This document shows positions 1 through 64,000 of a stretch of 64,000 nt of DNA, in pieces. The position numbers and the translations under genes are program-made. A model generated the notes under the pieces. That model was not told where the DNA came from. It saw only the letters and a program-made list of their open reading frames with translations, and made no database searches. Position 1 is the stretch's first letter. Each line of letters begins with the position of its first letter. This DNA comes from an uncultured Granulosicoccaceae bacterium. GTDB taxonomy: Bacteria > Pseudomonadota > Gammaproteobacteria > Granulosicoccales > Granulosicoccaceae. The stretch is taken from contig CALGKA010000013.1 in the NCBI GenBank assembly GCA_937927895.1, forward strand, positions 62,001-126,000. The letters run 5' to 3'.

Positions 1-2
1 AA

Positions 3-800
3 ACCGCAGAACTTGAATTAGATTCTTTTCGAGCTTTACTCTCGACTAATACCGCCATTGTCTGCATGACGCATAGTTCCAATATTATTGGCACCATTAA
101 CCCGGTTGAGCAGGTGATTGAGCTTTGCCGCGCCAATAACACCCGGGTGGCAATCGACGGTGTATCGTTTGCACCACATCAATGGCCAGATATTCCAACT
201 CTCGCACCCGATGCTTATTGTTTTAGCACCTACAAAACCTATGGGACTCATATGGGTGTGATGTTTACCAGCGAAGACTTCAGAACACAACTAACACCGC
301 AATCTCACTATTTTAACGAGCGCTATGCAAACAAGTTGCTCGACACTACTGGCCCTGATCACGCATCAATTGCGGCGTTAGCAGGATTAGGTGAATATTT
401 CAGTGCCAGTCACTCACATCATTTCGGAGTCAGTGATGTAACGCTCTATGAAAAAGCACTGCAAATCTCTGCTCTCATGCACGCGCACGAAACAGAATTA
501 TGCAAACACCTACTAGATGGCATCGTTGATTTGCCTATTACTATATTAGGTCGTAACAACACTGACGGGCGTGAAGCCAATATTGCATTAACCTCAACCA
601 AATATACCTCAGCCGAGCTATCTGCGCACTTAGCCAAACACAATATCGCCGCGGGCAATGGTGATTTCTATGCTACACGGTTACTTAAAAGCGCAGGCAT
701 AAACGACACCGAAGACGGCGTACTGCGAATTAGCTTTGCGCACTACAACAACATTGACGATGTCAATCGAGTCATTGCAGCACTAAAGGAAATTCATTAG
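3..800 (+). CDS. Cysteine desulfurase-like class V aminotransferase (5' truncated)
   Basis: The reading frame is open to the left window edge, so the ATG at 66 in the ORF track is probably internal and the N-terminus is missing. The visible 265 residues are the C-terminal part of a PLP-dependent fold type I enzyme of aminotransferase class V. The cofactor Asp lies in AIDGVSFAPH and the Schiff-base Lys in FSTYKTYGTHMG. This arrangement matches the cysteine desulfurase-like (VC1184-type) subfamily rather than IscS or SufS. Members are presumed to act on small amino-acid substrates, but the reaction is not established. The substrate cannot be read from the sequence. The next gene follows on the same strand after about 96 nt. 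Confidence 0.8.
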   Translation, partial: TAELELDSFRALLSTNTAIVCMTHSSNIIGTINPVEQVIELCRANNTRVAIDGVSFAPHQWPDIPTLAPDAYCFSTYKTYGTHMGVMFTSEDFRTQLTPQSHYFNERYANKLLDTTGPDHASIAALAGLGEYFSASHSHHFGVSDVTLYEKALQISALMHAHETELCKHLLDGIVDLPITILGRNNTDGREANIALTSTKYTSAELSAHLAKHNIAAGNGDFYATRLLKSAGINDTEDGVLRISFAHYNNIDDVNRVIAALKEIH

Positions 801-896
801 CTTAAGAAGCTTTACACCTAAGACCCATGATCGAATTTTGAGCTCACACTGTCGCTTGAGGTAAACTGCCTATTATCTGGAAATATTGGAATACCC

Positions 897-1796
897 ATGA
901 ACGAGCTAATCATAAAACTCAAAGGTGAAGTCACCGATACCAACTTTGACGAGTGGAAAAACGAGCTGATCGCACGGGTAAAAAATGTCAATACAGATCT
1001 GGTCAAAGACGAAGACTTCGCCAACGCCGAAGACGATGTAAAAGCCATTAAGGCAGGTGAAAAATCACTAAAAGCGGCAAAAGCCTCGGCGCTGGAACAA
1101 GCTGATGAGATTCAAAAGCTCTTTGCCGCCATTGATGAAGTCTCAGAAGAAGCCAGACAAGCGCGACTCAGTCTCGAGCGGCAGATTAAAAAACGAAAAC
1201 TTGAAATCAAAGAAGAGATTATCGATAGCGGATATGAAGCCATCGAAACCTATTTGAGCGAGCAAAGTGAAGCGTTGCAATCACTCAACCATTCATGGCT
1301 TGACCGGGATTCAATCGAAGAGGCCACCAAGGGCAAGCGAACTTCCACCAGTATGCAGAAAGCAGTCACGACACTGATGGTGAAAATAAAAGGTGAAATC
1401 GCAGACCGCGAAGAGCAGATCAAAGAAAACCAACAAACGCTTAAACAAATAGATAAAAGTTACAGTGCTGTTTTCCAAGACGACGACACACTGGTTCTTT
1501 TAGACGCTGACGAACTTACCGCCACTATCGATGAGCGGATCGAATTTTTTGAAGCAGAAAAGAAAAAACGAGCACCTGAACCGGTAGCCGAAGTGGCCGT
1601 CACTGAGGCAGAAACTCAGTCAGATGAAGAACCCGAAGCAAATGAAGAAGATGACAGTGCGATTCACCCGGCAGATGAATCGCATGTAATTTCTATAGAG
1701 GTTTTCGCGCAAGTAGATGCAGCACAAGAACTATTCGATGAAATCGACGATCGCTATTCTAATCGTGAAATCGTGGGTGAAATCAAGCTTAGCTAG
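897..1796 (+). CDS. Coiled-coil protein resembling phage DUF1351 family
   Basis: A 299-residue, highly charged soluble protein with no signal peptide or membrane segment. Residues 1-130 read as a short beta N-terminus followed by long Lys/Glu-rich helices (KSLKAAKASALEQADEIQ, ERQIKKRKLEIKEE). This is the pattern of DUF1351 proteins, which are mostly annotated in phages. Residues about 215-260 form an acidic Glu/Ala-rich linker. The ATG at 897 follows a weak purine stretch. The final codons and TAG stop lie inside dispersed element copy A. Function is unknown. The DUF1351 assignment is pattern recognition only, and no other phage genes are nearby. Confidence 0.6.
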   Translation: MNELIIKLKGEVTDTNFDEWKNELIARVKNVNTDLVKDEDFANAEDDVKAIKAGEKSLKAAKASALEQADEIQKLFAAIDEVSEEARQARLSLERQIKKRKLEIKEEIIDSGYEAIETYLSEQSEALQSLNHSWLDRDSIEEATKGKRTSTSMQKAVTTLMVKIKGEIADREEQIKENQQTLKQIDKSYSAVFQDDDTLVLLDADELTATIDERIEFFEAEKKKRAPEPVAEVAVTEAETQSDEEPEANEEDDSAIHPADESHVISIEVFAQVDAAQELFDEIDDRYSNREIVGEIKLS

Positions 1797-1966
1797 TGTC
1801 CGTCCATAAACAGCGCGTAGCGAGGTTGTTCCAGGTGCGTGAGATTTTGCCTACTACATGTAGGCGTTTAGTCATTCTAAATAACTACATGTAGTCGGTA
1901 AAAGATTGCGCACCTGGGGCGACCGCAGTAGCGTTCGTTAATGGGTGGGACTAGCTAGCTAGTGCC
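1789..1966. repeat. Dispersed palindromic element, copy A (long form)
   Basis: Outer arms TAGCTAGTGTCCGTCCATAAAC and its imperfect complement ATGGGTGGGACTAGCTAGC enclose the shared core GCGACCGCAGTAGCGTTCG. That core is the reverse complement of the core in copies B and C. Unlike those, this copy holds an extra inner segment that is itself a long palindrome: CCAGGTGCGTGAGATTTTGCC...ACTACATGTAG on one arm, CTACATGTAGTCGG...GCGCACCTGG on the other. The element fills the gap between two convergent genes and provides both stop codons. No ORF is present. It resembles a REP/BIME or MITE-type non-autonomous element. Confidence 0.75.
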
Positions 1967-2722
1967 AAGTTTTGCAAGCTCAGATGCAGTATGGCGTGCA
2001 CCCGCCATGGCAAAGCCATGCTCAGATGCAATATGGAACATTGTCACGCCCAGCTTGTTTAGAGCAGCTGCCGTACTGGTATCGGGTGCGAAAGTAATGC
2101 AGCATTTGTTGTTTGCTTTAGTGGCTACCCCAACTTTGGCAATCGCATCTCTGACGAGCTTATCGTTGATATCCGTAACACCATAACAAACAGCTAAATC
2201 TGCAGGCCCCACAAATAAGGCATCAACCCCTTCTACTGCTGCAATATTCTCGCAGTCATCTACACCTTCAGGTTCTTCAATTTGAACAACCACAACAGTA
2301 TCGTCTTGGCTTTTCTGCAATAGCTCTGGCATTTTCCTGGTAGTAAAACCCGCCCAACGAGTTGAACCTGCATAACCACGACCACCGTGCCCAAAACGCG
2401 ACCACTGCGCGACTTCTTTTGCCTTCTCAACGGTATCAACGTGGGGTACAACAACACCTGTAGCACCACTGTCTAAGACCTTAAGAATTTCATGCCGCTC
2501 ACCAGAGGGCACACGTACTAAGGTTGGAAAATTCAAGGCGTTAGCCACAGCAAGGCAGGCATCAAGACGACCACGGTCATAAGGTGCGTGTTCAGCGTCA
2601 ATCGTTATATAGTCGAGACCGGACAGCGCCATAATTTCGATGATGTCGTGCGATGGAGTTTTAACGAATGTTCCGCTAAGAATATCGCCACGCAGCATTC
2701 GTGTACGTAGACTGTCTGTCAT
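1955..2722 (-). CDS. HpcH/HpaI family class II aldolase
   Basis: A 255-residue TIM-barrel enzyme of the HpcH/HpaI aldolase/citrate lyase family. These metal-dependent enzymes cleave 2-keto-3-deoxy acids, for example 2,4-dihydroxyhept-2-enedioate or 2-keto-3-deoxy-L-rhamnonate, to pyruvate plus an aldehyde. Visible family features are the base in IDAEHAPYDRGRL (His45), Arg70 in LVRVPSG, the metal ligands Glu149 in QIEEPEG and Asp175 in VGPADLA, and full family length. The ATG at 2722 is preceded by AAAGG. There is no aromatic-catabolism cluster here, so the substrate is unassigned. The last codons and TAG stop come from repeat copy A. Confidence 0.88.
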   Translation of the reverse strand: MTDSLRTRMLRGDILSGTFVKTPSHDIIEIMALSGLDYITIDAEHAPYDRGRLDACLAVANALNFPTLVRVPSGERHEILKVLDSGATGVVVPHVDTVEKAKEVAQWSRFGHGGRGYAGSTRWAGFTTRKMPELLQKSQDDTVVVVQIEEPEGVDDCENIAAVEGVDALFVGPADLAVCYGVTDINDKLVRDAIAKVGVATKANNKCCITFAPDTSTAAALNKLGVTMFHIASEHGFAMAGARHTASELAKLGTS

Positions 2723-2782
2723 TTGAATAACCTTTTGTGGGTTAGCTATAGTTATAAATTAATACCTTTGGAGCAAAGTATT

Positions 2783-3952
2783 GTGCTGAATGCAAATAGT
2801 CAACTATTTATAGGGAATTGCCGTAATTGGCTATCAAAAAATCCTATAAAGTGGAAAATATTTTGTTTAGTCTTTTCGTTGTACACACTAAACGCGTGCA
2901 GTGGGGGTAGTCAGAATTTTTCGCAATTTCCAGGTTTTAGCGAATACTTCGCCGCGAATACACCTAACGATCAGCTACCGACAGCCGACGAAATAGCGCT
3001 ACTGGAAAAATACAAACCGACCCTATACAAAGCTATAGATCAAAGAGAACCCATAGACTTCTATAAAGACTATATCAGTCACGGAGAATTATATGTCTCA
3101 GGCAACAAGATCACTAACAACGTAACTGCCGAAATTCTAAACCAGTACTCGGATTATCCCGACACGGTTTTTAAATATACCGGCAACTATAAAGAAAAAG
3201 GTACAACGGTACTCTACGGCCGTATTGATCGACAGGCAGTTGAACATAACGGCGCACAGCATGACATCACCTTTTTAACCTATAACCTGGTTTTTCCCGT
3301 TAGTGGGATTTTAAAAGATTTAGGTTTATTAAAATCAATTGGTCTAGGCATCGGTGGAAACTTAAACGACTGGCATCAGCTTGATCACTATGTTGGTGTG
3401 ACAGTGGCGCTACTAGAAAATACGCCTGTTGCCATGACTTTGCAGCAACACAATTACCACACTACGTATCTAATAAACGATGCAAACCCAACTATTGCTG
3501 TTGATATAGCAGTACGTTCAAACGAAGTCTACCGGCACACCGAAGGGCAAACGAAACATCCTGCAGTAGGGTTTCTATCTGGTGACAATATAGAGTTTTT
3601 AACTACCGGTAAAAATAAACCAATAATGGCTGGTTTTGATGTAACCAATCCACAGGTAGAGGTGAGTTATGAGTTGCTCTTTCTCCCACCAAACGATGCA
3701 TTCTATCAATTCAAAGGCTACTTGGGAAAACATAGGCTGCTACCCGGTCGCAGCGGCCCACCAGGTGCCGACTATGCTACATTACCTGGCCTTATGCCAC
3801 GGGCTTATCGCTTGTTTACAGGCTACCGTTCTACTGATGTAGAAAAAGAAGCAGAATTATTCAATGAATTGTTTGATTGGGAGAACATCGCAGTACGTGA
3901 AAACGCCATTGCACCTTTTCAAGAAAGATTCTTTGACGCAATTAGTCAGTAA
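2783..3952 (+). CDS. Predicted lipoprotein of unknown function
   Basis: The track starts this ORF at a TTG at 2723. I prefer the GTG at 2783, which has GGAG nine bases upstream and yields a type II signal peptide: a basic region (KNPIKWK), a hydrophobic stretch, then lipobox LNAC. Cys39 counted from that GTG would be lipidated, and Ser at +2 suggests outer-membrane sorting by the E. coli rule. The mature part is about 350 residues, soluble, with no repeat or catalytic motif I recognise. It is divergent from the HpcH/HpaI gene and convergent with the PhyH-type dioxygenase (7 nt apart). Function is unknown and the start is uncertain. Confidence 0.6.
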   Translation: MLNANSQLFIGNCRNWLSKNPIKWKIFCLVFSLYTLNACSGGSQNFSQFPGFSEYFAANTPNDQLPTADEIALLEKYKPTLYKAIDQREPIDFYKDYISHGELYVSGNKITNNVTAEILNQYSDYPDTVFKYTGNYKEKGTTVLYGRIDRQAVEHNGAQHDITFLTYNLVFPVSGILKDLGLLKSIGLGIGGNLNDWHQLDHYVGVTVALLENTPVAMTLQQHNYHTTYLINDANPTIAVDIAVRSNEVYRHTEGQTKHPAVGFLSGDNIEFLTTGKNKPIMAGFDVTNPQVEVSYELLFLPPNDAFYQFKGYLGKHRLLPGRSGPPGADYATLPGLMPRAYRLFTGYRSTDVEKEAELFNELFDWENIAVRENAIAPFQERFFDAISQ

Positions 3953-3959
3953 TATTTTA

Positions 3960-4835
3960 TTATGCCGGCGTTTCAAAACCAGTTAGCGGCATATCATCAC
4001 TTCGCACCAACCAGTTGTCTGCAGGGTAGTGACAACTACCATCAATTACATGCAGTGTGTAAGCATGGCGTGAATTATCAGAACGATTAGCACCACTTAG
4101 ATGCGGCAGTTTTCCGTGTAGCAATACCAACGATCCTTTTTTGGCTTCAAGTGCTACAGCCTGAGCCTTCCAATCCGGCTCTTCAATAGCAGTGAACGTT
4201 AGATCACCATTATCATTGCGGTGGAAGCGTTCTTTCAAAGGACCTTTATGTTCGCCAGGTAGTGCATACATGCAGCCGTTTTCAACAGTGGCATCTTCAA
4301 GTGCCACCCAAAACCCGGTACAACTTAGTGGGTCGGTATATAAAAAGGTACTGTCTTGATGGCAGTTAACTTCACCGCCAATACGCGGGGATTTAAATAT
4401 ATACATCGACTGCAGAAGTTTAGGATCTGTATAGCCGATCTGCTGAGCTAATCGATTTAATTTATCTGATCTTGAGAAGCGACTAAATACCGGATCAAGA
4501 TCATGTAAGGCATGGCCTATTTTATTCACTGATTCAGTCGCGGGATACTTTAATTCACCTGACTCGTTTAGCGATTCTGATTCCAGGAAAAATCGTATTT
4601 TATCGCCGGAAGTTTGGAAGTATTCATCTTTTGCGTGACTGTGAGCGGTGGTAGAAAATACACTGCTGAGCGCTGTAATATCGGTTTCCTCTATTAAATG
4701 ATTTGCACGCTCGCGCAGGCTGTCGCATTCTGTATTACTGAAAAATCGCTCAAGCACCAAATAGCCATCACTGTCGTAGGCGGTCAGCATTTCTGAACTT
4801 AACGTTCCATCGTTTGCACACTCAAACCGTTTCAT
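3960..4835 (-). CDS. Phytanoyl-CoA dioxygenase (PhyH) family oxygenase
   Basis: A 291-residue Fe(II)/2-oxoglutarate-dependent dioxygenase of the PhyH family. The iron-binding facial triad is visible as H159-x-D161 (NCHQDSTFLY) and a distal His (about H245, KLPHLSGANRSD), followed by Arg256 that would bind the 2-oxoglutarate carboxylate. Such enzymes hydroxylate small molecules or lipid-derived acids, and the substrate cannot be read here. The ATG at 4835 has AGGGT upstream. It is divergent from a CHK-type kinase gene across about 89 nt, so the two may share a regulatory region. Confidence 0.85.
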   Translation of the reverse strand: MKRFECANDGTLSSEMLTAYDSDGYLVLERFFSNTECDSLRERANHLIEETDITALSSVFSTTAHSHAKDEYFQTSGDKIRFFLESESLNESGELKYPATESVNKIGHALHDLDPVFSRFSRSDKLNRLAQQIGYTDPKLLQSMYIFKSPRIGGEVNCHQDSTFLYTDPLSCTGFWVALEDATVENGCMYALPGEHKGPLKERFHRNDNGDLTFTAIEEPDWKAQAVALEAKKGSLVLLHGKLPHLSGANRSDNSRHAYTLHVIDGSCHYPADNWLVRSDDMPLTGFETPA

Positions 4836-4924
4836 TTTTTTGACCCTGTCTATCAGCTGATTACAATACTGCTTTTCAGTTAGAATACAGGCCCTTTCAG
4901 ATCAAATCCAACTCAGATCACGCC

Positions 4925-5905
4925 ATGCCAGATCTTTGGAAATCCTTAGCGGTTAATCAAACACTCGCTCAAGATGCGCTGAAATTAGAGACTATTCAAT
5001 CGCTTTGGAGCGGTTACGGTGAGATTTTTCGGCTACAACTGATTCCGGAGTCACTCGGTAGCCTTATTGTTAAGCAGGTAACACCACCAACCTCAGAACA
5101 TCACCCGCGTGGTTGGAATACCGACCGATCACAGCTACGTAAACTGCGCTCTTATGAGGTGGAAAGTTATTGGTATACGCAGTGGAGCCAGCACTGCAAT
5201 GACCAGTGCAGAGTCGCTAAGCATATAGGTTCAGCAACCGAGAATTGTCACAGCGTTATTCTTCTAGAAGATCTTGACGCCAGTGGCTATTTTCAGCGCC
5301 ACTCACAACTATTACCAACACAAGCCAAAACTTGTCTTAATTGGCTTGCGCATTTTCACGCACAATTCATGCACTCAACAGCTAATGGTTTATGGCCTAT
5401 TGGAAGTTATTGGCATCTGGATACACGCCCTGATGAATACGCCGCAATGAAGCCTGGTAAAATTAAAACCCATGCACACAAGATTGATCAGCTGTTAAAT
5501 AACTGTGAATATCAGACAATTGTGCACGGTGATGCAAAGGTCGCAAACTTTTGCTTCAACAAAAACAGCACAAAAGCCGCCGCGGTAGATTTTCAATACG
5601 TTGGTGGCGGATGCGGAATGAAAGATGTTGCGTATTTTTTTGGCAGTTGTTTTAACGAACATGAGTGCGAGCAATATGTACCCGCACTTCTAGACTACTA
5701 CTTTGATACTCTTTCAGATGCTTTAACTGATAGAGATATCAATACACTTACGCTTGAAGAAGAGTGGCGAAAAATGTTCGCACCCGCGTGGACTGACTTC
5801 CATCGGTTTTTACTGGGCTGGATGCCTGGACATGCAAAAATACACAGCTATACCGAATCTTTGGCATTAGAAACGCTTGCTTTAGTTGAGGGCCAAAACA
5901 AGTAG
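4925..5905 (+). CDS. CHK/ecdysteroid kinase-like phosphotransferase
   Basis: A 326-residue protein of the aminoglycoside-phosphotransferase/choline-kinase superfamily, closest to the CHK (ecdysteroid kinase-like) branch. The likely ATP-binding Lys is K50 (SLIVKQV). The catalytic loop is IVHGDAKVANF (about 200-209), and the metal-binding DFG-equivalent is VDFQYVGGGCG (about 221). Family members phosphorylate small hydroxylated molecules, and the substrate is unknown here. The divergent neighbour is a PhyH dioxygenase that introduces hydroxyl groups. A hydroxylate-then-phosphorylate pairing is possible but is inference only. Confidence 0.78.
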   Translation: MPDLWKSLAVNQTLAQDALKLETIQSLWSGYGEIFRLQLIPESLGSLIVKQVTPPTSEHHPRGWNTDRSQLRKLRSYEVESYWYTQWSQHCNDQCRVAKHIGSATENCHSVILLEDLDASGYFQRHSQLLPTQAKTCLNWLAHFHAQFMHSTANGLWPIGSYWHLDTRPDEYAAMKPGKIKTHAHKIDQLLNNCEYQTIVHGDAKVANFCFNKNSTKAAAVDFQYVGGGCGMKDVAYFFGSCFNEHECEQYVPALLDYYFDTLSDALTDRDINTLTLEEEWRKMFAPAWTDFHRFLLGWMPGHAKIHSYTESLALETLALVEGQNK

Positions 5906-5918
5906 CCCTTTAAACAGA

Positions 5919-6959
5919 TTACGCAGTCGGATCTTCATCTGTGTTTTCGGTTTCCTCTTGCAACTCATCTAACTGCTCTTCTGATTTATCGAACCAAAGA
6001 CGAGAAACATAGTTATCTTTAGGCCATTGAAGTTCAAATAAGCCAAGCTTTACACCAGTATGACGATCTTTAAGCGATATAAATATTTCCTCTGCTTTGG
6101 CTGTATTGCCAAGCTCGTGTTGCGCTAGACCCTGACTATACATTGCCGTATCAATATAACTGCTATCCGGGTGTTCATCTTGGAGACTCTGTAAATTATC
6201 GTACGCTAACTGGTACTCAGCGTGATCCACCATCTGAATATAAGCGCGCATGTATTTAGCATCGTCTACTAAATAGCTATCACCGTGTTGTCTGAGTAGT
6301 ACATCTAACAATTGCAATGATGCGTATGTATCTCCATCATCGCGCTTGTCTAGTGCTGATTTATACAGCCCAAAGTCACTGCCTGCACCGTATATATCTG
6401 CCTCTTCCAGCAATGGTAGCTTTATCATTGCACGTGCTTTATTGCCGGTTGTGGCACCAGAATTCAGATATTCACGATACATACTACTAGCAGTAACATA
6501 ATCACCTGCTTCTTCATATTCATGCGCCGAGTAATAAAGCGACTCCACCCGGTTTGATCCAACGCCAATAATGGTTTCATAATCAATATCAAGTGACGCT
6601 GTTCTTTGACCACCACCAAGCGGTGAAAATGCCACGTCGATTTCTAGATCATCACCCGGTTCCAACACCATACCTTGTGGAAATTCAGATAGAAAATCCT
6701 CTGGGTTTTCACCTGAAATAACTATGTTATTAATTGGGTAGGTATCGACACCAACGTTGGCAATTCTGAACATTTGCGCCGTACGGCTGCCCACATCTTG
6801 CACACCGTATCGATAATCGGATAACGAGACCTTTAAACCGCTAATCTCTTCAAGCACAGCTGTATCTTCATTGCCACCGGAGCAGGCAGCAAGCAGCGCT
6901 ACAGAGACAAACACCGCAACAGTATTAGCTCGAAAGAATGAATTTCTTTTAGTTGTCAT
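5919..6959 (-). CDS. Lipoprotein with ASH/HYDIN-like N-terminal domain and TPR repeats
   Basis: A 346-residue lipoprotein. The signal peptide ends in lipobox LLAAC (Cys26) with Ser at +2, suggesting the outer membrane. Residues about 40-125 look like an immunoglobulin-like ASH/HYDIN module (FRIANVGVDTYPI, EPGDDLEIDVAFSPLGGGQRT). Residues about 140-305 contain helix pairs with TPR character (YYSAHEYEEAGDYVTASSMY, AQHELGNTAKAEEIF). The C-terminus is acidic. It lies about 50 nt downstream of the HAMP protein gene on the same strand, so the two are probably co-transcribed. A periplasmic scaffold or sensor role is inference. No enzymatic motif is seen. Confidence 0.7.
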   Translation of the reverse strand: MTTKRNSFFRANTVAVFVSVALLAACSGGNEDTAVLEEISGLKVSLSDYRYGVQDVGSRTAQMFRIANVGVDTYPINNIVISGENPEDFLSEFPQGMVLEPGDDLEIDVAFSPLGGGQRTASLDIDYETIIGVGSNRVESLYYSAHEYEEAGDYVTASSMYREYLNSGATTGNKARAMIKLPLLEEADIYGAGSDFGLYKSALDKRDDGDTYASLQLLDVLLRQHGDSYLVDDAKYMRAYIQMVDHAEYQLAYDNLQSLQDEHPDSSYIDTAMYSQGLAQHELGNTAKAEEIFISLKDRHTGVKLGLFELQWPKDNYVSRLWFDKSEEQLDELQEETENTDEDPTA

Positions 6960-7008
6960 GTCTAATCAGTACCAGCTTGAGCAGTGGATTGTCTTACCAA
7001 CTAGAGGA

Positions 7009-7614
7009 TTAAGCTGACGCGTCAGCGGTTTTGAAAAAATCCAATGCTTCACGGCAATTCTGCAGTGACTCCGAAACATCATCAGCATTGGCTGCTGGTT
7101 GATGTTGCAGTTCTTGTAGAGCATCCATCTGGCCTTTAGCATTTGCGATTTGGCGGTTAATGCTAATTACTGCCGATTGCAATGCATCTGATACATCTGC
7201 AAATTCTTTGTCATCATCTGCACGCAGACGAACGTTAAGATTGCCGGCACCAATCTCGTTAAGCGCACGCTTAACTGCTAATAGCGGTGTACCTAGCTTT
7301 CTTATAATGTACATGCTGATCATGCTAGTGACTAATACGTTAACCACAAGCATCATGACTATCCAACGTCCAAGAACGCTCGACATACTAGGAATCTGTT
7401 CGTTTAGCATGGCCATATCTTCCGACACAAACAGCATCGGAGAATTACCAGCCACCAGTTGACCGAGCATACTATGGTACATAGCAGCAAGCATGATCGT
7501 GGTGATCACTAAATAGAGTGTTGCAAACGCAATCACACGACGAATTTCTCGCGCCTGAAAAGTTTTATCTTTAATAAGCGCAAGTAAAAAGAAGGAATCC
7601 GAAGAACGAGCCAT
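7009..7614 (-). CDS. Two-TM HAMP-domain membrane protein without output domain
   Basis: The track start at 7623 is TTG. The ATG at 7614, with AAGG about nine bases upstream, is the better start and gives 201 residues. Counting from the track start, TM1 is about 28-48, a short periplasmic loop about 50-85, and TM2 about 86-107. A HAMP-like linker follows (RKLGTPLLAVKRAL...GNLNVRLRADDD), then a helical tail with heptad-like Leu/Ile. There is no kinase, GGDEF, EAL or chemoreceptor signalling domain. It probably forms an operon with the downstream TPR lipoprotein. It may transmit periplasmic signals to a separate partner. Function is unknown. Confidence 0.72.
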   Translation of the reverse strand: MARSSDSFFLLALIKDKTFQAREIRRVIAFATLYLVITTIMLAAMYHSMLGQLVAGNSPMLFVSEDMAMLNEQIPSMSSVLGRWIVMMLVVNVLVTSMISMYIIRKLGTPLLAVKRALNEIGAGNLNVRLRADDDKEFADVSDALQSAVISINRQIANAKGQMDALQELQHQPAANADDVSESLQNCREALDFFKTADASA

Positions 7615-7814
7615 AATCGACAACCTTGTTAGATCTGGTAACTATCACTAATTTGTCGACTATTCTCAGCACAACTTGATCGCCATTTGATTGACCATTA
7701 CCTAGTGATAGGTATCAATTGTGAACCGTGTCAGTATTGTGTGTAACAGGGCACTATCGGCCGAGGGGTTTTGGTTGATATTCGCGTGTTTTTTCACGCT
7801 AAATACAATGCAAA

Positions 7815-7910
7815 TGGCGGAAGAACGTGGGAGTCGAACCCACTAAACACGTCTAACGCGTTTCATCGGATTTGAAATCCGTGCCCGTCACCGGATCGGG
7901 ATGTTCTTCC
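7815..7910 (-). tRNA. selC: tRNA-Sec (anticodon UCA)
   Basis: On the minus strand the sequence folds as a selenocysteine tRNA. It has an 8-bp acceptor stem (GGAAGAAC/GTTCTTCC), an extended D stem (CCCG/CGGG), an anticodon loop TTTCAAA with anticodon UCA (7873-7875), a long variable arm (AAACGCGTTAGACGTGTTT), a T arm GTGGG-TTCGACT-CCCAC, and an encoded G-CCA end. The 8-bp acceptor stem, UCA anticodon and roughly 96-nt length distinguish it from tRNA-Ser. The organism should therefore also encode SelA, SelB and SelD, which are not in this window. Confidence 0.96.
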
Positions 7911-7978
7911 TAAGCATTAACTATTGTCCGCTTTCTATCATGCTTCATTATCTCACACCAGCGTGATCATACGTCATT

Positions 7979-9175
7979 CTACTTAGAGACCGACGCTAAC
8001 AGGTTTTTGTATACCTCTGGATCTGTTGCACCTTCACAGCCGAGCACTAAAATACGCGCGTCACTGTAATCAAATTGTTTGGCAGCAGCACTGGCCAAAA
8101 AGCCTGTTAATCCCGGTACCGCACACTCCCCTGCCTCGATTGCAACATCAGATAGTTTTCCATCAGCAAAAAGCTTCATTAGCGGTGCGACTTCGCTCTC
8201 GCCCAGTGTCATCACCTGATCACAGCAGCCTGACAATATTTGCCAAGCTAGCAGTGACATCTCACCACACGACAAACCCGCCATTACGGTTTCCTGACTT
8301 ATCTCGACCGTGGCTGGCCGCGAGTCTCGAAAGCTCTGCAACACACACGCTGAGTATTCAGATTCCACTATAGTGATATGCGGCCTGTCAGCACCGTATT
8401 CCATCCAGAAACGTGCAGCGATGGCAGCTGCCAAGCCACCCACACCGGCTTGTAGAAATATATGAGTTGGCGCGACTGCCATTTGATCAATCACTTCACT
8501 GGCCAGAACCGTGTAGCCTGTCATCACATTTGCTGGTACCTCTACGTAGCCGTCAAATGAAGTATCTGACACCATTTGCCAGGCATTGTCAGAGGCATCT
8601 GTAACACAGCGCTTCACAGACTCATCGTAGTCACCATCAACACGAATAACTTCGGCACCCAGTGCTTGCATAGCTTGTTCTCGACCAGCACTCACTTCAG
8701 CATGAATATAGATCCGGCACGGACAGCCAGCGTTTGCAGCACCCCACGCCACTGATCTTCCATGGTTGCCATCTGTGGCAGTACATATCGTTATTGAATT
8801 GGCAAAGTCGGCTATTTTACCCCGCCTGATGTCGCCCAGTGCAACGCTCTTGCTGTGTTCTTTTTCATAGGCCACGGCCACCAGCTTCAGCACTGCGTAA
8901 GCACCGCCAAGCGCCTTAAAACTTCCCAGGCCAAAACGCAATGATTCATCTTTGTAGTAAATCTCACCACAACCTAAGTGCGTTTCAAGTGCAGACAAAC
9001 GATGCAATGGTGTGGCTTCATATTCTGGCCACGAGGTGATTTCAGCCATCGCCTCATCTGCATCTTGCCTTGAGATCACCTTTTCGGCTGATGCTGAGTA
9101 GTCTGTGCGCTTTTGTTCTACCTCAAGCTGTTCCACCCATTTTACTTGGCTTGTAAATGTGTTGTCGATAGTCAT
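7979..9175 (-). CDS. dpaL: Diaminopropionate ammonia-lyase
   Basis: A 398-residue PLP enzyme of fold type II. It degrades 2,3-diaminopropionate to pyruvate and ammonia in the cytosol. The PLP lysine is K87 in GLGSFKALGGAYAV, the characteristic motif of this lyase. The TATDGNHGRSVAW segment matches the family's substrate loop and GVGGLAAAI its phosphate-binding glycine loop. Length is typical. The ATG at 9175 has AAAGG 11 bases upstream. It stands alone upstream of selC with no ygeW/ygeY-type partners here, so a stand-alone amino-acid catabolic role is likely. Confidence 0.88.
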   Translation of the reverse strand: MTIDNTFTSQVKWVEQLEVEQKRTDYSASAEKVISRQDADEAMAEITSWPEYEATPLHRLSALETHLGCGEIYYKDESLRFGLGSFKALGGAYAVLKLVAVAYEKEHSKSVALGDIRRGKIADFANSITICTATDGNHGRSVAWGAANAGCPCRIYIHAEVSAGREQAMQALGAEVIRVDGDYDESVKRCVTDASDNAWQMVSDTSFDGYVEVPANVMTGYTVLASEVIDQMAVAPTHIFLQAGVGGLAAAIAARFWMEYGADRPHITIVESEYSACVLQSFRDSRPATVEISQETVMAGLSCGEMSLLAWQILSGCCDQVMTLGESEVAPLMKLFADGKLSDVAIEAGECAVPGLTGFLASAAAKQFDYSDARILVLGCEGATDPEVYKNLLASVSK

Positions 9176-9601
9176 TTGAACTGCAACCTTTTGCTATGGC
9201 TTAGAGTAAGCCGCTGATACCTGCATCCTGTCTCACTGGAGTGTTTGCAGCAAGCGGCAAAGATTGTTGTAACCGACAGTCAGCATTCCAGCCGGTCTAT
9301 GGCATTAAAACTAAGCTGTTTGAGATCGGATCAAACGCTTTTGATCGACGCAAAAAACTCGACTATGTCTCTAAACAGACGATACCCCAGAACACCATCG
9401 CTGCTAATTAAATTTTTAATGGCGGCAATTTGACGCTTGATTTATAGGCAAAAAGCCCGACAAGACTCGCCCAACGATGAAAAATTTCCCCTCAAATAAA
9501 CAACGAAAACAGCCTTGCCGTTGAATTGTCGCGAATTGTGGCCGATAGCCTTAAACAGGGGCGAAGACCTAGATCTTTGCGATTCAAGACTCGGAATATA
9601 A
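9176..9601. other. Intergenic region with no convincing gene
   Basis: About 425 nt lie between dpaL and the 197-codon ORF, which are divergent. It should contain promoters for both. The only plus-strand ORF (9245-9433, TTG start, 62 codons) has no Shine-Dalgarno sequence and no recognisable domain. I see no tRNA, terminator hairpin or repeat copy here. Confidence 0.4.
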
Positions 9602-10195
9602 ATGCCATATCAACACAATCTGCAACCCGACTTTGATAACGAGCCGGATTCAAAAAAGCTACCGTCAAACTCACTATCACACGAGATTGAGGAACTGCAA
9701 AACGGCATCAAAGTCGATTTTGATCAAAAGCTAAGTGAACTGTCTGATTTATTGCAACGCTTCAAAGCGCTAGTACTATCTACAGACAAAAAGGCAAGCC
9801 CTGAAGCAGCTAACGAACCGAATGCCTATAGCAGCAACCCAGACTGCGCACCTACACCACAAACTGTTTTCCAAACACAGGTGCAGCATGCAGAGGGTGC
9901 AAAGAAGAATTCGAATGTAGAAATCCCTTTTGAAAAAACACCAGGCGCTGAAGACAAAGAAGATACCCTGGAAGCCTGCAAACCAGTACCGACACTTTAC
10001 ACGGCAGAAACTGCAAGGTTTGAAAATGGTTTATATAAGCTAAACAGCCAGCTGTATAGGTTCCGTCTTGAACTTGATCAGGAGATGGAATTTCGTGAAG
10101 AACCTCTGCATGCGCACTTCAGCCAGCAATCTGAGCTATCTCAGATTTTACAGCAGATGAACGAACGTTCTATAGAAAAATTCCCGGGTCAATAA
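9602..10195 (+). CDS. Hypothetical acidic helical protein
   Basis: A 197-residue soluble protein with no signal peptide or transmembrane segment. Helical segments are likely at about 25-60 (HEIEELQNGIKVDFDQKLSEL) and 140-190, separated by a low-complexity linker rich in Pro, Ala, Asn and Glu. The ATG at 9602 lacks a strong ribosome binding site. Codon use resembles neighbouring genes and the stop lies just before dispersed element copy B, so I take it as a real gene. It is convergent with ubiB. I recognise no family. Confidence 0.5.
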   Translation: MPYQHNLQPDFDNEPDSKKLPSNSLSHEIEELQNGIKVDFDQKLSELSDLLQRFKALVLSTDKKASPEAANEPNAYSSNPDCAPTPQTVFQTQVQHAEGAKKNSNVEIPFEKTPGAEDKEDTLEACKPVPTLYTAETARFENGLYKLNSQLYRFRLELDQEMEFREEPLHAHFSQQSELSQILQQMNERSIEKFPGQ

Positions 10196-10197
10196 TA

Positions 10198-10272
10198 GCC
10201 GCTAACTTATAAACGAACGCTCTGCGGTCGCCACAAGCACGCTACACGTTGTTTATGGATGGGCACTAGCTA
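10198..10272. repeat. Dispersed palindromic element, copy B (short form)
   Basis: It contains the shared core ACGAACGCTCTGCGGTCGCC and the conserved right arm GTTTATGGATGGGCACTAGCTA. The left arm is degraded (GCTAACTTATAAACG). It lies between two convergent genes and overlaps the 3' end of ubiB, whose last codons and TAA stop it encodes. Confidence 0.7.
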
Positions 10273-11947
10273 CAGATTTAAATGCTCGCCTCAAACTCCA
10301 AATAGAGGCGAGCAAAATCAACCATGCCCACAGCGGCACACCAAACAAACGAGCTAGGTTTGGCGATCCCAACACGGTCACGACTGTTGCAGATATAAAT
10401 AACCCAGCTGAACAAATTGCATAGATTGTCGCATTGGCTATTGCTGAATGAGATGATTGTGCGTGGTGTTGTGAACGCGCAAAAGGTTGAGATCTAACAT
10501 TTGAATTTAAGCCTTCTTGCAACCCTCCACTTTGTAAAAACTGATGAACAAGCCCAGGCATCTCTGGCAACATACGGCCCCACTCTGGAACATTCTTTTG
10601 AATCTCACGCAAAACTGTTAACGGGCTATTCTGTTCAATCATAAAGCCTTTTAACACTGGCCTTGCGGTCTTCCAAAGATCTAATTGCGGGTAAAGTTGC
10701 CGCCCCAGTCCTTCTATGTTTAGCAGCGTCTTTTGGAGCAGCACCAGTTGCGGCTGAACTTCCATTTTGAATCGACGGGCAGTTTGAAAGAGCCGCAACA
10801 ACACCTGACCAAAAGAGATTTCTTCTAGCGGTTTTTCGAATATTGGCTCACAAACAGTTCGGATAGATGATTCGAATTCTTCTACTCGAGTATCTGCAGG
10901 TACCCAACCACTATCGACATGTAGGCGCGCGACTTTGTAGTAGTCTTGTTCAAAAAAGGCTAAAAGGTTTTGCGAAAGATAGTGCCGATCTTCTTCAGTT
11001 AATGTACCAACAATGCCAAAATCTACCGCTATATAAGTGGGATCAAGCGGGTTGTCTTCAGAGATAAAAATATTCCCCGGGTGCATATCAGCGTGGAAAA
11101 AATTATCTCTGAATACCTGGGTAAAGAATATATTCACCCCGCGTTCTGCAAGCTTTTCCAGATCATAGCCACGCGCTTTAAGCTCCTTTATGTCAGAGAC
11201 TGGAATACCCCTTATGCGCTCCATTACTAATACATCACCCTGAGTATAGTCCCAGTATATTTCGGGAATATAAAGCTCATCCGAGTCACTGAAATTTCTT
11301 TTAAGCTGCGAGGCATTTGCCGCTTCACGCTGCATATCTAGCTCATCGTAGATGGTTTTTTCATACTCACTAACCACCTCTCTTGGGCGCAAGCGTTTAC
11401 CATCTGACCAAAAAGACGCCGCCATATCTGCCATTAGATACATCAATGATAGATCGCGCGCTATAGTCGATTTTATACCTGGACGCAAAACCTTAACGAC
11501 CACTTGCTCGCCACTGTGCATAACGGCTGCATGAACTTGTGCAATCGATGCTGACGCAAGTGGTGCGCTTTCAAACTGCGCAAATAGTTCTGTTACAGAG
11601 GCACCAAGAGAATCTTCAATACAGGTGATGGATTGACTTGATGGAAAAGGCGGCACTTGATCTTGCAGCAGTGCCAGTTCTATTGCTATATCGTCTGCCA
11701 AAAGATCACGACGTGTGGATAACATTTGGCCGAACTTTACGAATACCGGGCCAAGTTCTTCTAGCGAACGGCGTAGACGCTCCCCACGTGGCAGGCTTCT
11801 GGTTTTATCATTGCGCCAACGATCAGGTGAAATTGATGACAACAGTTTTAATACCGTAGACGGTTTACGGTCTAATAGCAGCTCGTCAATGCCGTAGGTA
11901 AGCAGAACCTTTTGTATCGTGTATAAACGTTTTATGCGGTTAAACAC
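10253..11947 (-). CDS. ubiB: Ubiquinone biosynthesis ABC1-type kinase-like protein UbiB
   Basis: A 564-residue ABC1/UbiB-family atypical kinase required for aerobic ubiquinone biosynthesis, where it acts as an ATPase supporting the UbiE-I lipid-processing complex at the inner membrane. The family KxGQ motif is K71-F-G-Q74, followed by a kinase-like core with [12 protein letters not shown]. Two C-terminal hydrophobic helices (about 500-545) anchor it. The GTG start at 11947 overlaps the ubiJ stop by one base (TAGTG), indicating translational coupling. The C-terminal codons after ...VASAHP fall in repeat copy B, so the extreme C-terminus may have been altered by the element. Confidence 0.95.
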
Positions 11948-12552
11948 TAGCGCTTATTACCAACAGAGTTAGATGTAATCCGCGCTTCAAGGAGATCAAC
12001 ACGATCGCGTAGATCATCTACTTGCTCTACAAATTCTGTTAGCTCCCAATCATGCGGGACACTACCCGTTTCATCACGTAGGTAGTCAGCAGTGTTATCA
12101 CGCACGCTATCTGTACGTGCACCTAACCATGCCTTAAAACTACGTGAGAACTTACCTAACTGGTGTGCCGCTGCGTCACCCGTGATACGGGATAGATGCT
12201 CTTCCCAGTCAACATCTATCTCTGTCAAACAGCGCGAGAATTGCTGCGCGGTAGCGGTATCGCCGGTAATTTTTACATCGCCATCAAAAATAGACCGTTG
12301 CCCTATAGCTTGTGAAATAAGTGAGAAAGGCCCACCACTAATCACGGCATCTGCAGTATCACCAAACTCTTCGACTACTTCTACGCGGTTTTCATTGAAT
12401 ATAAACCAAATATTAAGATCAAGCGCCTCTACTTGAAGGCAAATCACTTTACCACGCAAAGAGGCAATCCTACTTTTCGATTCGGGATCGAGTTCGATGT
12501 ATTGATTAAACGCAGTCTGAAGCGCGACTGCTATGGGGCCAGGGAGATTCAA
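11947..12552 (-). CDS. ubiJ: Ubiquinone biosynthesis accessory factor UbiJ
   Basis: A 201-residue protein with an N-terminal SCP2 sterol-carrier-type lipid-binding domain (about residues 15-110) and a C-terminal coiled-coil ([20 protein letters not shown]). In gammaproteobacteria UbiJ binds ubiquinone intermediates and, with UbiK, scaffolds the soluble Ubi complex. The start is a TTG at 12552 preceded by GAGTG. The gene sits between ubiE and ubiB, the canonical order, and overlaps ubiB by one base. The SCP2 fold is inferred from pattern and context. Confidence 0.9.
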
Positions 12553-12581
12553 TGAATTATCACTCAGGAAAATGTCATTCG

Positions 12582-13325
12582 CTACAGCTTAAAGCCTTTA
12601 TGCAAGGCCACAACGCCACCCGTTAAGTTATGGTATTCACAGCGTTCAAAGCCTGCTGTCTGCATCATCTCTAAGAGCGTGTCTTGATCTGGGTGTTTGC
12701 GTATAGATTCTGCGAGATAGCGATAACTATCCGCATCATTAGCAACCAATTTACCCATAGCAGGCAAAGCATTAAACGAATATACATCGTAGGCTTTGCT
12801 TAGAACGGGCAGCACTGGCTTTGAAAATTCTAAGACTAATAATCTGCCACCGGGCTTTAAAGTATTAAAAATAGAGCCTAACGCGCGCTGCTTGTCGGTG
12901 ACATTTCTAAGTCCAAAAGCCATAGTGACACAGTGAAACGAATTTTCAGCAAACGGTAGTTGTTCAGCATCTGCTAGTGAATAATGAACATTACCCACTA
13001 TGCCTGAATCAATCAGCCGGTCGCGCCCTACTGTCACCATTGATTCGTTTATATCAGCCAGAATCACAGAACCCGTAGAGCCGACTCTTTCGCTTAGCTT
13101 GGCAGCGAGGTCGCCGGTGCCACCTGCTAAATCAAGTACCGATTGGCCTGCTCGAACACCCGATTGATTGATCGCAAATCGCTTCCATAACCTATGCACC
13201 CCGAACGACATGAGATCGTTCATGATGTCATAGCGGTCTGCCACGGAATCGAATACAGCACCGACCAGTTCTTTCTTTTTTTCGGATTCTACCGATTGAA
13301 AACCAAAGTGTGTTTTATCTTCCAC
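12582..13325 (-). CDS. ubiE: Ubiquinone/menaquinone C-methyltransferase UbiE
   Basis: A 247-residue class I SAM methyltransferase that C-methylates the benzoquinol ring in ubiquinone (and, where present, menaquinone) synthesis. SAM motif I is [15 protein letters not shown]. UbiE signatures include [14 protein letters not shown] and LVLEFSKP near the middle, and the C-terminal [12 protein letters not shown]. The start is GTG at 13325. It is the first gene of the ubiE-ubiJ-ubiB unit, with 29 nt to ubiJ. An upstream gap of about 77 nt to the DUF971 gene may hold a promoter, but none is obvious. Confidence 0.96.
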
Positions 13326-13402
13326 TATTTTAGGCTCAGGTTTGGCTTGTGTTTTTTAGCTGGCGTACAAGGTCAACAAATTTGCAACACCGGCTCAAAG
13401 CA

Positions 13403-13819
13403 TTAATCGCGGGATTTTTTGACTTTTCGCTGGTGGCCTGCAGCGACAAGTCTATCGAGATAATCTTGCCAGTAGCGCTCGTAGTTCACTCCTAGCTCAT
13501 GCAAGTAGACCCACGTAAAAATGCCGGAATCATGGCCATCGTCAAAACCGATTTTTAAGGCATAGTTACCAGACGGGGTAATGCTGTCAATACCGACATC
13601 TTCCTTGTTTAGCTGCAGAACTTCTTGCCCCGGGCCATGGCCACGCACCTCAGCTGAAGGTGAAAAAACTCTTAAATACTCACAAGTGAGATTACACTCC
13701 AGACCATCGTCAAAGTGTAGTTCCAGCACACGGCTACGCTGGTGTAGCTTTACCTCAGTCGGTCTGGGAGTCGCTGTTGCTTTAGTGCCTGTGGTGGGCT
13801 TATTTATTGGTGTGCTCAT
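13403..13819 (-). CDS. DUF971 (GBBH-like N-terminal) domain protein
   Basis: A 138-residue protein containing the DUF971/gamma-butyrobetaine-hydroxylase-like N-terminal domain (VLELHFDDGLECNLTCEYLRVFSPSAEVRG, and YALKIGFDDGHDSGIFTW). Stand-alone DUF971 proteins commonly sit beside hslVU and ubiE in gammaproteobacteria and may contribute to Fe-S or metal-related processes, but the function is not established. The first 20 or so residues are a Thr/Pro-rich extension. It starts 11 nt after the hslU stop, so it is likely in the hslVU operon. Confidence 0.85.
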   Translation of the reverse strand: MSTPINKPTTGTKATATPRPTEVKLHQRSRVLELHFDDGLECNLTCEYLRVFSPSAEVRGHGPGQEVLQLNKEDVGIDSITPSGNYALKIGFDDGHDSGIFTWVYLHELGVNYERYWQDYLDRLVAAGHQRKVKKSRD

Positions 13820-13829
13820 GGCTCTAAGA

Positions 13830-15149
13830 CTACAGGATGTATCGACTCAGGTCTTCATCCTGTGACAATTCGCCTAGATATTTATCAACATATTCTGTGT
13901 TTATCGAGATTTCAGATCCACTGTTATCAGAGGCCTCGTAGGAGGCGTCATCAAGTAGTCGTTCAAGCACGGTGTGTAGCCGTCTGGCGCCGATATTCTC
14001 GGTAGTTTCATTCACCTGCCACGCAACTTCCGCAATCCTTTTGATGCCATCATCGGTAAATTTTAGCGTGACATTTTCAGTCGCCAATAGCGCTTTGTAT
14101 TGTTCTGTAAGTGAGGCATTGGGCTCTATTAGAATTCTTTCGAAATCTTCCACCGACAAAGCTTGAAGTTCAACGCGGATAGGCAAGCGCCCTTGCAGCT
14201 CTGGTATTAAATCTGATGGCTTGGTCATATGGAACGCACCAGAGGCTATGAAAAGAATATGATCCGTCTTTACCATGCCGTATTTGGTGCTCACGGTGCA
14301 GCCTTCTATCAGTGGCAGTAGATCACGCTGTACTCCTTCGCGTGAGACATCTGCACCACCGCCACCTGCATCTGATCGTCTTGAGACTTTGTCTATCTCA
14401 TCTAAAAATACAATACCATTTTGCTCTACATTTTCGACTGCCAACTGTTTTAATTCGTCTTCATTCACTAAATTGCTCGCCTCTTCATCGGTAAGCAGTT
14501 TCATGGCTTCAGATATTTTTAGTTTTCGCGTTTGTTTTTTCTCACGCCCCAGATTTTCAAACATTCCTTGCAGCTGCTGAGTCATGTCTTCCATACCGGG
14601 TGGAGTCATGATCTCTACCCCGACACCCTGGGCGTTTAATTCAACTTCTATTTCGGTGTCGTTGAGATCACCTTCACGTAGTTTTTTACGGAACTTTTGC
14701 CTGGTATCAGTTTCTTTATCACTTCCATCACGCGCAGGTGGCAGTAAAATATCGAGTATTTTCTCTTCTGCAGCGTCTTCTGCACGATGGTGAACTTTTT
14801 CTTTTTCCTGTTCACGAGTTTGCTTTATTGCAGCATCGACCAAATCACGAACAATTGATTCTACATCGCGACCGACATAACCCACTTCAGTGAATTTGGT
14901 CGCTTCAACCTTAATAAATGGTGCGTTGGCAAGCCTGGCCAATCTTCTGGATATCTCAGTTTTTCCCACACCTGTCGGGCCAATCATTAAAATGTTTTTT
15001 GGCGTTATTTCATTGCGTAGGTCGGCCGATACTTGCTGGCGTCTCCAACGGTTCCGCAACGCTGTGGCCACTGCTCGCTTAGCATCGGCTTGTCCAACAA
15101 TATGTTTATCAAGTTCTTGAACAATTTCACGCGGGGTCATGGTTGGCAT
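13830..15149 (-). CDS. hslU: ATP-dependent protease ATPase subunit HslU
   Basis: The AAA+ unfoldase of the HslUV (ClpYQ) protease. Walker A is GPTGVGKTE, Walker B is IVFLDEIDK, and sensor 2 is in the C-terminal [14 protein letters not shown]. The track start at 15194 adds 15 atypical residues. I choose the ATG at 15149 ([14 protein letters not shown]), which has AGGTAAC just upstream and matches family N-termini. The C-terminus SRYIL is the conserved tail that docks into HslV. The gene is downstream of hslV (about 86 nt), as usual. Confidence 0.96.
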
Positions 15150-15234
15150 GATGTTACCTGTGTCTAATCTGTATGGCAGTGATCTTAAAGCCACGTCATA
15201 TGGGTTTTAACGAATAGTGTGTCGCTTTGACTAT

Positions 15235-15780
15235 TTAAGCGTCACTTTTAAGAGTTTCAATGGTCAGAGAGCCATTCGTATAAATACAAATATCGGCCGC
15301 AATACCAAGGCTCTTTTCAACAATGTCTTTAGCGCCAAGTTCGGTATTTTGCAGCAAGGCCAAGGCCGAAGATTTGGCAAAATCACCGCCTGAACCGATC
15401 GCAATTAACCCATGCTCTGGCTCAATCACATCGCCGTTACCTGAGATCACTAACGAGCACTTGCTATCGGCCACCGCCAACAGTGCCTCTAAGCGTCTCA
15501 GCATTCGATCGGTACGCCAGTCTTTGGCCATTTCAACCGCTGCGCGGGTTAGATTGCCGCCATATTCTTCAAGCTTGCCCTCGAATCGTTCAAAAAGCGT
15601 AAAAGCGTCTGCAGTGCCTCCAGCAAAACCGGCTAACACGCGATCTTTATATAATCGACGCACTTTTCGCGCATTGCCCTTCATAATGGCATTGCCTAGG
15701 GTCACCTGACCGTCACCACCGATGACTACTTCATCACCCCGGCGAACGGATACGATGGTCGTACCTCGATATTGTTCCAA
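15235..15780 (-). CDS. hslV: ATP-dependent protease peptidase subunit HslV
   Basis: A 181-residue proteasome-like threonine peptidase subunit. Processing would expose the nucleophilic Thr in [10 protein letters not shown]; the [10 protein letters not shown] and [11 protein letters not shown] segments are characteristic. It forms double hexamers capped by HslU and degrades misfolded or regulatory proteins. The start is a TTG at 15780 with AGGAG eight bases upstream. The divergent region to the PilZ-like gene contains a perfect 10-bp inverted repeat near a TACAAT -10 candidate. I see no clear sigma-32 promoter, although hslVU is heat-inducible in E. coli. Confidence 0.96.
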
Positions 15781-15826
15781 TTCTTAATCTCCTGAACTCT
15801 TCTTGGCGCTAGTTTGCACTACACTA

Positions 15827-15858
15827 ATTGTACTGGTTTAAGTACTTTTACTTAAACC
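15827..15858 (-). promoter_or_regulatory. Candidate hslV promoter/operator with 10-bp inverted repeat
   Basis: A perfect inverted repeat GGTTTAAGTA-CTTT-TACTTAAACC spans 15835-15858. On the minus strand a TACAAT (15827-15832) lies beside it, so the repeat covers the presumed -35 region of hslV. No T-tract follows, which argues against a terminator. An operator for the divergent pair is the simplest reading. Confidence 0.4.
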
Positions 15859-15934
15859 TTAAGAATACGCACGGTTGTACCCACATCAACGTGCGGATAC
15901 CAATAGTGGGACAAAGAGGCTATGTGGTCACGCA

Positions 15935-17608
15935 ATGAGTAAAGTTCAAGAAGCAATAGCTAAAATCCGAAGTAAAGTGCGGCCAAACAACACACTTTCG
16001 GAACAGTTACGGATTCCGGTTCAGCAAGAGCACGAAAGCTCTTTATTTCCAGTCGAACCTTCCGAGGTTAAATCGTGGTTAATAGCCCATGGGGTATCGA
16101 ATACCGCTACCAGCGTCAAAACCCTGATTCGAGCTGTACAGCACTGCAACCGCACAGTAATGCCACCGCTTCAGCGTCTGCAAACAATGGAGCATTTCGA
16201 AAAACCATTTTCAGAAACTTTACAATCACTCGATGTGCGCTACCTGCATCTGGCTTTTCCGATGGCGCAAGAGTCTGAGAACGCTTTTCAGCTGGCAGCT
16301 GTAATATGCCAGGAGATGGCCTATGGCTACAAGATAGCGTTGGTTGAATCAATGCGGACGCCAGGAGCGTCGCTCAGAAAAAAACACAAGCAGCAGTGTG
16401 TCTCTCTAGCTCTCGAGCATCTTAGTAATTTAGCGCTACGGCATGCGAAAATTTATAGGCCGTGGCCAAACAGTTTTTGGCAAGATACGAACACTTTGTA
16501 TCAGATAGCTCAAGTTGACCGCACTGAAAAAATTAACAACTTAACCGTTAAAGAAAGCCTTCCACAACATGACAACAAACCACTATCTATAAGCAATCAG
16601 TATGCACGCCTTTGCGTTCTACATCTGCTAAACAATAACCAGTATCAAGCACAACAATTACAAGGCTTATACACTAGCTTAAGCCGATACTCTTCAGAGC
16701 TTACCTTGCAAACAACGCAACAAGGTATTGAGTCTGAAACTTTATATTGTGTCGGCATGAACAATCCACCGCTATTAGCCCAATTTTGTCACTACCAACC
16801 ATCAGACAAACTGGCCTACTTTTCGATCGATAATCTTGTTAAAAAACTGAACGACTATTCACCGGTTGCCAACAGCCAACCTATCAAGATGCGGTCTTTA
16901 CACAACAGATTAGAAGCACGTGCTGCACGCGACAAAGACATCGAAGCGGTAACTGGCATTAAAAATATTCATAAAGAGATCCTAAACCACCCACCTACGG
17001 ATACAGCCGAATCTCAGTTTACAGATCTACGCGAACTAATCGCACAAGGCGGTGCAAGAAACACAGATCTACGACCCGCAAAACTCGGCGACAGCGCTTC
17101 TGAGTTATCGATTGAAAACGAAAGCAAACACGGTTACGGCTTAAAAATTTCAAAGGCCAATGGTCAGATACCTAAAGCGGCGGCACAGGTAGGGGAGTTA
17201 ATTGGCCATAGTTATAAAAGCGACAATGGCGAGTTAAGCTGGTATCTAGGCCAAATCCGCTGGATGATCTCTCACCATGATAAAAGCCACTATTTGGGTG
17301 TTGAACATATTACCCAACATGCCAACGCGGTTGCCGTTTATCGGCTGCAAAAGGATAAACAAAACGAAAATATAGCCATAGACGGATTGTTAGCCAACTA
17401 TCAGTTAGTCGATAGCAGAGCTAAAATGTTACTGCTGCCATTGCATAGGTTTAAGCCAGGTGAAACCGTCGGTTACCGCGACAGTCACGGATTTAACATA
17501 GTGAAATTAATAGAATGTGTAGAGCGCCACGGCAACTTTCAATGCTTTGCGATTATCACTATGACAAACGACGAATTAAGCGACCCGGTTGCAACAGCGC
17601 ACAGCTAA
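15935..17608 (+). CDS. Large protein with C-terminal PilZ-like domain
   Basis: The ORF-track start at 15875 is a TTG without support. The ATG at 15935 (MSKVQEAIAKIRSKV) gives 557 residues. Most of the protein is helical and unrecognised. The C-terminal ~170 residues resemble a degenerate PilZ c-di-GMP-binding barrel: basic/acidic lead-in RPAKLGDSASELSIENES, then HGYGLKI in place of the usual (D/N)xSxxG-G, then IGHSYKSDNGELSWYLGQIRWM. The PilZ call is tentative because the canonical RxxxR is not clear. There is no signal peptide or TM. It is divergent from hslV and convergent with xerC. Function is unknown. Confidence 0.55.
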   Translation: MSKVQEAIAKIRSKVRPNNTLSEQLRIPVQQEHESSLFPVEPSEVKSWLIAHGVSNTATSVKTLIRAVQHCNRTVMPPLQRLQTMEHFEKPFSETLQSLDVRYLHLAFPMAQESENAFQLAAVICQEMAYGYKIALVESMRTPGASLRKKHKQQCVSLALEHLSNLALRHAKIYRPWPNSFWQDTNTLYQIAQVDRTEKINNLTVKESLPQHDNKPLSISNQYARLCVLHLLNNNQYQAQQLQGLYTSLSRYSSELTLQTTQQGIESETLYCVGMNNPPLLAQFCHYQPSDKLAYFSIDNLVKKLNDYSPVANSQPIKMRSLHNRLEARAARDKDIEAVTGIKNIHKEILNHPPTDTAESQFTDLRELIAQGGARNTDLRPAKLGDSASELSIENESKHGYGLKISKANGQIPKAAAQVGELIGHSYKSDNGELSWYLGQIRWMISHHDKSHYLGVEHITQHANAVAVYRLQKDKQNENIAIDGLLANYQLVDSRAKMLLLPLHRFKPGETVGYRDSHGFNIVKLIECVERHGNFQCFAIITMTNDELSDPVATAHS

Positions 17609-17628
17609 AACCTGGCCCTGTTTGGCTG

Positions 17629-18624
17629 TTAGCCGTTGGCTTCTTCTTTTCCGTCTACGATATCCGTTAAAGAGGCATTCGACTTACGTGATGCCCTGGG
17701 GTGTGAACGCTCATAAACACGTGCTAAATGTTGAAAGTCTAAGTGCGTATAAACTTGCGTGGTATTGATATCAACATGGCCTAATAATTCTTGTACAGCA
17801 CGTAGATCACCGCTTGATTCAAGTAAATGACTAGCAAATGAATGGCGTAATAGATGCGGATATACATTATGGGAAATACCGGTACGCGTGGCGAGTGTTT
17901 TAAGTCTTTGCTGTACACTGCGCGCTGATAATCGAGTACCTCGTTTACTTAAAAACAGGGCTTGATCAGTCGCTGCACCTTTTTGCAATTCCGCGCGCCG
18001 ACTTTTCCATTCACTGACTGCATTTAAGGCCGCCTTGCCAACCGGCAGATTGCGAGCTTTGGAACCTTTACCCACTACCCTCACCATACCCGCCTGCATA
18101 TCAATGCTATCAACATCAAGCTGAATAACTTCTGCGAGTCGTAAACCACAAGAGTAAATTAATTCAAACAACGCTCGATCACGAAGGATAAGTGCATCAT
18201 CACCCTTCAACGCAAACAGGCGTTGGATATCTTCTATTTGTAACGTTTCGGGGAGCCCCGGGTGGTCTTTCGGTGCAGGTACATCCGCCACCGGATTAAC
18301 TTCAATGTGCTTATGCTTAATTAAATACTTAAACAATGAACGCACCGCTGATAAGCGCCGTGCCAAACTTCTACCTGATAGACCCTGCCCGTGTTGACTT
18401 GAAATCACCGTACGCATGTTAAATGCATTGGCGCCGGACCAATCTGCCACTTTAAGATTGTTAAGCGCACCTGCGACCTCTTCCAGGTCATGACGATAAT
18501 TAGCAACCGTATGCGGTGAATAGCGTTTTTCTATAGCCAGATAATTACAAAAAACTTCAATCGCATTATCAAAGTCTACCGCTTCATTGGCTTTGGCCTT
18601 AGCGCGGGCGTTTTGGCTTGTCAC
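17629..18624 (-). CDS. xerC: Tyrosine recombinase XerC
   Basis: A 331-residue tyrosine recombinase acting with XerD at dif to resolve chromosome dimers. N-terminal SAM-like DNA-binding domain, then catalytic residues R162 (CGLRLAEV), K186 (GKGSKARNLP), H257-x-x-R260 (HLLRHSFASH), H283 (LLGHVDI) and nucleophile Y292 (TQVYTHL). The start is GTG at 18624. Position immediately after DUF484 and dapF (30 nt) is the conserved gammaproteobacterial xerC context, which supports XerC over XerD or an integrase. The C-terminal tail after ERSHPRA is slightly longer than usual. Confidence 0.94.
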   Translation of the reverse strand: MTSQNARAKAKANEAVDFDNAIEVFCNYLAIEKRYSPHTVANYRHDLEEVAGALNNLKVADWSGANAFNMRTVISSQHGQGLSGRSLARRLSAVRSLFKYLIKHKHIEVNPVADVPAPKDHPGLPETLQIEDIQRLFALKGDDALILRDRALFELIYSCGLRLAEVIQLDVDSIDMQAGMVRVVGKGSKARNLPVGKAALNAVSEWKSRRAELQKGAATDQALFLSKRGTRLSARSVQQRLKTLATRTGISHNVYPHLLRHSFASHLLESSGDLRAVQELLGHVDINTTQVYTHLDFQHLARVYERSHPRASRKSNASLTDIVDGKEEANG

Positions 18625-18654
18625 TGCTTACGGCTTACGTAGCGTGGCAAATGA

Positions 18655-19443
18655 CTAGTAGAAAACCGCAAGTCTGGCACTTAACAGTGCACCAAATCGC
18701 GCTAGAAAATCGGTACCCATGTGAGGCGCGAAACGCTCGCGATCGGTGCTCGCAAGCGCTAAGTATCCAAATTCTGTTATTTTCTCGTCTGGCATGCGCG
18801 TAAGTTCTGCGCTGCCTTCATCTGAACTCACAATCGGCTGCACCGAAGTAGTGGTATTGGCCAACCTGATTATTGCTATCGATTTTATTTCAGACGCCTC
18901 TTGCGGAAAGAACTGCTCTACTCGATTTGAGATTGGATAACCGCAATACACAGAACGCCTGGAATGTAGATCTCTCATTGACGAACATTCCTTTGCATCA
19001 GCAAGTTTTACATAGTCTGATAATCCATCAGAGCAAAGATCTATCACGTCATTTTGTAGAATAACCGCTGTACTAAGCTGACAACGAAGTCTCTTTATCA
19101 GTACCGTTCTTGTAAAGGTGAATACCTCAGCCAGTGAGCCTGCAGACATCAAACCCATAGAGTAGTCATGCAGCAATTCTGACAAGTGATCATTTTGGTG
19201 TGCAACTTCGACAATTTCAGCAAGTCGATTTTGCAGTTCAGCAAATTGCTCACGCTGCAGGGATTGTCTTTTCTCAACCAAAGACACAGCACCGCGTTGA
19301 TGATGCGGTACTTCAAGTTCCAATAGCAGGTGTGGGTTTCGGGCAAAGAAATCCGGGGTATCACGCAGATAGTCAGCTACATAACCGTCGCCATCAAACG
19401 CCTGTTCCTCTAGGACTAATGTGCTTTTATTACTTGTTATCAT
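18655..19443 (-). CDS. DUF484 family GAF-like protein
   Basis: A 262-residue DUF484 protein. The N-terminal motif VADYLRDTPDFFARNPHLLLELEVPH is diagnostic, followed by a coiled-coil (about 60-95) and a GAF-like domain. DUF484 genes nearly always sit between dapF and xerC, and the biochemical role is unknown. The ATG at 19443 overlaps the dapF TGA by four bases (ATGA), so translation is coupled. Confidence 0.92.
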   Translation of the reverse strand: MITSNKSTLVLEEQAFDGDGYVADYLRDTPDFFARNPHLLLELEVPHHQRGAVSLVEKRQSLQREQFAELQNRLAEIVEVAHQNDHLSELLHDYSMGLMSAGSLAEVFTFTRTVLIKRLRCQLSTAVILQNDVIDLCSDGLSDYVKLADAKECSSMRDLHSRRSVYCGYPISNRVEQFFPQEASEIKSIAIIRLANTTTSVQPIVSSDEGSAELTRMPDEKITEFGYLALASTDRERFAPHMGTDFLARFGALLSARLAVFY

Positions 19444-20270
19444 TGTTCTAGCCTGCCTTCAAATACCGTTTCGCTCGGCCCAATCATTTCAATCTGGGCA
19501 TCGTTATCTAACCACTGAATTTGCAGTTCACCACCTGCAAGATGCACGCTCGCTCGTCGATCAAGCAATCCCTGAGCTACACCCACCACAACGGCTGCAC
19601 ATGCACCTGTCCCACAGGCCATCGTTTCGCCTACTCCACGTTCAAACACTCTTAATTGAATCTCTGAACGACTTACTACTTGCATAAAACCAGCGTTAAC
19701 CCTATTCGGAAATCGCTCATGACTTTCTATCAACCGCCCAAGTCGTTCGACTTCGGCACGCTGTACGTCTTTAACTTGTGTGACCGCGTGTGGGTTCCCC
19801 ACTGCCACCACTCCAAATTCCATATTCTGTCCATCTACTTCTATGTCGTAGCTGGTAGCTGCTGTATCAGCGACAAAAGGTATATGCGCCGGTTCAAAGC
19901 TCGGTACACCCATGCGCACCATGACTTGATTCGCCTCTAATACCGTCAGTTCGATCAAACCGCCTGACGTTGACACCGTGATGTCTTTTTTGCTTGTTAA
20001 CCCTCTGTCTGTCACGAAGCGCGCAAAACAGCGAGCACCGTTACCGCAGTTTTCTACTTCACCGCCATCAGCGTTGAAAATGCGATAAGTAAAATCCGCA
20101 CCTGTGTCATCAGGTGGCTCGACTATCAACAACTGATCAAAGCCAATTCCAAGACGCCGATGCGCTAGCCGTGATATCTGCTTGCTTGTCAGCTCAAACG
20201 CCGACTCCAAAGCATTGATAACTATGAAATCGTTGCCCAAGCCGTGCATTTTGGTGAACTCAAGAGGCAT
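19440..20270 (-). CDS. dapF: Diaminopimelate epimerase
   Basis: A 276-residue PLP-independent racemase converting LL- to meso-diaminopimelate for lysine and peptidoglycan synthesis. The two catalytic cysteines are C75 (NADGGEVENCGNGARCF) and C219 (ETMACGTGACAAV). Length and the N-terminal KMHGLGNDFIV motif are typical. It lies downstream of lysA, though 410 nt including dispersed repeat C separates them, and overlaps DUF484 by 4 nt. Confidence 0.97.
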   Translation of the reverse strand: MPLEFTKMHGLGNDFIVINALESAFELTSKQISRLAHRRLGIGFDQLLIVEPPDDTGADFTYRIFNADGGEVENCGNGARCFARFVTDRGLTSKKDITVSTSGGLIELTVLEANQVMVRMGVPSFEPAHIPFVADTAATSYDIEVDGQNMEFGVVAVGNPHAVTQVKDVQRAEVERLGRLIESHERFPNRVNAGFMQVVSRSEIQLRVFERGVGETMACGTGACAAVVVGVAQGLLDRRASVHLAGGELQIQWLDNDAQIEMIGPSETVFEGRLEQ

Positions 20271-20603
20271 TGAGCTAGCTGACCTATTTTGAAAATGACG
20301 CCGTTACTACAGGCGAAGAATGTTAAAGTAAAAAATCACCTATAACGACTAGATTATTGTTTTTTATACTTTTTGTAAGAAACCAACAACACTGATTACC
20401 TACAATTACACCGGCCTAAACAAATCTATAGACGAAGATTCGCGGCTTCGCAGAGACTTTTGACAGTTTCGCCACTTTATTGACGAACAGGTGAAAACCT
20501 AGCGATGCAACCAGCGAATAAATTCGCAGGTGACAGCGGCTAAGCTTGCAAAGAGGAGAGGTAAGTCGAGGGTGTTAGCAGGTACAAAGGCACTAGCTAA
20601 CAG
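20271..20603. other. Intergenic region upstream of dapF
   Basis: Together with the repeat copy that follows, about 410 nt separate dapF from lysA. This part has AT-rich sequence and small hairpins such as GCGAAT-AA-ATTCGC near 20515, but no ORF of note. A promoter for dapF-DUF484-xerC is expected. I could not identify a convincing -35/-10 pair. Near 20589-20613, GCACTAGCTAACAGTAGCTAGTGC is a short palindrome built from the repeat's terminal sequence. Confidence 0.4.
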
Positions 20604-20678
20604 TAGCTAGTGCTCATCCATAAACGAACGCCACTGCGGTCGCCCCAGATACGCTGTTTATGGACGGGCACTAGCTAA
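20604..20678. repeat. Dispersed palindromic element, copy C (short form)
   Basis: The best-preserved copy. Left arm TAGCTAGTGCTCATCCATAAAC and right arm GTTTATGGACGGGCACTAGCTA are near-perfect inverted complements (about 20 of 22 positions), enclosing GAACGCCACTGCGGTCGCCCC. It lies two bases beyond the lysA stop codon. An additional outward half-arm (GGCACTAGCTA, 20588-20598) suggests a second, partly lost unit or insertion next to an existing copy. Confidence 0.78.
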
Positions 20679-20680
20679 CC

Positions 20681-21925
20681 TTAAGGCAGTAGTTTTTCGC
20701 GTTCAAACAGAGATTCTATGGTCTCTCGTTCTCTGACTAAGTGCATGTCAGTGTCGTCAACAATGACTTCTGCTGCACGCGGGCGTGAATTGTAGTTTGA
20801 GCTCATGGCAAAGCAATAAGCACCGGAAGACATCACAGCGAGCAGATCACCGGCTTGTACACTTAGTGTGCGATCTTTACCGATAAAATCACCCGATTCA
20901 CAAATAGGGCCGACAATATCGTAGCTAGCTTCAGGGGCGCTCGAGGGTTGTACCGGGACAATCTCTTGCCATGCGCTGTACAGCGCTGGACGAATAAGAT
21001 CGTTCATTGCGGCATCTACAATGGCAAAGTTTTTATCTGCGGTATGCTTTAAATAACGTACCTCAGTAAGCAAAATACCAGCATTACCGACAATACTGCG
21101 GCCGGGCTCGACGATAATTTCAACATCGCGATCGCCTAAGACATCGTTAATGGCAGAAGCCCAGGCGGTCAGATCAATAGGGGTTTCATCACGATAGCGA
21201 ATACCCTGGCCACCGCCTAAATCCAGGTGATGGATAGTAATTCCGTATTCTTTAAGTTGATCGCACAGCAATAGAATCCTTCGCAATGCGTCTTGATAAG
21301 GTTCTATTTCAGTCAATTGTGAGCCTATATGGAAGTCCATTCCCAGTACTTCGAGATACGGGCTATCGGCTATTTTTTTGTAGGCATCCAGTGCTGCAGT
21401 GGTATCGATACCAAATTTGTTTTCTTTCAAACCGGTCGATATATAAGGATGAGTGCCTGCGTCTACATCCGGGTTGATGCGCACTGACACCGGCGCCACA
21501 GCCCCATGTGCTTGTGCTACCGACTCAAGCACCTCAATTTCCGATAGAGATTCAATATTAAAGCACTTAATACCCGCTTTAAGTGCGATCGCCATTTCAT
21601 CAGCAGACTTGCCAACCCCTGAAAAGACAACTTTGGCTGGATCACCGCCAGCGGCGATTACTCGCGCAAGCTCACCGCCTGAGACAATGTCAAACCCAGA
21701 CCCGAGCCTGCTGAGTAAATTCAGCACGCCCAGATTAGAATTTGCTTTTAATGCATAGCAGACTAAATGTGGCCGACCGGCAAGTGCTTGGTCGAAGGCG
21801 TGCCAGGCACTTTCTATAGCGGCACGCGAGTACACATACAATGGTGTACCAAATCGTGAAGCTAGTTCACTAGTGGATGTATTTTCTACATACAATTCGC
21901 CATTTTGACGACGATCAAAGGTCAT
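20681..21925 (-). CDS. lysA: Diaminopimelate decarboxylase
   Basis: A 414-residue fold type III PLP decarboxylase forming L-lysine from meso-diaminopimelate. PLP lysine is K60 (VCYALKANSNLG). The His/Gly-rich barrel motifs DFHIGSQLT and HLDLGGGQGIRY and the C-terminal ICESGDF and SSGAYCFAMSSNYN segments are diagnostic. The ATG at 21925 overlaps the lptM stop (ATGA), so the two are translationally coupled. The stop is immediately followed by repeat copy C. Confidence 0.96.
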   Translation of the reverse strand: MTFDRRQNGELYVENTSTSELASRFGTPLYVYSRAAIESAWHAFDQALAGRPHLVCYALKANSNLGVLNLLSRLGSGFDIVSGGELARVIAAGGDPAKVVFSGVGKSADEMAIALKAGIKCFNIESLSEIEVLESVAQAHGAVAPVSVRINPDVDAGTHPYISTGLKENKFGIDTTAALDAYKKIADSPYLEVLGMDFHIGSQLTEIEPYQDALRRILLLCDQLKEYGITIHHLDLGGGQGIRYRDETPIDLTAWASAINDVLGDRDVEIIVEPGRSIVGNAGILLTEVRYLKHTADKNFAIVDAAMNDLIRPALYSAWQEIVPVQPSSAPEASYDIVGPICESGDFIGKDRTLSVQAGDLLAVMSSGAYCFAMSSNYNSRPRAAEVIVDDTDMHLVRERETIESLFEREKLLP

Positions 21926-22344
21926 TGAGTATTACGCTTCTTCTCTAGCTCTTGCAGTACTGTCAAATCAACCTCTACGCCTTCACTTTGAACATCTTCA
22001 ATGATTGGTAGAACTAACTCTCCAGAAGTTGTCGCCTCTTCTGTACCACCCGGGTTAAGCAGAATGAGCGCATCAGAGGCTTCAATGGTAACCCTATCAA
22101 GCATTATCTCATCGCCCTCAATGTCTGTTGCCGGCACCTCCGGAAGGGCTGGAGGTTTAGCAAGTTCACGTGCGATTTCCTCAGCCGTTTGTACCTCAGG
22201 CCGGGCATCAGGAACGAATAACGGGTTTCTATCTTCCGAACCAGGTAGCGATAGGTCAGATTTAAATCCGCAACCAGCCATTACCGCAACACTTAAAATG
22301 GTCAAAGCCGAAATTCTTAAAGAAGACAATATTTTCGCGTCCAT
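21922..22344 (-). CDS. lptM: LptM-like (YifL family) lipoprotein with long C-terminal extension
   Basis: The ATG at 22344 (MDAKILSS) with GAGGT seven bases upstream is a better start than the track's 22401, giving 140 residues. Signal peptide ends in AVMAGC and the mature N-terminus CGFKSDLSLP matches the LptM/YifL consensus CGxKGPLxxP, which assists LptD maturation in E. coli. LptM is normally about 60 residues. Here about 80 extra acidic residues (VPATDIEGDEIMLD..., SEGVEVDLTVLQELEKK) follow. It is immediately upstream of lysA, the conserved location. Assignment rests on the N-terminal motif plus position. Confidence 0.75.
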   Translation of the reverse strand: MDAKILSSLRISALTILSVAVMAGCGFKSDLSLPGSEDRNPLFVPDARPEVQTAEEIARELAKPPALPEVPATDIEGDEIMLDRVTIEASDALILLNPGGTEEATTSGELVLPIIEDVQSEGVEVDLTVLQELEKKRNTQ

Positions 22345-22459
22345 TGCATACCTCACATTAGTAATAAACGAACGGAAGTATACCGCATACGTACCGCACA
22401 AAAGCTACACACACGGTAACTGGTACAATACGTAAGATTAATTTACAGACAGCTTTAAC

Positions 22460-23131
22460 ATGACAAAACCTTTCGACGGTGTTGAACTCACCACTTCAGA
22501 TTCAGAACCGAAGCATGCTGTTATATGGTTACATGGGCTTGGCGCAGACGGCAATGACTTCGCCCCACTAGTACCAGAGCTAGAGAAGCTCGGCGTGAAA
22601 TCAACACGTTTTATTTTTCCACATGCACCACTACGATCAGTAACCATAAACGCAGGCATGGAAATGCGCGCATGGTATGACATCACCTCTTTGGACTTCG
22701 ATAAGCGCGAACAAGATGAAACCGGAACCCAGGCATCAATGCAAATTGTTCTGGATCTGATACAGCGCGAGATCGAGCGCGGTATAAAACTTGAGAAAAT
22801 AGTCATAGCAGGCTTTTCTCAAGGTGGTGCAATTGCTCTGCACACAGTCACTAGACTTACCGATAAAATAGCCGGCGCAATTGCGCTTTCAACTTATCTT
22901 CCATTAGCTGAAAAACTTAACCACGAAAAATCGCAGCATACCGATATACCTATATTCATGGCGCACGGTGTAGAAGACGATGTCATTAAACTGAAGTACG
23001 CCGAGGCGAGCCGACAACAGCTTGAAGAAAATGGCTATAAGGTTGAATGGCACACATACCAGATGCCACATTCAGTCAATATGCAAGAACTAGAAGATAT
23101 CGCTAAATGGTTAATTTCGAACCTCCATTAA
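22460..23131 (+). CDS. Alpha/beta-hydrolase carboxylesterase (phospholipase/carboxylesterase family)
   Basis: A 223-residue cytosolic serine esterase of the acyl-protein thioesterase/carboxylesterase family. The catalytic triad is S120 (AGFSQGGAIAL), D173 (HGVEDDVI) and H204 (MPHSV), with the oxyanion segment WLHGLGADGNDF. Family members hydrolyse short-chain esters or lysophospholipids, and the natural substrate is unknown. The ATG at 22460 has no strong ribosome binding site. It is divergent from lptM and convergent with a small lipoprotein gene. Confidence 0.9.
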   Translation: MTKPFDGVELTTSDSEPKHAVIWLHGLGADGNDFAPLVPELEKLGVKSTRFIFPHAPLRSVTINAGMEMRAWYDITSLDFDKREQDETGTQASMQIVLDLIQREIERGIKLEKIVIAGFSQGGAIALHTVTRLTDKIAGAIALSTYLPLAEKLNHEKSQHTDIPIFMAHGVEDDVIKLKYAEASRQQLEENGYKVEWHTYQMPHSVNMQELEDIAKWLISNLH

Positions 23132-23143
23132 AACGCTGTAGTG

Positions 23144-23575
23144 CTATTTTTCGCTTAACGGTGGGTTAGAAAAAACAATTTCATCAACACGGCAATCAAC
23201 AGGTGGTTGCCAATTAAGCGAAAGATTAACCGGGCTAGTCGCACGTTTACAGAAGTCGGGCCGACTACGGGTAAGTACATATTCACATTGCGCGGTTTCG
23301 ACTTTAGTAATAATAAAATGTTCGGCTTTAGTACAGCCATTACTCAGCACTCGCATAAAAATAGTTGAACCGCTTAATTCTAGATCCATTTTTTCAAGTG
23401 GTTTTTGCAAAGAATTAGCCTGACTTACATCAATCTTATTTGAGTGATCGGTATTCGTATCACTATGATCTGTAGATTCAAATGGGCCGCTGTCGCAGGC
23501 GTTAACAAGCAAACTTGTTAACAAGACAATAGCGCGCAGCGAGTAAAGACTAGACTTTTGCAGGCGTAGGACCAT
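23144..23575 (-). CDS. Small predicted lipoprotein
   Basis: The ATG at 23575 is preferred over the track's TTG at 23581. The protein is 143 residues with a type II signal peptide ending in LLVNAC (Cys27). Asp at +2 would favour inner-membrane retention by the E. coli Lol rule. The mature part starts with a Ser/Asp/His-rich linker, then a small Cys-containing domain (SNGCTKAEHF, TAQCEYVL, PDFCKRAT, PVDCRVDE). The mature cysteines could form disulfides. Function is unknown. It is convergent with the esterase gene. Confidence 0.6.
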   Translation of the reverse strand: MVLRLQKSSLYSLRAIVLLTSLLVNACDSGPFESTDHSDTNTDHSNKIDVSQANSLQKPLEKMDLELSGSTIFMRVLSNGCTKAEHFIITKVETAQCEYVLTRSRPDFCKRATSPVNLSLNWQPPVDCRVDEIVFSNPPLSEK

Positions 23576-23629
23576 GATCAAAATCGCTCAGTATTGGCAC
23601 CAACCGTAATAGCTGGATACACCCAACCA

Positions 23630-25126
23630 TTATAATCGAATACAACGCTTGCAATAACGCGGTGCATACATGAATAAAAGTAGCAACAGTGATAAGTCTA
23701 CACTGCCAGCACCACTAAACCCACTCGCCCCAACGCCAGTCACTAAAATATTGCCCGCAGGCAGTACAGGTTTAGGTTGGTCACCAGAGGCAACTGTCAC
23801 TATTGGTGCATCATCGGTGAGAATATTGATGCCTGTGGTTTCGCTAATCCAATCCATATATGCGCTTACTCTGGTATAAACACCAGGTGGGCTATTTAGA
23901 CTGCCACAGCCTAGCCCGAAACTTGTTATGCCTGCTAGTTGTAGCTCACCATCAACCTCTAACAATAACGGCCCACCGCTATCACCCTGACAAGTGTCAC
24001 GCTGACTCGCCGGTTCGTCTGCACAAAGCTGGTTTTCTTCTACGCTGACGATATAGTCTGGTAAGTTGTTTGCCCGCAGAAAATCATTCCACTGCTGCGC
24101 ACATTGATTGATTGGCGTTAAGGTTAACAGTGCTGAGCGCGGTACCATACTGGTAGTTGAATAACGATTATCTTCTAACGGTTCTCTAACTTGCGTACTA
24201 CCCCACCCAAGCACCAGGGCTTCAGATGATTGCAAGCTCTGACGTCTAACCGTATCAGCACTAGCAATCTTTACCGCGGTATTATTGATAGTTTGAGCAT
24301 CATCGGTCAGTTTTAATAGAGCAATATCAAATCTCGATCCGATGCCCTGCAGCTGATAACTGTTAAAGTGAATCTCAGACACCGTTTGAACGGGCAAGCT
24401 AATTTGGCTCAAATTGTACGCACCGACACTTGCCACAATTTCCCAAGGTAGTTTTTGTCGCATACCATCAGGCGTTTCTTCTAATAGACAATGTGCAGCA
24501 GTCACTAACCATTGATTACCAATGTAAGACGCGCCACATAGAATGCTATTAATTACTCTCGGTTCTACTTTAACCGTTACTCGCGGTTGATCTAATGCGT
24601 TAACTAATAATTGATATGAAAGAAAATCGGCAACATATACTGCCGGTATAACAGGGTTGCCATCAAACATATCGGTACGTGTCATGGCTTCATTACTTCT
24701 GAAAACCGCTGCGACACCCCCACCTAAACTGCAGTTTTCTAATTGCTTAGCAGGCGACAAACCACTTGAAAGTGATGGCGCTGCAATGGAAATAGAACAG
24801 ATTTGACCGGTCACACCCTGACAAACAGTGGTAGCAAAGCCACAATTAACGACATCACCTTCGAAAGATCCATGTACACCATGGCCAAAGTATCTGGCAG
24901 ACGCCTGTAAGCCATTTATAATAATACTTGCAAAACGTCCGGACCGTATCGCGGTCAAGGCAGGATACTGATTGTCAGCAACCAGATTACCATTGACTAT
25001 GGCAATTTCTGATGCGCTATCAAACTCTTCAGCGTGCACTAAGGTCATCGGGCACAGTAGCAATGTCAGCAATAAAGCAAAAGCACGCACATACACTTTT
25101 GAAAAATCCATATTTGTGAACACCAT
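23630..25126 (-). CDS. Secreted trypsin-like (S1) protease with inserted PA-like segment and C-terminal sorting signal
   Basis: A 498-residue protein. Signal peptide at about 1-32. The trypsin-type start IAIVNGNLVADNQYP is followed by a roughly 130-residue insertion resembling a protease-associated (PA) domain (GGGVAAVFRSN...VIPAVYVADFLSYQLLVNAL). The S1 core then resumes at CGASYIGNQWLVTAAHC, with triad H212, D267 (RFDIALLKL) and S383 (CQGDSGGPLL). The tail is Gly/Ser-rich (GVGASGFSGAGS), a hydrophobic helix, then Arg/Lys, like a GlyGly-CTERM rhombosortase signal. It is probably secreted or surface-anchored. The start at 25126 has AGGT eight bases upstream. Confidence 0.83.
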   Translation of the reverse strand: MVFTNMDFSKVYVRAFALLLTLLLCPMTLVHAEEFDSASEIAIVNGNLVADNQYPALTAIRSGRFASIIINGLQASARYFGHGVHGSFEGDVVNCGFATTVCQGVTGQICSISIAAPSLSSGLSPAKQLENCSLGGGVAAVFRSNEAMTRTDMFDGNPVIPAVYVADFLSYQLLVNALDQPRVTVKVEPRVINSILCGASYIGNQWLVTAAHCLLEETPDGMRQKLPWEIVASVGAYNLSQISLPVQTVSEIHFNSYQLQGIGSRFDIALLKLTDDAQTINNTAVKIASADTVRRQSLQSSEALVLGWGSTQVREPLEDNRYSTTSMVPRSALLTLTPINQCAQQWNDFLRANNLPDYIVSVEENQLCADEPASQRDTCQGDSGGPLLLEVDGELQLAGITSFGLGCGSLNSPPGVYTRVSAYMDWISETTGINILTDDAPIVTVASGDQPKPVLPAGNILVTGVGASGFSGAGSVDLSLLLLLFMYAPRYCKRCIRL

Positions 25127-25163
25127 GACGAAAAACCTAATTAGGTCTCAGCCTGACATGTTG

Positions 25164-25180
25164 CTGATATTATCAGTTTG
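25164..25180. repeat. 17-nt palindromic motif, copy 1
   Basis: CTGATATTATCAGTTTG, containing the odd palindrome CTGATA-T-TATCAG, occurs identically at 32150-32166. Here it lies 38 nt upstream of the protease start. On the minus strand it reads CAAACTGATAATATCAG and contains a GATAAT -10-like hexamer, so it may be promoter or operator sequence. Confidence 0.45.
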
Positions 25181-25368
25181 AAGCAGCGACCCGGCTCGCA
25201 CAATAGCCGATCAGATCTCAAAAAATAGTAGGTAAAATGAACCAAACCACACAAAATAGAGATCTCAGCAAAGACTTTGAGCTCGGAAAGAGTGTACTTA
25301 AAGCCAGTCTAAAGACTAGCTCTGCTTTATTTTTAGCCGTATGCCAACATGAATTGCCATAAAAACTT

Positions 25369-25851
25369 ATGACACCTGCAATTAAGTTACTGCAAAAACA
25401 AAAGATTGAGTTCACACCACGTGAATACTCTTGTGATGAGGAATCATCAGGCTATGGGATGCAGGCAGTCGATGCTCTTGGGCAAGACCCACAACGAGTA
25501 TTTAAAACCCTACTAGCCTGCATTGATGGCAATGATCGCAAACCAGTGGTGGCATTAATTTCGGTCGCAGACTTACTAGATCTAAAAAAACTAGCCAGTC
25601 ACTTTAAAGGCCGAAAAGCAACTATGGCAGAACCCGCTATCGCTGAAAGAGTCACGGGCTACGTGGTTGGAGGTATTAGTCCGCTTGGACAAAAGCAACT
25701 ACTAAAAACATGCATTGATCAATCTGCTTTTAACTTTGACACAATATTTGTAAGTGGTGGAAAAAGAGGTTTGCAGTTAGAGCTCAAGCCAACCGACCTT
25801 AAAGCGGCAATTCGCGCAAGTACCGCCAATGTTGCAAAACCCATAGTCTAG
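25369..25851 (+). CDS. ybaK: Cys-tRNA(Pro)/Cys-tRNA(Cys) deacylase YbaK
   Basis: A 160-residue YbaK/EbsC family deacylase that hydrolyses mischarged Cys-tRNA(Pro) in trans. The family N-terminus MTPAIKLLQKQKIEFTPREY, the catalytic-site Lys in QRVFKTLLA and the glycine-rich VVGGISPLGQKQ segment are visible. Length is typical. The ATG at 25369 follows a gap of about 242 nt that also serves the divergent protease gene. Confidence 0.92.
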   Translation: MTPAIKLLQKQKIEFTPREYSCDEESSGYGMQAVDALGQDPQRVFKTLLACIDGNDRKPVVALISVADLLDLKKLASHFKGRKATMAEPAIAERVTGYVVGGISPLGQKQLLKTCIDQSAFNFDTIFVSGGKRGLQLELKPTDLKAAIRASTANVAKPIV

Positions 25852-25881
25852 TAGCGACCAGGCTAGGTTAAATCAATCGCG

Positions 25882-27009
25882 TTATAACTTATCTATAATG
25901 CTATGAATTGCCGCAACACATGAAGCACCTAACTTTTTAGAGCGCTCACCGGACCAGCCTTTTATAGGATCAGGAATCTCTATGTTGTCTTTAAATGGCA
26001 TTTCTAATGTCATTGCAGGGCACGCAAATTGTTCGGCTATATAACTACTGCATATGCCATAGTTGGCAGCCTTAGGCGGGGTAATTGGGTAGCCCACTGT
26101 TGTTTGAAAATCTGGGTTAATGCTCATTAGGTGACTCTTAAAAAGCTCTTGTAACTCTTTACGTTCGGCAGTCCATGAATGAATACCTTCAGTACCTGCG
26201 ATAAAGTTATACGGCAATGCTTCATCACCATGAACGTCTAAATTGAAGCTCACCCCTGTTTCACGCATTTTCTGTAACACATAAAACACTTCTGGAGATT
26301 GTTCTAAGGTGCTTTTATTCCACTCCCGATTAAGGTTAATGCCGAAAGCGTTAGTTCTTAAATGACCACGGAAGCTGCCATCTGGATTCATATTCGGCAC
26401 TACTAAAAACTCTGCATAATCTAACAATGTGCATGACACTGCATCAGTACTATCCAATAGACGATTAAGATAACCTTCCATCCACCACTGCGCCATTGGC
26501 TCACCAGGGTGTTGTCTGGCAATTGCCCAAATCTTCAACGGCTTTTCAACGCTTCCAATCCTAATCAGGTCTATATCTCTGCCATCAAGAGTTTTACCTA
26601 TTACTTCAACCGCTGCTTTGGAAGAGACTGCACAGCGGGCTATTAGATCATCATGGCGTTGTAAGGAATATGGCGTAAAATAGGCAAACCAGACTGTGTC
26701 TGAGTCTGTGTTTAAAGAGAAACTTAATACGTCATTGCTAAATGAGGTATCAATTCGGAACCACTCTTTTCGATCATAGCTTGCCACCACACGATAATCT
26801 TTCCAACCATTTGGGTATGATGATGAACCAGCATTATCTATGTGCAATTGATAATGATTGCCCGCCGTAGCTGTCATTCGAAAGTAAAACCACTGGTAAA
26901 ATTCACCACCGGCATCGGGCACAATATTCAATCGAATGTTGTCAGCACTATCACAACTTAGGCATTCAATATTGCCACCATCAAACTGACTGCTAATCAC
27001 TACAGCCAT
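25882..27009 (-). CDS. M14 family zinc carboxypeptidase (cytosolic CCP-like)
   Basis: A 375-residue metallocarboxypeptidase of the bacterial/eukaryotic cytosolic carboxypeptidase (Nna1-like) branch. It has an N-terminal beta-sandwich domain typical of that branch (about 1-125). The zinc ligands are H167 and E170 (RQHPGEPMAQWW) and H260 (NLDVHGDEAL), and catalytic Glu is E336 (MTLEMPFKD). No signal peptide is present, so it acts in the cytosol, on unknown peptide C-termini. The ATG is at 27009. It lies 34 nt downstream of nadE on the same strand, so co-transcription is possible. Confidence 0.9.
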   Translation of the reverse strand: MAVVISSQFDGGNIECLSCDSADNIRLNIVPDAGGEFYQWFYFRMTATAGNHYQLHIDNAGSSSYPNGWKDYRVVASYDRKEWFRIDTSFSNDVLSFSLNTDSDTVWFAYFTPYSLQRHDDLIARCAVSSKAAVEVIGKTLDGRDIDLIRIGSVEKPLKIWAIARQHPGEPMAQWWMEGYLNRLLDSTDAVSCTLLDYAEFLVVPNMNPDGSFRGHLRTNAFGINLNREWNKSTLEQSPEVFYVLQKMRETGVSFNLDVHGDEALPYNFIAGTEGIHSWTAERKELQELFKSHLMSINPDFQTTVGYPITPPKAANYGICSSYIAEQFACPAMTLEMPFKDNIEIPDPIKGWSGERSKKLGASCVAAIHSIIDKL

Positions 27010-27043
27010 TGTAGATCCAGGTTAATTGCTGCTAGTGCAAGTG

Positions 27044-28972
27044 TTATGACAAAGATTCTATATGTTCAAGGATCGCGCTGGCATCAGCCTCGTCAGGCAT
27101 ACGCCAATCACCACGTGGAGATAAACTCACACTACCGACTTTTGGGCCCGATGGCAGGGTGGTGCGTTTGAATTGATGCATATAGAAGCGTTTAAAAAAC
27201 AACGCCAACCATTTTTTAATGGTTCCACGATCGTATTTTTCTTTAAACGCCAGCTGCGCCAGAGCATAAATTTTCTCAGCGTTAAACCCATTACGTAAAT
27301 AGTGGTAGATGAAAAAATCATGTAGCTCGTAAGGTCCAATTATAGATTCAGTATGATGCGCGACTTCATCATTGGCATTATCTTTAGCGGGTACCAGCTC
27401 AGGTGAAATGGGTGTATCCAAAATGCGTAAAAGTGCTTCAGACAACGCTTTATCGGCACGATGAGTCGCATACCAACGCACCAAATAGATCACCAAGGTT
27501 TTCGGCACACTCGCATTAACGTTATAGCTCGACATCTGATCAGCGTTATAGGTACACCAACCAAGCGCAAGCTCTGAAAGATCACCTGTACCGACCACAA
27601 TACCGTCCATTTGATTAGCTAGATCAAACAATATTTGTGTGCGTTCCCGTGCTTGAGCGTTTTCAAACACGACATCGTGTTCACCACCGTGTGATAAATC
27701 TTTTAAATGCTGCTCGACCGAGGCATCTATACGAACTTCTTTTAGATTCGCACCAGCAGATGATGCCAACATTCGAGCACTATCAAGTGTGTGCTCACTG
27801 GTAGCGGGGCCCGGTAGAGTAATTGCACACAGTGCGCTTCGGTCTTTATCGAGCAATGCCAGGGCATCCAGGCAAACCAAAAACGCCAGTGTTGAATCAA
27901 GTCCACCCGAAACCCCTAATATCAAGGTTTTTGAGTACGCCGCCATCATGCGACGGGCAAGCCCGGTACTTTGTATTTTTAAAATCTCGCTGGCGCGTTC
28001 ACCAAACTCTAGCTCATCACCTGGAACAAACGGTTTTGAGTCAAAGTGTCGCTGTAGTTGTTTAAGCGTTGCTCTAGTGCCCTTGCCGTTAAACCTGTAG
28101 GGCGTTGGTCGTTCGCTATTGGCAAAAGTGCCATTTTTTGAGCGATCATGCCTGAGCTTCTGCCAATCAAATTCGCAAATTATCTGACTACCAGCTAAAT
28201 TAAAACGCTCAGATTCCTGTAGCAGAACGCCGTTTTCGGCAAACATATTATGGCCGCCAAAAACAATATCCTTAGTGGATTCTGTAGGGCCACTGGCAGC
28301 ATATAGATAAGCACAAACACCTTGAGCGCTGGCCATGCGAATCAGATCGCGTCGGTAATTGGCCTTTGATACCAGCTCATTACTGGCAGACAAATTAACG
28401 ATTAACTCAGCGCCTGCTCTGACATGAGACATAGAGGGAGGCGCCGGTGCCCATAAGTCTTCGCATATTTCTATAGCGAAAGAAGATTCACCTAACGCGA
28501 AAAGTTGCTCAGCAGCCATGACAAATTCGCCAAGCACCGGGTGTTCAATACACTGTTCTATGCCCTGCCCTGATACGAACCAACGCTTATCATAGAATTC
28601 ACCGTAATTAGGATGGGATGTCTTTGGTACCGCTCCAAGGACTTGGCCATACTGACAGACAAAACCCGCATTTAATAACCGGCCATCTTTGAGCCGCCAA
28701 GGGGCACCCACCACAACGATACGTTCATCAGTGGCGCTGGCGATTTGACATAAAGCCTCTTCACACTGATCAATCATGGATTGATTGAAAAAAAGATCTT
28801 CGCAGGTATAGCCGCTGATACTCAGCTCTGGAAAGAGTATAAGTGAGGCATCGGCAAAATCCGGATCTCGAATGCACTCTATAATTCTCTGAGCATTACG
28901 TTTAGGATTGCCAATCGCTACCACCGGTGCAACGGCGGCAAGTCGGATAAAGCCATAATCTGCATAATTCAT
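27044..28972 (-). CDS. nadE: Glutamine-dependent NAD+ synthetase
   Basis: A 642-residue two-domain enzyme converting nicotinate adenine dinucleotide to NAD+, using ammonia from glutamine. The N-terminal nitrilase-like glutaminase has triad E49 (LFPELSISG), K117 (VPKTSHPNY) and C170 (FAIEICEDLWAP). The C-terminal NAD synthetase has the PP-loop SGGLDS (355-360) and GTGDLSELALGWCTY. Length fits the long bacterial GAT-type NadE. It is divergent from sthA across about 207 nt, pairing NAD synthesis with a pyridine-nucleotide transhydrogenase. Confidence 0.95.
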   Translation of the reverse strand: MNYADYGFIRLAAVAPVVAIGNPKRNAQRIIECIRDPDFADASLILFPELSISGYTCEDLFFNQSMIDQCEEALCQIASATDERIVVVGAPWRLKDGRLLNAGFVCQYGQVLGAVPKTSHPNYGEFYDKRWFVSGQGIEQCIEHPVLGEFVMAAEQLFALGESSFAIEICEDLWAPAPPSMSHVRAGAELIVNLSASNELVSKANYRRDLIRMASAQGVCAYLYAASGPTESTKDIVFGGHNMFAENGVLLQESERFNLAGSQIICEFDWQKLRHDRSKNGTFANSERPTPYRFNGKGTRATLKQLQRHFDSKPFVPGDELEFGERASEILKIQSTGLARRMMAAYSKTLILGVSGGLDSTLAFLVCLDALALLDKDRSALCAITLPGPATSEHTLDSARMLASSAGANLKEVRIDASVEQHLKDLSHGGEHDVVFENAQARERTQILFDLANQMDGIVVGTGDLSELALGWCTYNADQMSSYNVNASVPKTLVIYLVRWYATHRADKALSEALLRILDTPISPELVPAKDNANDEVAHHTESIIGPYELHDFFIYHYLRNGFNAEKIYALAQLAFKEKYDRGTIKKWLALFFKRFYMHQFKRTTLPSGPKVGSVSLSPRGDWRMPDEADASAILEHIESLS

Positions 28973-29179
28973 GCGTATATTCTAGCGCGGTTTGCCCAAA
29001 TGGAATCCAAACCAGAGTGTTTTTATGAAGATTTAGTCAATTCAGGCGGTTTGGTAAGTATTAGACCACCTATCCATCGACATACAATCGCAGCATGGAA
29101 CATAGGTGTGCCTTACAACGGCAACATCAATTAATTTGAAATCTGCCTTGATCGGGCCTACAGCAACTAGTCTCAAACC

Positions 29180-30631
29180 ATGACAACAAAAGAATACGAC
29201 ACCATAGTAATTGGCTCTGGCCCCGCTGGTGAGGGCGCGTCGATGAAGCTTGCCAAGACAGGCCAAAATGTAGCGATGATTGAACACTATCGTGAAGTCG
29301 GTGGTGGTTGCACCCATTGGGGCACTATCCCCAGTAAATCATTGCGTCACTCTGTTCAAATGGTCAGCCGATTTCGCCAGGACCCAATTTTCAGACGAAT
29401 AGCAGGCCATGTCGATGTCACTTGGCAGGAGCTGGTCAAATCTGCGCAGTCAGTGATAGAAGATCAAGTCTCGATGCGTGAAAGTTTCTATTTTAGAAAC
29501 CGGGTTGAATTACACCGCGGTTCGGCAAGCTTTATTGATCCCAACACTGTACGGGTGGTTTCAAAAAACGGCAGCGAAGAGATTTGCAAAGCAAAGAACA
29601 TAGTCATCGCCACTGGCTCTATTCCATACCAACCCGATGATGTTGATTTCAGGCACCCCAGAATTTGCGATAGTGACACGATTCTTGGCATCGACTTCGT
29701 TCCTAGATCTATCATTATCTATGGCGCAGGTGTTATCGGTTGCGAGTACGCCTCAATCTTTGGCAACCTTGGCGTTAAGGTTGATCTGGTCAATACCCGT
29801 GACCGATTACTATCGTTTTTAGACGGCGAAATTACCGATGCACTCGGTTACCACTTCCGCGAAATAGGTGTCACGGTGCGCAGTAATGAAACCTATTCTT
29901 CTATATCCGCCGATGATGATTCAGTCGTTATTGATCTCCAGAGTGGAAAGCGTTTTAAAGCTGATGCTATCTTGTGGGCCAATGGTCGCTCCGGTGCTAC
30001 CGATAAACTAAAACTCGAAAATGCCGGCATAACGCCTAACAATCGAAAACAAATTGAAGTCGATGAATATTATCGTTCTTCTGTACCGCATATTTATGCA
30101 GTCGGTGATGTGGTCGGGGCTCCCGGGCTTGCAAGTGCCGGTTATGATCAAGGCCGCTTTGCAGGTACGCATATTGGTGAAGGTGAATGCGATACACGTT
30201 TAATCAGTGATATCCCGACAGGCATCTATACTGACCCCGAAATCAGCTCTATAGGCCTAACAGAAGCCGAACTTACAGAACAAAAAATACCTTATGAAGT
30301 AGGCCGATCACTGTTCCGGTCTATTGCCCGCGCGCAAATTACAGGGCAAACCACGGGCATGTTAAAAATATTGTTTAATACCCAAACCCTTGAAATTCTG
30401 GGCATTCACTGTTTTGGCAACCAGTCATCTGAGATTATTCATATTGGCCAGGCCATCATGCGCCAACCAGGTGGGGGCAATCGCGTCACCTACTTTACCG
30501 AGAATACATTTAACTACCCGACCATGGCTGAAGCGTATCGTGTTGCAGCCCTTAACGGCTTAAACCGAATTCAATGGCAGGAAATCAACGATACGCCGCC
30601 CGATACTGATGAAGTGATCGGTGAAATCTAA
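29180..30631 (+). CDS. sthA: Soluble pyridine nucleotide transhydrogenase SthA
   Basis: A 483-residue FAD flavoprotein that transfers hydride between NADPH and NAD+ in the cytosol. FAD-binding motif [19 protein letters not shown]. The active-site segment [19 protein letters not shown] has one cysteine where disulfide oxidoreductases carry a CxxxxC pair, which distinguishes SthA from lipoamide dehydrogenase. NAD(P)-binding [15 protein letters not shown] lies in the middle, and the dimerisation domain is C-terminal. It ends 50 nt before argH's stop, with a shared bidirectional terminator between. Confidence 0.95.
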
Positions 30632-30636
30632 CGTAA

Positions 30637-30668
30637 AAAAAGCCCCTTACAACTACCAGGGGCTTTTC
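30637..30668. terminator. Bidirectional intrinsic terminator between sthA and argH
   Basis: AAAAGCCCCT (30638-30647) pairs with AGGGGCTTTT (30658-30667) around a 10-nt loop, with an A-tract on one side and T-tract on the other. It serves both convergent genes. Confidence 0.9.
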
Positions 30669-30683
30669 TAAAGATGCTTGCCA

Positions 30684-32090
30684 TTAATAAGCATTGCCTA
30701 TTCGTTTTCGGGCTGTATCGATAGCGCTTTTAACTTGTGAAGGTGCGGTACCGCCAATATGATCACGTGCAGCTACTGATCCTTCAAGGGTTAGCACTGC
30801 AAAAACATCGTCTTTTATATCTTCACAAAAGCCCTGCAGCTCTTCAAGACTAAACTCGCTCAAGTCCCTACCCTGTTCTATGCCGTACGCGACTGCTTTG
30901 CCGACCACTTCATGGCTATCTCTAAATGCCATACCGCGCTTAACTAAGTAATCTGCTAGATCAGTGGCGGTAGCAAACCCCTTTAGTGCTGCATTGCGCA
31001 TATTGTCAGACTTAGGTTCTATCGCTGGAATCATGTCGGCAAAAGCACGCAAGCAACCCATGAGTGTATCTATGGTGTCAAACAGGGGTTCTTTATCTTC
31101 CTGGTTGTCTTTGTTGTAAGCCAATGGTTGTGATTTCATTAGCGTAAGCAAACTTACTAAGTGGCCGGTAACTCGGCCTGTTTTACCGCGTACAAGTTCT
31201 GGCACATCGGGGTTTTTCTTCTGCGGCATAATACTTGAGCCCGTACAAAATCGATCAGGCAGATCTATAAAATCAAATTGTGCTGAAGACCACAGAACTA
31301 GTTCTTCTGACATTCTCGAAAGATGGGTCATCACAATTGCAGCACTTGCGCAGAATTCAATTGCGAAATCCCGATCACTGACCGCATCCAGAGAATTTTG
31401 CGCCACACTCGCAAAACCGAGTAGCTCACAGCTGTATTCACGGTCAATAGGATAGGTAGTTCCAGCCAGGGCCGCCGCACCTAACGGCATTACATTTACA
31501 CGCTTATTGCAGTCATACAGGCGATCAATATCTCTCGAGATCATTTCAAACCATGCCATCACATGATGACCAAATGTAACGGGTTGTGCCGTCTGTAAAT
31601 GGGTAAAGCCCGGCATTATTACATCGGTGTGGCGTTCGGCCAGTTCAAGTAATCCGTGTTGTAGCCTCTGTGCTTCGGCGATTATTACCTCAATCGCTTC
31701 ACGCATATAAAGGCGTATGTCGGTTGCCACCTGATCATTACGCGAGCGACCGGTGTGCAATCTTTTTCCTGCATCGCCAATGCGATCTGTCAGCCGAGCT
31801 TCAATGTTCATGTGCACATCTTCAAGTTCAATTGACCACGGAAACTCACCGGCGTCTATCTCTGCACTGATTTCATCCAGGCCCTGGAGAATTTTTGCAA
31901 CATCGTCCGCTGATAAAACACCGGTTTTACCAAGCATTTGCGCATGCGCGCGAGAACAATTTATATCTTGCGCTGCCATACGCTGATCAAATTCTACGGA
32001 TGCCGTGAATGCTTGCACGAATTCATCAGTTGAGCCTGTAAACCGGCCACCCCATAACTGATTGCTATTTTGATTTTTATTTTTACTCAT
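30684..32090 (-). CDS. argH: Argininosuccinate lyase
   Basis: A 468-residue fumarase-superfamily enzyme cleaving argininosuccinate to arginine and fumarate. Signature [16 protein letters not shown] is intact, with [13 protein letters not shown] and [14 protein letters not shown] in the active site. Length is normal. The ATG at 32090. No other arg genes are adjacent. It is divergent from hemC across 135 nt that contains the second copy of the 17-nt palindrome. Confidence 0.96.
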
Positions 32091-32149
32091 TGATCCGGTA
32101 TCTGGGCGCGCATAGATGCAACGCTTAAGTTAATAGTGAGTACTCATAC

Positions 32150-32166
32150 CTGATATTATCAGTTTG
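32150..32166. repeat. 17-nt palindromic motif, copy 2
   Basis: CTGATATTATCAGTTTG, identical to 25164-25180, lies 60 nt upstream of argH in the argH-hemC divergent region, in the same orientation relative to its minus-strand gene. The following bases (AGCGGGTCTCC...GCTCTGATC) are also loosely alike at both sites. Confidence 0.45.
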
Positions 32167-32225
32167 CTGGTAGCGGGTCTCCGTTGCCGCTCTGATCTTT
32201 CTCTAAAGCTTAACGCCAGACGGCA

Positions 32226-33155
32226 ATGTTCCCTATGTCAGACATTCTAAAAATAGCCACTCGCAAAAGCCCGCTAGCACTCTGGCAAGCAGAAGAAGTA
32301 CAACGCCACTTAGCACTGGCAGGTGCCGCTTCTGAACTGGTAAAAATGACTACCTTGGGCGATGAAATTCTCGACCAACCCTTAGCTAAAATTGGCGGCA
32401 AAGGGCTTTTCATAAAGGAACTGCAGCGCGGCATGTTAGCGGGACGCGCCGATATGGCAGCGCACTCAATGAAAGATCTACCGGCGGAGTTTCCACCGGG
32501 GTTGCACTTGGGGGCTGTAATGCAGCGCGAAAACCCAAGCGATGCTTTTGTCTCTAATCAATATGACAGCCTTACTGATCTACCCGCAGGCGCCATTGTC
32601 GGTACTTGCAGTTTGCGTCGCCGTTGTCAGTTGTTGGCCAGGTTTCCAGATCTTGTTATAAAAGATCTCCGCGGCAACGTTAATACCCGCCTGGCAAAAC
32701 TCGATAACGGAGATTTCGACGCTATTATTTTGGCAAGTGCCGGGTTAATTCGTTTGGGCCTTGAAGCGAGAATAAAAAAAGAGATTGATTTTGCAACCAT
32801 GCTACCAGCCTGTTCTCAAGGTGCTGTCGGTGTAGAGTGCAAAATAGATGATCCAACCACCAATCAATTGCTTAGCCATTTGCACCATGCCGATACCGCT
32901 TGTCGCGTAACCTGCGAAAGAAGCCTTAATAATAGGCTTGGTGGCAGTTGCCAAACCCCAATCGCGGCATTTGCAGAACTAACAGACAATACCCTGCACT
33001 TACGCGGTCTAATTGGAACCCCGGATGGCTCACGAATATTGACCGCTGAAGGCCAGGATCATCGAGACAACGCACAGGCTTTGGGTCTTGCCGTTGCTGA
33101 AAAATTAATAGAAGCAGGCGCTTTGGATATCATTGAAAACCTGGCGTTGTCATAG
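32226..33155 (+). CDS. hemC: Hydroxymethylbilane synthase (porphobilinogen deaminase)
   Basis: A 309-residue enzyme polymerising four porphobilinogens to hydroxymethylbilane in haem synthesis. The dipyrromethane cofactor Cys is C242 (RLGGSCQTPIAAFAE). Substrate-binding arginines lie in CSLRRRCQLL and DLRGNVNTRL, and catalytic Asp in AHSMKDLPAE. Two start ATGs are possible (32226 or 32235). Neither has a strong ribosome binding site; the second gives MSDILKIATRKSPLALWQ, close to the family N-terminus. hemD follows 49 nt downstream. Confidence 0.96.
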   Translation: MFPMSDILKIATRKSPLALWQAEEVQRHLALAGAASELVKMTTLGDEILDQPLAKIGGKGLFIKELQRGMLAGRADMAAHSMKDLPAEFPPGLHLGAVMQRENPSDAFVSNQYDSLTDLPAGAIVGTCSLRRRCQLLARFPDLVIKDLRGNVNTRLAKLDNGDFDAIILASAGLIRLGLEARIKKEIDFATMLPACSQGAVGVECKIDDPTTNQLLSHLHHADTACRVTCERSLNNRLGGSCQTPIAAFAELTDNTLHLRGLIGTPDGSRILTAEGQDHRDNAQALGLAVAEKLIEAGALDIIENLALS

Positions 33156-33204
33156 TTTCGACCTAGAATATTGATCTTACTAAACCAAAAACCGGTAACA
33201 ACCA

Positions 33205-33981
33205 TTGAACAACACAGCGATATCTTTAGACACTATTAGTGTATTGGTTACCCGCCCGATACATCAGGCATCCGGATTCGCTCAGCTGTTGGAAGATGCT
33301 CATGGCTTAATGCCAATAAGATTACCCACCCTTGAAATTTCGTTTATTGACGCAAACCTTCAAGCAGCGCTCGACAGTGACACCGTTATATTCACCAGTG
33401 TTAACGCTGTTATCGGCGCACAACGCAGCCTAAGACTGCCGTGGAAATTTGACGGTAAAATTGCCGCCATAGGGGCTGCAACCGCTAGTGCGCTACAGGC
33501 TCACGGCGTTACCGTCGATTGGCAACCGCATAAAGGCGCGGGCAGTGAGGCTTTACTGGAAACACTGCAATCTGTAGATTCTGAAAAATCAGCTACTAAA
33601 GTAACTATTATTCGCGGCGACAGTGGCCGTGAAAAATTAAAAGAAGTGCTAGCTAATGCCGGTGTAGTAGTCGAAAACCTAACGGTCTATAAAAGAGAGC
33701 TACCCAACTACTCAAAACAACAACTCTCGCAAGTATTTGAATTCGGACTGCCCGATATTATCTCTGTCACCAGCGATCTAGGGCTCACCAATCTTTTAAA
33801 AATAGTGCCCTCTAACCTTCACAACGATCTAATAGCCTTGCCGATAGTGGTCAACAGTGAGCGCTGTGCAGCACTTGCTCGAGAACAGGGGTTCTCGGCA
33901 GAAATCGCAATAGCAGATCCTCCAGGTGACGAAAGCCAAGTGACAGAAATTTTACGCATTAAAGAACTACTCGCTAAATAG
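33205..33981 (+). CDS. hemD: Uroporphyrinogen-III synthase
   Basis: A 258-residue HemD that cyclises hydroxymethylbilane to uroporphyrinogen III. The family is poorly conserved, but SVLVTRPIHQASGFAQLL at the N-terminus, AAIGAATASALQAHGV and the C-terminal VNSERCAALAREQGF segments fit. It directly follows hemC, the usual order. The start is TTG at 33205 with weak upstream purines. No hemX/hemY gene follows. Confidence 0.88.
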   Translation: MNNTAISLDTISVLVTRPIHQASGFAQLLEDAHGLMPIRLPTLEISFIDANLQAALDSDTVIFTSVNAVIGAQRSLRLPWKFDGKIAAIGAATASALQAHGVTVDWQPHKGAGSEALLETLQSVDSEKSATKVTIIRGDSGREKLKEVLANAGVVVENLTVYKRELPNYSKQQLSQVFEFGLPDIISVTSDLGLTNLLKIVPSNLHNDLIALPIVVNSERCAALAREQGFSAEIAIADPPGDESQVTEILRIKELLAK

Positions 33982-34052
33982 CACCTCGAATCCTGCCTTT
34001 AAAAAACTGCGACCGGCTACTAAAGGCCGGTAGATCGTGCTGTAGTTCACAA

Positions 34053-34107
34053 AACTGAGCGTCCGTCGCCGTTGCTCCGCTGCCGCTCTCAATCCTTGCG
34101 CTCAGTT
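34053..34107. repeat. Inverted repeat downstream of hemD
   Basis: AACTGAGCG (34053-34061) and CGCTCAGTT (34099-34107) are perfect 9-bp complements around a 37-nt loop. The loop contains CCGCTGCCGCTCT, similar to a stretch near 32185. No T-tract follows. It may be a weak terminator, a REP-like remnant or part of the leader of the following lipoprotein genes. Confidence 0.4.
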
Positions 34108-34187
34108 GCCGAATCAGTCTTAAGGTGCCCTCTCTCAAAATGGGCGCAAACCTTTAATACCGCACTGATTTTTTATAAGGCAGACTG

Positions 34188-34529
34188 ATGATTATTAAAT
34201 TTTCTACCGCTAAAGCGCTTACAGCAAGTGTTATAGCACTAGCTGTAAGCGCTTTGCTTGGCTGTGCCGCCCCACAGCAGGGCGAAAACTTCTACCAGGC
34301 AAGCAAGGCCATCCGAGCAGCAGAAACTGCCGGCGCGCTTGAACATGCACCTGATAATTACCTCAAAGCTAACGAGATCTATCGCAAAGCAGAAGCAATG
34401 AACCAGGCACGTCGTACAGATCGAGCACAAAAATTGCTGGAACTAGCGACGGCTCAAGCGAGTTTGGCAAAAGCGATCAGCGAAGCCGCAACAGCTGAGA
34501 ACTCCCTGGGATATCTCGGCGCTCGCTAA
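34188..34529 (+). CDS. Small DUF4398-type lipoprotein
   Basis: A 113-residue lipoprotein with lipobox SALLGC (Cys26) and Ala at +2, suggesting the outer membrane. The mature part is Ala/Lys-rich helix pairs (RAAETAGALEHAPDNYLKANEIYRKAEAM...) with the DUF4398 pattern. It is followed after about 41 nt by an OmpA-type lipoprotein that carries a similar N-terminal helix module, so the pair is probably co-transcribed and may interact in the periplasm. The exact function is unknown. Confidence 0.75.
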   Translation: MIIKFSTAKALTASVIALAVSALLGCAAPQQGENFYQASKAIRAAETAGALEHAPDNYLKANEIYRKAEAMNQARRTDRAQKLLELATAQASLAKAISEAATAENSLGYLGAR

Positions 34530-34570
34530 ATAGCCTCGCTAACTGAACAAAGTAATTAAACGGAATACGC

Positions 34571-35692
34571 ATGACTAACAAGTTCCAACACGCAAGCATG
34601 GCTGTACTGCTTGGCGCACTCGCCCTAACAGGATGTGCGACACAAAAAGCCTGGACGCCTGAACTAGAGGAAGCTCGCGAAGCTCTTCAACAGGTCAGCA
34701 GTGACCCACAAGTGGCAGCGCTTGCAGAAGCTGAGCTAAACAGTGCTAAGCGGCAACTTCAAAAAGCAGAAGATGCTTCTGACTTCTTCAAGAGCGCAGA
34801 GGTTATTTCTCATGAAGCAGCCCTTGCAAAACTCAAAGCACTTGAAGCACAGCAAACTGCACGTGGTGTTGCTGCAAAGCAAAACCTTCGTATAGCGCAA
34901 GCAGGTGGTCAACCGAATGTTCAAGGCCCGAGCATGCAAGCTCCCATAATGGCAGCAGCGACCCCTTCATTGAGCAACAGTTTCCATAGCAACAGTGCAC
35001 AAGGTGGATCAATTGCGGCACCGATAAGTGAGCAACAAGCTATTGCACAACAACTTGCAGCACTTAGCCAACAGATTATGCAGCTACAAACTCGCATCGA
35101 AGGCGGTTCTTTACAATCAGGTGCTACGCATACGGACTCTATGCAAACCACTTTTACAGCAACGCCTTCTGGCAATGACAGTTTAGAGACCGACTTCAGA
35201 ATCGAATCTCAGTATCAATTGAGTGCCGAACCTGAAATGGGCGCTGCAATGGCTGCGCCTGCTGAACCTGAGCTTATCTCTGATCCACGTTTACATGAAG
35301 AACTACGTGCAATGAATGCCCGACCTTCAAATCGTGGTATGGAATTGACTCTTGGTGAGCGTTATTTTGAAGCGAATTCTGCGCGTATTTGGACAGGTCG
35401 TGCAGCAAGACACTTAGACAACATAGCCGCGGTAATGTCTGAAAACCCAGATCTTGTTCTAGAGGTTGAAGCGCACACCGACAACTCTGGTACAGAAGAT
35501 TTTAGAAATAACCTTTCTTCTGATCGAGCTGTATCTGTTAAGTCAGCCTTGGTCCTACGCGGTGTAAGTGCCGCTCGAATTAATGCCACCGGTTACGGTG
35601 ATTCAGCACCTATTGCTGACAACAACACGGAACTCGGGCAACTGCAAAACCGCAGAGTAGAAGTCATATTCCCGAACGTAGCACCACAGTAA
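34571..35692 (+). CDS. OmpA-family lipoprotein with DUF4398-like N-terminus
   Basis: A 373-residue lipoprotein. Signal peptide ends in ALTGC (Cys22), Ala at +2. Residues about 30-110 are DUF4398-like helices (AEAELNSAKRQLQKAEDASDFFK). Residues about 110-245 form a Gln/Ser/Ala-rich linker. Residues about 260-370 are an OmpA-like peptidoglycan-binding domain (VEAHTDNSGTEDFRNNLSSDRA, GYGDSAPIADNN, NRRVEVIF). It likely anchors the outer membrane to the cell wall. The sister gene upstream shares the helix module. A strong terminator follows. Confidence 0.85.
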   Translation: MTNKFQHASMAVLLGALALTGCATQKAWTPELEEAREALQQVSSDPQVAALAEAELNSAKRQLQKAEDASDFFKSAEVISHEAALAKLKALEAQQTARGVAAKQNLRIAQAGGQPNVQGPSMQAPIMAAATPSLSNSFHSNSAQGGSIAAPISEQQAIAQQLAALSQQIMQLQTRIEGGSLQSGATHTDSMQTTFTATPSGNDSLETDFRIESQYQLSAEPEMGAAMAAPAEPELISDPRLHEELRAMNARPSNRGMELTLGERYFEANSARIWTGRAARHLDNIAAVMSENPDLVLEVEAHTDNSGTEDFRNNLSSDRAVSVKSALVLRGVSAARINATGYGDSAPIADNNTELGQLQNRRVEVIFPNVAPQ

Positions 35693-35720
35693 TAAGCAAG
35701 AGTTTATAGTCTTAAAGTAA

Positions 35721-35747
35721 AACCCGGCATACGCCGGGTTTTTTTTT
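35721..35747 (+). terminator. Intrinsic terminator after the OmpA-family lipoprotein gene
   Basis: AACCCGGC-ATAC-GCCGGGTT hairpin followed by a run of nine T's. It ends the plus-strand DUF4398/OmpA transcript, just before the convergent ubiD stop. Confidence 0.92.
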
Positions 35748-35754
35748 GCAGGGC

Positions 35755-37224
35755 TCACTCACTTATATTAAGAGAATCCCAGATATCATCGATACGCTTT
35801 TTAGTTTTAGTAGACATCACAATAGGCTCGCCCCACTCTCTTTGGGTTTCACCGGGCCATTTATTAGTCGCATCAAAGCCAATCTTGGAACCTAAGCCCG
35901 ACACCGGTGATGCAAAATCGAGATAGTCGATAGGCGTGTTTTCTATAATCGTGCAATCTCGCGCTGGATCCATTCGGGTGGTCATCGCCCAGATAACATC
36001 TTTCCAATCACGCGCGTTTATATCATCGTCGGCAACAATCACCATTTTGGTATACATAAACTGTCGTAAAAAAGACCATACCCCCAACATTACGCGCTTA
36101 GCATGCCCCGGGTATTGCTTTTTCATAGTCACCACTGCAACCCGATAAGAACATCCTTCAGGGGGTAGATAAAAATCTGCTATTTCAGGAAATTGTTTTT
36201 GCAGTATCGGTACAAACACTTCATTAAGGGCAACACCAAGCACAGCCGGTTCGTCTGGTGGTCTACCGGTATAGGTGGTGTGATAAATCGGTGACTCACG
36301 CTCCGTGATGGTATTAATAGTAAACACCGGAAAACTATCGACTTCATTGTAGTAACCAGTGTGATCACCAAACGGCCCTTCATCTGCCATATCAGCCGGG
36401 CTAATAGTGCCTTCCAGTACTATTTCAGCACTTGCAGGTACCATAAGATCGTTTGTTTTACACTTAACCAACTCGGTTCGACTACCGCGCAACAAGCCTG
36501 CAAAAGCATGCTCTGACAAGGTATCGGGTATGGGCGTTACTGCCGCCAGAATAGTCGCTGGATCACAGCCCAAAACCACAGACACGGGGAACGGTTGATC
36601 CGGGTACTGTTGCTGCCACTCTAGTAAGTCAAGAGCACCACCGCGATGCGATAACCAACGCATAATGACTCGATTACTACCAATCACTTGTTGTCGATAA
36701 ATACCCATGTTCTGGCGTTTTTTATTCGGCCCTTTAGTAACCACCAAACCCCAGGTTATTAAAGGGCCCGCATCACCCGGCCAACAATGTTGAACCGGAT
36801 AGCGTGATAAATCGACCTCATTGCCTTGCAATACTGTTTGTTGGCAAACAGCATTGGAGACATTTTTAGGCGCCATATCAAGCACCTTTTTAAAAATCGG
36901 CAAAGAGTTCCATGCGTCTTTAATACCCTTTGGCGGATCAGGCTCTTTGAGAAAGGCTAGTAGTTTGCCGACTTCTCGCAAAGCTGATACATCATCTTCA
37001 CCCATGCCATAAGCCACACGTGTCGGGGTGCCAAACAAATTACATAGCGCGGGTATCTGACTACCTATGGGGTTTTCAAATAACAATGCCGGGCCTTCTG
37101 CACGCAGCACCCGATCACTTATTTCAGTCATTTCTAAGTGTGGGTCAATTGGCTGTGTAATACGCTTTAGTTCACCACGCTGCTCCAGGCTTTGTATGAA
37201 TTCCCTTAGGTCACGATACTTCAA
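35755..37224 (-). CDS. ubiD: 4-hydroxy-3-polyprenylbenzoate decarboxylase UbiD
   Basis: A 489-residue prenylated-FMN-dependent decarboxylase of ubiquinone biosynthesis. Family motifs include [22 protein letters not shown] at the start, [19 protein letters not shown], and catalytic-site [22 protein letters not shown]. The start is TTG at 37224 with AAGGA nine bases upstream. Its prFMN synthase partner UbiX is not visible in this window. It is on the same strand as prlC with about 40 nt between them. Confidence 0.95.
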
Positions 37225-37264
37225 ACGCTGTTGATCCTTATCTTATGATTAAGTGCACGATCCA

Positions 37265-39292
37265 TTAAGCAGCAAGACCAGTATGGCGTAACAGTGCGTC
37301 TATTTTAGGTTCACGACCACGGAACCCAACGAAAAGATCAAGCGCCTTTTCTGTACCACCCTTTTCAAGAATCGACTTCATAAAGTGACGGCCAGTCTCC
37401 TGGTTAAAAATGCCCTCTTCTTCAAACTTAGAAAAAGCATCCGATGACAATACCTCGGCCCACTTATAACTGAAGTAGCCTGCCGCGTAACCACCGGCAA
37501 ATACATGTGAAAAGCTATTTTGAAACTGAACTTCTGTAGGCACATCATAAACCGCCACTTCGTCTCGCACAGAATCAAGAATACCTTGAATAGCTTTTGC
37601 ATCAGGTGAATCAGTACGAAGGTGGGTTTGCATATCAAATAGGCCGAACTCTAGCTGTCGCACAGTCATCATGCCTGATTGAAAATTCTTGGCAGCCTTG
37701 GCTTTATCGAGAAGATCTTGTGGGAGTTTTTCGCCAGTCTCAAAGTGACCACTGACCATATCTATAGATTCACGCTCCCAACACCAGTTTTCTAAAAATT
37801 GGCTGGGCAGTTCTACGGCGTCCCACTCTACTCCACTAATGCCCGCCACAGAGGCATGTTCTACTCGGGTCAGCATATGGTGTAAGCCATGGCCAAACTC
37901 ATGAAATAAAGTGGTCAGTTCATTGTGGGTAAGTAAGGCGGGTTGATCACCTACCTGTGGCGTAAAGTTACAAGTGAGGTATGCAACAGGAAGCTGCAGT
38001 CCATGCTGTTTACGCATACGGCCAACACAAACATCCATCCATGCGCCGGCGCGTTTGCCTTTACGGGCATAATTATCCATATAAAACGCGCCACGAAGTT
38101 CTCCGTTTTCACGGTCTTTTATTTGGTAAAGGGCAACATCTTCATGCCAGACATCGGCATCTTCTACCTGAGTTATTTCTATACCAAACAACTTACCCGT
38201 GACATCAAACATACCAGGGACTGCAATATTTGCAGGAAAATAGGGCTTAAGATCTTGCTCTGAAAAATCGTATAGCTTCTTTTTTAACTGGTTAGCGTAG
38301 TAGGAGATATCCCAGGGTTTAAGCGACTCTACTTTTATCTCTGCTTCATCACGCGCAAAAGCCTGCATATCGTTGTAGTCTTTTTGTGCCGAAGGCTTAG
38401 CACGGCTGGCTAAGTCATTTAAAAAGTCTAATACCTGCTGGGGGCTGTCTACCATTTTGCTGGCTATTGAATAATCTGCATAGCTATCAAAACCCAGTAA
38501 TAATGCTTTTTCTGTTCGCAACGCTATAGTGCTTTCAATAATCCCAGCGTTATCCCACTTAGCATCAATGGCATCTGTCGCACGAGTGGTCCATGCAAAG
38601 TACATTTTTTCTCTTAGTGCGCGGTCATCTGCGAAAGTCATTACCGCATAGAAGTTTGGGAAATCGAGAGTCAGGCTGTAGCCCTCTTCGCCTTTTTCTT
38701 CAGCGCATTGCTTTGCCAGATCCAAAGAGTTTTGTGGAAAACCAGCAAGGGCTTCAGCCTCTTTAACATTCATTCGCCATGCATTACCAGAATCCAGAAC
38801 GTTTTCATTAAAGCGCGTGCTCAGCAGGCTTAATTCAGCTGCTATCTCTTTAAAGCGTTCTTTTTCAGTTCCTTCAAGTGCTACACCGCCTAACTTAAAA
38901 CTTAGCAATTGATCTTCAATACTTTTACGCTGCCCCGTATCAAGCGATTTAAATCCCTCGCTGTCAGCTATTTTCCGGGTGCGCTCATACAATGCTCTAT
39001 TCTGACCCAACTCTGTGTACCAAGCGGTTAACTTGGGCAAACAGGCATTATGAACTTCGCGAATTTCATCGTTGCTCACTACCGCATTCATATGCCGTAT
39101 GGGTGAGTAGAAACGCTGAAGCTCATCAACCACCTGATCAAGCTCAAATAGGAAGTTGTCCCAATTCGGGTCTTCTATTTCAGATAGCTGTGCAATTTTT
39201 TGACTACTGCGAGCCAGCAGTTCATCTAGTTGAGATTCAACTTTGCTCAGATCAATTTTTGAGAATTCCGGAAGATCTAGAAAACCTTGCAT
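37265..39292 (-). CDS. prlC: Oligopeptidase A (M3 family)
   Basis: A 675-residue zinc metallopeptidase of the M3 family, degrading signal-peptide fragments and other oligopeptides in the cytosol. Catalytic motif TLFHEFGHGLHHML contains HExGH; downstream SQFLENWCWE holds the third ligand. Length matches E. coli OpdA. The ATG at 39292. It is separated from gyrB's stop by about 200 nt that contain the gyrB terminator. Confidence 0.95.
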   Translation of the reverse strand: MQGFLDLPEFSKIDLSKVESQLDELLARSSQKIAQLSEIEDPNWDNFLFELDQVVDELQRFYSPIRHMNAVVSNDEIREVHNACLPKLTAWYTELGQNRALYERTRKIADSEGFKSLDTGQRKSIEDQLLSFKLGGVALEGTEKERFKEIAAELSLLSTRFNENVLDSGNAWRMNVKEAEALAGFPQNSLDLAKQCAEEKGEEGYSLTLDFPNFYAVMTFADDRALREKMYFAWTTRATDAIDAKWDNAGIIESTIALRTEKALLLGFDSYADYSIASKMVDSPQQVLDFLNDLASRAKPSAQKDYNDMQAFARDEAEIKVESLKPWDISYYANQLKKKLYDFSEQDLKPYFPANIAVPGMFDVTGKLFGIEITQVEDADVWHEDVALYQIKDRENGELRGAFYMDNYARKGKRAGAWMDVCVGRMRKQHGLQLPVAYLTCNFTPQVGDQPALLTHNELTTLFHEFGHGLHHMLTRVEHASVAGISGVEWDAVELPSQFLENWCWERESIDMVSGHFETGEKLPQDLLDKAKAAKNFQSGMMTVRQLEFGLFDMQTHLRTDSPDAKAIQGILDSVRDEVAVYDVPTEVQFQNSFSHVFAGGYAAGYFSYKWAEVLSSDAFSKFEEEGIFNQETGRHFMKSILEKGGTEKALDLFVGFRGREPKIDALLRHTGLAA

Positions 39293-39432
39293 ACGATGAC
39301 ACTCGCTTAATTTGGCTGGCGTGGATCACAAACCCACACTAGACGAAAGTATTATTAGTAAGACGTGCAGACTTTGGTTTTGATAGCCCACCGCAGTTAC
39401 TCGTTTATGTAAAACCATTAAGCCTTACATGC

Positions 39433-39457
39433 AAAACCCGCTTATTTAGCGGGTTTT
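39433..39457 (-). terminator. Intrinsic terminator downstream of gyrB
   Basis: AAAACCCGC-TTATTTA-GCGGGTTTT: a 9-bp stem and 7-nt loop with A/T tracts on both sides. It lies between the gyrB stop (39495) and the prlC start (39292), so it mainly ends the minus-strand gyrB transcript. Confidence 0.88.
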
Positions 39458-39494
39458 ACTTTACAACTTTACAAACTCGACAAAGGCTTATTAC

Positions 39495-41996
<2,502 letters not shown>

Positions 41997-43079
41997 TTAG
42001 TATACCACGTTTTCAATTTCGCCTTGTTTCACGTGAAACGTTTTGTTTACACCTTGTATGGTTTTGGAGACGTCATCTACGCCCGTTAAAAACACCTGAA
42101 CCGCACAGGATTGAAGATAGGCAAAGACAAAATCCCTGGCTCTTTCGTCAAGCTCAGACGGCAGATCATCAAACAATAAAATAGGCGCTTGTTGATGATG
42201 CTGAGTGTACAAATCCACCTGAACGAGCTTCAGTAGAATCGCCAGAAGCTTTTGCTGCCCGCGAGAATGAACGTAGCGGGCTTCGTTACTGCCGACTTTC
42301 AGTTTTATGTCGGCTCGATGTGGTCCTGTTGAAGTAGTCGCTAAACGTCTACAATTATCCAGGGATTTTTCCAGTGATTCTGCGAGCGTAAAGCCTTCGG
42401 CCCATCCTTGTCGATACTGCAACTGTGGCAGAACATCGGTATTGTCCATTTTTTCAGCAAAGTTATTCAGCTGGAGTTGTACTCGCTCACACAGATTGCG
42501 TCTTAAACCTGCAATAGCTTCGCCAGCCTCAGCAAGTTCACCGTTCCACAGTTCAACTAGCTTATCTGGAGCATGGGAACGAAGTGCTGCGTTTCTTTGC
42601 GATAAAGCAGTCTTATATCGCTTGGAAATATGAATATAATTCAGCTCCACGTGGAACAGTATCCAATCTAGGAATACTCTTCGTTCACCTGGACCGCCTT
42701 CAACCAGTTCATGATTCTTGGCGGAAATAGCAACACTGGGCACCGTGACTGCAAGCTCAGATAATCTTTGAATATTTTGCCCATCAATCCGGGCAATAGT
42801 AGAATTTTTCTCACGACTAATGCCGACTGTTGTATTGGTTTCACGCAGTCGATCTGTCACAGCACCGCTGACGGTAAGCTGATCATTTTCATTAGCAATG
42901 ATTGTAGTGATTTTGCCGGACCGAAAGCTGCGACCTACCGATAACAATGAAATGGCTTCTAAAAGGCTCGTTTTGCCAGCGCCGTTTTCACCGTAGAAAT
43001 AATTGATACCTTCAGCAGGCTCAATATGCACCGACAATAAATTCCGAACTCCTAGAACATCTAATCGAGTTAAGTGCAC
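41997..43079 (-). CDS. recF: Recombination protein RecF
   Basis: A 360-residue SMC-like ATPase that loads RecA on gapped DNA. Walker A FYGENGAGKTSLLE (about 29-40), signature SRGQQKLLAILL, and Walker B PILLFDDLPSELD near the C-terminus. The start is GTG at 43079. The gene carries two parS-like sequences: one near its 3' end encoding FHVKQ, the other mid-gene around 42650. It follows dnaN, with a terminator hairpin between them, so it may also have its own promoter. Confidence 0.95.
   Translation of the reverse strand: MHLTRLDVLGVRNLLSVHIEPAEGINYFYGENGAGKTSLLEAISLLSVGRSFRSGKITTIIANENDQLTVSGAVTDRLRETNTTVGISREKNSTIARIDGQNIQRLSELAVTVPSVAISAKNHELVEGGPGERRVFLDWILFHVELNYIHISKRYKTALSQRNAALRSHAPDKLVELWNGELAEAGEAIAGLRRNLCERVQLQLNNFAEKMDNTDVLPQLQYRQGWAEGFTLAESLEKSLDNCRRLATTSTGPHRADIKLKVGSNEARYVHSRGQQKLLAILLKLVQVDLYTQHHQQAPILLFDDLPSELDERARDFVFAYLQSCAVQVFLTGVDDVSKTIQGVNKTFHVKQGEIENVVY
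42025..42040. other. parS: parS centromere site (near-perfect)
   Basis: TGTTTCACGTGAAACG matches the conserved parS consensus TGTTNCACGTGNAACA at 15 of 16 positions, mismatching only the last base. It lies inside the 3' part of recF, about 13 kb from parAB and 2.5 kb from dnaN, typical of origin-proximal ParB loading sites. Confidence 0.93.
42643..42658. other. parS: Degenerate second parS-like site
   Basis: AGCTCCACGTGGAACA, read in reverse TGTTCCACGTGGAGCT, keeps the palindromic core CCACGTGG and one full arm, matching 13 of 16 consensus positions. It is also inside recF, 618 bp from the first. Confidence 0.65.
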
Positions 43080-43166
43080 AGCAGAACCGAGCTCACGCTG
43101 TTCTTATAGCAATGTTGTTGGGGTAGGGGCAGAGGAACGGTTATCCAATCCATAATAGATTAAAAA

Positions 43167-43196
43167 CAGCTGTTGTCTATTCAAAGAACAACAGCG
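43167..43196 (-). terminator. Intrinsic terminator after dnaN
   Basis: On the minus strand GCTGTTGT-TCTTTGAATAG-ACAACAGC forms an 8-bp stem just after the dnaN stop, followed by TGTTTTTAATC. It may partly separate dnaN from recF. Confidence 0.7.
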
Positions 43197-43199
43197 TTA

Positions 43200-44300
43200 T
43201 TACAATCGCATTGGCATAACAACGTAAGTACTTTGCTTATCATCACTTGGATGAATAACCATACTACTGGTGTTATCACTCACATTGAGTTCAGCTGTTT
43301 CTGAATCGATAGCGTTTAGAACATCTAGTAGATAAACCACGTTAAACCCTATTTCTATAGGCTCTCCATCGTAATCTATCTGTAGTTCATCTTCCGCTTC
43401 TTCATGCTTAGGGTTGTTCGTTTGAATACCCAACTGATCTTTATTAAGCGTAAGTCGAACACCTTTGTAAGTTTCATTCGCTAGAATCGCGCTTCTGCGC
43501 AACGCTTGCTTGAGTAAGTCTCTATCAACATTGGCTATATTGGTACTGGGTAGCGGAATCACTTTTTCGTAGTCTGGAAACTTACCGTCAATTAGTTTGG
43601 TGGTTAGTTGTAATGCACCCAGTTTTACCTGCAGATGGTTACTGGTTAGGTTCAACGTAATGTCGGTGTCAGTGTCATCCATAAGACGAGACAACTCGCT
43701 GATCGCCTTTCGCGGAATAATGGCAGATATTGCTTCTTCCGTTTTTATATCAACCGCTGTTCTATGTAACGCCAGTCTATGGCCATCAGTACTGACGCAA
43801 CATAATTCGTTTTCACCTATCTGCAGCAACAGTCCATTCAGGTAATAACGAACATCTTGTTGAGCCATAGCAAAAGACGTTCGCTTAATCGCTAAATCTA
43901 GTTGTTTCTGTGGCAGTGATACTGCTGTCGCATCTGACAATTGATCTACTAACGGAAATTCATCAACCGGTAGTGTGGCTAGAGTAAATCTACTTTTGCC
44001 GGTTTTAACCTTTGCTTTTTCATTATCAACTTCAAAGTCTAAGCGGGCGTTGTCGTCAAGTGAGCGACAAATATCAAATAGCTTTCGAGCAGGTATTGTT
44101 GATTTACCCGGTTCAGTAACAATCAATGGGATTGTGGTTTTAAGTTCCACTTCATTATCGGTACCGGTGATTTCCAAACGATCTTCTGTTGCTACAAACA
44201 GTAGATTGTTCATCACTTCGTGGGTTTGTTTTCGCTCTACAACACCTACAACTTGCTGCAGTGGTGTGAACAATTCTAGTTTGGAAATTGCGAATTTCAT
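43200..44300 (-). CDS. dnaN: DNA polymerase III beta (sliding clamp) subunit
   Basis: A 366-residue sliding clamp with three repeated clamp domains. The N-terminal MKFAISKLELFTPLQQVVGVVERKQ and C-terminal SSMVIHPSDDKQSTYVVMPMRL are diagnostic, and length matches E. coli. ATG at 44300. It lies between the dnaA-side intergenic region and recF, transcribed away from the origin. Confidence 0.97.
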   Translation of the reverse strand: MKFAISKLELFTPLQQVVGVVERKQTHEVMNNLLFVATEDRLEITGTDNEVELKTTIPLIVTEPGKSTIPARKLFDICRSLDDNARLDFEVDNEKAKVKTGKSRFTLATLPVDEFPLVDQLSDATAVSLPQKQLDLAIKRTSFAMAQQDVRYYLNGLLLQIGENELCCVSTDGHRLALHRTAVDIKTEEAISAIIPRKAISELSRLMDDTDTDITLNLTSNHLQVKLGALQLTTKLIDGKFPDYEKVIPLPSTNIANVDRDLLKQALRRSAILANETYKGVRLTLNKDQLGIQTNNPKHEEAEDELQIDYDGEPIEIGFNVVYLLDVLNAIDSETAELNVSDNTSSMVIHPSDDKQSTYVVMPMRL

Positions 44301-44561
44301 GGGCTTATATAAGTAGTGTTTTTGTTTACTAAGGTTATCTTGCTATTACTCTTAAGCAGGATAAATCTGTTTATAACTAATTTTTCTATATATAAATCAA
44401 TAGCTTAGATCGGTAAAACGGTGCTTGGTTGGCCTTCACTAAGCTGTGGATAAGTTGGGACTTAAATTCATCGGTAAAGTTGTTATGTTTTTATAACTAA
44501 CTTTCGCACAACTTATCTACAGGTTGACCTTACCAGAATACCTACTACACAGTGCATCAGA
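44301..44561. other. oriC: dnaA-dnaN intergenic region, candidate origin segment
   Basis: About 260 AT-rich nt with a perfect DnaA box TGTGGATAA (44445-44453, complement TTATCCACA) and a one-mismatch box TTATCTACA (44513-44521). Direct repeats TTTATAACTAA (44370 and 44490) and ATCGGTAAA (44409 and 44470) add origin-like iterated structure. It also must hold the dnaN promoter. Several bacteria carry DnaA boxes on both sides of dnaA, so I cannot tell whether this or the dnaA-rpmH side is where unwinding occurs. Confidence 0.6.
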
Positions 44562-45920
44562 CTAAGTCGTAAGTGTTCTTGTTAATTGCTTAATATCTTC
44601 TTCCATACGCCCATCAGTTGATGCGAGCTCTGTGATCTTTCTAAATGCATGAAGTACTGTGGTGTGGTCTCGACCACCAAACGCTTCACCAATCTCCGGC
44701 AGGCTGTGTCTGGTTAATTTTTTTGATAAAAACATCGCTACTTGTCTTGGTCGCGCGATAGATCGATTGCGCTTCTTAGACAGAAGCTCAGATCCACGCA
44801 CTTGGTAGAAGTCGCAGACTGTCTTTTGAATGTTTTGCACGGTGACTAATCTTTCTTGTACGGCCAGCATGTCTTTTAGGGCATCTTTAACAAAATCGAT
44901 CGTGATGGGTTTGCCGGTAAATTGAGAATTGGCGGCAACACGGCGCAATGCACCCTCTAGCTCTCGAACGTTTGAGACTATGCGTTGAGCAATAAAGAAG
45001 CTGACTTCCTCAGAAAGCGGATAACCGAACTGTTCTGCTTTAGCGTTAAGAATAGCCACACGGGTTTCTAGTTCTGGTGGTTCAATTGCGACCGTTAAAC
45101 CCCATCCGAAGCGTGATTTTAGTCTTTCTTCTACGCCATCAATTTCTTTCGGGTAGCGGTCGCTGGTAAGAATAATTTGCTGGCCATCTTCCAACAGTGA
45201 GTTAAACGTGTGGAAAAATTCTTCCTGGGTTTGCACTTTGTTGGCAAAAAATTGGATATCGTCGATCAACAGGGCATCTAAGCTTCGATAATGTTTTTTA
45301 AATTGATCCTGGGTGCCGGTCTGAAGTGATTTGACCATTTCACGAACGAATTTCTCAGAGTGCAAGTACTGAACTTTGCGCGCACCGCGGCTGACCATAT
45401 GGTTGCCAACGGCTTGCATTAAATGCGTTTTACCCAAGCCCACACCACCGTAAATGAATAAAGGGTTATAGGAACCGCCGGGGTTTTCACCTATCTGCAT
45501 GGCTGCAGCACGTCCGAACTGGTTGGACTTACCTTCAATATAGGTATCGAAGATAAATGTAGGGTTTAATGCGGTTTTAAATTCTTTTGCGGGGCTTGTT
45601 TTGGCCGCTGACTGGGCGTGAGCGCTACTGCTGATTTCTGATTCGCTGGGTTTGGCAACAGGTTTTGCTGGTGCCTGGTGTTCGTCTGTGCCAACCCGCA
45701 GCAAAACATTAAAACCTTCGCGGTTAGCCAAACTAGTGGCAATTTCTCTGATTCTAGCAGCGTAACTGGTCTCTACTTTCTCTCGTACATACTCATTTGG
45801 GGCAAGAAGTTTAATGCCTTCTTCAGTTTCCATTGCCTGTAAGCAAAGAACCCAAGTGGTCATTTCTTGTACAGACAGTTCGTTCGACAGATGCGAGAGA
45901 CAGCGATTCCAGACCGACAA
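44562..45920 (-). CDS. dnaA: Chromosomal replication initiator protein DnaA
   Basis: The AAA+ initiator of chromosome replication. The track start at 45947 is replaced by the TTG at 45920, which has GGGGAG nine bases upstream and gives a family-like N-terminus (MSVWNRCLSHLSNEL), 452 residues. Walker A GGVGLGKTHLMQ, Walker B LLIDDIQFFANK, and the C-terminal DnaA-box-binding helix GGRDHTTVLHAFRKI. The linker (about 85-115) is Ala/Ser/Pro-rich. Transcribed toward dnaN-recF-gyrB. A perfect palindrome sits just upstream of the Shine-Dalgarno. Confidence 0.96.
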   Translation of the reverse strand: MSVWNRCLSHLSNELSVQEMTTWVLCLQAMETEEGIKLLAPNEYVREKVETSYAARIREIATSLANREGFNVLLRVGTDEHQAPAKPVAKPSESEISSSAHAQSAAKTSPAKEFKTALNPTFIFDTYIEGKSNQFGRAAAMQIGENPGGSYNPLFIYGGVGLGKTHLMQAVGNHMVSRGARKVQYLHSEKFVREMVKSLQTGTQDQFKKHYRSLDALLIDDIQFFANKVQTQEEFFHTFNSLLEDGQQIILTSDRYPKEIDGVEERLKSRFGWGLTVAIEPPELETRVAILNAKAEQFGYPLSEEVSFFIAQRIVSNVRELEGALRRVAANSQFTGKPITIDFVKDALKDMLAVQERLVTVQNIQKTVCDFYQVRGSELLSKKRNRSIARPRQVAMFLSKKLTRHSLPEIGEAFGGRDHTTVLHAFRKITELASTDGRMEEDIKQLTRTLTT

Positions 45921-45941
45921 CGAGCGACACTCCCCGGTTAA

Positions 45942-45955
45942 GACCAAATTTGGTC
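45942..45955. promoter_or_regulatory. 14-bp perfect palindrome upstream of dnaA
   Basis: GACCAAATTTGGTC lies 22 nt upstream of the TTG start, directly beyond the GGGGAG Shine-Dalgarno sequence. It may be an operator or a leader-RNA feature. It does not resemble a DnaA box. Confidence 0.5.
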
Positions 45956-46282
45956 AAATAAAAAGGTAACAATTTTTTGATTTTAATTAGCGGAAACAAC
46001 GGTGGTCGTAGTAGAAAGCGCGTTTTTTTCGGTTATTGTTATAGGGTTCTTGATAGAAACTAGCCGTGGGTTTTACTCAGCGGAAGCAAACCCGGCGCTT
46101 CACCTCGACGAAAAATAGTCTATTACTGTTTGAGAAAGTTATCCACAGTTGATTTCAATTTCGCTGGGTCCTGTAATCATTGACGAATGACTAGATAACA
46201 GCGATAATCAGAGAGCTACCCTGTAACAAAGTATTCGCACCTTGGCGGTGTGTTACTGAAACGACCCAATCGGTACATAATA
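45956..46282. other. oriC: dnaA-rpmH intergenic region, candidate oriC and rpmH promoter region
   Basis: About 327 nt between divergent dnaA and rpmH. It contains a perfect DnaA box TTATCCACA (46139-46147) and AT-rich stretches, e.g. TTTTTTGATTTTAATTA near 45970. It coincides with the switch of coding orientation, minus to the left and plus to the right, as at an origin. This is the usual oriC position in pseudomonad-like gammaproteobacteria. Only one clear box is seen here, so the exact origin remains unproven. Confidence 0.6.
46180..46208 (+). promoter_or_regulatory. Promoter of rpmH
   Basis: TTGACG (46180-46185), a 17-nt spacer, then GATAAT (46203-46208): a good sigma-70 promoter about 75 nt upstream of rpmH. 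Confidence 0.7.
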
Positions 46283-46417
46283 ATGAAACAAACTTTTCAG
46301 CCCAGCAACTTGCGTCGCAAGCGTACTCATGGCTTCAGAGCTCGTATGGCCACTCGTGGCGGTCGTGCTGTTATCCGTGCTAGAAGAGCAAAAGGGCGTA
46401 AGCGTCTAGCTGCGTAA
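46283..46417 (+). CDS. rpmH: 50S ribosomal protein L34
   Basis: A 44-residue protein, below the ORF track cutoff: [20 protein letters not shown]... ending in [11 protein letters not shown]. It is the highly conserved, very basic L34 of the large ribosomal subunit. The ATG at 46283 follows the sigma-70 promoter above. rnpA normally follows almost immediately; here 198 nt with several inverted repeats intervene. Confidence 0.98.
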
Positions 46418-46479
46418 TTTGCTAAGCGGTAAGCGTTTATTAATTTCTGTAGTTAGTTTTAGAAACCGCTTGCAGCTTG

Positions 46480-46555
46480 TGAAGTCACTTAAGTGAGTGA
46501 CTCAAGTTAATCAGGGCTTTGCAAAGCAACGAACACTGTTGCATTGAACAGTAAC
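46480..46555. repeat. Cluster of inverted repeats between rpmH and rnpA
   Basis: Perfect palindromes TCACTTAAGTGA (46485-46496) and GCTTTGCAAAGC (46516-46527), followed by CTGTT-GCATTG-AACAG near 46536. No T-tract follows. They may be RNA stem-loops in the rpmH-rnpA transcript that set relative expression or processing. Confidence 0.5.
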
Positions 46556-46615
46556 ATCTAGCCTTAAATACTATACCGGCCAAATTTCTTTAGGCCCGCA
46601 ATCGATCGAAACATT

Positions 46616-46975
46616 GTGGCGCAAACACCAGATCTGAGCTTCTCAAAAGAATCCAGGCTTAACGACGCGTATCAATACCGTCAGGTATTTGAAAAAAATA
46701 AACGCACCGCTGATAAGCACTGGACAATACTGTTTAGAGAAAACAATACCGGTGTGGCCAGATTAGGCATGGCGGTAGCGAAAAAAAATGCCAAACGAGC
46801 AGTAGATCGGAACCGGCTGAAGCGTTTAGCCCGCGAATCCTTCCGGCAACACAAGAAATCACTCGCAGGGTTTGATATCGTACTCATGATTCGACACGCT
46901 AGTGTGTCGGCTAGCAATGAAGAGCTAAGCGTTGGTCTGAAAAAGCACTGGTCACGGATTTCAAAAAATGCGTAA
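46616..46975 (+). CDS. rnpA: Ribonuclease P protein component
   Basis: A 119-residue basic protein binding RNase P RNA for 5' tRNA maturation. The family signature reads [27 protein letters not shown]. The start is GTG at 46616. Its 3' end overlaps yidD by eight bases, a common arrangement. The N-terminal [22 protein letters not shown] fits the family. Confidence 0.95.
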
Positions 46976-47204
46976 ATCGTTGTGTTGGCTAATTCGGGGG
47001 TATCAACGCTTTATAAGCCCATTTTTGCCACCACATTGCAGATACACCCCTAGTTGTTCGCAGTACGCTATGGAAGCAATACAAAATCACGGAGCTGTAA
47101 AAGGCTTATGGTTAGGGTTAAAACGTATTGCCCGTTGTAATCCCTTTGGATCTCACGGGTATGATCCTGTGCCCGGTGTAGGGTCGCCCAAGCAAATTAA
47201 ATAA
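46968..47204 (+). CDS. yidD: Membrane protein insertion efficiency factor YidD
   Basis: A 78-residue YidD protein with the signature [31 protein letters not shown], including the three conserved cysteines (the last in [14 protein letters not shown]). It is membrane-associated and assists YidC-dependent insertion. It overlaps rnpA and lies upstream of yidC. Confidence 0.96.
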
Positions 47205-47212
47205 GTAAATCT

Positions 47213-47314
47213 ATGTTTTTTAAACCAAAGCCTGACTGTGCCAATTGCGCAGCTAAACCACTATTAGAAAGAATCAAAATGACCAGTACCCCGGGGCAGT
47301 ATCAGCATGGATAA
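47213..47314 (+). CDS. Putative 33-residue CxxC peptide between yidD and yidC
   Basis: ATG at 47213 opens a 33-codon frame (MFFKPKPDCANCAAKPLLER...) that ends in TAA overlapping the first codons of yidC (ATGGATAATC). It contains a CxxC pair (CANC). It is below the ORF-track cutoff. Its 3' overlap with the yidC start would allow translational coupling. No strong Shine-Dalgarno is visible, and I do not recognise a family, so it may be coincidental. Confidence 0.35.
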   Translation: MFFKPKPDCANCAAKPLLERIKMTSTPGQYQHG

Positions 47315-48986
47315 TCAGCGCATATTGCTTTGGGCAGCCTTAGGTTTCTTACTGCTGCAAGTGTGGACATCATGGCAGCAGGACTATGCCCCCAGACCAC
47401 CGGTTGCTGTAACTCAGCCAGGTGCTGTACCGGCAACGGGCGGCATTGATCAATCAGAAGCACTGTCAGCAGCGGGTGCAACCGCTAATGATATTCCCGA
47501 ACCCGTCGCGGGCACATCGACTGCCGTGGTTAGTAATACGGCTGCAGAGTCGGCTCCGGGTGGAGAAATTATCACCGTTACCACAGATACTTTTAAAGTC
47601 ACTCTTAGTAGTAAAGGTGGCGATATAAACTCAGTCAGATTACTGCAATACCCGACATCGCTTGAAACACCAGATGATCCTTTTGTGTTAATGAATGACA
47701 CAGAAGCAGAATATTTTGTCGCGCAATCCGGCTTACAGGTACAAGGTGGCGAAGCGCCCGATCATCACGCGATATTCAATGTAGAGCAGACAGAGTACAT
47801 GTTAGCTGAAGGGCAAAGTGAACTTCGCGTACCGCTGACGTGGCAGTCGAGCAATGGCGTTACAGTCACTAAAACCTATATTTTTATGCGTGATCGCTAC
47901 CTGATTGATCTTGAATATGAGATCCAAAACGGATCAAGTGAAGCGATGAACTTTAACCAGTATCGGCAACTCCGTCGCAAACCCGTTACAGACGATGAAA
48001 CGCAGAGTTTTATCTATACTTTTATTGGCGGTGTGGTTAGTACTGATCAAGACCCATACGAAAAAATTGACTTCGATGATTTCGATGATGTTACCAATAG
48101 CTCAAAAACCACTGGTGGTTGGGCGGCGATCATTGAACACTACTTTTTAGGTGCATGGATTCCAAAGCAAGATGAAACCAACACCATATACACCAAGTCG
48201 TTAAGTTCACCACAACGCTACATTATTGGACTGCAGTCAGAAGCGACCACGGTAGCGGCTGGTACCACTGGCAATATGACTAGCAGTTTTTTTGTCGGTC
48301 CTAAAATTCAGGAACGCATGAAAGCGGTGGCACCTAACCTTGATCTAACCGTCGATTACGGATTTTTATCGGTTATTGCCAAGCCAATCTTCTGGTTGCT
48401 GAATAAAATTCACTCTATTGTGGGTAACTGGGGTTGGGCTATTGTTGGCGTGACCATGTGTATCAAACTAATATTTTATAAATTGTCTGAAGCCAGTTAT
48501 CGCTCTATGGCTCGCATGCGTAAATTGCAGCCACAGCTTGCTTCGCTTAAAGAGCGCCATGGGGATGACCGCGCCAAAATGGGTCAGGCAACCATGGATC
48601 TCTATAAGAAAGAAAAGGTCAATCCGCTTGGTGGTTGTTTACCCATCATGGTGCAGATTCCGGTATTTATTTCGTTGTACTGGGTGCTACTGGAAAGTGT
48701 TGAACTTCGTCAAGCACCATGGATTCTGTGGATCAAAGATTTATCGCTTATGGATAAGTACTACGTGTTACCCGTGATTATGGGTATCACCATGTTTATT
48801 CAGCAAAAGCTAAACCCGGCACCGGTTGATCCAATTCAGGCCAAGGTGTTTATGGCTATGCCGTTTGTGTTCACCATATTTTTTGCATTCTTCCCGGCCG
48901 GGCTGGTGCTTTACTGGGTGGTGAACAACACTTTATCTATCGCGCAGCAATACTATATTACGCGCCACGTATTAGCAGAGAAGTAG
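47307..48986 (+). CDS. yidC: Membrane protein insertase YidC
   Basis: A 559-residue gram-negative YidC. N-terminal TM (MDNQRILLWAALGFLLLQVW), a large periplasmic beta domain (about 90-350), then the five-TM insertase core with LLNKIHSIVGNWGWAIVGVT, MQVP-like MVQIPVFISLYWVLLESVEL and the C-terminal FPAGLVLYWVVNNTLSIAQQYYI. It inserts membrane proteins including AtpE of the ATP synthase encoded downstream. mnmE follows 10 nt later. Confidence 0.96.
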   Translation: MDNQRILLWAALGFLLLQVWTSWQQDYAPRPPVAVTQPGAVPATGGIDQSEALSAAGATANDIPEPVAGTSTAVVSNTAAESAPGGEIITVTTDTFKVTLSSKGGDINSVRLLQYPTSLETPDDPFVLMNDTEAEYFVAQSGLQVQGGEAPDHHAIFNVEQTEYMLAEGQSELRVPLTWQSSNGVTVTKTYIFMRDRYLIDLEYEIQNGSSEAMNFNQYRQLRRKPVTDDETQSFIYTFIGGVVSTDQDPYEKIDFDDFDDVTNSSKTTGGWAAIIEHYFLGAWIPKQDETNTIYTKSLSSPQRYIIGLQSEATTVAAGTTGNMTSSFFVGPKIQERMKAVAPNLDLTVDYGFLSVIAKPIFWLLNKIHSIVGNWGWAIVGVTMCIKLIFYKLSEASYRSMARMRKLQPQLASLKERHGDDRAKMGQATMDLYKKEKVNPLGGCLPIMVQIPVFISLYWVLLESVELRQAPWILWIKDLSLMDKYYVLPVIMGITMFIQQKLNPAPVDPIQAKVFMAMPFVFTIFFAFFPAGLVLYWVVNNTLSIAQQYYITRHVLAEK

Positions 48987-48995
48987 TGAGTTGTT

Positions 48996-50318
48996 GTGTC
49001 TGGTGACACGATAGCAGCAATTGCCACGGCATCCGGTAAGGGTGCTATCGGCATTGTGAAGGTCAGCGGTGCAAAATCGCATGAGATAGCAAAGTTAATA
49101 ACTCATCAAAACCTGCAGCCAAGACAAGCGCGTTACACTCCTTTTTATAATGCTGAAGGGCAAACCATAGATCACGGCGTGGCGCTGTATTTCAAAGGTC
49201 CTGATTCCTACACTGGTGAAGATGTACTAGAGCTGCAATCTCACGGTAACCATGTGTTGCTGGATCAATTACTCGAAGCGGCAGCCAAAGCAGGGGCACG
49301 GGCAGCGCGCCCTGGTGAATTTACTGAACGGGCATTCTTAAACGACAAAATGGATTTAGCCCAAGCTGAATCTGTAAGCGATCTAATCGAAGCAAGCACC
49401 GCAGATGCAGCCAGTGCTGCAGTAAGATCCCTTCAAGGTGAATTTTCAAACCATGTTGCCGATATTCGAGAACAGCTTCTAAATTGCCGGGTCTATGTAG
49501 AGTCAGCATTAGACTTTGCAGAAGAAGAGATCGATTTTTTACAAGATAGTGATCTTGCAGATCGCTTTGCAAAATTAAATGAAACCGTCAAACAATTATT
49601 AGCTAGAAGCCAGGAAGGCATACTGCTCAGAGACGGAATAAGCATCGTTATTGCAGGACTGCCAAACGTAGGTAAATCAAGTTTGCTTAATCGGCTTACC
49701 GGCCAGGATACCGCTATTGTTACAGACATAGCTGGTACCACGCGTGATGTTCTAAAAGAAGAAATCAATATAGATGGGTTGCCCATTCATATTATTGATA
49801 CCGCAGGACTTCGCAACAGCGATGACCCAATTGAACAAGAAGGCGTGCGCAGAGCAAGAGTTCAAATAGATCAGGCTGACAGAATTTTATACATAGTTCA
49901 GGCAGACAAGCCCTATGAAAATTCTTTGTTGGCAGAACTGCCCGTTCATATTCCGATTAGCAAAGTGATTAACAAAGCAGATTTAACCCCTGAAATAGCC
50001 TCAGATTCAGAGACTATTATTGTTTCTGCAAAAACAGGGTGGGGCATAGATCAGTTACGTGAACACCTAAAACAATGTGCTGGTTTTGAAAAAACTCCAG
50101 AGGGTGCGCTGATGGCACGCCGCCGCCACATTACAGCGCTTACTAATGTTCAAGCGCACATCCATGCAGCCCACCAAAGCCTGGTGAAAGAGGGTGCTGG
50201 TGAGATAGCAGCGGAAGAACTGCGCGTAGCGCAAGTTCAACTCAACTTAATTACCGGAGAGTTCACCAGTGATGATTTATTGGGTGAAATCTTTTCTCGC
50301 TTTTGTATTGGCAAGTAG
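48996..50318 (+). CDS. mnmE: tRNA modification GTPase MnmE
   Basis: A 440-residue GTPase that, with MnmG, makes the 5-carboxymethylaminomethyl modification at wobble uridine 34. N-terminal tetrahydrofolate-binding domain, G1 loop GLPNVGKSSL (221-230), DIAGTTRD and DTAGL in the G domain, NKAD as G4, and the C-terminal FCIGK motif with the catalytic Cys. The start is GTG at 48996. Its partner mnmG lies about 2 kb downstream. Confidence 0.97.
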   Translation: MSGDTIAAIATASGKGAIGIVKVSGAKSHEIAKLITHQNLQPRQARYTPFYNAEGQTIDHGVALYFKGPDSYTGEDVLELQSHGNHVLLDQLLEAAAKAGARAARPGEFTERAFLNDKMDLAQAESVSDLIEASTADAASAAVRSLQGEFSNHVADIREQLLNCRVYVESALDFAEEEIDFLQDSDLADRFAKLNETVKQLLARSQEGILLRDGISIVIAGLPNVGKSSLLNRLTGQDTAIVTDIAGTTRDVLKEEINIDGLPIHIIDTAGLRNSDDPIEQEGVRRARVQIDQADRILYIVQADKPYENSLLAELPVHIPISKVINKADLTPEIASDSETIIVSAKTGWGIDQLREHLKQCAGFEKTPEGALMARRRHITALTNVQAHIHAAHQSLVKEGAGEIAAEELRVAQVQLNLITGEFTSDDLLGEIFSRFCIGK

Positions 50319-50375
50319 TATTAGAAAGTAGCGTACGGAAGCACCTACGTTTTCAGTGGGGTTCCGGGGTAATAG

Positions 50376-51224
50376 TTAATTACGCTCAACACTATTAGCA
50401 GAAAATACCATAGCGTTATCTTGTCGAACTACGTTATATACAACCCGCAAGTAGGCAGACCAGTTATCGTCATACCCTTCACCCATGGCAGCGCGGATCT
50501 CTGATGGGAAAGTAAAATTACCATCGTCAACGACTATGCAGCTCACTAGAATAGTTTCGTTTGCGGCACCTGTGCCACTTGAATATATTTCTATTACTGA
50601 GCCTTGAACATTGTTTGGTACCCAGTTGAACTCGGTATTAGCGTCTACGTTTTGATCTACAGCCGGGGTGCTTATTTGTAGAGCGGGTACGTCGTTAATA
50701 GCAAGTGTTGGGAAGCCTGGAAATTCCTCACCGATAATATCAACGGTTAATCCGTTCGGTGCCGTGCCTGTTAGTGGTGTAGTGGTTCTATACACGGGGC
50801 CGGTTGCAACATATTCTCTACTGAGTGTTGCGTAGGTGCCGCCGGCGCTGTTAACAATGACATTTTCACCGGCACTTATTAATGTTGTTTCGCGATCATA
50901 TATTTTAATATTTGGGATATATTCACCGGTGCTTGGTTGCTCAATAGCGCAAGTGTCAACGCGTGGGGCGAATGAGCTTTCAACGTACTCAGGTGATAGA
51001 CCGGCATCGAGTTTGCCAAACAGTGCTCTCGAATAGTCTGCGTCGGTGCTGTTGGGCTCCATTTTAATTAAGCCAACAAGCGTAATTGGGCCTTCAACTT
51101 GAATGTTGTCCCAGCTGCTGGCTGAATCCCCATTGTTTGTAGCGGTGTCACTGTCAGAATCACAGCCAACGCTGAGGCTGATCAGTATGGCCAAAAGAAG
51201 ATTTTTTTTCGTCTGACTTTTCAT
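50376..51224 (-). CDS. Predicted lipoprotein of unknown function
   Basis: A 282-residue protein with a signal peptide ending in ISLSVGC (Cys21) and Asp at +2, which by the E. coli rule favours inner-membrane retention. The mature N-terminus is a Ser/Asp/Asn linker. The rest is beta-rich with no motif I recognise, apart from two or three cysteines. It is an isolated minus-strand gene in the origin-right, mostly plus-strand arm, flanked by a gene-poor gap and an EAL remnant, so it may be a late insertion. Confidence 0.6.
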   Translation of the reverse strand: MKSQTKKNLLLAILISLSVGCDSDSDTATNNGDSASSWDNIQVEGPITLVGLIKMEPNSTDADYSRALFGKLDAGLSPEYVESSFAPRVDTCAIEQPSTGEYIPNIKIYDRETTLISAGENVIVNSAGGTYATLSREYVATGPVYRTTTPLTGTAPNGLTVDIIGEEFPGFPTLAINDVPALQISTPAVDQNVDANTEFNWVPNNVQGSVIEIYSSGTGAANETILVSCIVVDDGNFTFPSEIRAAMGEGYDDNWSAYLRVVYNVVRQDNAMVFSANSVERN

Positions 51225-51416
51225 CTAATAAATACCCAAAGCATGTTTTTTCTACTGTAGGACATATACGCCGTAATAGCTTAGTACCGTTCCGCAATTG
51301 TGAGCGTTGCTTACAACTGTTCACAGTAGCTTTTCGAGGAAGACCTGAATAACAGTTAAGTAGCTCTCATTCCGGGGATAAGTAGATCACTCTATTTTGC
51401 TTAAGCTGCGAATCGA

Positions 51417-51600
51417 TTATTTTTCAAGAGCCCACTGATTGATGGCGGTGATTGCGTCTATAACTTCGTGTTTTGCTGCTGGTTTGAATAAAAATAACCT
51501 TGAGAGATATCGACTCCAAGTTTATTTACTACGACTAGCTGCTTTTCAGTCTGGATGCCTGCGCTCAAGTTTTTACTTTCTTGTAGAAACATTGAACATG
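51417..51600 (-). pseudogene. Frameshifted C-terminal remnant of an EAL-domain protein
   Basis: On the minus strand one frame reads ...NLSAGIQTEKQLVVVNKLGVDISQGYFY..., matching the EAL consensus (AEGVETxEQ...LGCDxxQGYxF). A one-base shift restores FKPAAKHEVIDAITAINQW-ALEK-stop, matching the domain end. No EAL catalytic motif or upstream domain survives. The original was probably a c-di-GMP phosphodiesterase or sensor. A weak further match (GIKFSQGRFY) lies upstream around 51730. Confidence 0.65.
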
Positions 51601-52165
51601 AGAGCCTGACTTGGTTTTATTATTATCGTTCCCTTTGCCAAACTTCTCCCTCAAAAGTTGTAGTGGCATATACCTCTGCAACTGGACAAAGTCAGTTGAA
51701 GATTATTGATTAGTGCTCAATTTATAAAACCTACCTTGGGAAAATTTGATGCCTTCAAAAAATTTAGACACAAAAAATGTGAAATAATACTAAAGCCAGC
51801 TAGATAACCAAGGGTTATGGTTGTTTATTGTTTTATATTTTTGCGCATATTCATTAGGTTTTTAGCTGTTTATAGTGCCTCTTTATTAATCGTTTTAACC
51901 GGTGCTTTTAGGAGTTTACGTAATCTATTAGTACGGCCCGGAGATCTGCGATATAACAGAATGTATATAAAATGGATGCGCCAGGGAAAACTATGCTTAA
52001 AGAGGCGCGTCATAATAGGAGTGTAGAAAAGTGGCAGGTAGTGCCTGTTCGATACATGAGATTTTTGATCGAAATTTCGAACTCCCAATCAATCCGTTGT
52101 CATGGGATTATCGGGCAATATGGGCGCGCTTTTTAGGCTCGGTGTAGTATTAGTCCGGCTGTAGT

Positions 52166-52209
52166 GGGCATGCTTTGCCCGGTAAAAAGGACCGATGATC
52201 GGTTTTTTT
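52166..52209 (+). ncRNA. Possible small RNA or leader 3' end with intrinsic terminator
   Basis: Hairpin GGGCA-TGCTT-TGCCC (52166-52180) is followed by ACCGA-TGA-TCGGT and a run of seven T's (52191-52209). No gene precedes it on the plus strand for over 1 kb, so the terminator would end an sRNA or read-through transcript. It is about 125 nt upstream of mnmG. No clear promoter was found for it. Confidence 0.4.
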
Positions 52210-52251
52210 GGTTTACACTGTGGTATTACCTTAGGTGGTGATCTGTGCACA

Positions 52252-52278
52252 TTGTCTTGCGCAACTTCTCTCTATAAT
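52252..52278 (+). promoter_or_regulatory. Candidate mnmG promoter
   Basis: A consensus TATAAT (52273-52278) with TTGTCT 15 nt upstream (52252-52257), short of the optimal 17. About 57 nt upstream of the mnmG ATG. Confidence 0.45.
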
Positions 52279-52334
52279 CCCAAGCATTATTAACCCCAAA
52301 CGCAGCTTTATTGGTACTTTTGGTTAAGCGGTCT

Positions 52335-54233
52335 ATGAACAAACAATTCATCTACGATGTCATCGTTGTTGGCGGTGGACACGCAGGCACAGAGGCGGCA
52401 TTAGCTTCAAGTCGTGCTGGTGCGCGTACCTTACTGCTGACGCACAATATTGAAACCATTGGTCAGATGAGCTGCAATCCTGCTATTGGCGGAATTGGCA
52501 AAGGCCACGTAGTAAAAGAGATTGATGCGCTGGGCGGAGTTATGGCACAAGCGGCAGACCATGCCGGCATCCACATCCGCACACTAAATGCTCGCAAAGG
52601 GCCGGCGGTCCAAGCTACCCGAGCGCAGTCTGATCGTGTGCTGTACAAAGCGTTTGTGCGTGGCGTGGTAGAAAACCAACCTAACTTGCATATATTTCAA
52701 CAATCGGTCGATGACCTTATTGTTAATGGCGATAGCTGTGCCGGAGTAGTCACTCAATCTGGATTGCGTTATAGCGCGCAAAGAGTGGTGCTTACCGTCG
52801 GTACGTTCCTCGGTGGCAAAATTCATATTGGCGATGTACAACAAGCCGGTGGCCGCGCGGGTGATGCGCCGTCGAATGCTCTTGCAGATCGATTGCGTGA
52901 ATTACCTTTTAGAGTGGCGCGGCTTAAAACCGGAACACCACCAAGACTTGATGGCCGCTCGATCGATTATTCGCAGCTTGAAGCACAGCCAGGTGATTCA
53001 CCAAGGCCGGTGTTTTCATATTTAGGCACTGAAGACGATCACCCTGATCAAGTGCATTGTCATATTACTCATACCAATGAAGCAACGCATGACATCATAA
53101 AGGCGAACCTGCAACGCTCTGCTATGTATTCGGGCAACATAGAGGGTGTTGGACCGCGCTATTGCCCATCTATTGAAGATAAGGTAGTACGTTTTGCAGA
53201 TAAAACATCACACCAAATATTTATAGAGCCCGAAGGGTTAAATACCCATGAGGTATACCCAAACGGTATCTCAACAAGCTTGCCCTTCGAAGTACAACTT
53301 GACTATGTACATAGCATAAAAGGCTTTGAAAACGCCCATATCACGCGTGCTGGATACGCCATTGAATATGATTTTTTTGATCCACGTGATTTACATGCAT
53401 CACTTGAAACCAAGTTTATAAACAACTTGTATTTTGCTGGCCAGATTAACGGTACTACCGGCTACGAAGAGGCTGCAGCGCAAGGGTTAATTGCCGGTAT
53501 GAATGCAGCGCGCGCAGTTAAGGGCTTAGATGCCTGGTGCCCACGACGCGACGAAGCCTATATAGGTGTCTTAATAGACGACTTAATAACCAGTGGCACG
53601 CTAGAGCCTTATAGAATGTTCACTAGTCGCGCGGAGTATCGTTTATTACTACGTGAAGACAACGCAGATCTGCGGTTAACAGAAAAAGGTCGCGAGCTCG
53701 GTTTGGTTAATGATTACCGTTGGCAGCAATTTAATATTAAGCGCGATGGGATAGAACAAAGCCGTGCAGCGGTTGAAAAGTGGTTTGTGCATGCAAGCTC
53801 TGATGATGCACGGCAAATAGAAACTGAATTTGACGTACAAGTACAGAAAGACCAACCAGCACTAGATCTACTGCGCCGACCAGAAGTGAACTGTGGCGGC
53901 TTGCAAAAGCTTTTTCCGGATCGTTTTCCGGTTAGTGATCCCATTGTGCTGCAGCAACTTGAAACGCAAATTCGCTACCAAGGTTATATCGATCGCCAGC
54001 AAGATGAGATCAACAAGCAATCACGTTTTGCAGAAACGTCGCTGCCGACCACATTTGATTATTCACAGGTGTCTGGTTTGTCTGCTGAAGTACAGCAAAA
54101 GTTATCTGAGCAACGCCCCGATACTGTTGGCCAGGCATCTCGTATACCGGGTATTACTCCGGCTGCAATCTCATTGCTTTTGGTCAGCCTGAAAAAGCAC
54201 AACATGTTAGAGCGTGTCGGAAAAATTGCCTGA
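52335..54233 (+). CDS. mnmG: tRNA uridine 5-carboxymethylaminomethyl modification enzyme MnmG
   Basis: A 632-residue FAD protein (GidA) that with MnmE modifies wobble U34 of certain tRNAs. I use the ATG at 52335 ([18 protein letters not shown]) rather than the track's 52311. FAD motif [20 protein letters not shown], plus [22 protein letters not shown] and [13 protein letters not shown], are diagnostic. rsmG overlaps its 3' end by 20 nt, so the two are an operon. Confidence 0.97.
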
Positions 54234-54876
54234 TTCAAGTTTGTACGGCCAAACCACCCCTCGGGTTGCGCTTGTAGATGGTTTGCAGCGGATGCATATC
54301 TCGCTTGAAGAACCGCAGATTGAAGCACTGCTTGAGTATGTTCGATTGCTGGTCAAATGGAACAAAGTGGTCAATTTGACTGCGGTGCGGGATCCGCTGC
54401 AAATGGTACATAGGCATTTGCTCGATTCCCTATCGATTCTTCAATACGTTGATGCTGACAGCCTGACCGATGTTGGTGCCGGAGCGGGTTTACCGGGCAT
54501 TCCACTCGCCATTGCAAAACCTCACTTGAATGTAACCCTCATAGATAAGGTGGCCAAAAAAACGCACTTTATTCAGCAGGTGGCGGCCGAGTTGCAACTT
54601 AACAATGTGAGCGCATTACACCAGCGAGTTGAAGAAGTGACGTTGCAAAGTGAGTTGGTGGTAGCGCGGGCCTTTGCCTCCATCGATAAGCTGGCATTGC
54701 TAACTGGTCATCTACTACCAGCGGGCGGTAAGTTGCTCGCGATGGTGGGACAGCTGCCTGGAAATGTTCAGATTGAGAATATCGCTGGGTTTTCGTTGTT
54801 AAAATCGGCCAAATTAACGATTCCCGATGAAACCGCCATGCGCAACATAGTAATATTAGAGCGCGACCCTAGCTGA
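54214..54876 (+). CDS. rsmG: 16S rRNA (guanine(527)-N7)-methyltransferase RsmG
   Basis: A 220-residue SAM methyltransferase (GidB) modifying G527 of 16S rRNA. SAM motif [18 protein letters not shown] and [19 protein letters not shown]. The start is GTG at 54214 inside the mnmG 3' end. parAB follow, the canonical origin-proximal order. Confidence 0.95.
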
Positions 54877-54948
54877 GACGGACAACCGTAGAGTTTTCCA
54901 CTCGATAAGCCCTCAGACTACTGTAGTTCGCAGACACTCAGGAGCTTC

Positions 54949-55941
54949 ATGGCCAAGATTATTGCAATAGCGAACCAGAAAGGCGGTGTGGGTAAAACCA
55001 CTACGGCTATTAATCTGTGTGCCGCACTTGGCGAGACGCAACGGAGAGTGTTGCTAATTGATCTCGACCCGCAAGGCAATGCAACCACCGGCGCGGGTGT
55101 CGATAAAAACAGCCATGAACTAACCACCTGTGATGTCTTGCTGAACGCCTGCCAGACCAAAGAGGCGATAGTTAGCCCGGAGCACGTCAAATTTGATGTG
55201 ATGCCCAGCAATGCAGATCTGACCGCCGCCGAAGTACAGCTAATGAGCATTGATGGCCGCGAGCGCTGTCTGGCTGAAGCACTGAGCCAGGTAGAAGCTA
55301 ACTACGACTACATATATATAGACTGCCCTCCGGCTCTTAATGTACTCACATTGAATGCGTTTGTTGCAGCAAATGGCGTTCTGATTCCGATGCAATGCGA
55401 ATACTATGCATTAGAAGGGCTTTCATCTTTGCTGCAAACCATTAAGCAGGTGCAGGGCTCGGTTAATCCCCGGCTTGCTATTGAAGGTATTTTGCGCACC
55501 ATGTTTGATGGTCGAAACAAGCTCGGGCATGAGGTATCAAACCAGCTAATCGAACATTTTGAGTCGCGTGTTTATCGCACCATTATTCCAAGAAATGTCA
55601 GGCTTGCTGAAGCTCCAAGCTTTGGCCAACCGATTGTCTACTACGATAAATCGTCGCGTGGTTCAATTGCTTATCTGGCGCTGGCGGGTGAAATTATTCG
55701 TCGCGAAATGGCTAGTGAATCAGCTAGAAACGCAGCCAGATCACAGACAAATTCAGCAGGCTCGGCGAGCGCTGCGCGAACGTCTATGGATCCAAGCACG
55801 GTGGCTCAAGCTACAACAATTCAAGCACAGCCCAATATTGCCAGTAAGGCGAATGGTGAAGCAAGCCACACAGATAGTGCAGAACGTGAAGACAAACCAG
55901 CAGAATCTTCTGCAACGCAAGAAGCACCGCCGGTCTCATGA
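54949..55941 (+). CDS. parA: Chromosome partitioning ATPase ParA with atypical C-terminal tail
   Basis: A 330-residue deviant-Walker ParA (Soj) ATPase segregating ParB-parS complexes. Walker A KGGVGKTTTAINL; DLDPQGNATTG; Walker B YIYIDCPPALN. The catalytic core ends near residue 255. The remaining ~75 residues are low-complexity Ala/Ser/Thr/Glu-rich (TNSAGSASAARTSMDPS...), absent from typical ~260-residue chromosomal ParA proteins. The ATG at 54949 follows CAGGAG. parB starts 42 nt downstream. Confidence 0.95.
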   Translation: MAKIIAIANQKGGVGKTTTAINLCAALGETQRRVLLIDLDPQGNATTGAGVDKNSHELTTCDVLLNACQTKEAIVSPEHVKFDVMPSNADLTAAEVQLMSIDGRERCLAEALSQVEANYDYIYIDCPPALNVLTLNAFVAANGVLIPMQCEYYALEGLSSLLQTIKQVQGSVNPRLAIEGILRTMFDGRNKLGHEVSNQLIEHFESRVYRTIIPRNVRLAEAPSFGQPIVYYDKSSRGSIAYLALAGEIIRREMASESARNAARSQTNSAGSASAARTSMDPSTVAQATTIQAQPNIASKANGEASHTDSAEREDKPAESSATQEAPPVS

Positions 55942-55982
55942 GTTTTTTGATAACACACAGTGTTAAGCGCAGGGTAGATTAA

Positions 55983-56984
55983 GTGTCGACGACAAAAAAA
56001 AGCGGCTTGGGCCGAGGCCTTGGAGCCTTGCTTCAAGGTATAGATATAGCAGCCCCTGTTAATGCTGAGCGCGAACCTGAGCACCAAGTGGAACAAACCG
56101 CGTCTACTCCTGATGCCAAAGAGTCCGCCAGAACAGACACACCGCACAGACGCCCTGGCAAAGGTTTAGTCTCACCGACACCCGCACCGGTCGCAGACGT
56201 GGAAGGTTCGGTCACTGATATTCCCGTTGAATCGATTACCCGCGGGACCTATCAACCGCGCGTGCATTTTGATCAAGAGGCATTGCAAGAGCTCGCAGAT
56301 TCGATCACCGCACAGGGTTTGATACAGCCAGTGTTGTTGCGCCGCCGTGGTGGTGGTTTTGAACTGATTGCCGGTGAGCGCCGTTGGCGCGCGTCACAAT
56401 TGGCAGGTCTTAAAACCATTCCCGCCATTGTCCGCGAGATGGATGACAGTGCCGTTGCTGCGGTAACATTAATTGAAAATATTCAGCGTGAAGACCTCAA
56501 CCCACTGGAAGAGGCACGCGCGCTGTATAGGTTAAAGAATGAATTCAGTATGACTGACCTTGCGGTGGCGGACGCTGTTGGTCGTTCGCGTGCAGCGGTA
56601 TCGAATTTAATTCGATTGCTTGATCTGGACGAACGAGTCTCAGAGATGCTTGCCACCGGCAAAATCGAAATGGGTCATGCCCGCGCTATTTTGACACTGC
56701 CCGCAGATGAGCAGCATGCGATAGCAATGAAAGTCTACGCTGAGGGCTTGAGTGTTAGAGCAACTGAGGCGTTAGCGCGTGGTGGCGCTGCGGCAAAAAA
56801 GTCAAAAGCCAGTAAACCGGCTAAGAAACAACAAGACGGCCATATAAGAGCGCTCGAATCGCAGCTTTCAGAGAAACTCGGTGCCGGTGTCGCGATTGAC
56901 CACTCGAAAACTGGCAAAGGTAGCATTACCGTTAGCTATAATTCACTTGATGAACTGGACGGTATTCTGTCTCACATTAACTAA
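55983..56984 (+). CDS. parB: Chromosome partitioning protein ParB
   Basis: A 333-residue ParB/Spo0J CTPase and parS-binding protein. N-terminal KSGLGRGLGALLQ, then a low-complexity linker (about 20-75). The ParB/Srx domain has GERRWRASQLAGL and ENIQREDLNPLEEARAL, and the helix-turn-helix is VADAVGRSRAAVSNLIRLL. The C-terminal dimerisation segment is present. The start is GTG at 55983. parS sites lie in recF. Confidence 0.95.
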   Translation: MSTTKKSGLGRGLGALLQGIDIAAPVNAEREPEHQVEQTASTPDAKESARTDTPHRRPGKGLVSPTPAPVADVEGSVTDIPVESITRGTYQPRVHFDQEALQELADSITAQGLIQPVLLRRRGGGFELIAGERRWRASQLAGLKTIPAIVREMDDSAVAAVTLIENIQREDLNPLEEARALYRLKNEFSMTDLAVADAVGRSRAAVSNLIRLLDLDERVSEMLATGKIEMGHARAILTLPADEQHAIAMKVYAEGLSVRATEALARGGAAAKKSKASKPAKKQQDGHIRALESQLSEKLGAGVAIDHSKTGKGSITVSYNSLDELDGILSHIN

Positions 56985-57064
56985 CTGCGGCAAAGCGCCA
57001 AAAGTCAGGCTATTACGCTTTCAAAGCGTCGGATTAACGACTGTTTAAATAACCGTTGTGATCC

Positions 57065-57094
57065 TTGACCCTAGGATACATAGCCAAGTATACT
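57065..57094 (+). promoter_or_regulatory. Promoter of the atp operon
   Basis: TTGACC (57065-57070), 18-nt spacer, TATACT (57089-57094), about 78 nt upstream of atpI. A good sigma-70-type match. Confidence 0.65.
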
Positions 57095-57171
57095 TCGCGC
57101 GTTATGCAGTCTTGTTCGTGCGCTCGACGGAACGCCATTTATAGCCTATAAACTGATTGGATAAGCGCTAC

Positions 57172-57564
57172 ATGGCTGTGCGATCACCACACTTTGCAAT
57201 TGTGCGGCGTCTGCTGCTGGTTCAGTTTGCGCTCGCATTGTTTTTTCCGCTCGTGTTTCTGCCTTTTGGTATCAACGCTGCTATGTCAGCATTGGCAGGT
57301 GGTTTCGCTAGTTTTGTTCCGAACGCGTATTTCGCGTACAGAACATTTCAATACAGCGGAGCGCGGGCAGTAAATGCAATTGCACGTGGAATGCTTGCCG
57401 GGGAGATCGGCAAGTTAGCTTTGATGGCACTAATATTTATAGTGCTTTTTAAATATCAGAAAACGCTGAATCATGGAGCATTGTTCAGCGGGTTCATAGT
57501 GGTTCAATTGTCAGTTTGGCTAACCCCGCTGCTTTCGAATCGAAAACCGAATTCTAGCTTTTGA
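57172..57564 (+). CDS. atpI: ATP synthase subunit I
   Basis: A roughly 130-residue membrane protein with four predicted TM helices, first gene of the ATP synthase operon. AtpI assists c-ring assembly and cation handling. I favour the ATG at 57172 (MAVRSPHFAIVRRLL) over the track's TTG at 57157 on codon grounds, though neither has a strong Shine-Dalgarno. Conservation is low as usual for AtpI, but position before atpB is decisive. Confidence 0.88.
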   Translation: MAVRSPHFAIVRRLLLVQFALALFFPLVFLPFGINAAMSALAGGFASFVPNAYFAYRTFQYSGARAVNAIARGMLAGEIGKLALMALIFIVLFKYQKTLNHGALFSGFIVVQLSVWLTPLLSNRKPNSSF

Positions 57565-57570
57565 AATTAG

Positions 57571-58446
<876 letters not shown>

Positions 58447-58450
58447 TTAA

Positions 58451-58759
<309 letters not shown>

Positions 58760-58798
58760 TAGATCTGACCAAACGCAGATTGACTAGGAGATAGGCAA

Positions 58799-59269
58799 AT
58801 GACAATTAACGCTACGTTATTGGGCCAAGCCATATCATTTTTCTTCTTTGTGTTGTTTTGCATGAAGTTCGTATGGCCGCCACTTATCAGTGCGCTGCGC
58901 GAGCGACAAGCAACTATCGCAGAAGGACTGGCAGCTGCAGAGCAAGGTGCACAAGCACAAGAAGTGGCTCAGGCAGAAGCAGATAAAATGTTAGGCGAAG
59001 CCAAAACACAGGCATCGGAAATTGTTTCGCAGGCACAAAAGCGTCACAACGAAATTGTCGAAGAGGCGAAGCAGAATGCTGTGCTTGAAAGCGATCGGAT
59101 TAAATCCAGCGCACAAGCAGAGATTGACCAGGAAGTTGTCACCGCACGTGCTGCATTAAGCAAGCAAGTGTCGAGTGTTGCTGTTGCAGGGGCTGAAAAG
59201 ATTCTGCAGCGCGAGGTTGATCCTAAAGCACACGCTGCCATCCTTGACGACCTGATTGCGAAGATCTAA
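58799..59269 (+). CDS. atpF: ATP synthase Fo subunit b
   Basis: A 156-residue stator subunit: N-terminal TM helix ([29 protein letters not shown]) then a long Ala/Glu-rich coiled-coil. ATG at 58799 preceded by AGGAG. Only one b-type gene is present, so a b2 homodimer is expected. Confidence 0.96.
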
Positions 59270-59271
59270 CC

Positions 59272-59811
59272 ATGTCTGAAAACGTCACTGCTGCACGGCC
59301 CTATGCAAAGGCCATTTTTGAGCTAGCTAAAAAATCTGGCAACTATGGCCCTTGGTCAGAGAGATTGGTTTTTTTAAAAGCCGTCGTCTCTGATTCAAGT
59401 GTTGCGGCAGCGCTTGATGATCCCAATAATACGGCAAGTGACCGTTCCGGGGTCGTAGAGAAAATTGCAGGTGATCGCTTAGACGCTGAAGGCGTCAACA
59501 TGGTGCGCTTGTTAGCTGAAAACAATCGCCTACCGTTGATGGGCGAGATTGGCGCTATGTATGAAGAGCTGCGTGCAGAAGATGAAGGTGTCCTCGAAGC
59601 CAGTGTGGTAACCGCAATGGCACTTGATGACACATATAAGGCTAAGTTAGCTGATGCCTTGCAACGTAAGTTCAACAAGAAAATTAATATTGTCGAATCA
59701 GTAGATGAATCTCTTATCGGTGGCGCCATTATTCGCGCTGGAGATGTCGTTATAGATGGTTCGATCAAAGGTCGCTTGGCTCAGCTCAATAGTAATTTGA
59801 GCGCTCGGTAG
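59272..59811 (+). CDS. atpH: ATP synthase F1 subunit delta
   Basis: A 179-residue stator-to-F1 connector. N-terminal TAARPYAKAIFELAKKSG and the C-terminal VDESLIGGAIIRAGDVVIDGSIKGRLAQL are the family signatures. It starts 3 nt after the atpF stop. Confidence 0.96.
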   Translation: MSENVTAARPYAKAIFELAKKSGNYGPWSERLVFLKAVVSDSSVAAALDDPNNTASDRSGVVEKIAGDRLDAEGVNMVRLLAENNRLPLMGEIGAMYEELRAEDEGVLEASVVTAMALDDTYKAKLADALQRKFNKKINIVESVDESLIGGAIIRAGDVVIDGSIKGRLAQLNSNLSAR

Positions 59812-59847
59812 CCACGCGCCGTACAGAATTTATTTAGAGGACAGCAC

Positions 59848-61395
59848 ATGCAACTCAACCCATCTGAAATCAGTGAGCTGATCAAAGAGCGCATTGGTAA
59901 CTTCGAAGCGTCTGCAGAAGCACGCACCGAAGGTACTATTGTTAGCTTGAGTGACGGTATCGCACGTATTCATGGTCTGAATGACGCGATGTCGGGCGAA
60001 ATGATCGAATTCCCTGGCGACACATTCGGCCTGGCGCTTAACCTTGAGCGTGACTCTGTCGGTGCTGTGGTACTTGGTAGCTACGGCCACATTAAGGAAG
60101 GCGACAAAGTTCGTTGTACCGGTAAGATTCTTGAAGTGCCTGTTGGCCCTCAGCTTCTTGGCCGCGTAGTAAACGCTCTTGGTCAGCCTATTGATGAAAA
60201 AGGTCCATTAAACGCCGAAGGTATGGCGCCAATTGAAAAAGTCGCACCTGGTGTATTCTGGCGTCAGTCAGTTGATCAGCCAGTACAGACTGGATTGAAA
60301 TCAATTGATGCGATGGTACCGGTCGGTCGTGGTCAGCGTGAATTGATCATTGGTGATCGCCAGACGGGTAAAACAGCGGTTGCGATTGATGCGATCATCA
60401 ACCAGAAAGACACTGGTATTAAATGTATATATGTCGCCATTGGTCAGAAACAATCGACCATTGCGAACGTAGTAACCAAGCTTGAAGAGCATGGTGCTAT
60501 GGAAAACACTATTGTGGTAGCTGCTGGTGCTGCAGAATCTGCTGCGATGAACTTCATCGCGCCATACGCCGGTTGTTCAATGGGTGAGTACTTCCGTGAC
60601 ATCGGTGAAGATGCACTGATTGTTTATGATGATCTTACTAAGCAGGCATGGAGCTACCGCCAGGTATCATTGCTTCTACGTCGACCACCTGGTCGTGAAG
60701 CCTACCCTGGTGATGTTTTCTATCTCCACTCCCGTTTGTTAGAGCGCTCTGCACGTGTAAGTGCTGAGTACGTTGAAAAAGAAACCAATGGTCGAGTTAA
60801 AGGTAAAACCGGTTCGTTGACTGCATTACCAATCATTGAAACTCAAGCGGGTGACGTATCGGCTTTCGTACCAACCAACGTAATTTCAATTACTGATGGT
60901 CAGATCTTTTTAGAAACTGATTTATTCAACTCTGGTATCCGTCCTGCGATTAACGCTGGTCTTTCGGTATCTCGAGTAGGTGGTGCGGCACAGACTAAAG
61001 TGATTAAGAAGCTAGGTGGTGGTATTCGACTAGCACTAGCTCAGTATCGTGAATTGGCGGCGTTCGCACAGTTTGCATCTGATCTTGATGAAGTAACTCG
61101 TAAGCAGTTGGAGCGCGGTCAACGCGTAACAGAGTTAATGAAGCAGAAGCAGTACTCACCACTTTCAGTTGGTGAGATGGCTGTCTCTCTTTACGCTGCA
61201 AACGAAGGTTACTTAGATAACACTGACGTTAACCGTATTGTTGAGTTTGAACAGGCTATGCATGACCACGTGCGCTCGAAGCACAGTGGCCTGCTTGATA
61301 AAATCAATGAAAAGGGTGACTACAACGACGAAATCGCTGGTGGTTTAAAAGCAGCTATCGAAGATTTTGTTGCTAATGGCGCCTTTCAGGCTTAA
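59848..61395 (+). CDS. atpA: ATP synthase F1 subunit alpha
   Basis: A 515-residue non-catalytic nucleotide-binding subunit. P-loop [15 protein letters not shown], and LYAANEGYL and the C-terminal helical domain intact. Preceded by AGAGGAC 7 nt upstream of ATG at 59848. Length matches E. coli (513). Confidence 0.98.
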
Positions 61396-61423
61396 GCACG
61401 GCTTACGGTTACGGGAATAGCAG

Positions 61424-62287
61424 ATGGCTAGCGCAAAAGAAATACGCACCAAGATCAAAAGCATCCAAAACACGCAGAAGATTACTAAGGCGATGGAAAT
61501 GGTCGCCGCAAGTAAGATGCGTCGTGCTAAAGATCGCATGGAAGCCACGCGTCCGTACGCGACAAAAATTCGTGAAGTGGTCGGTCACGTGGCAGCGGCG
61601 AACACAGAATATGTTCACCCCTACATGCGTGCACGCGATAACGTTAAGCGCGTTGGCTACATTGTGGTTTCAACTGACCGTGGTCTTTGTGGTGGTTTGA
61701 ATATTAATACCTTTAAGAGCGCGATCGCATCAATGCGAGAGTGGTCAGATAAAGGGGTTGAAGTTGAGGTTTGTACCATAGGCAAGAAAGCCGGTAGCTT
61801 TTTCAAACGTCTTAACAGCAATATTGTGGCTGATGTTCAAGATCTAGGTGATACACCTAAACTTGAAGATCTAATCGGTGCTGTCACTGTGATGTTAAAC
61901 GGTATTGAAGAGGGTAGGCTTGATCGTTTGTTTTTGGCTGAAAATGAGTTTGTTAACTCAATGACGCAAAAACCACGTTTAACGCAGTTGATACCGACCG
62001 AAGCAGATAAAGACGAGCGTCTTGGTGAAAACTGGGATTACTTATACGAGCCTTCTTCAGAAGAAGTGCTTAATCAGTTGATGCGTCGTTACATTGAATC
62101 TCTTATTTTCCAGGCGGCTGTTGAAAATGTTGCTTGTGAAATGGCGGCCCGAATGGTGGCCATGAAGAGTGCAACAGATAACGCTGGCGATATCATCAAC
62201 GACTTACAATTAGTTTATAACAAGGCGCGGCAAGCGGCAATTACTCAGGAAATATCCGAGATTGTCGGCGGTGCGGCTGCTGTTTAA
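61424..62287 (+). CDS. atpG: ATP synthase F1 subunit gamma
   Basis: A 287-residue central-stalk subunit. N-terminal coiled-coil ([31 protein letters not shown]) and the C-terminal [28 protein letters not shown] are conserved. [11 protein letters not shown] is the family motif. Confidence 0.97.
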
Positions 62288-63700
<1,413 letters not shown>

Positions 63701-63739
63701 TAACGGTTAGTCCGTTACCTTGATAAACAGAGCGCGAAG

Positions 63740-64000
63740 ATGGCTAAAGTAATCCAAGTTGATATCGTCAGTGCAGAGGAAGAGATTTTCTCTGGCGAAG
63801 CTGAAATGCTTGTCGTGTCTGCCGAAATGGGTGAAGTCGGTATCGCACCGGGCCACGCGCCGTTTATAACTGGCATAAAGCCCGGTGATGTAGCCGTGCA
63901 TAACGGCGGTGAAGCTCAGCACTTTTTTGTTTCAGGCGGCATGCTTGAAGTACAACCGCATGTTATCACTGTGCTTGCAGATACCGTTGTACGTGGTGCT
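63740..64000 (+). CDS. atpC: ATP synthase F1 subunit epsilon (3' truncated by window)
   Basis: ATG at 63740 opens a frame that runs to the window end (87 codons visible). The N-terminal beta-barrel domain is clear: VIQVDIVSAEEEIFSGEAEMLVV and EVGIAPGHAPFITGIKPGDVAV. The helical C-terminal regulatory domain is outside the window. Completes the atpIBEFHAGDC operon. Confidence 0.95.
   Translation, partial: MAKVIQVDIVSAEEEIFSGEAEMLVVSAEMGEVGIAPGHAPFITGIKPGDVAVHNGGEAQHFFVSGGMLEVQPHVITVLADTVVRGA

Follow-up and report, generated by a model that had tools for sequence, protein, structure and literature searches.

A dispersed palindrome in a genus of Granulosicoccaceae as a probable ISNCY-mobilized MITE with a predicted one-strand RNA hairpin

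Three palindromic sequences in the window, a 64,000-nucleotide stretch of DNA from an uncultured Granulosicoccaceae bacterium, appear to be copies of a non-autonomous MITE that is moved in trans by an ISNCY-type transposase, targets NARYTA hexamers and carries an RNA-type hairpin on one strand. We give this explanation as a whole a probability of about 0.87. The element has the features by which MITEs are recognized: it is ~169 bp long, within the 70-300 bp range of such elements, and non-coding, it has terminal inverted repeats and many dispersed copies, and its ends are common to an autonomous IS.

A first-pass annotation of the window had proposed a palindromic family with three copies (A, B and C; Table 1). 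The family is real, since the arm motif matches four times within the 64 kb and not at all in 100 shuffled sequences, which rules out chance for all three copies. The accompanying description, in which every copy has both arms and a core with a 3-nt spacer, applies to copies A and C but not to copy B, whose left arm is eroded; TAGCTAGTGC is missing there, and the spacer in the core has 2 nt instead of 3. The arms of copy C are 22 nt long and 91% complementary. In agreement with the annotation, the ORF list contains no reading frame that covers the element (copy A), and all three copies lie at gene 3' ends. Copy A sits between two convergent genes whose stop codons are both within its ends: the gene at 897-1796 stops at a TAG (1794-1796) made up of the end of the lower-coordinate hexamer plus the following G, and the HpcH-like gene (1955-2722, minus strand) has its stop inside the other hexamer. 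Copy B is likewise flanked by convergent genes (9602-10195 and 10253-11947). Copy C begins 3 bp from the stop codon of a lysA-like gene, and its other side faces the 5' side of a dapF-like gene. Two further end motifs also occur nearby: TAGCTAGTGCC is probably the remnant end of a neighbouring copy, and GGCACTAGCTA is a probable remnant of another.

Table 1. Element copies, target hexamers and solo end motifs in the window
Feature	Position	Strand	Basis
Copy A, full-length element including both flanking hexamers	1790..1957	+ (strand forming strong RNA hairpin)	profile match 174.7 bits, model 1-168
TAGCTA target hexamer, one side of copy A	1790..1795	.	sequence
TAGCTA target hexamer, other side of copy A	1952..1957	.	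sequence, ORF list
TAGCTAGTGCC, second overlapping hexamer and end motif	1956..1966	.	sequence only; inside the span first assigned to copy A
Copy B, short form, left arm eroded, right arm intact (10251-10272)	10198..10272, start approximate	-	match 10209-10272 to short-form query, 78%
Copy C, 74-bp short form, both arms and both hexamers (20604-20609, 20672-20677)	20604..20677	-	sequence
GGCACTAGCTA, solo end motif 5 bp from copy C	20589..20599	.	sequence only

Full-length copies measure ~169 bp including the flanking hexamers, and shorter forms of ~75 and ~138 bp also occur. The inverted ends are 22 bp long, and the whole element is palindromic. Most of the complete copies span 156-158 bp from GTG to CAC, plus one hexamer per side. 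From TAGTG to CACTA the short forms fall into classes of 66-73 and 128-130 bp versus 161 bp in full copies, and because these classes recur they are treated as subfamilies. A pattern search of the genome that contains the window (G000; 4.55 Mb, 168 contigs, 92.6% complete) returns 90 + 95 end motifs, compared with 1 + 1 for a control with the reversed pattern, and the genome has about 90 copies. The genome-wide check proposed with the first annotation thus turns up far more than five copies (185 end motifs, 2 in the control), and the palindromic symmetry is kept. Many copies are located at contig ends, where a repeat that interrupts assembly would be expected. Solo ends on two contigs (G000:C54 and C68), considered as possible ends of an autonomous element, proved to be truncated copies only.

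BLAST recovers relatives of the element from 11 of the 13 other members of the genus and gives weak matches in three sister-genus genomes. With a covariance model trained on 49 copies, the element is detected in 13 of the genus's 14 genomes and, elsewhere in the order, in 3 of the 34 genomes searched. Plasmid and phage collections yield no matches to the element; one IMG/VR contig has a bare end motif only. An Rfam search of the window gives no family at the gathering score for the element; its only match is a selenocysteine tRNA gene (tRNA-Sec) at 7819-7910 on the minus strand (RF01852, 68.3 bits).

The ends and the target site point to an autonomous partner. Among the DDE_Tnp_1 genes of the genus are those of ~1.68-kb ISNCY-type ISs in two genomes (G012 and G010), which have TARYTA-GTGCCCATCCA at both ends and encode ISNCY transposases (NF033593, 396.7 and 389.2 bits; cut-off 325). 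More full-length ISs with the same kind of ends occur in two sister-genus genomes (G068, and three in G057) and on a Marinobacter plasmid. Exact 6-bp direct duplications flank the sister-genus ISs (CAATTA, GAGCTA, CAGCTA and TAGCTA); the duplication is TAGTTA in G012 and TAGCTA on the plasmid, and the G010 IS has unequal hexamers (TAATTA and TAGTTA). Four of these duplications are non-palindromic, so the duplication is direct. Because ISs with the same ends carry exact 6-bp direct duplications, the TAGCTA that had originally been assigned to the arm termini is very probably the duplicated target and not element sequence. The similarity between MITE and IS is confined to the terminal 16-22 bp, and the interiors are unrelated. 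In G012 an ISNCY element abuts a MITE copy with one common TAGTTA between them, and an IS on the Marinobacter plasmid likewise adjoins the end of a second IS through one hexamer.

An ISNCY-type transposase very probably moves the element, a role for which the shared ends and target argue strongly. In the proposed mechanism, an ISRm17-like DDE transposase of this type would be supplied in trans, bind the element ends (GTGCCCATCCATAAAC...) and insert the element at a NARYTA hexamer (N usually T), duplicating 6 bp. The ISNCY gene has no match in the window's own genome (92.6% complete) or in several element-rich genomes, such as G013. The copies in the window's genome consequently look orphaned, and mobilization is deduced across genomes; the search for a transposase that shares the arms succeeds in relatives and finds none in the genome of origin. 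Between the two classes first suggested for the element, MITE is supported by the IS in relatives that has matching ends and duplicates 6 bp, and REP/BIME is set aside because no link to Y1_Tnp is found. The annotation could match the element to no family by name; its partner can be named as an ISNCY-type IS. A partner of the IS630/DDE_3 type was rejected, as DDE_3 is absent from the window's genome and from 11 of 14 in the genus. The IS630/Tc1-type class of TA MITEs (ERIC, NEMIS, RUP) was also rejected because arrays are spaced by 6 bp and the ISs duplicate 6 bp, not TA. Readings as an integron attC, a dif/Xer site or an IS200-like element were likewise discarded.

The flanks of the MITE copies agree with this target. 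TAGCTA is present at 59 of 87 ends, and the remaining ends have TAATTA, TAACTA or a few other hexamers; beyond the hexamers there is no conservation apart from a preference for C at position -7. Where the hexamer is non-palindromic, it is mostly a direct repeat (8 direct versus 2 inverted, counted by hand). Neighbouring copies have exactly one hexamer in common. The members of an array belong to different subfamilies or have opposite orientations, so they represent separate insertions and not tandem duplications. The hexamer left on both sides of each insertion could serve as a fresh target, which would produce arrays of independent copies one hexamer apart. A duplication of TA only, whether the inner or the outer one, is contradicted by the array spacing and by the 6-bp duplications of the ISs. 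One array of three copies (G000:C92:2411-2912) contains a 10-bp spacer, TAGCAAGCTA, instead of the usual single hexamer. Unequal hexamers (TAATTA versus TAGCTA) surround the near-intact copies at G000:C58:9800-9968, C61:2229-2397 and C49:353-520, and they may result from mutation, recombination between copies or misassembly. For the MITE itself, comparison with orthologous loci yields no empty site that is clean at the nucleotide level.

None of the 127 copies examined lies inside an ORF. Other TARYTA hexamers in the window are mainly genic (39/53), so the absence of copies from genes reflects selection and not a shortage of targets. Convergent genes flank 32 of 87 copies, compared with 10 of 53 gene pairs in the window (p about 9e-5 by a simple binomial, with genes taken as mechanical ORFs and arrays not independent), and 19 of the 87 lie between divergent genes. 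Neighbouring stop codons fall within an element end in 41 cases, and in 38 of these the hexamer contributes to a TAG stop. Together, TARYTA and the adjoining G of the element contain TAG in two frames, so that an element inserted at a stop codon would restore a stop; this restoration, combined with selection against gene disruption, would leave copies at gene 3' ends. Without an element at that site, the G007 and G003 orthologues of the gene preceding copy A still end in Leu-Ser-stop, which fits an origin of the hexamer in TTAGCTA(G) as the last codons of that gene.

The body of the element is an imperfect palindrome that appears to be maintained as RNA. The predicted RNA fold of copy A has an energy of -98.1 kcal/mol (z -12.7) on the + strand and -66.3 (z -7.1) on the other; with DNA parameters the two strands give -43.0 and -39.3. 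The same strand is more stable in 81 of 82 full copies, and the mean gap is 27 kcal/mol with RNA and about 7 with DNA energies. When 49 copies are aligned, two-sided compensatory changes occur at 19 of 36 pairs, and among them are exchanges of A-U for U-A and of C-G for G-C. Cells with two-sided changes number 122, versus 34 in shuffles and 12-28 in slid controls, although the structure itself comes from this alignment, and its sequences are related to one another. G-U pairs on the same strand are fixed by column (UG 46/49, GU 47/49 and GU 40/49; GU 73/82), and a GA/GA internal loop is conserved in the hairpin. The outermost stem is unpaired in the RNAalifold consensus, though paired in single copies. 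The covariation and strand-specific G-U pairs are read as a constraint on RNA: one strand would be kept as a long RNA-type hairpin through compensatory changes and fixed G-U pairs.

The orientation of the element relative to genes is unbiased (14 versus 22 copies), which disfavours a simple 3'-UTR benefit to one neighbour, and the constraint may therefore serve the element itself. We tentatively suggest, at somewhat less than even odds, that selection across the genus keeps the MITE body for a role as RNA, which would make it a mobile functional RNA in the form of a ~160-nt hairpin transcribed from one strand. If transcribed, the hairpin might act as an RNase III-type processing or stability element; it might be processed by RNase III, stabilize mRNA or control the transposase in trans, to name some candidate roles. 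In that case the G-U pairs would permit a strong hairpin in the RNA while sparing the DNA a perfect palindrome, which would be dangerous; the DNA palindrome would stay imperfect and so tolerable in replication.

Arm-to-arm correction in quasi-palindromes is an established process that could account for part of this pattern. Template switching in replication would keep the arms alike and would yield two-sided changes, which are not independent among related copies, and the strand asymmetry would be inherited from a founder copy. However, correction of this kind should leave well-matched pairs on either strand and remove the same-strand G-U pairs. These are nonetheless retained at fixed columns, and the conserved GA/GA internal loop is not something that the correction predicts. 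We consider this explanation unlikely. It is less plausible still that the copies are host-serving 3'-end elements, either bidirectional terminators or mRNA stabilizers, that spread by selection for that role. Their enrichment between convergent genes and at stop codons and their strong hairpin would be expected of such elements, but orientation is unbiased although one strand alone folds well, the consensus has no U run after the hairpin, and 19 of the 87 copies separate divergent genes. The IS-type ends and target duplications, moreover, account for the spread without host benefit.

It is very improbable that the palindrome is of a REP/BIME-like or IS200/IS605-like kind, for which a tyrosine (HUH, RAYT) transposase would move the folded strand as single-stranded DNA. 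This reading draws on the conserved one-strand hairpin, on the Y1_Tnp genes in the window's genome and on a hexamer that is apparently more variable on one side of the copies in that genome (about 13 versus 4, hand count). Against it, Y1_Tnp is absent from the element-rich genomes G001 and G013 (the latter 98% complete), no Y1 gene is bounded by element ends, the ends are those of DDE-type ISs with true 6-bp direct duplications, and the strand preference is far larger with RNA than with DNA energies. RAYT/Y1 was rejected as a partner because it neither tracks the element nor is flanked by its ends.

As an ISNCY-linked MITE, the element resembles the ISNCY ISs (NF033593; ISRm17-like) in its terminal repeats (GTGCCCATCCA...), its probable 6-bp NARYTA duplication and its insertion beside its own ends, but it is gene-less, unrelated in its interior and palindromic over its entire length. 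Nearest in kind are YPAL and ERIC. The Yersinia palindromic sequences (YPAL) are ~167 bp long, palindromic, intergenic and MITE-like and form a stable RNA hairpin (PMC2759123, PMC2267715). The element shares their palindromic form, intergenic location and RNA hairpin and is nearly equal in size, and a comparison by eye with the one RU-2 sequence printed in PMC2759123 reveals no likeness. Duplications of TA are reported for YPAL/ERIC-type repeats (PMC2759123), whereas the partner ISs of the element duplicate 6 bp. ERIC and NEMIS MITEs are small, non-coding and gene-adjacent, have terminal inverted repeats and fold as RNA (PMC3733652); the element shares these traits but differs in its ends, in the target reported and in its link to ISNCY. 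The REP/BIME and TIR families of RAYT/TIRYT transposases are dispersed palindromes that are clustered and often downstream of genes (PMC3733652). The element is likewise a dispersed, clustered palindrome, but it has no tyrosine transposase link and is much longer than the 20-40 bp REPs.

A literature search of limited reach returned no ISNCY-linked palindromic MITE of this type, and such reports may exist. The MITE is likely an ordinary kind of thing that is newly identified here with a likely autonomous partner and a target rule: a high-copy palindromic MITE linked to an ISNCY transposase with a defined 6-bp target, which supplies a simple reason why repeats of this kind sit on stop codons. 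What sets it apart is an unusually clear one-strand RNA signature, from which a function is inferred. Covariation together with strand-specific G-U pairs makes selection on the RNA of a transposon-derived repeat separable from selection on a DNA palindrome, so the old question of an RNA role for bacterial MITE hairpins can be put to a direct test.

The window's genome also contains other mobile-element genes. An IS1182-family transposase gene (NF033551, 439.5 bits) is located on contig G000:C134 (L225 1444-2895, minus strand), and the start of an ORF at the end of contig G000:C13 (L072 1873-2080) resembles, by eye only, the N-terminus of an IS30-type transposase (MPQYHHITNEERFYIW...). Two RAYT-like Y1_Tnp genes are intact (G000:C127:8940-9278 and G000:C13:151064-151402; L071 and L072), and a third is broken (L073). 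A second dispersed palindrome family, of GGAAACCCACAAGCGTAAGCGTGGGACT and GGAAGCCCGCCAGCGTTAGCGAGGGACT types, occurs in the same genome (L052 1510-2300; L011 400-640; L072 700-920). In L072 it lies near the Y1_Tnp gene, and this second, short family is probably the true REP-like family of the genome.
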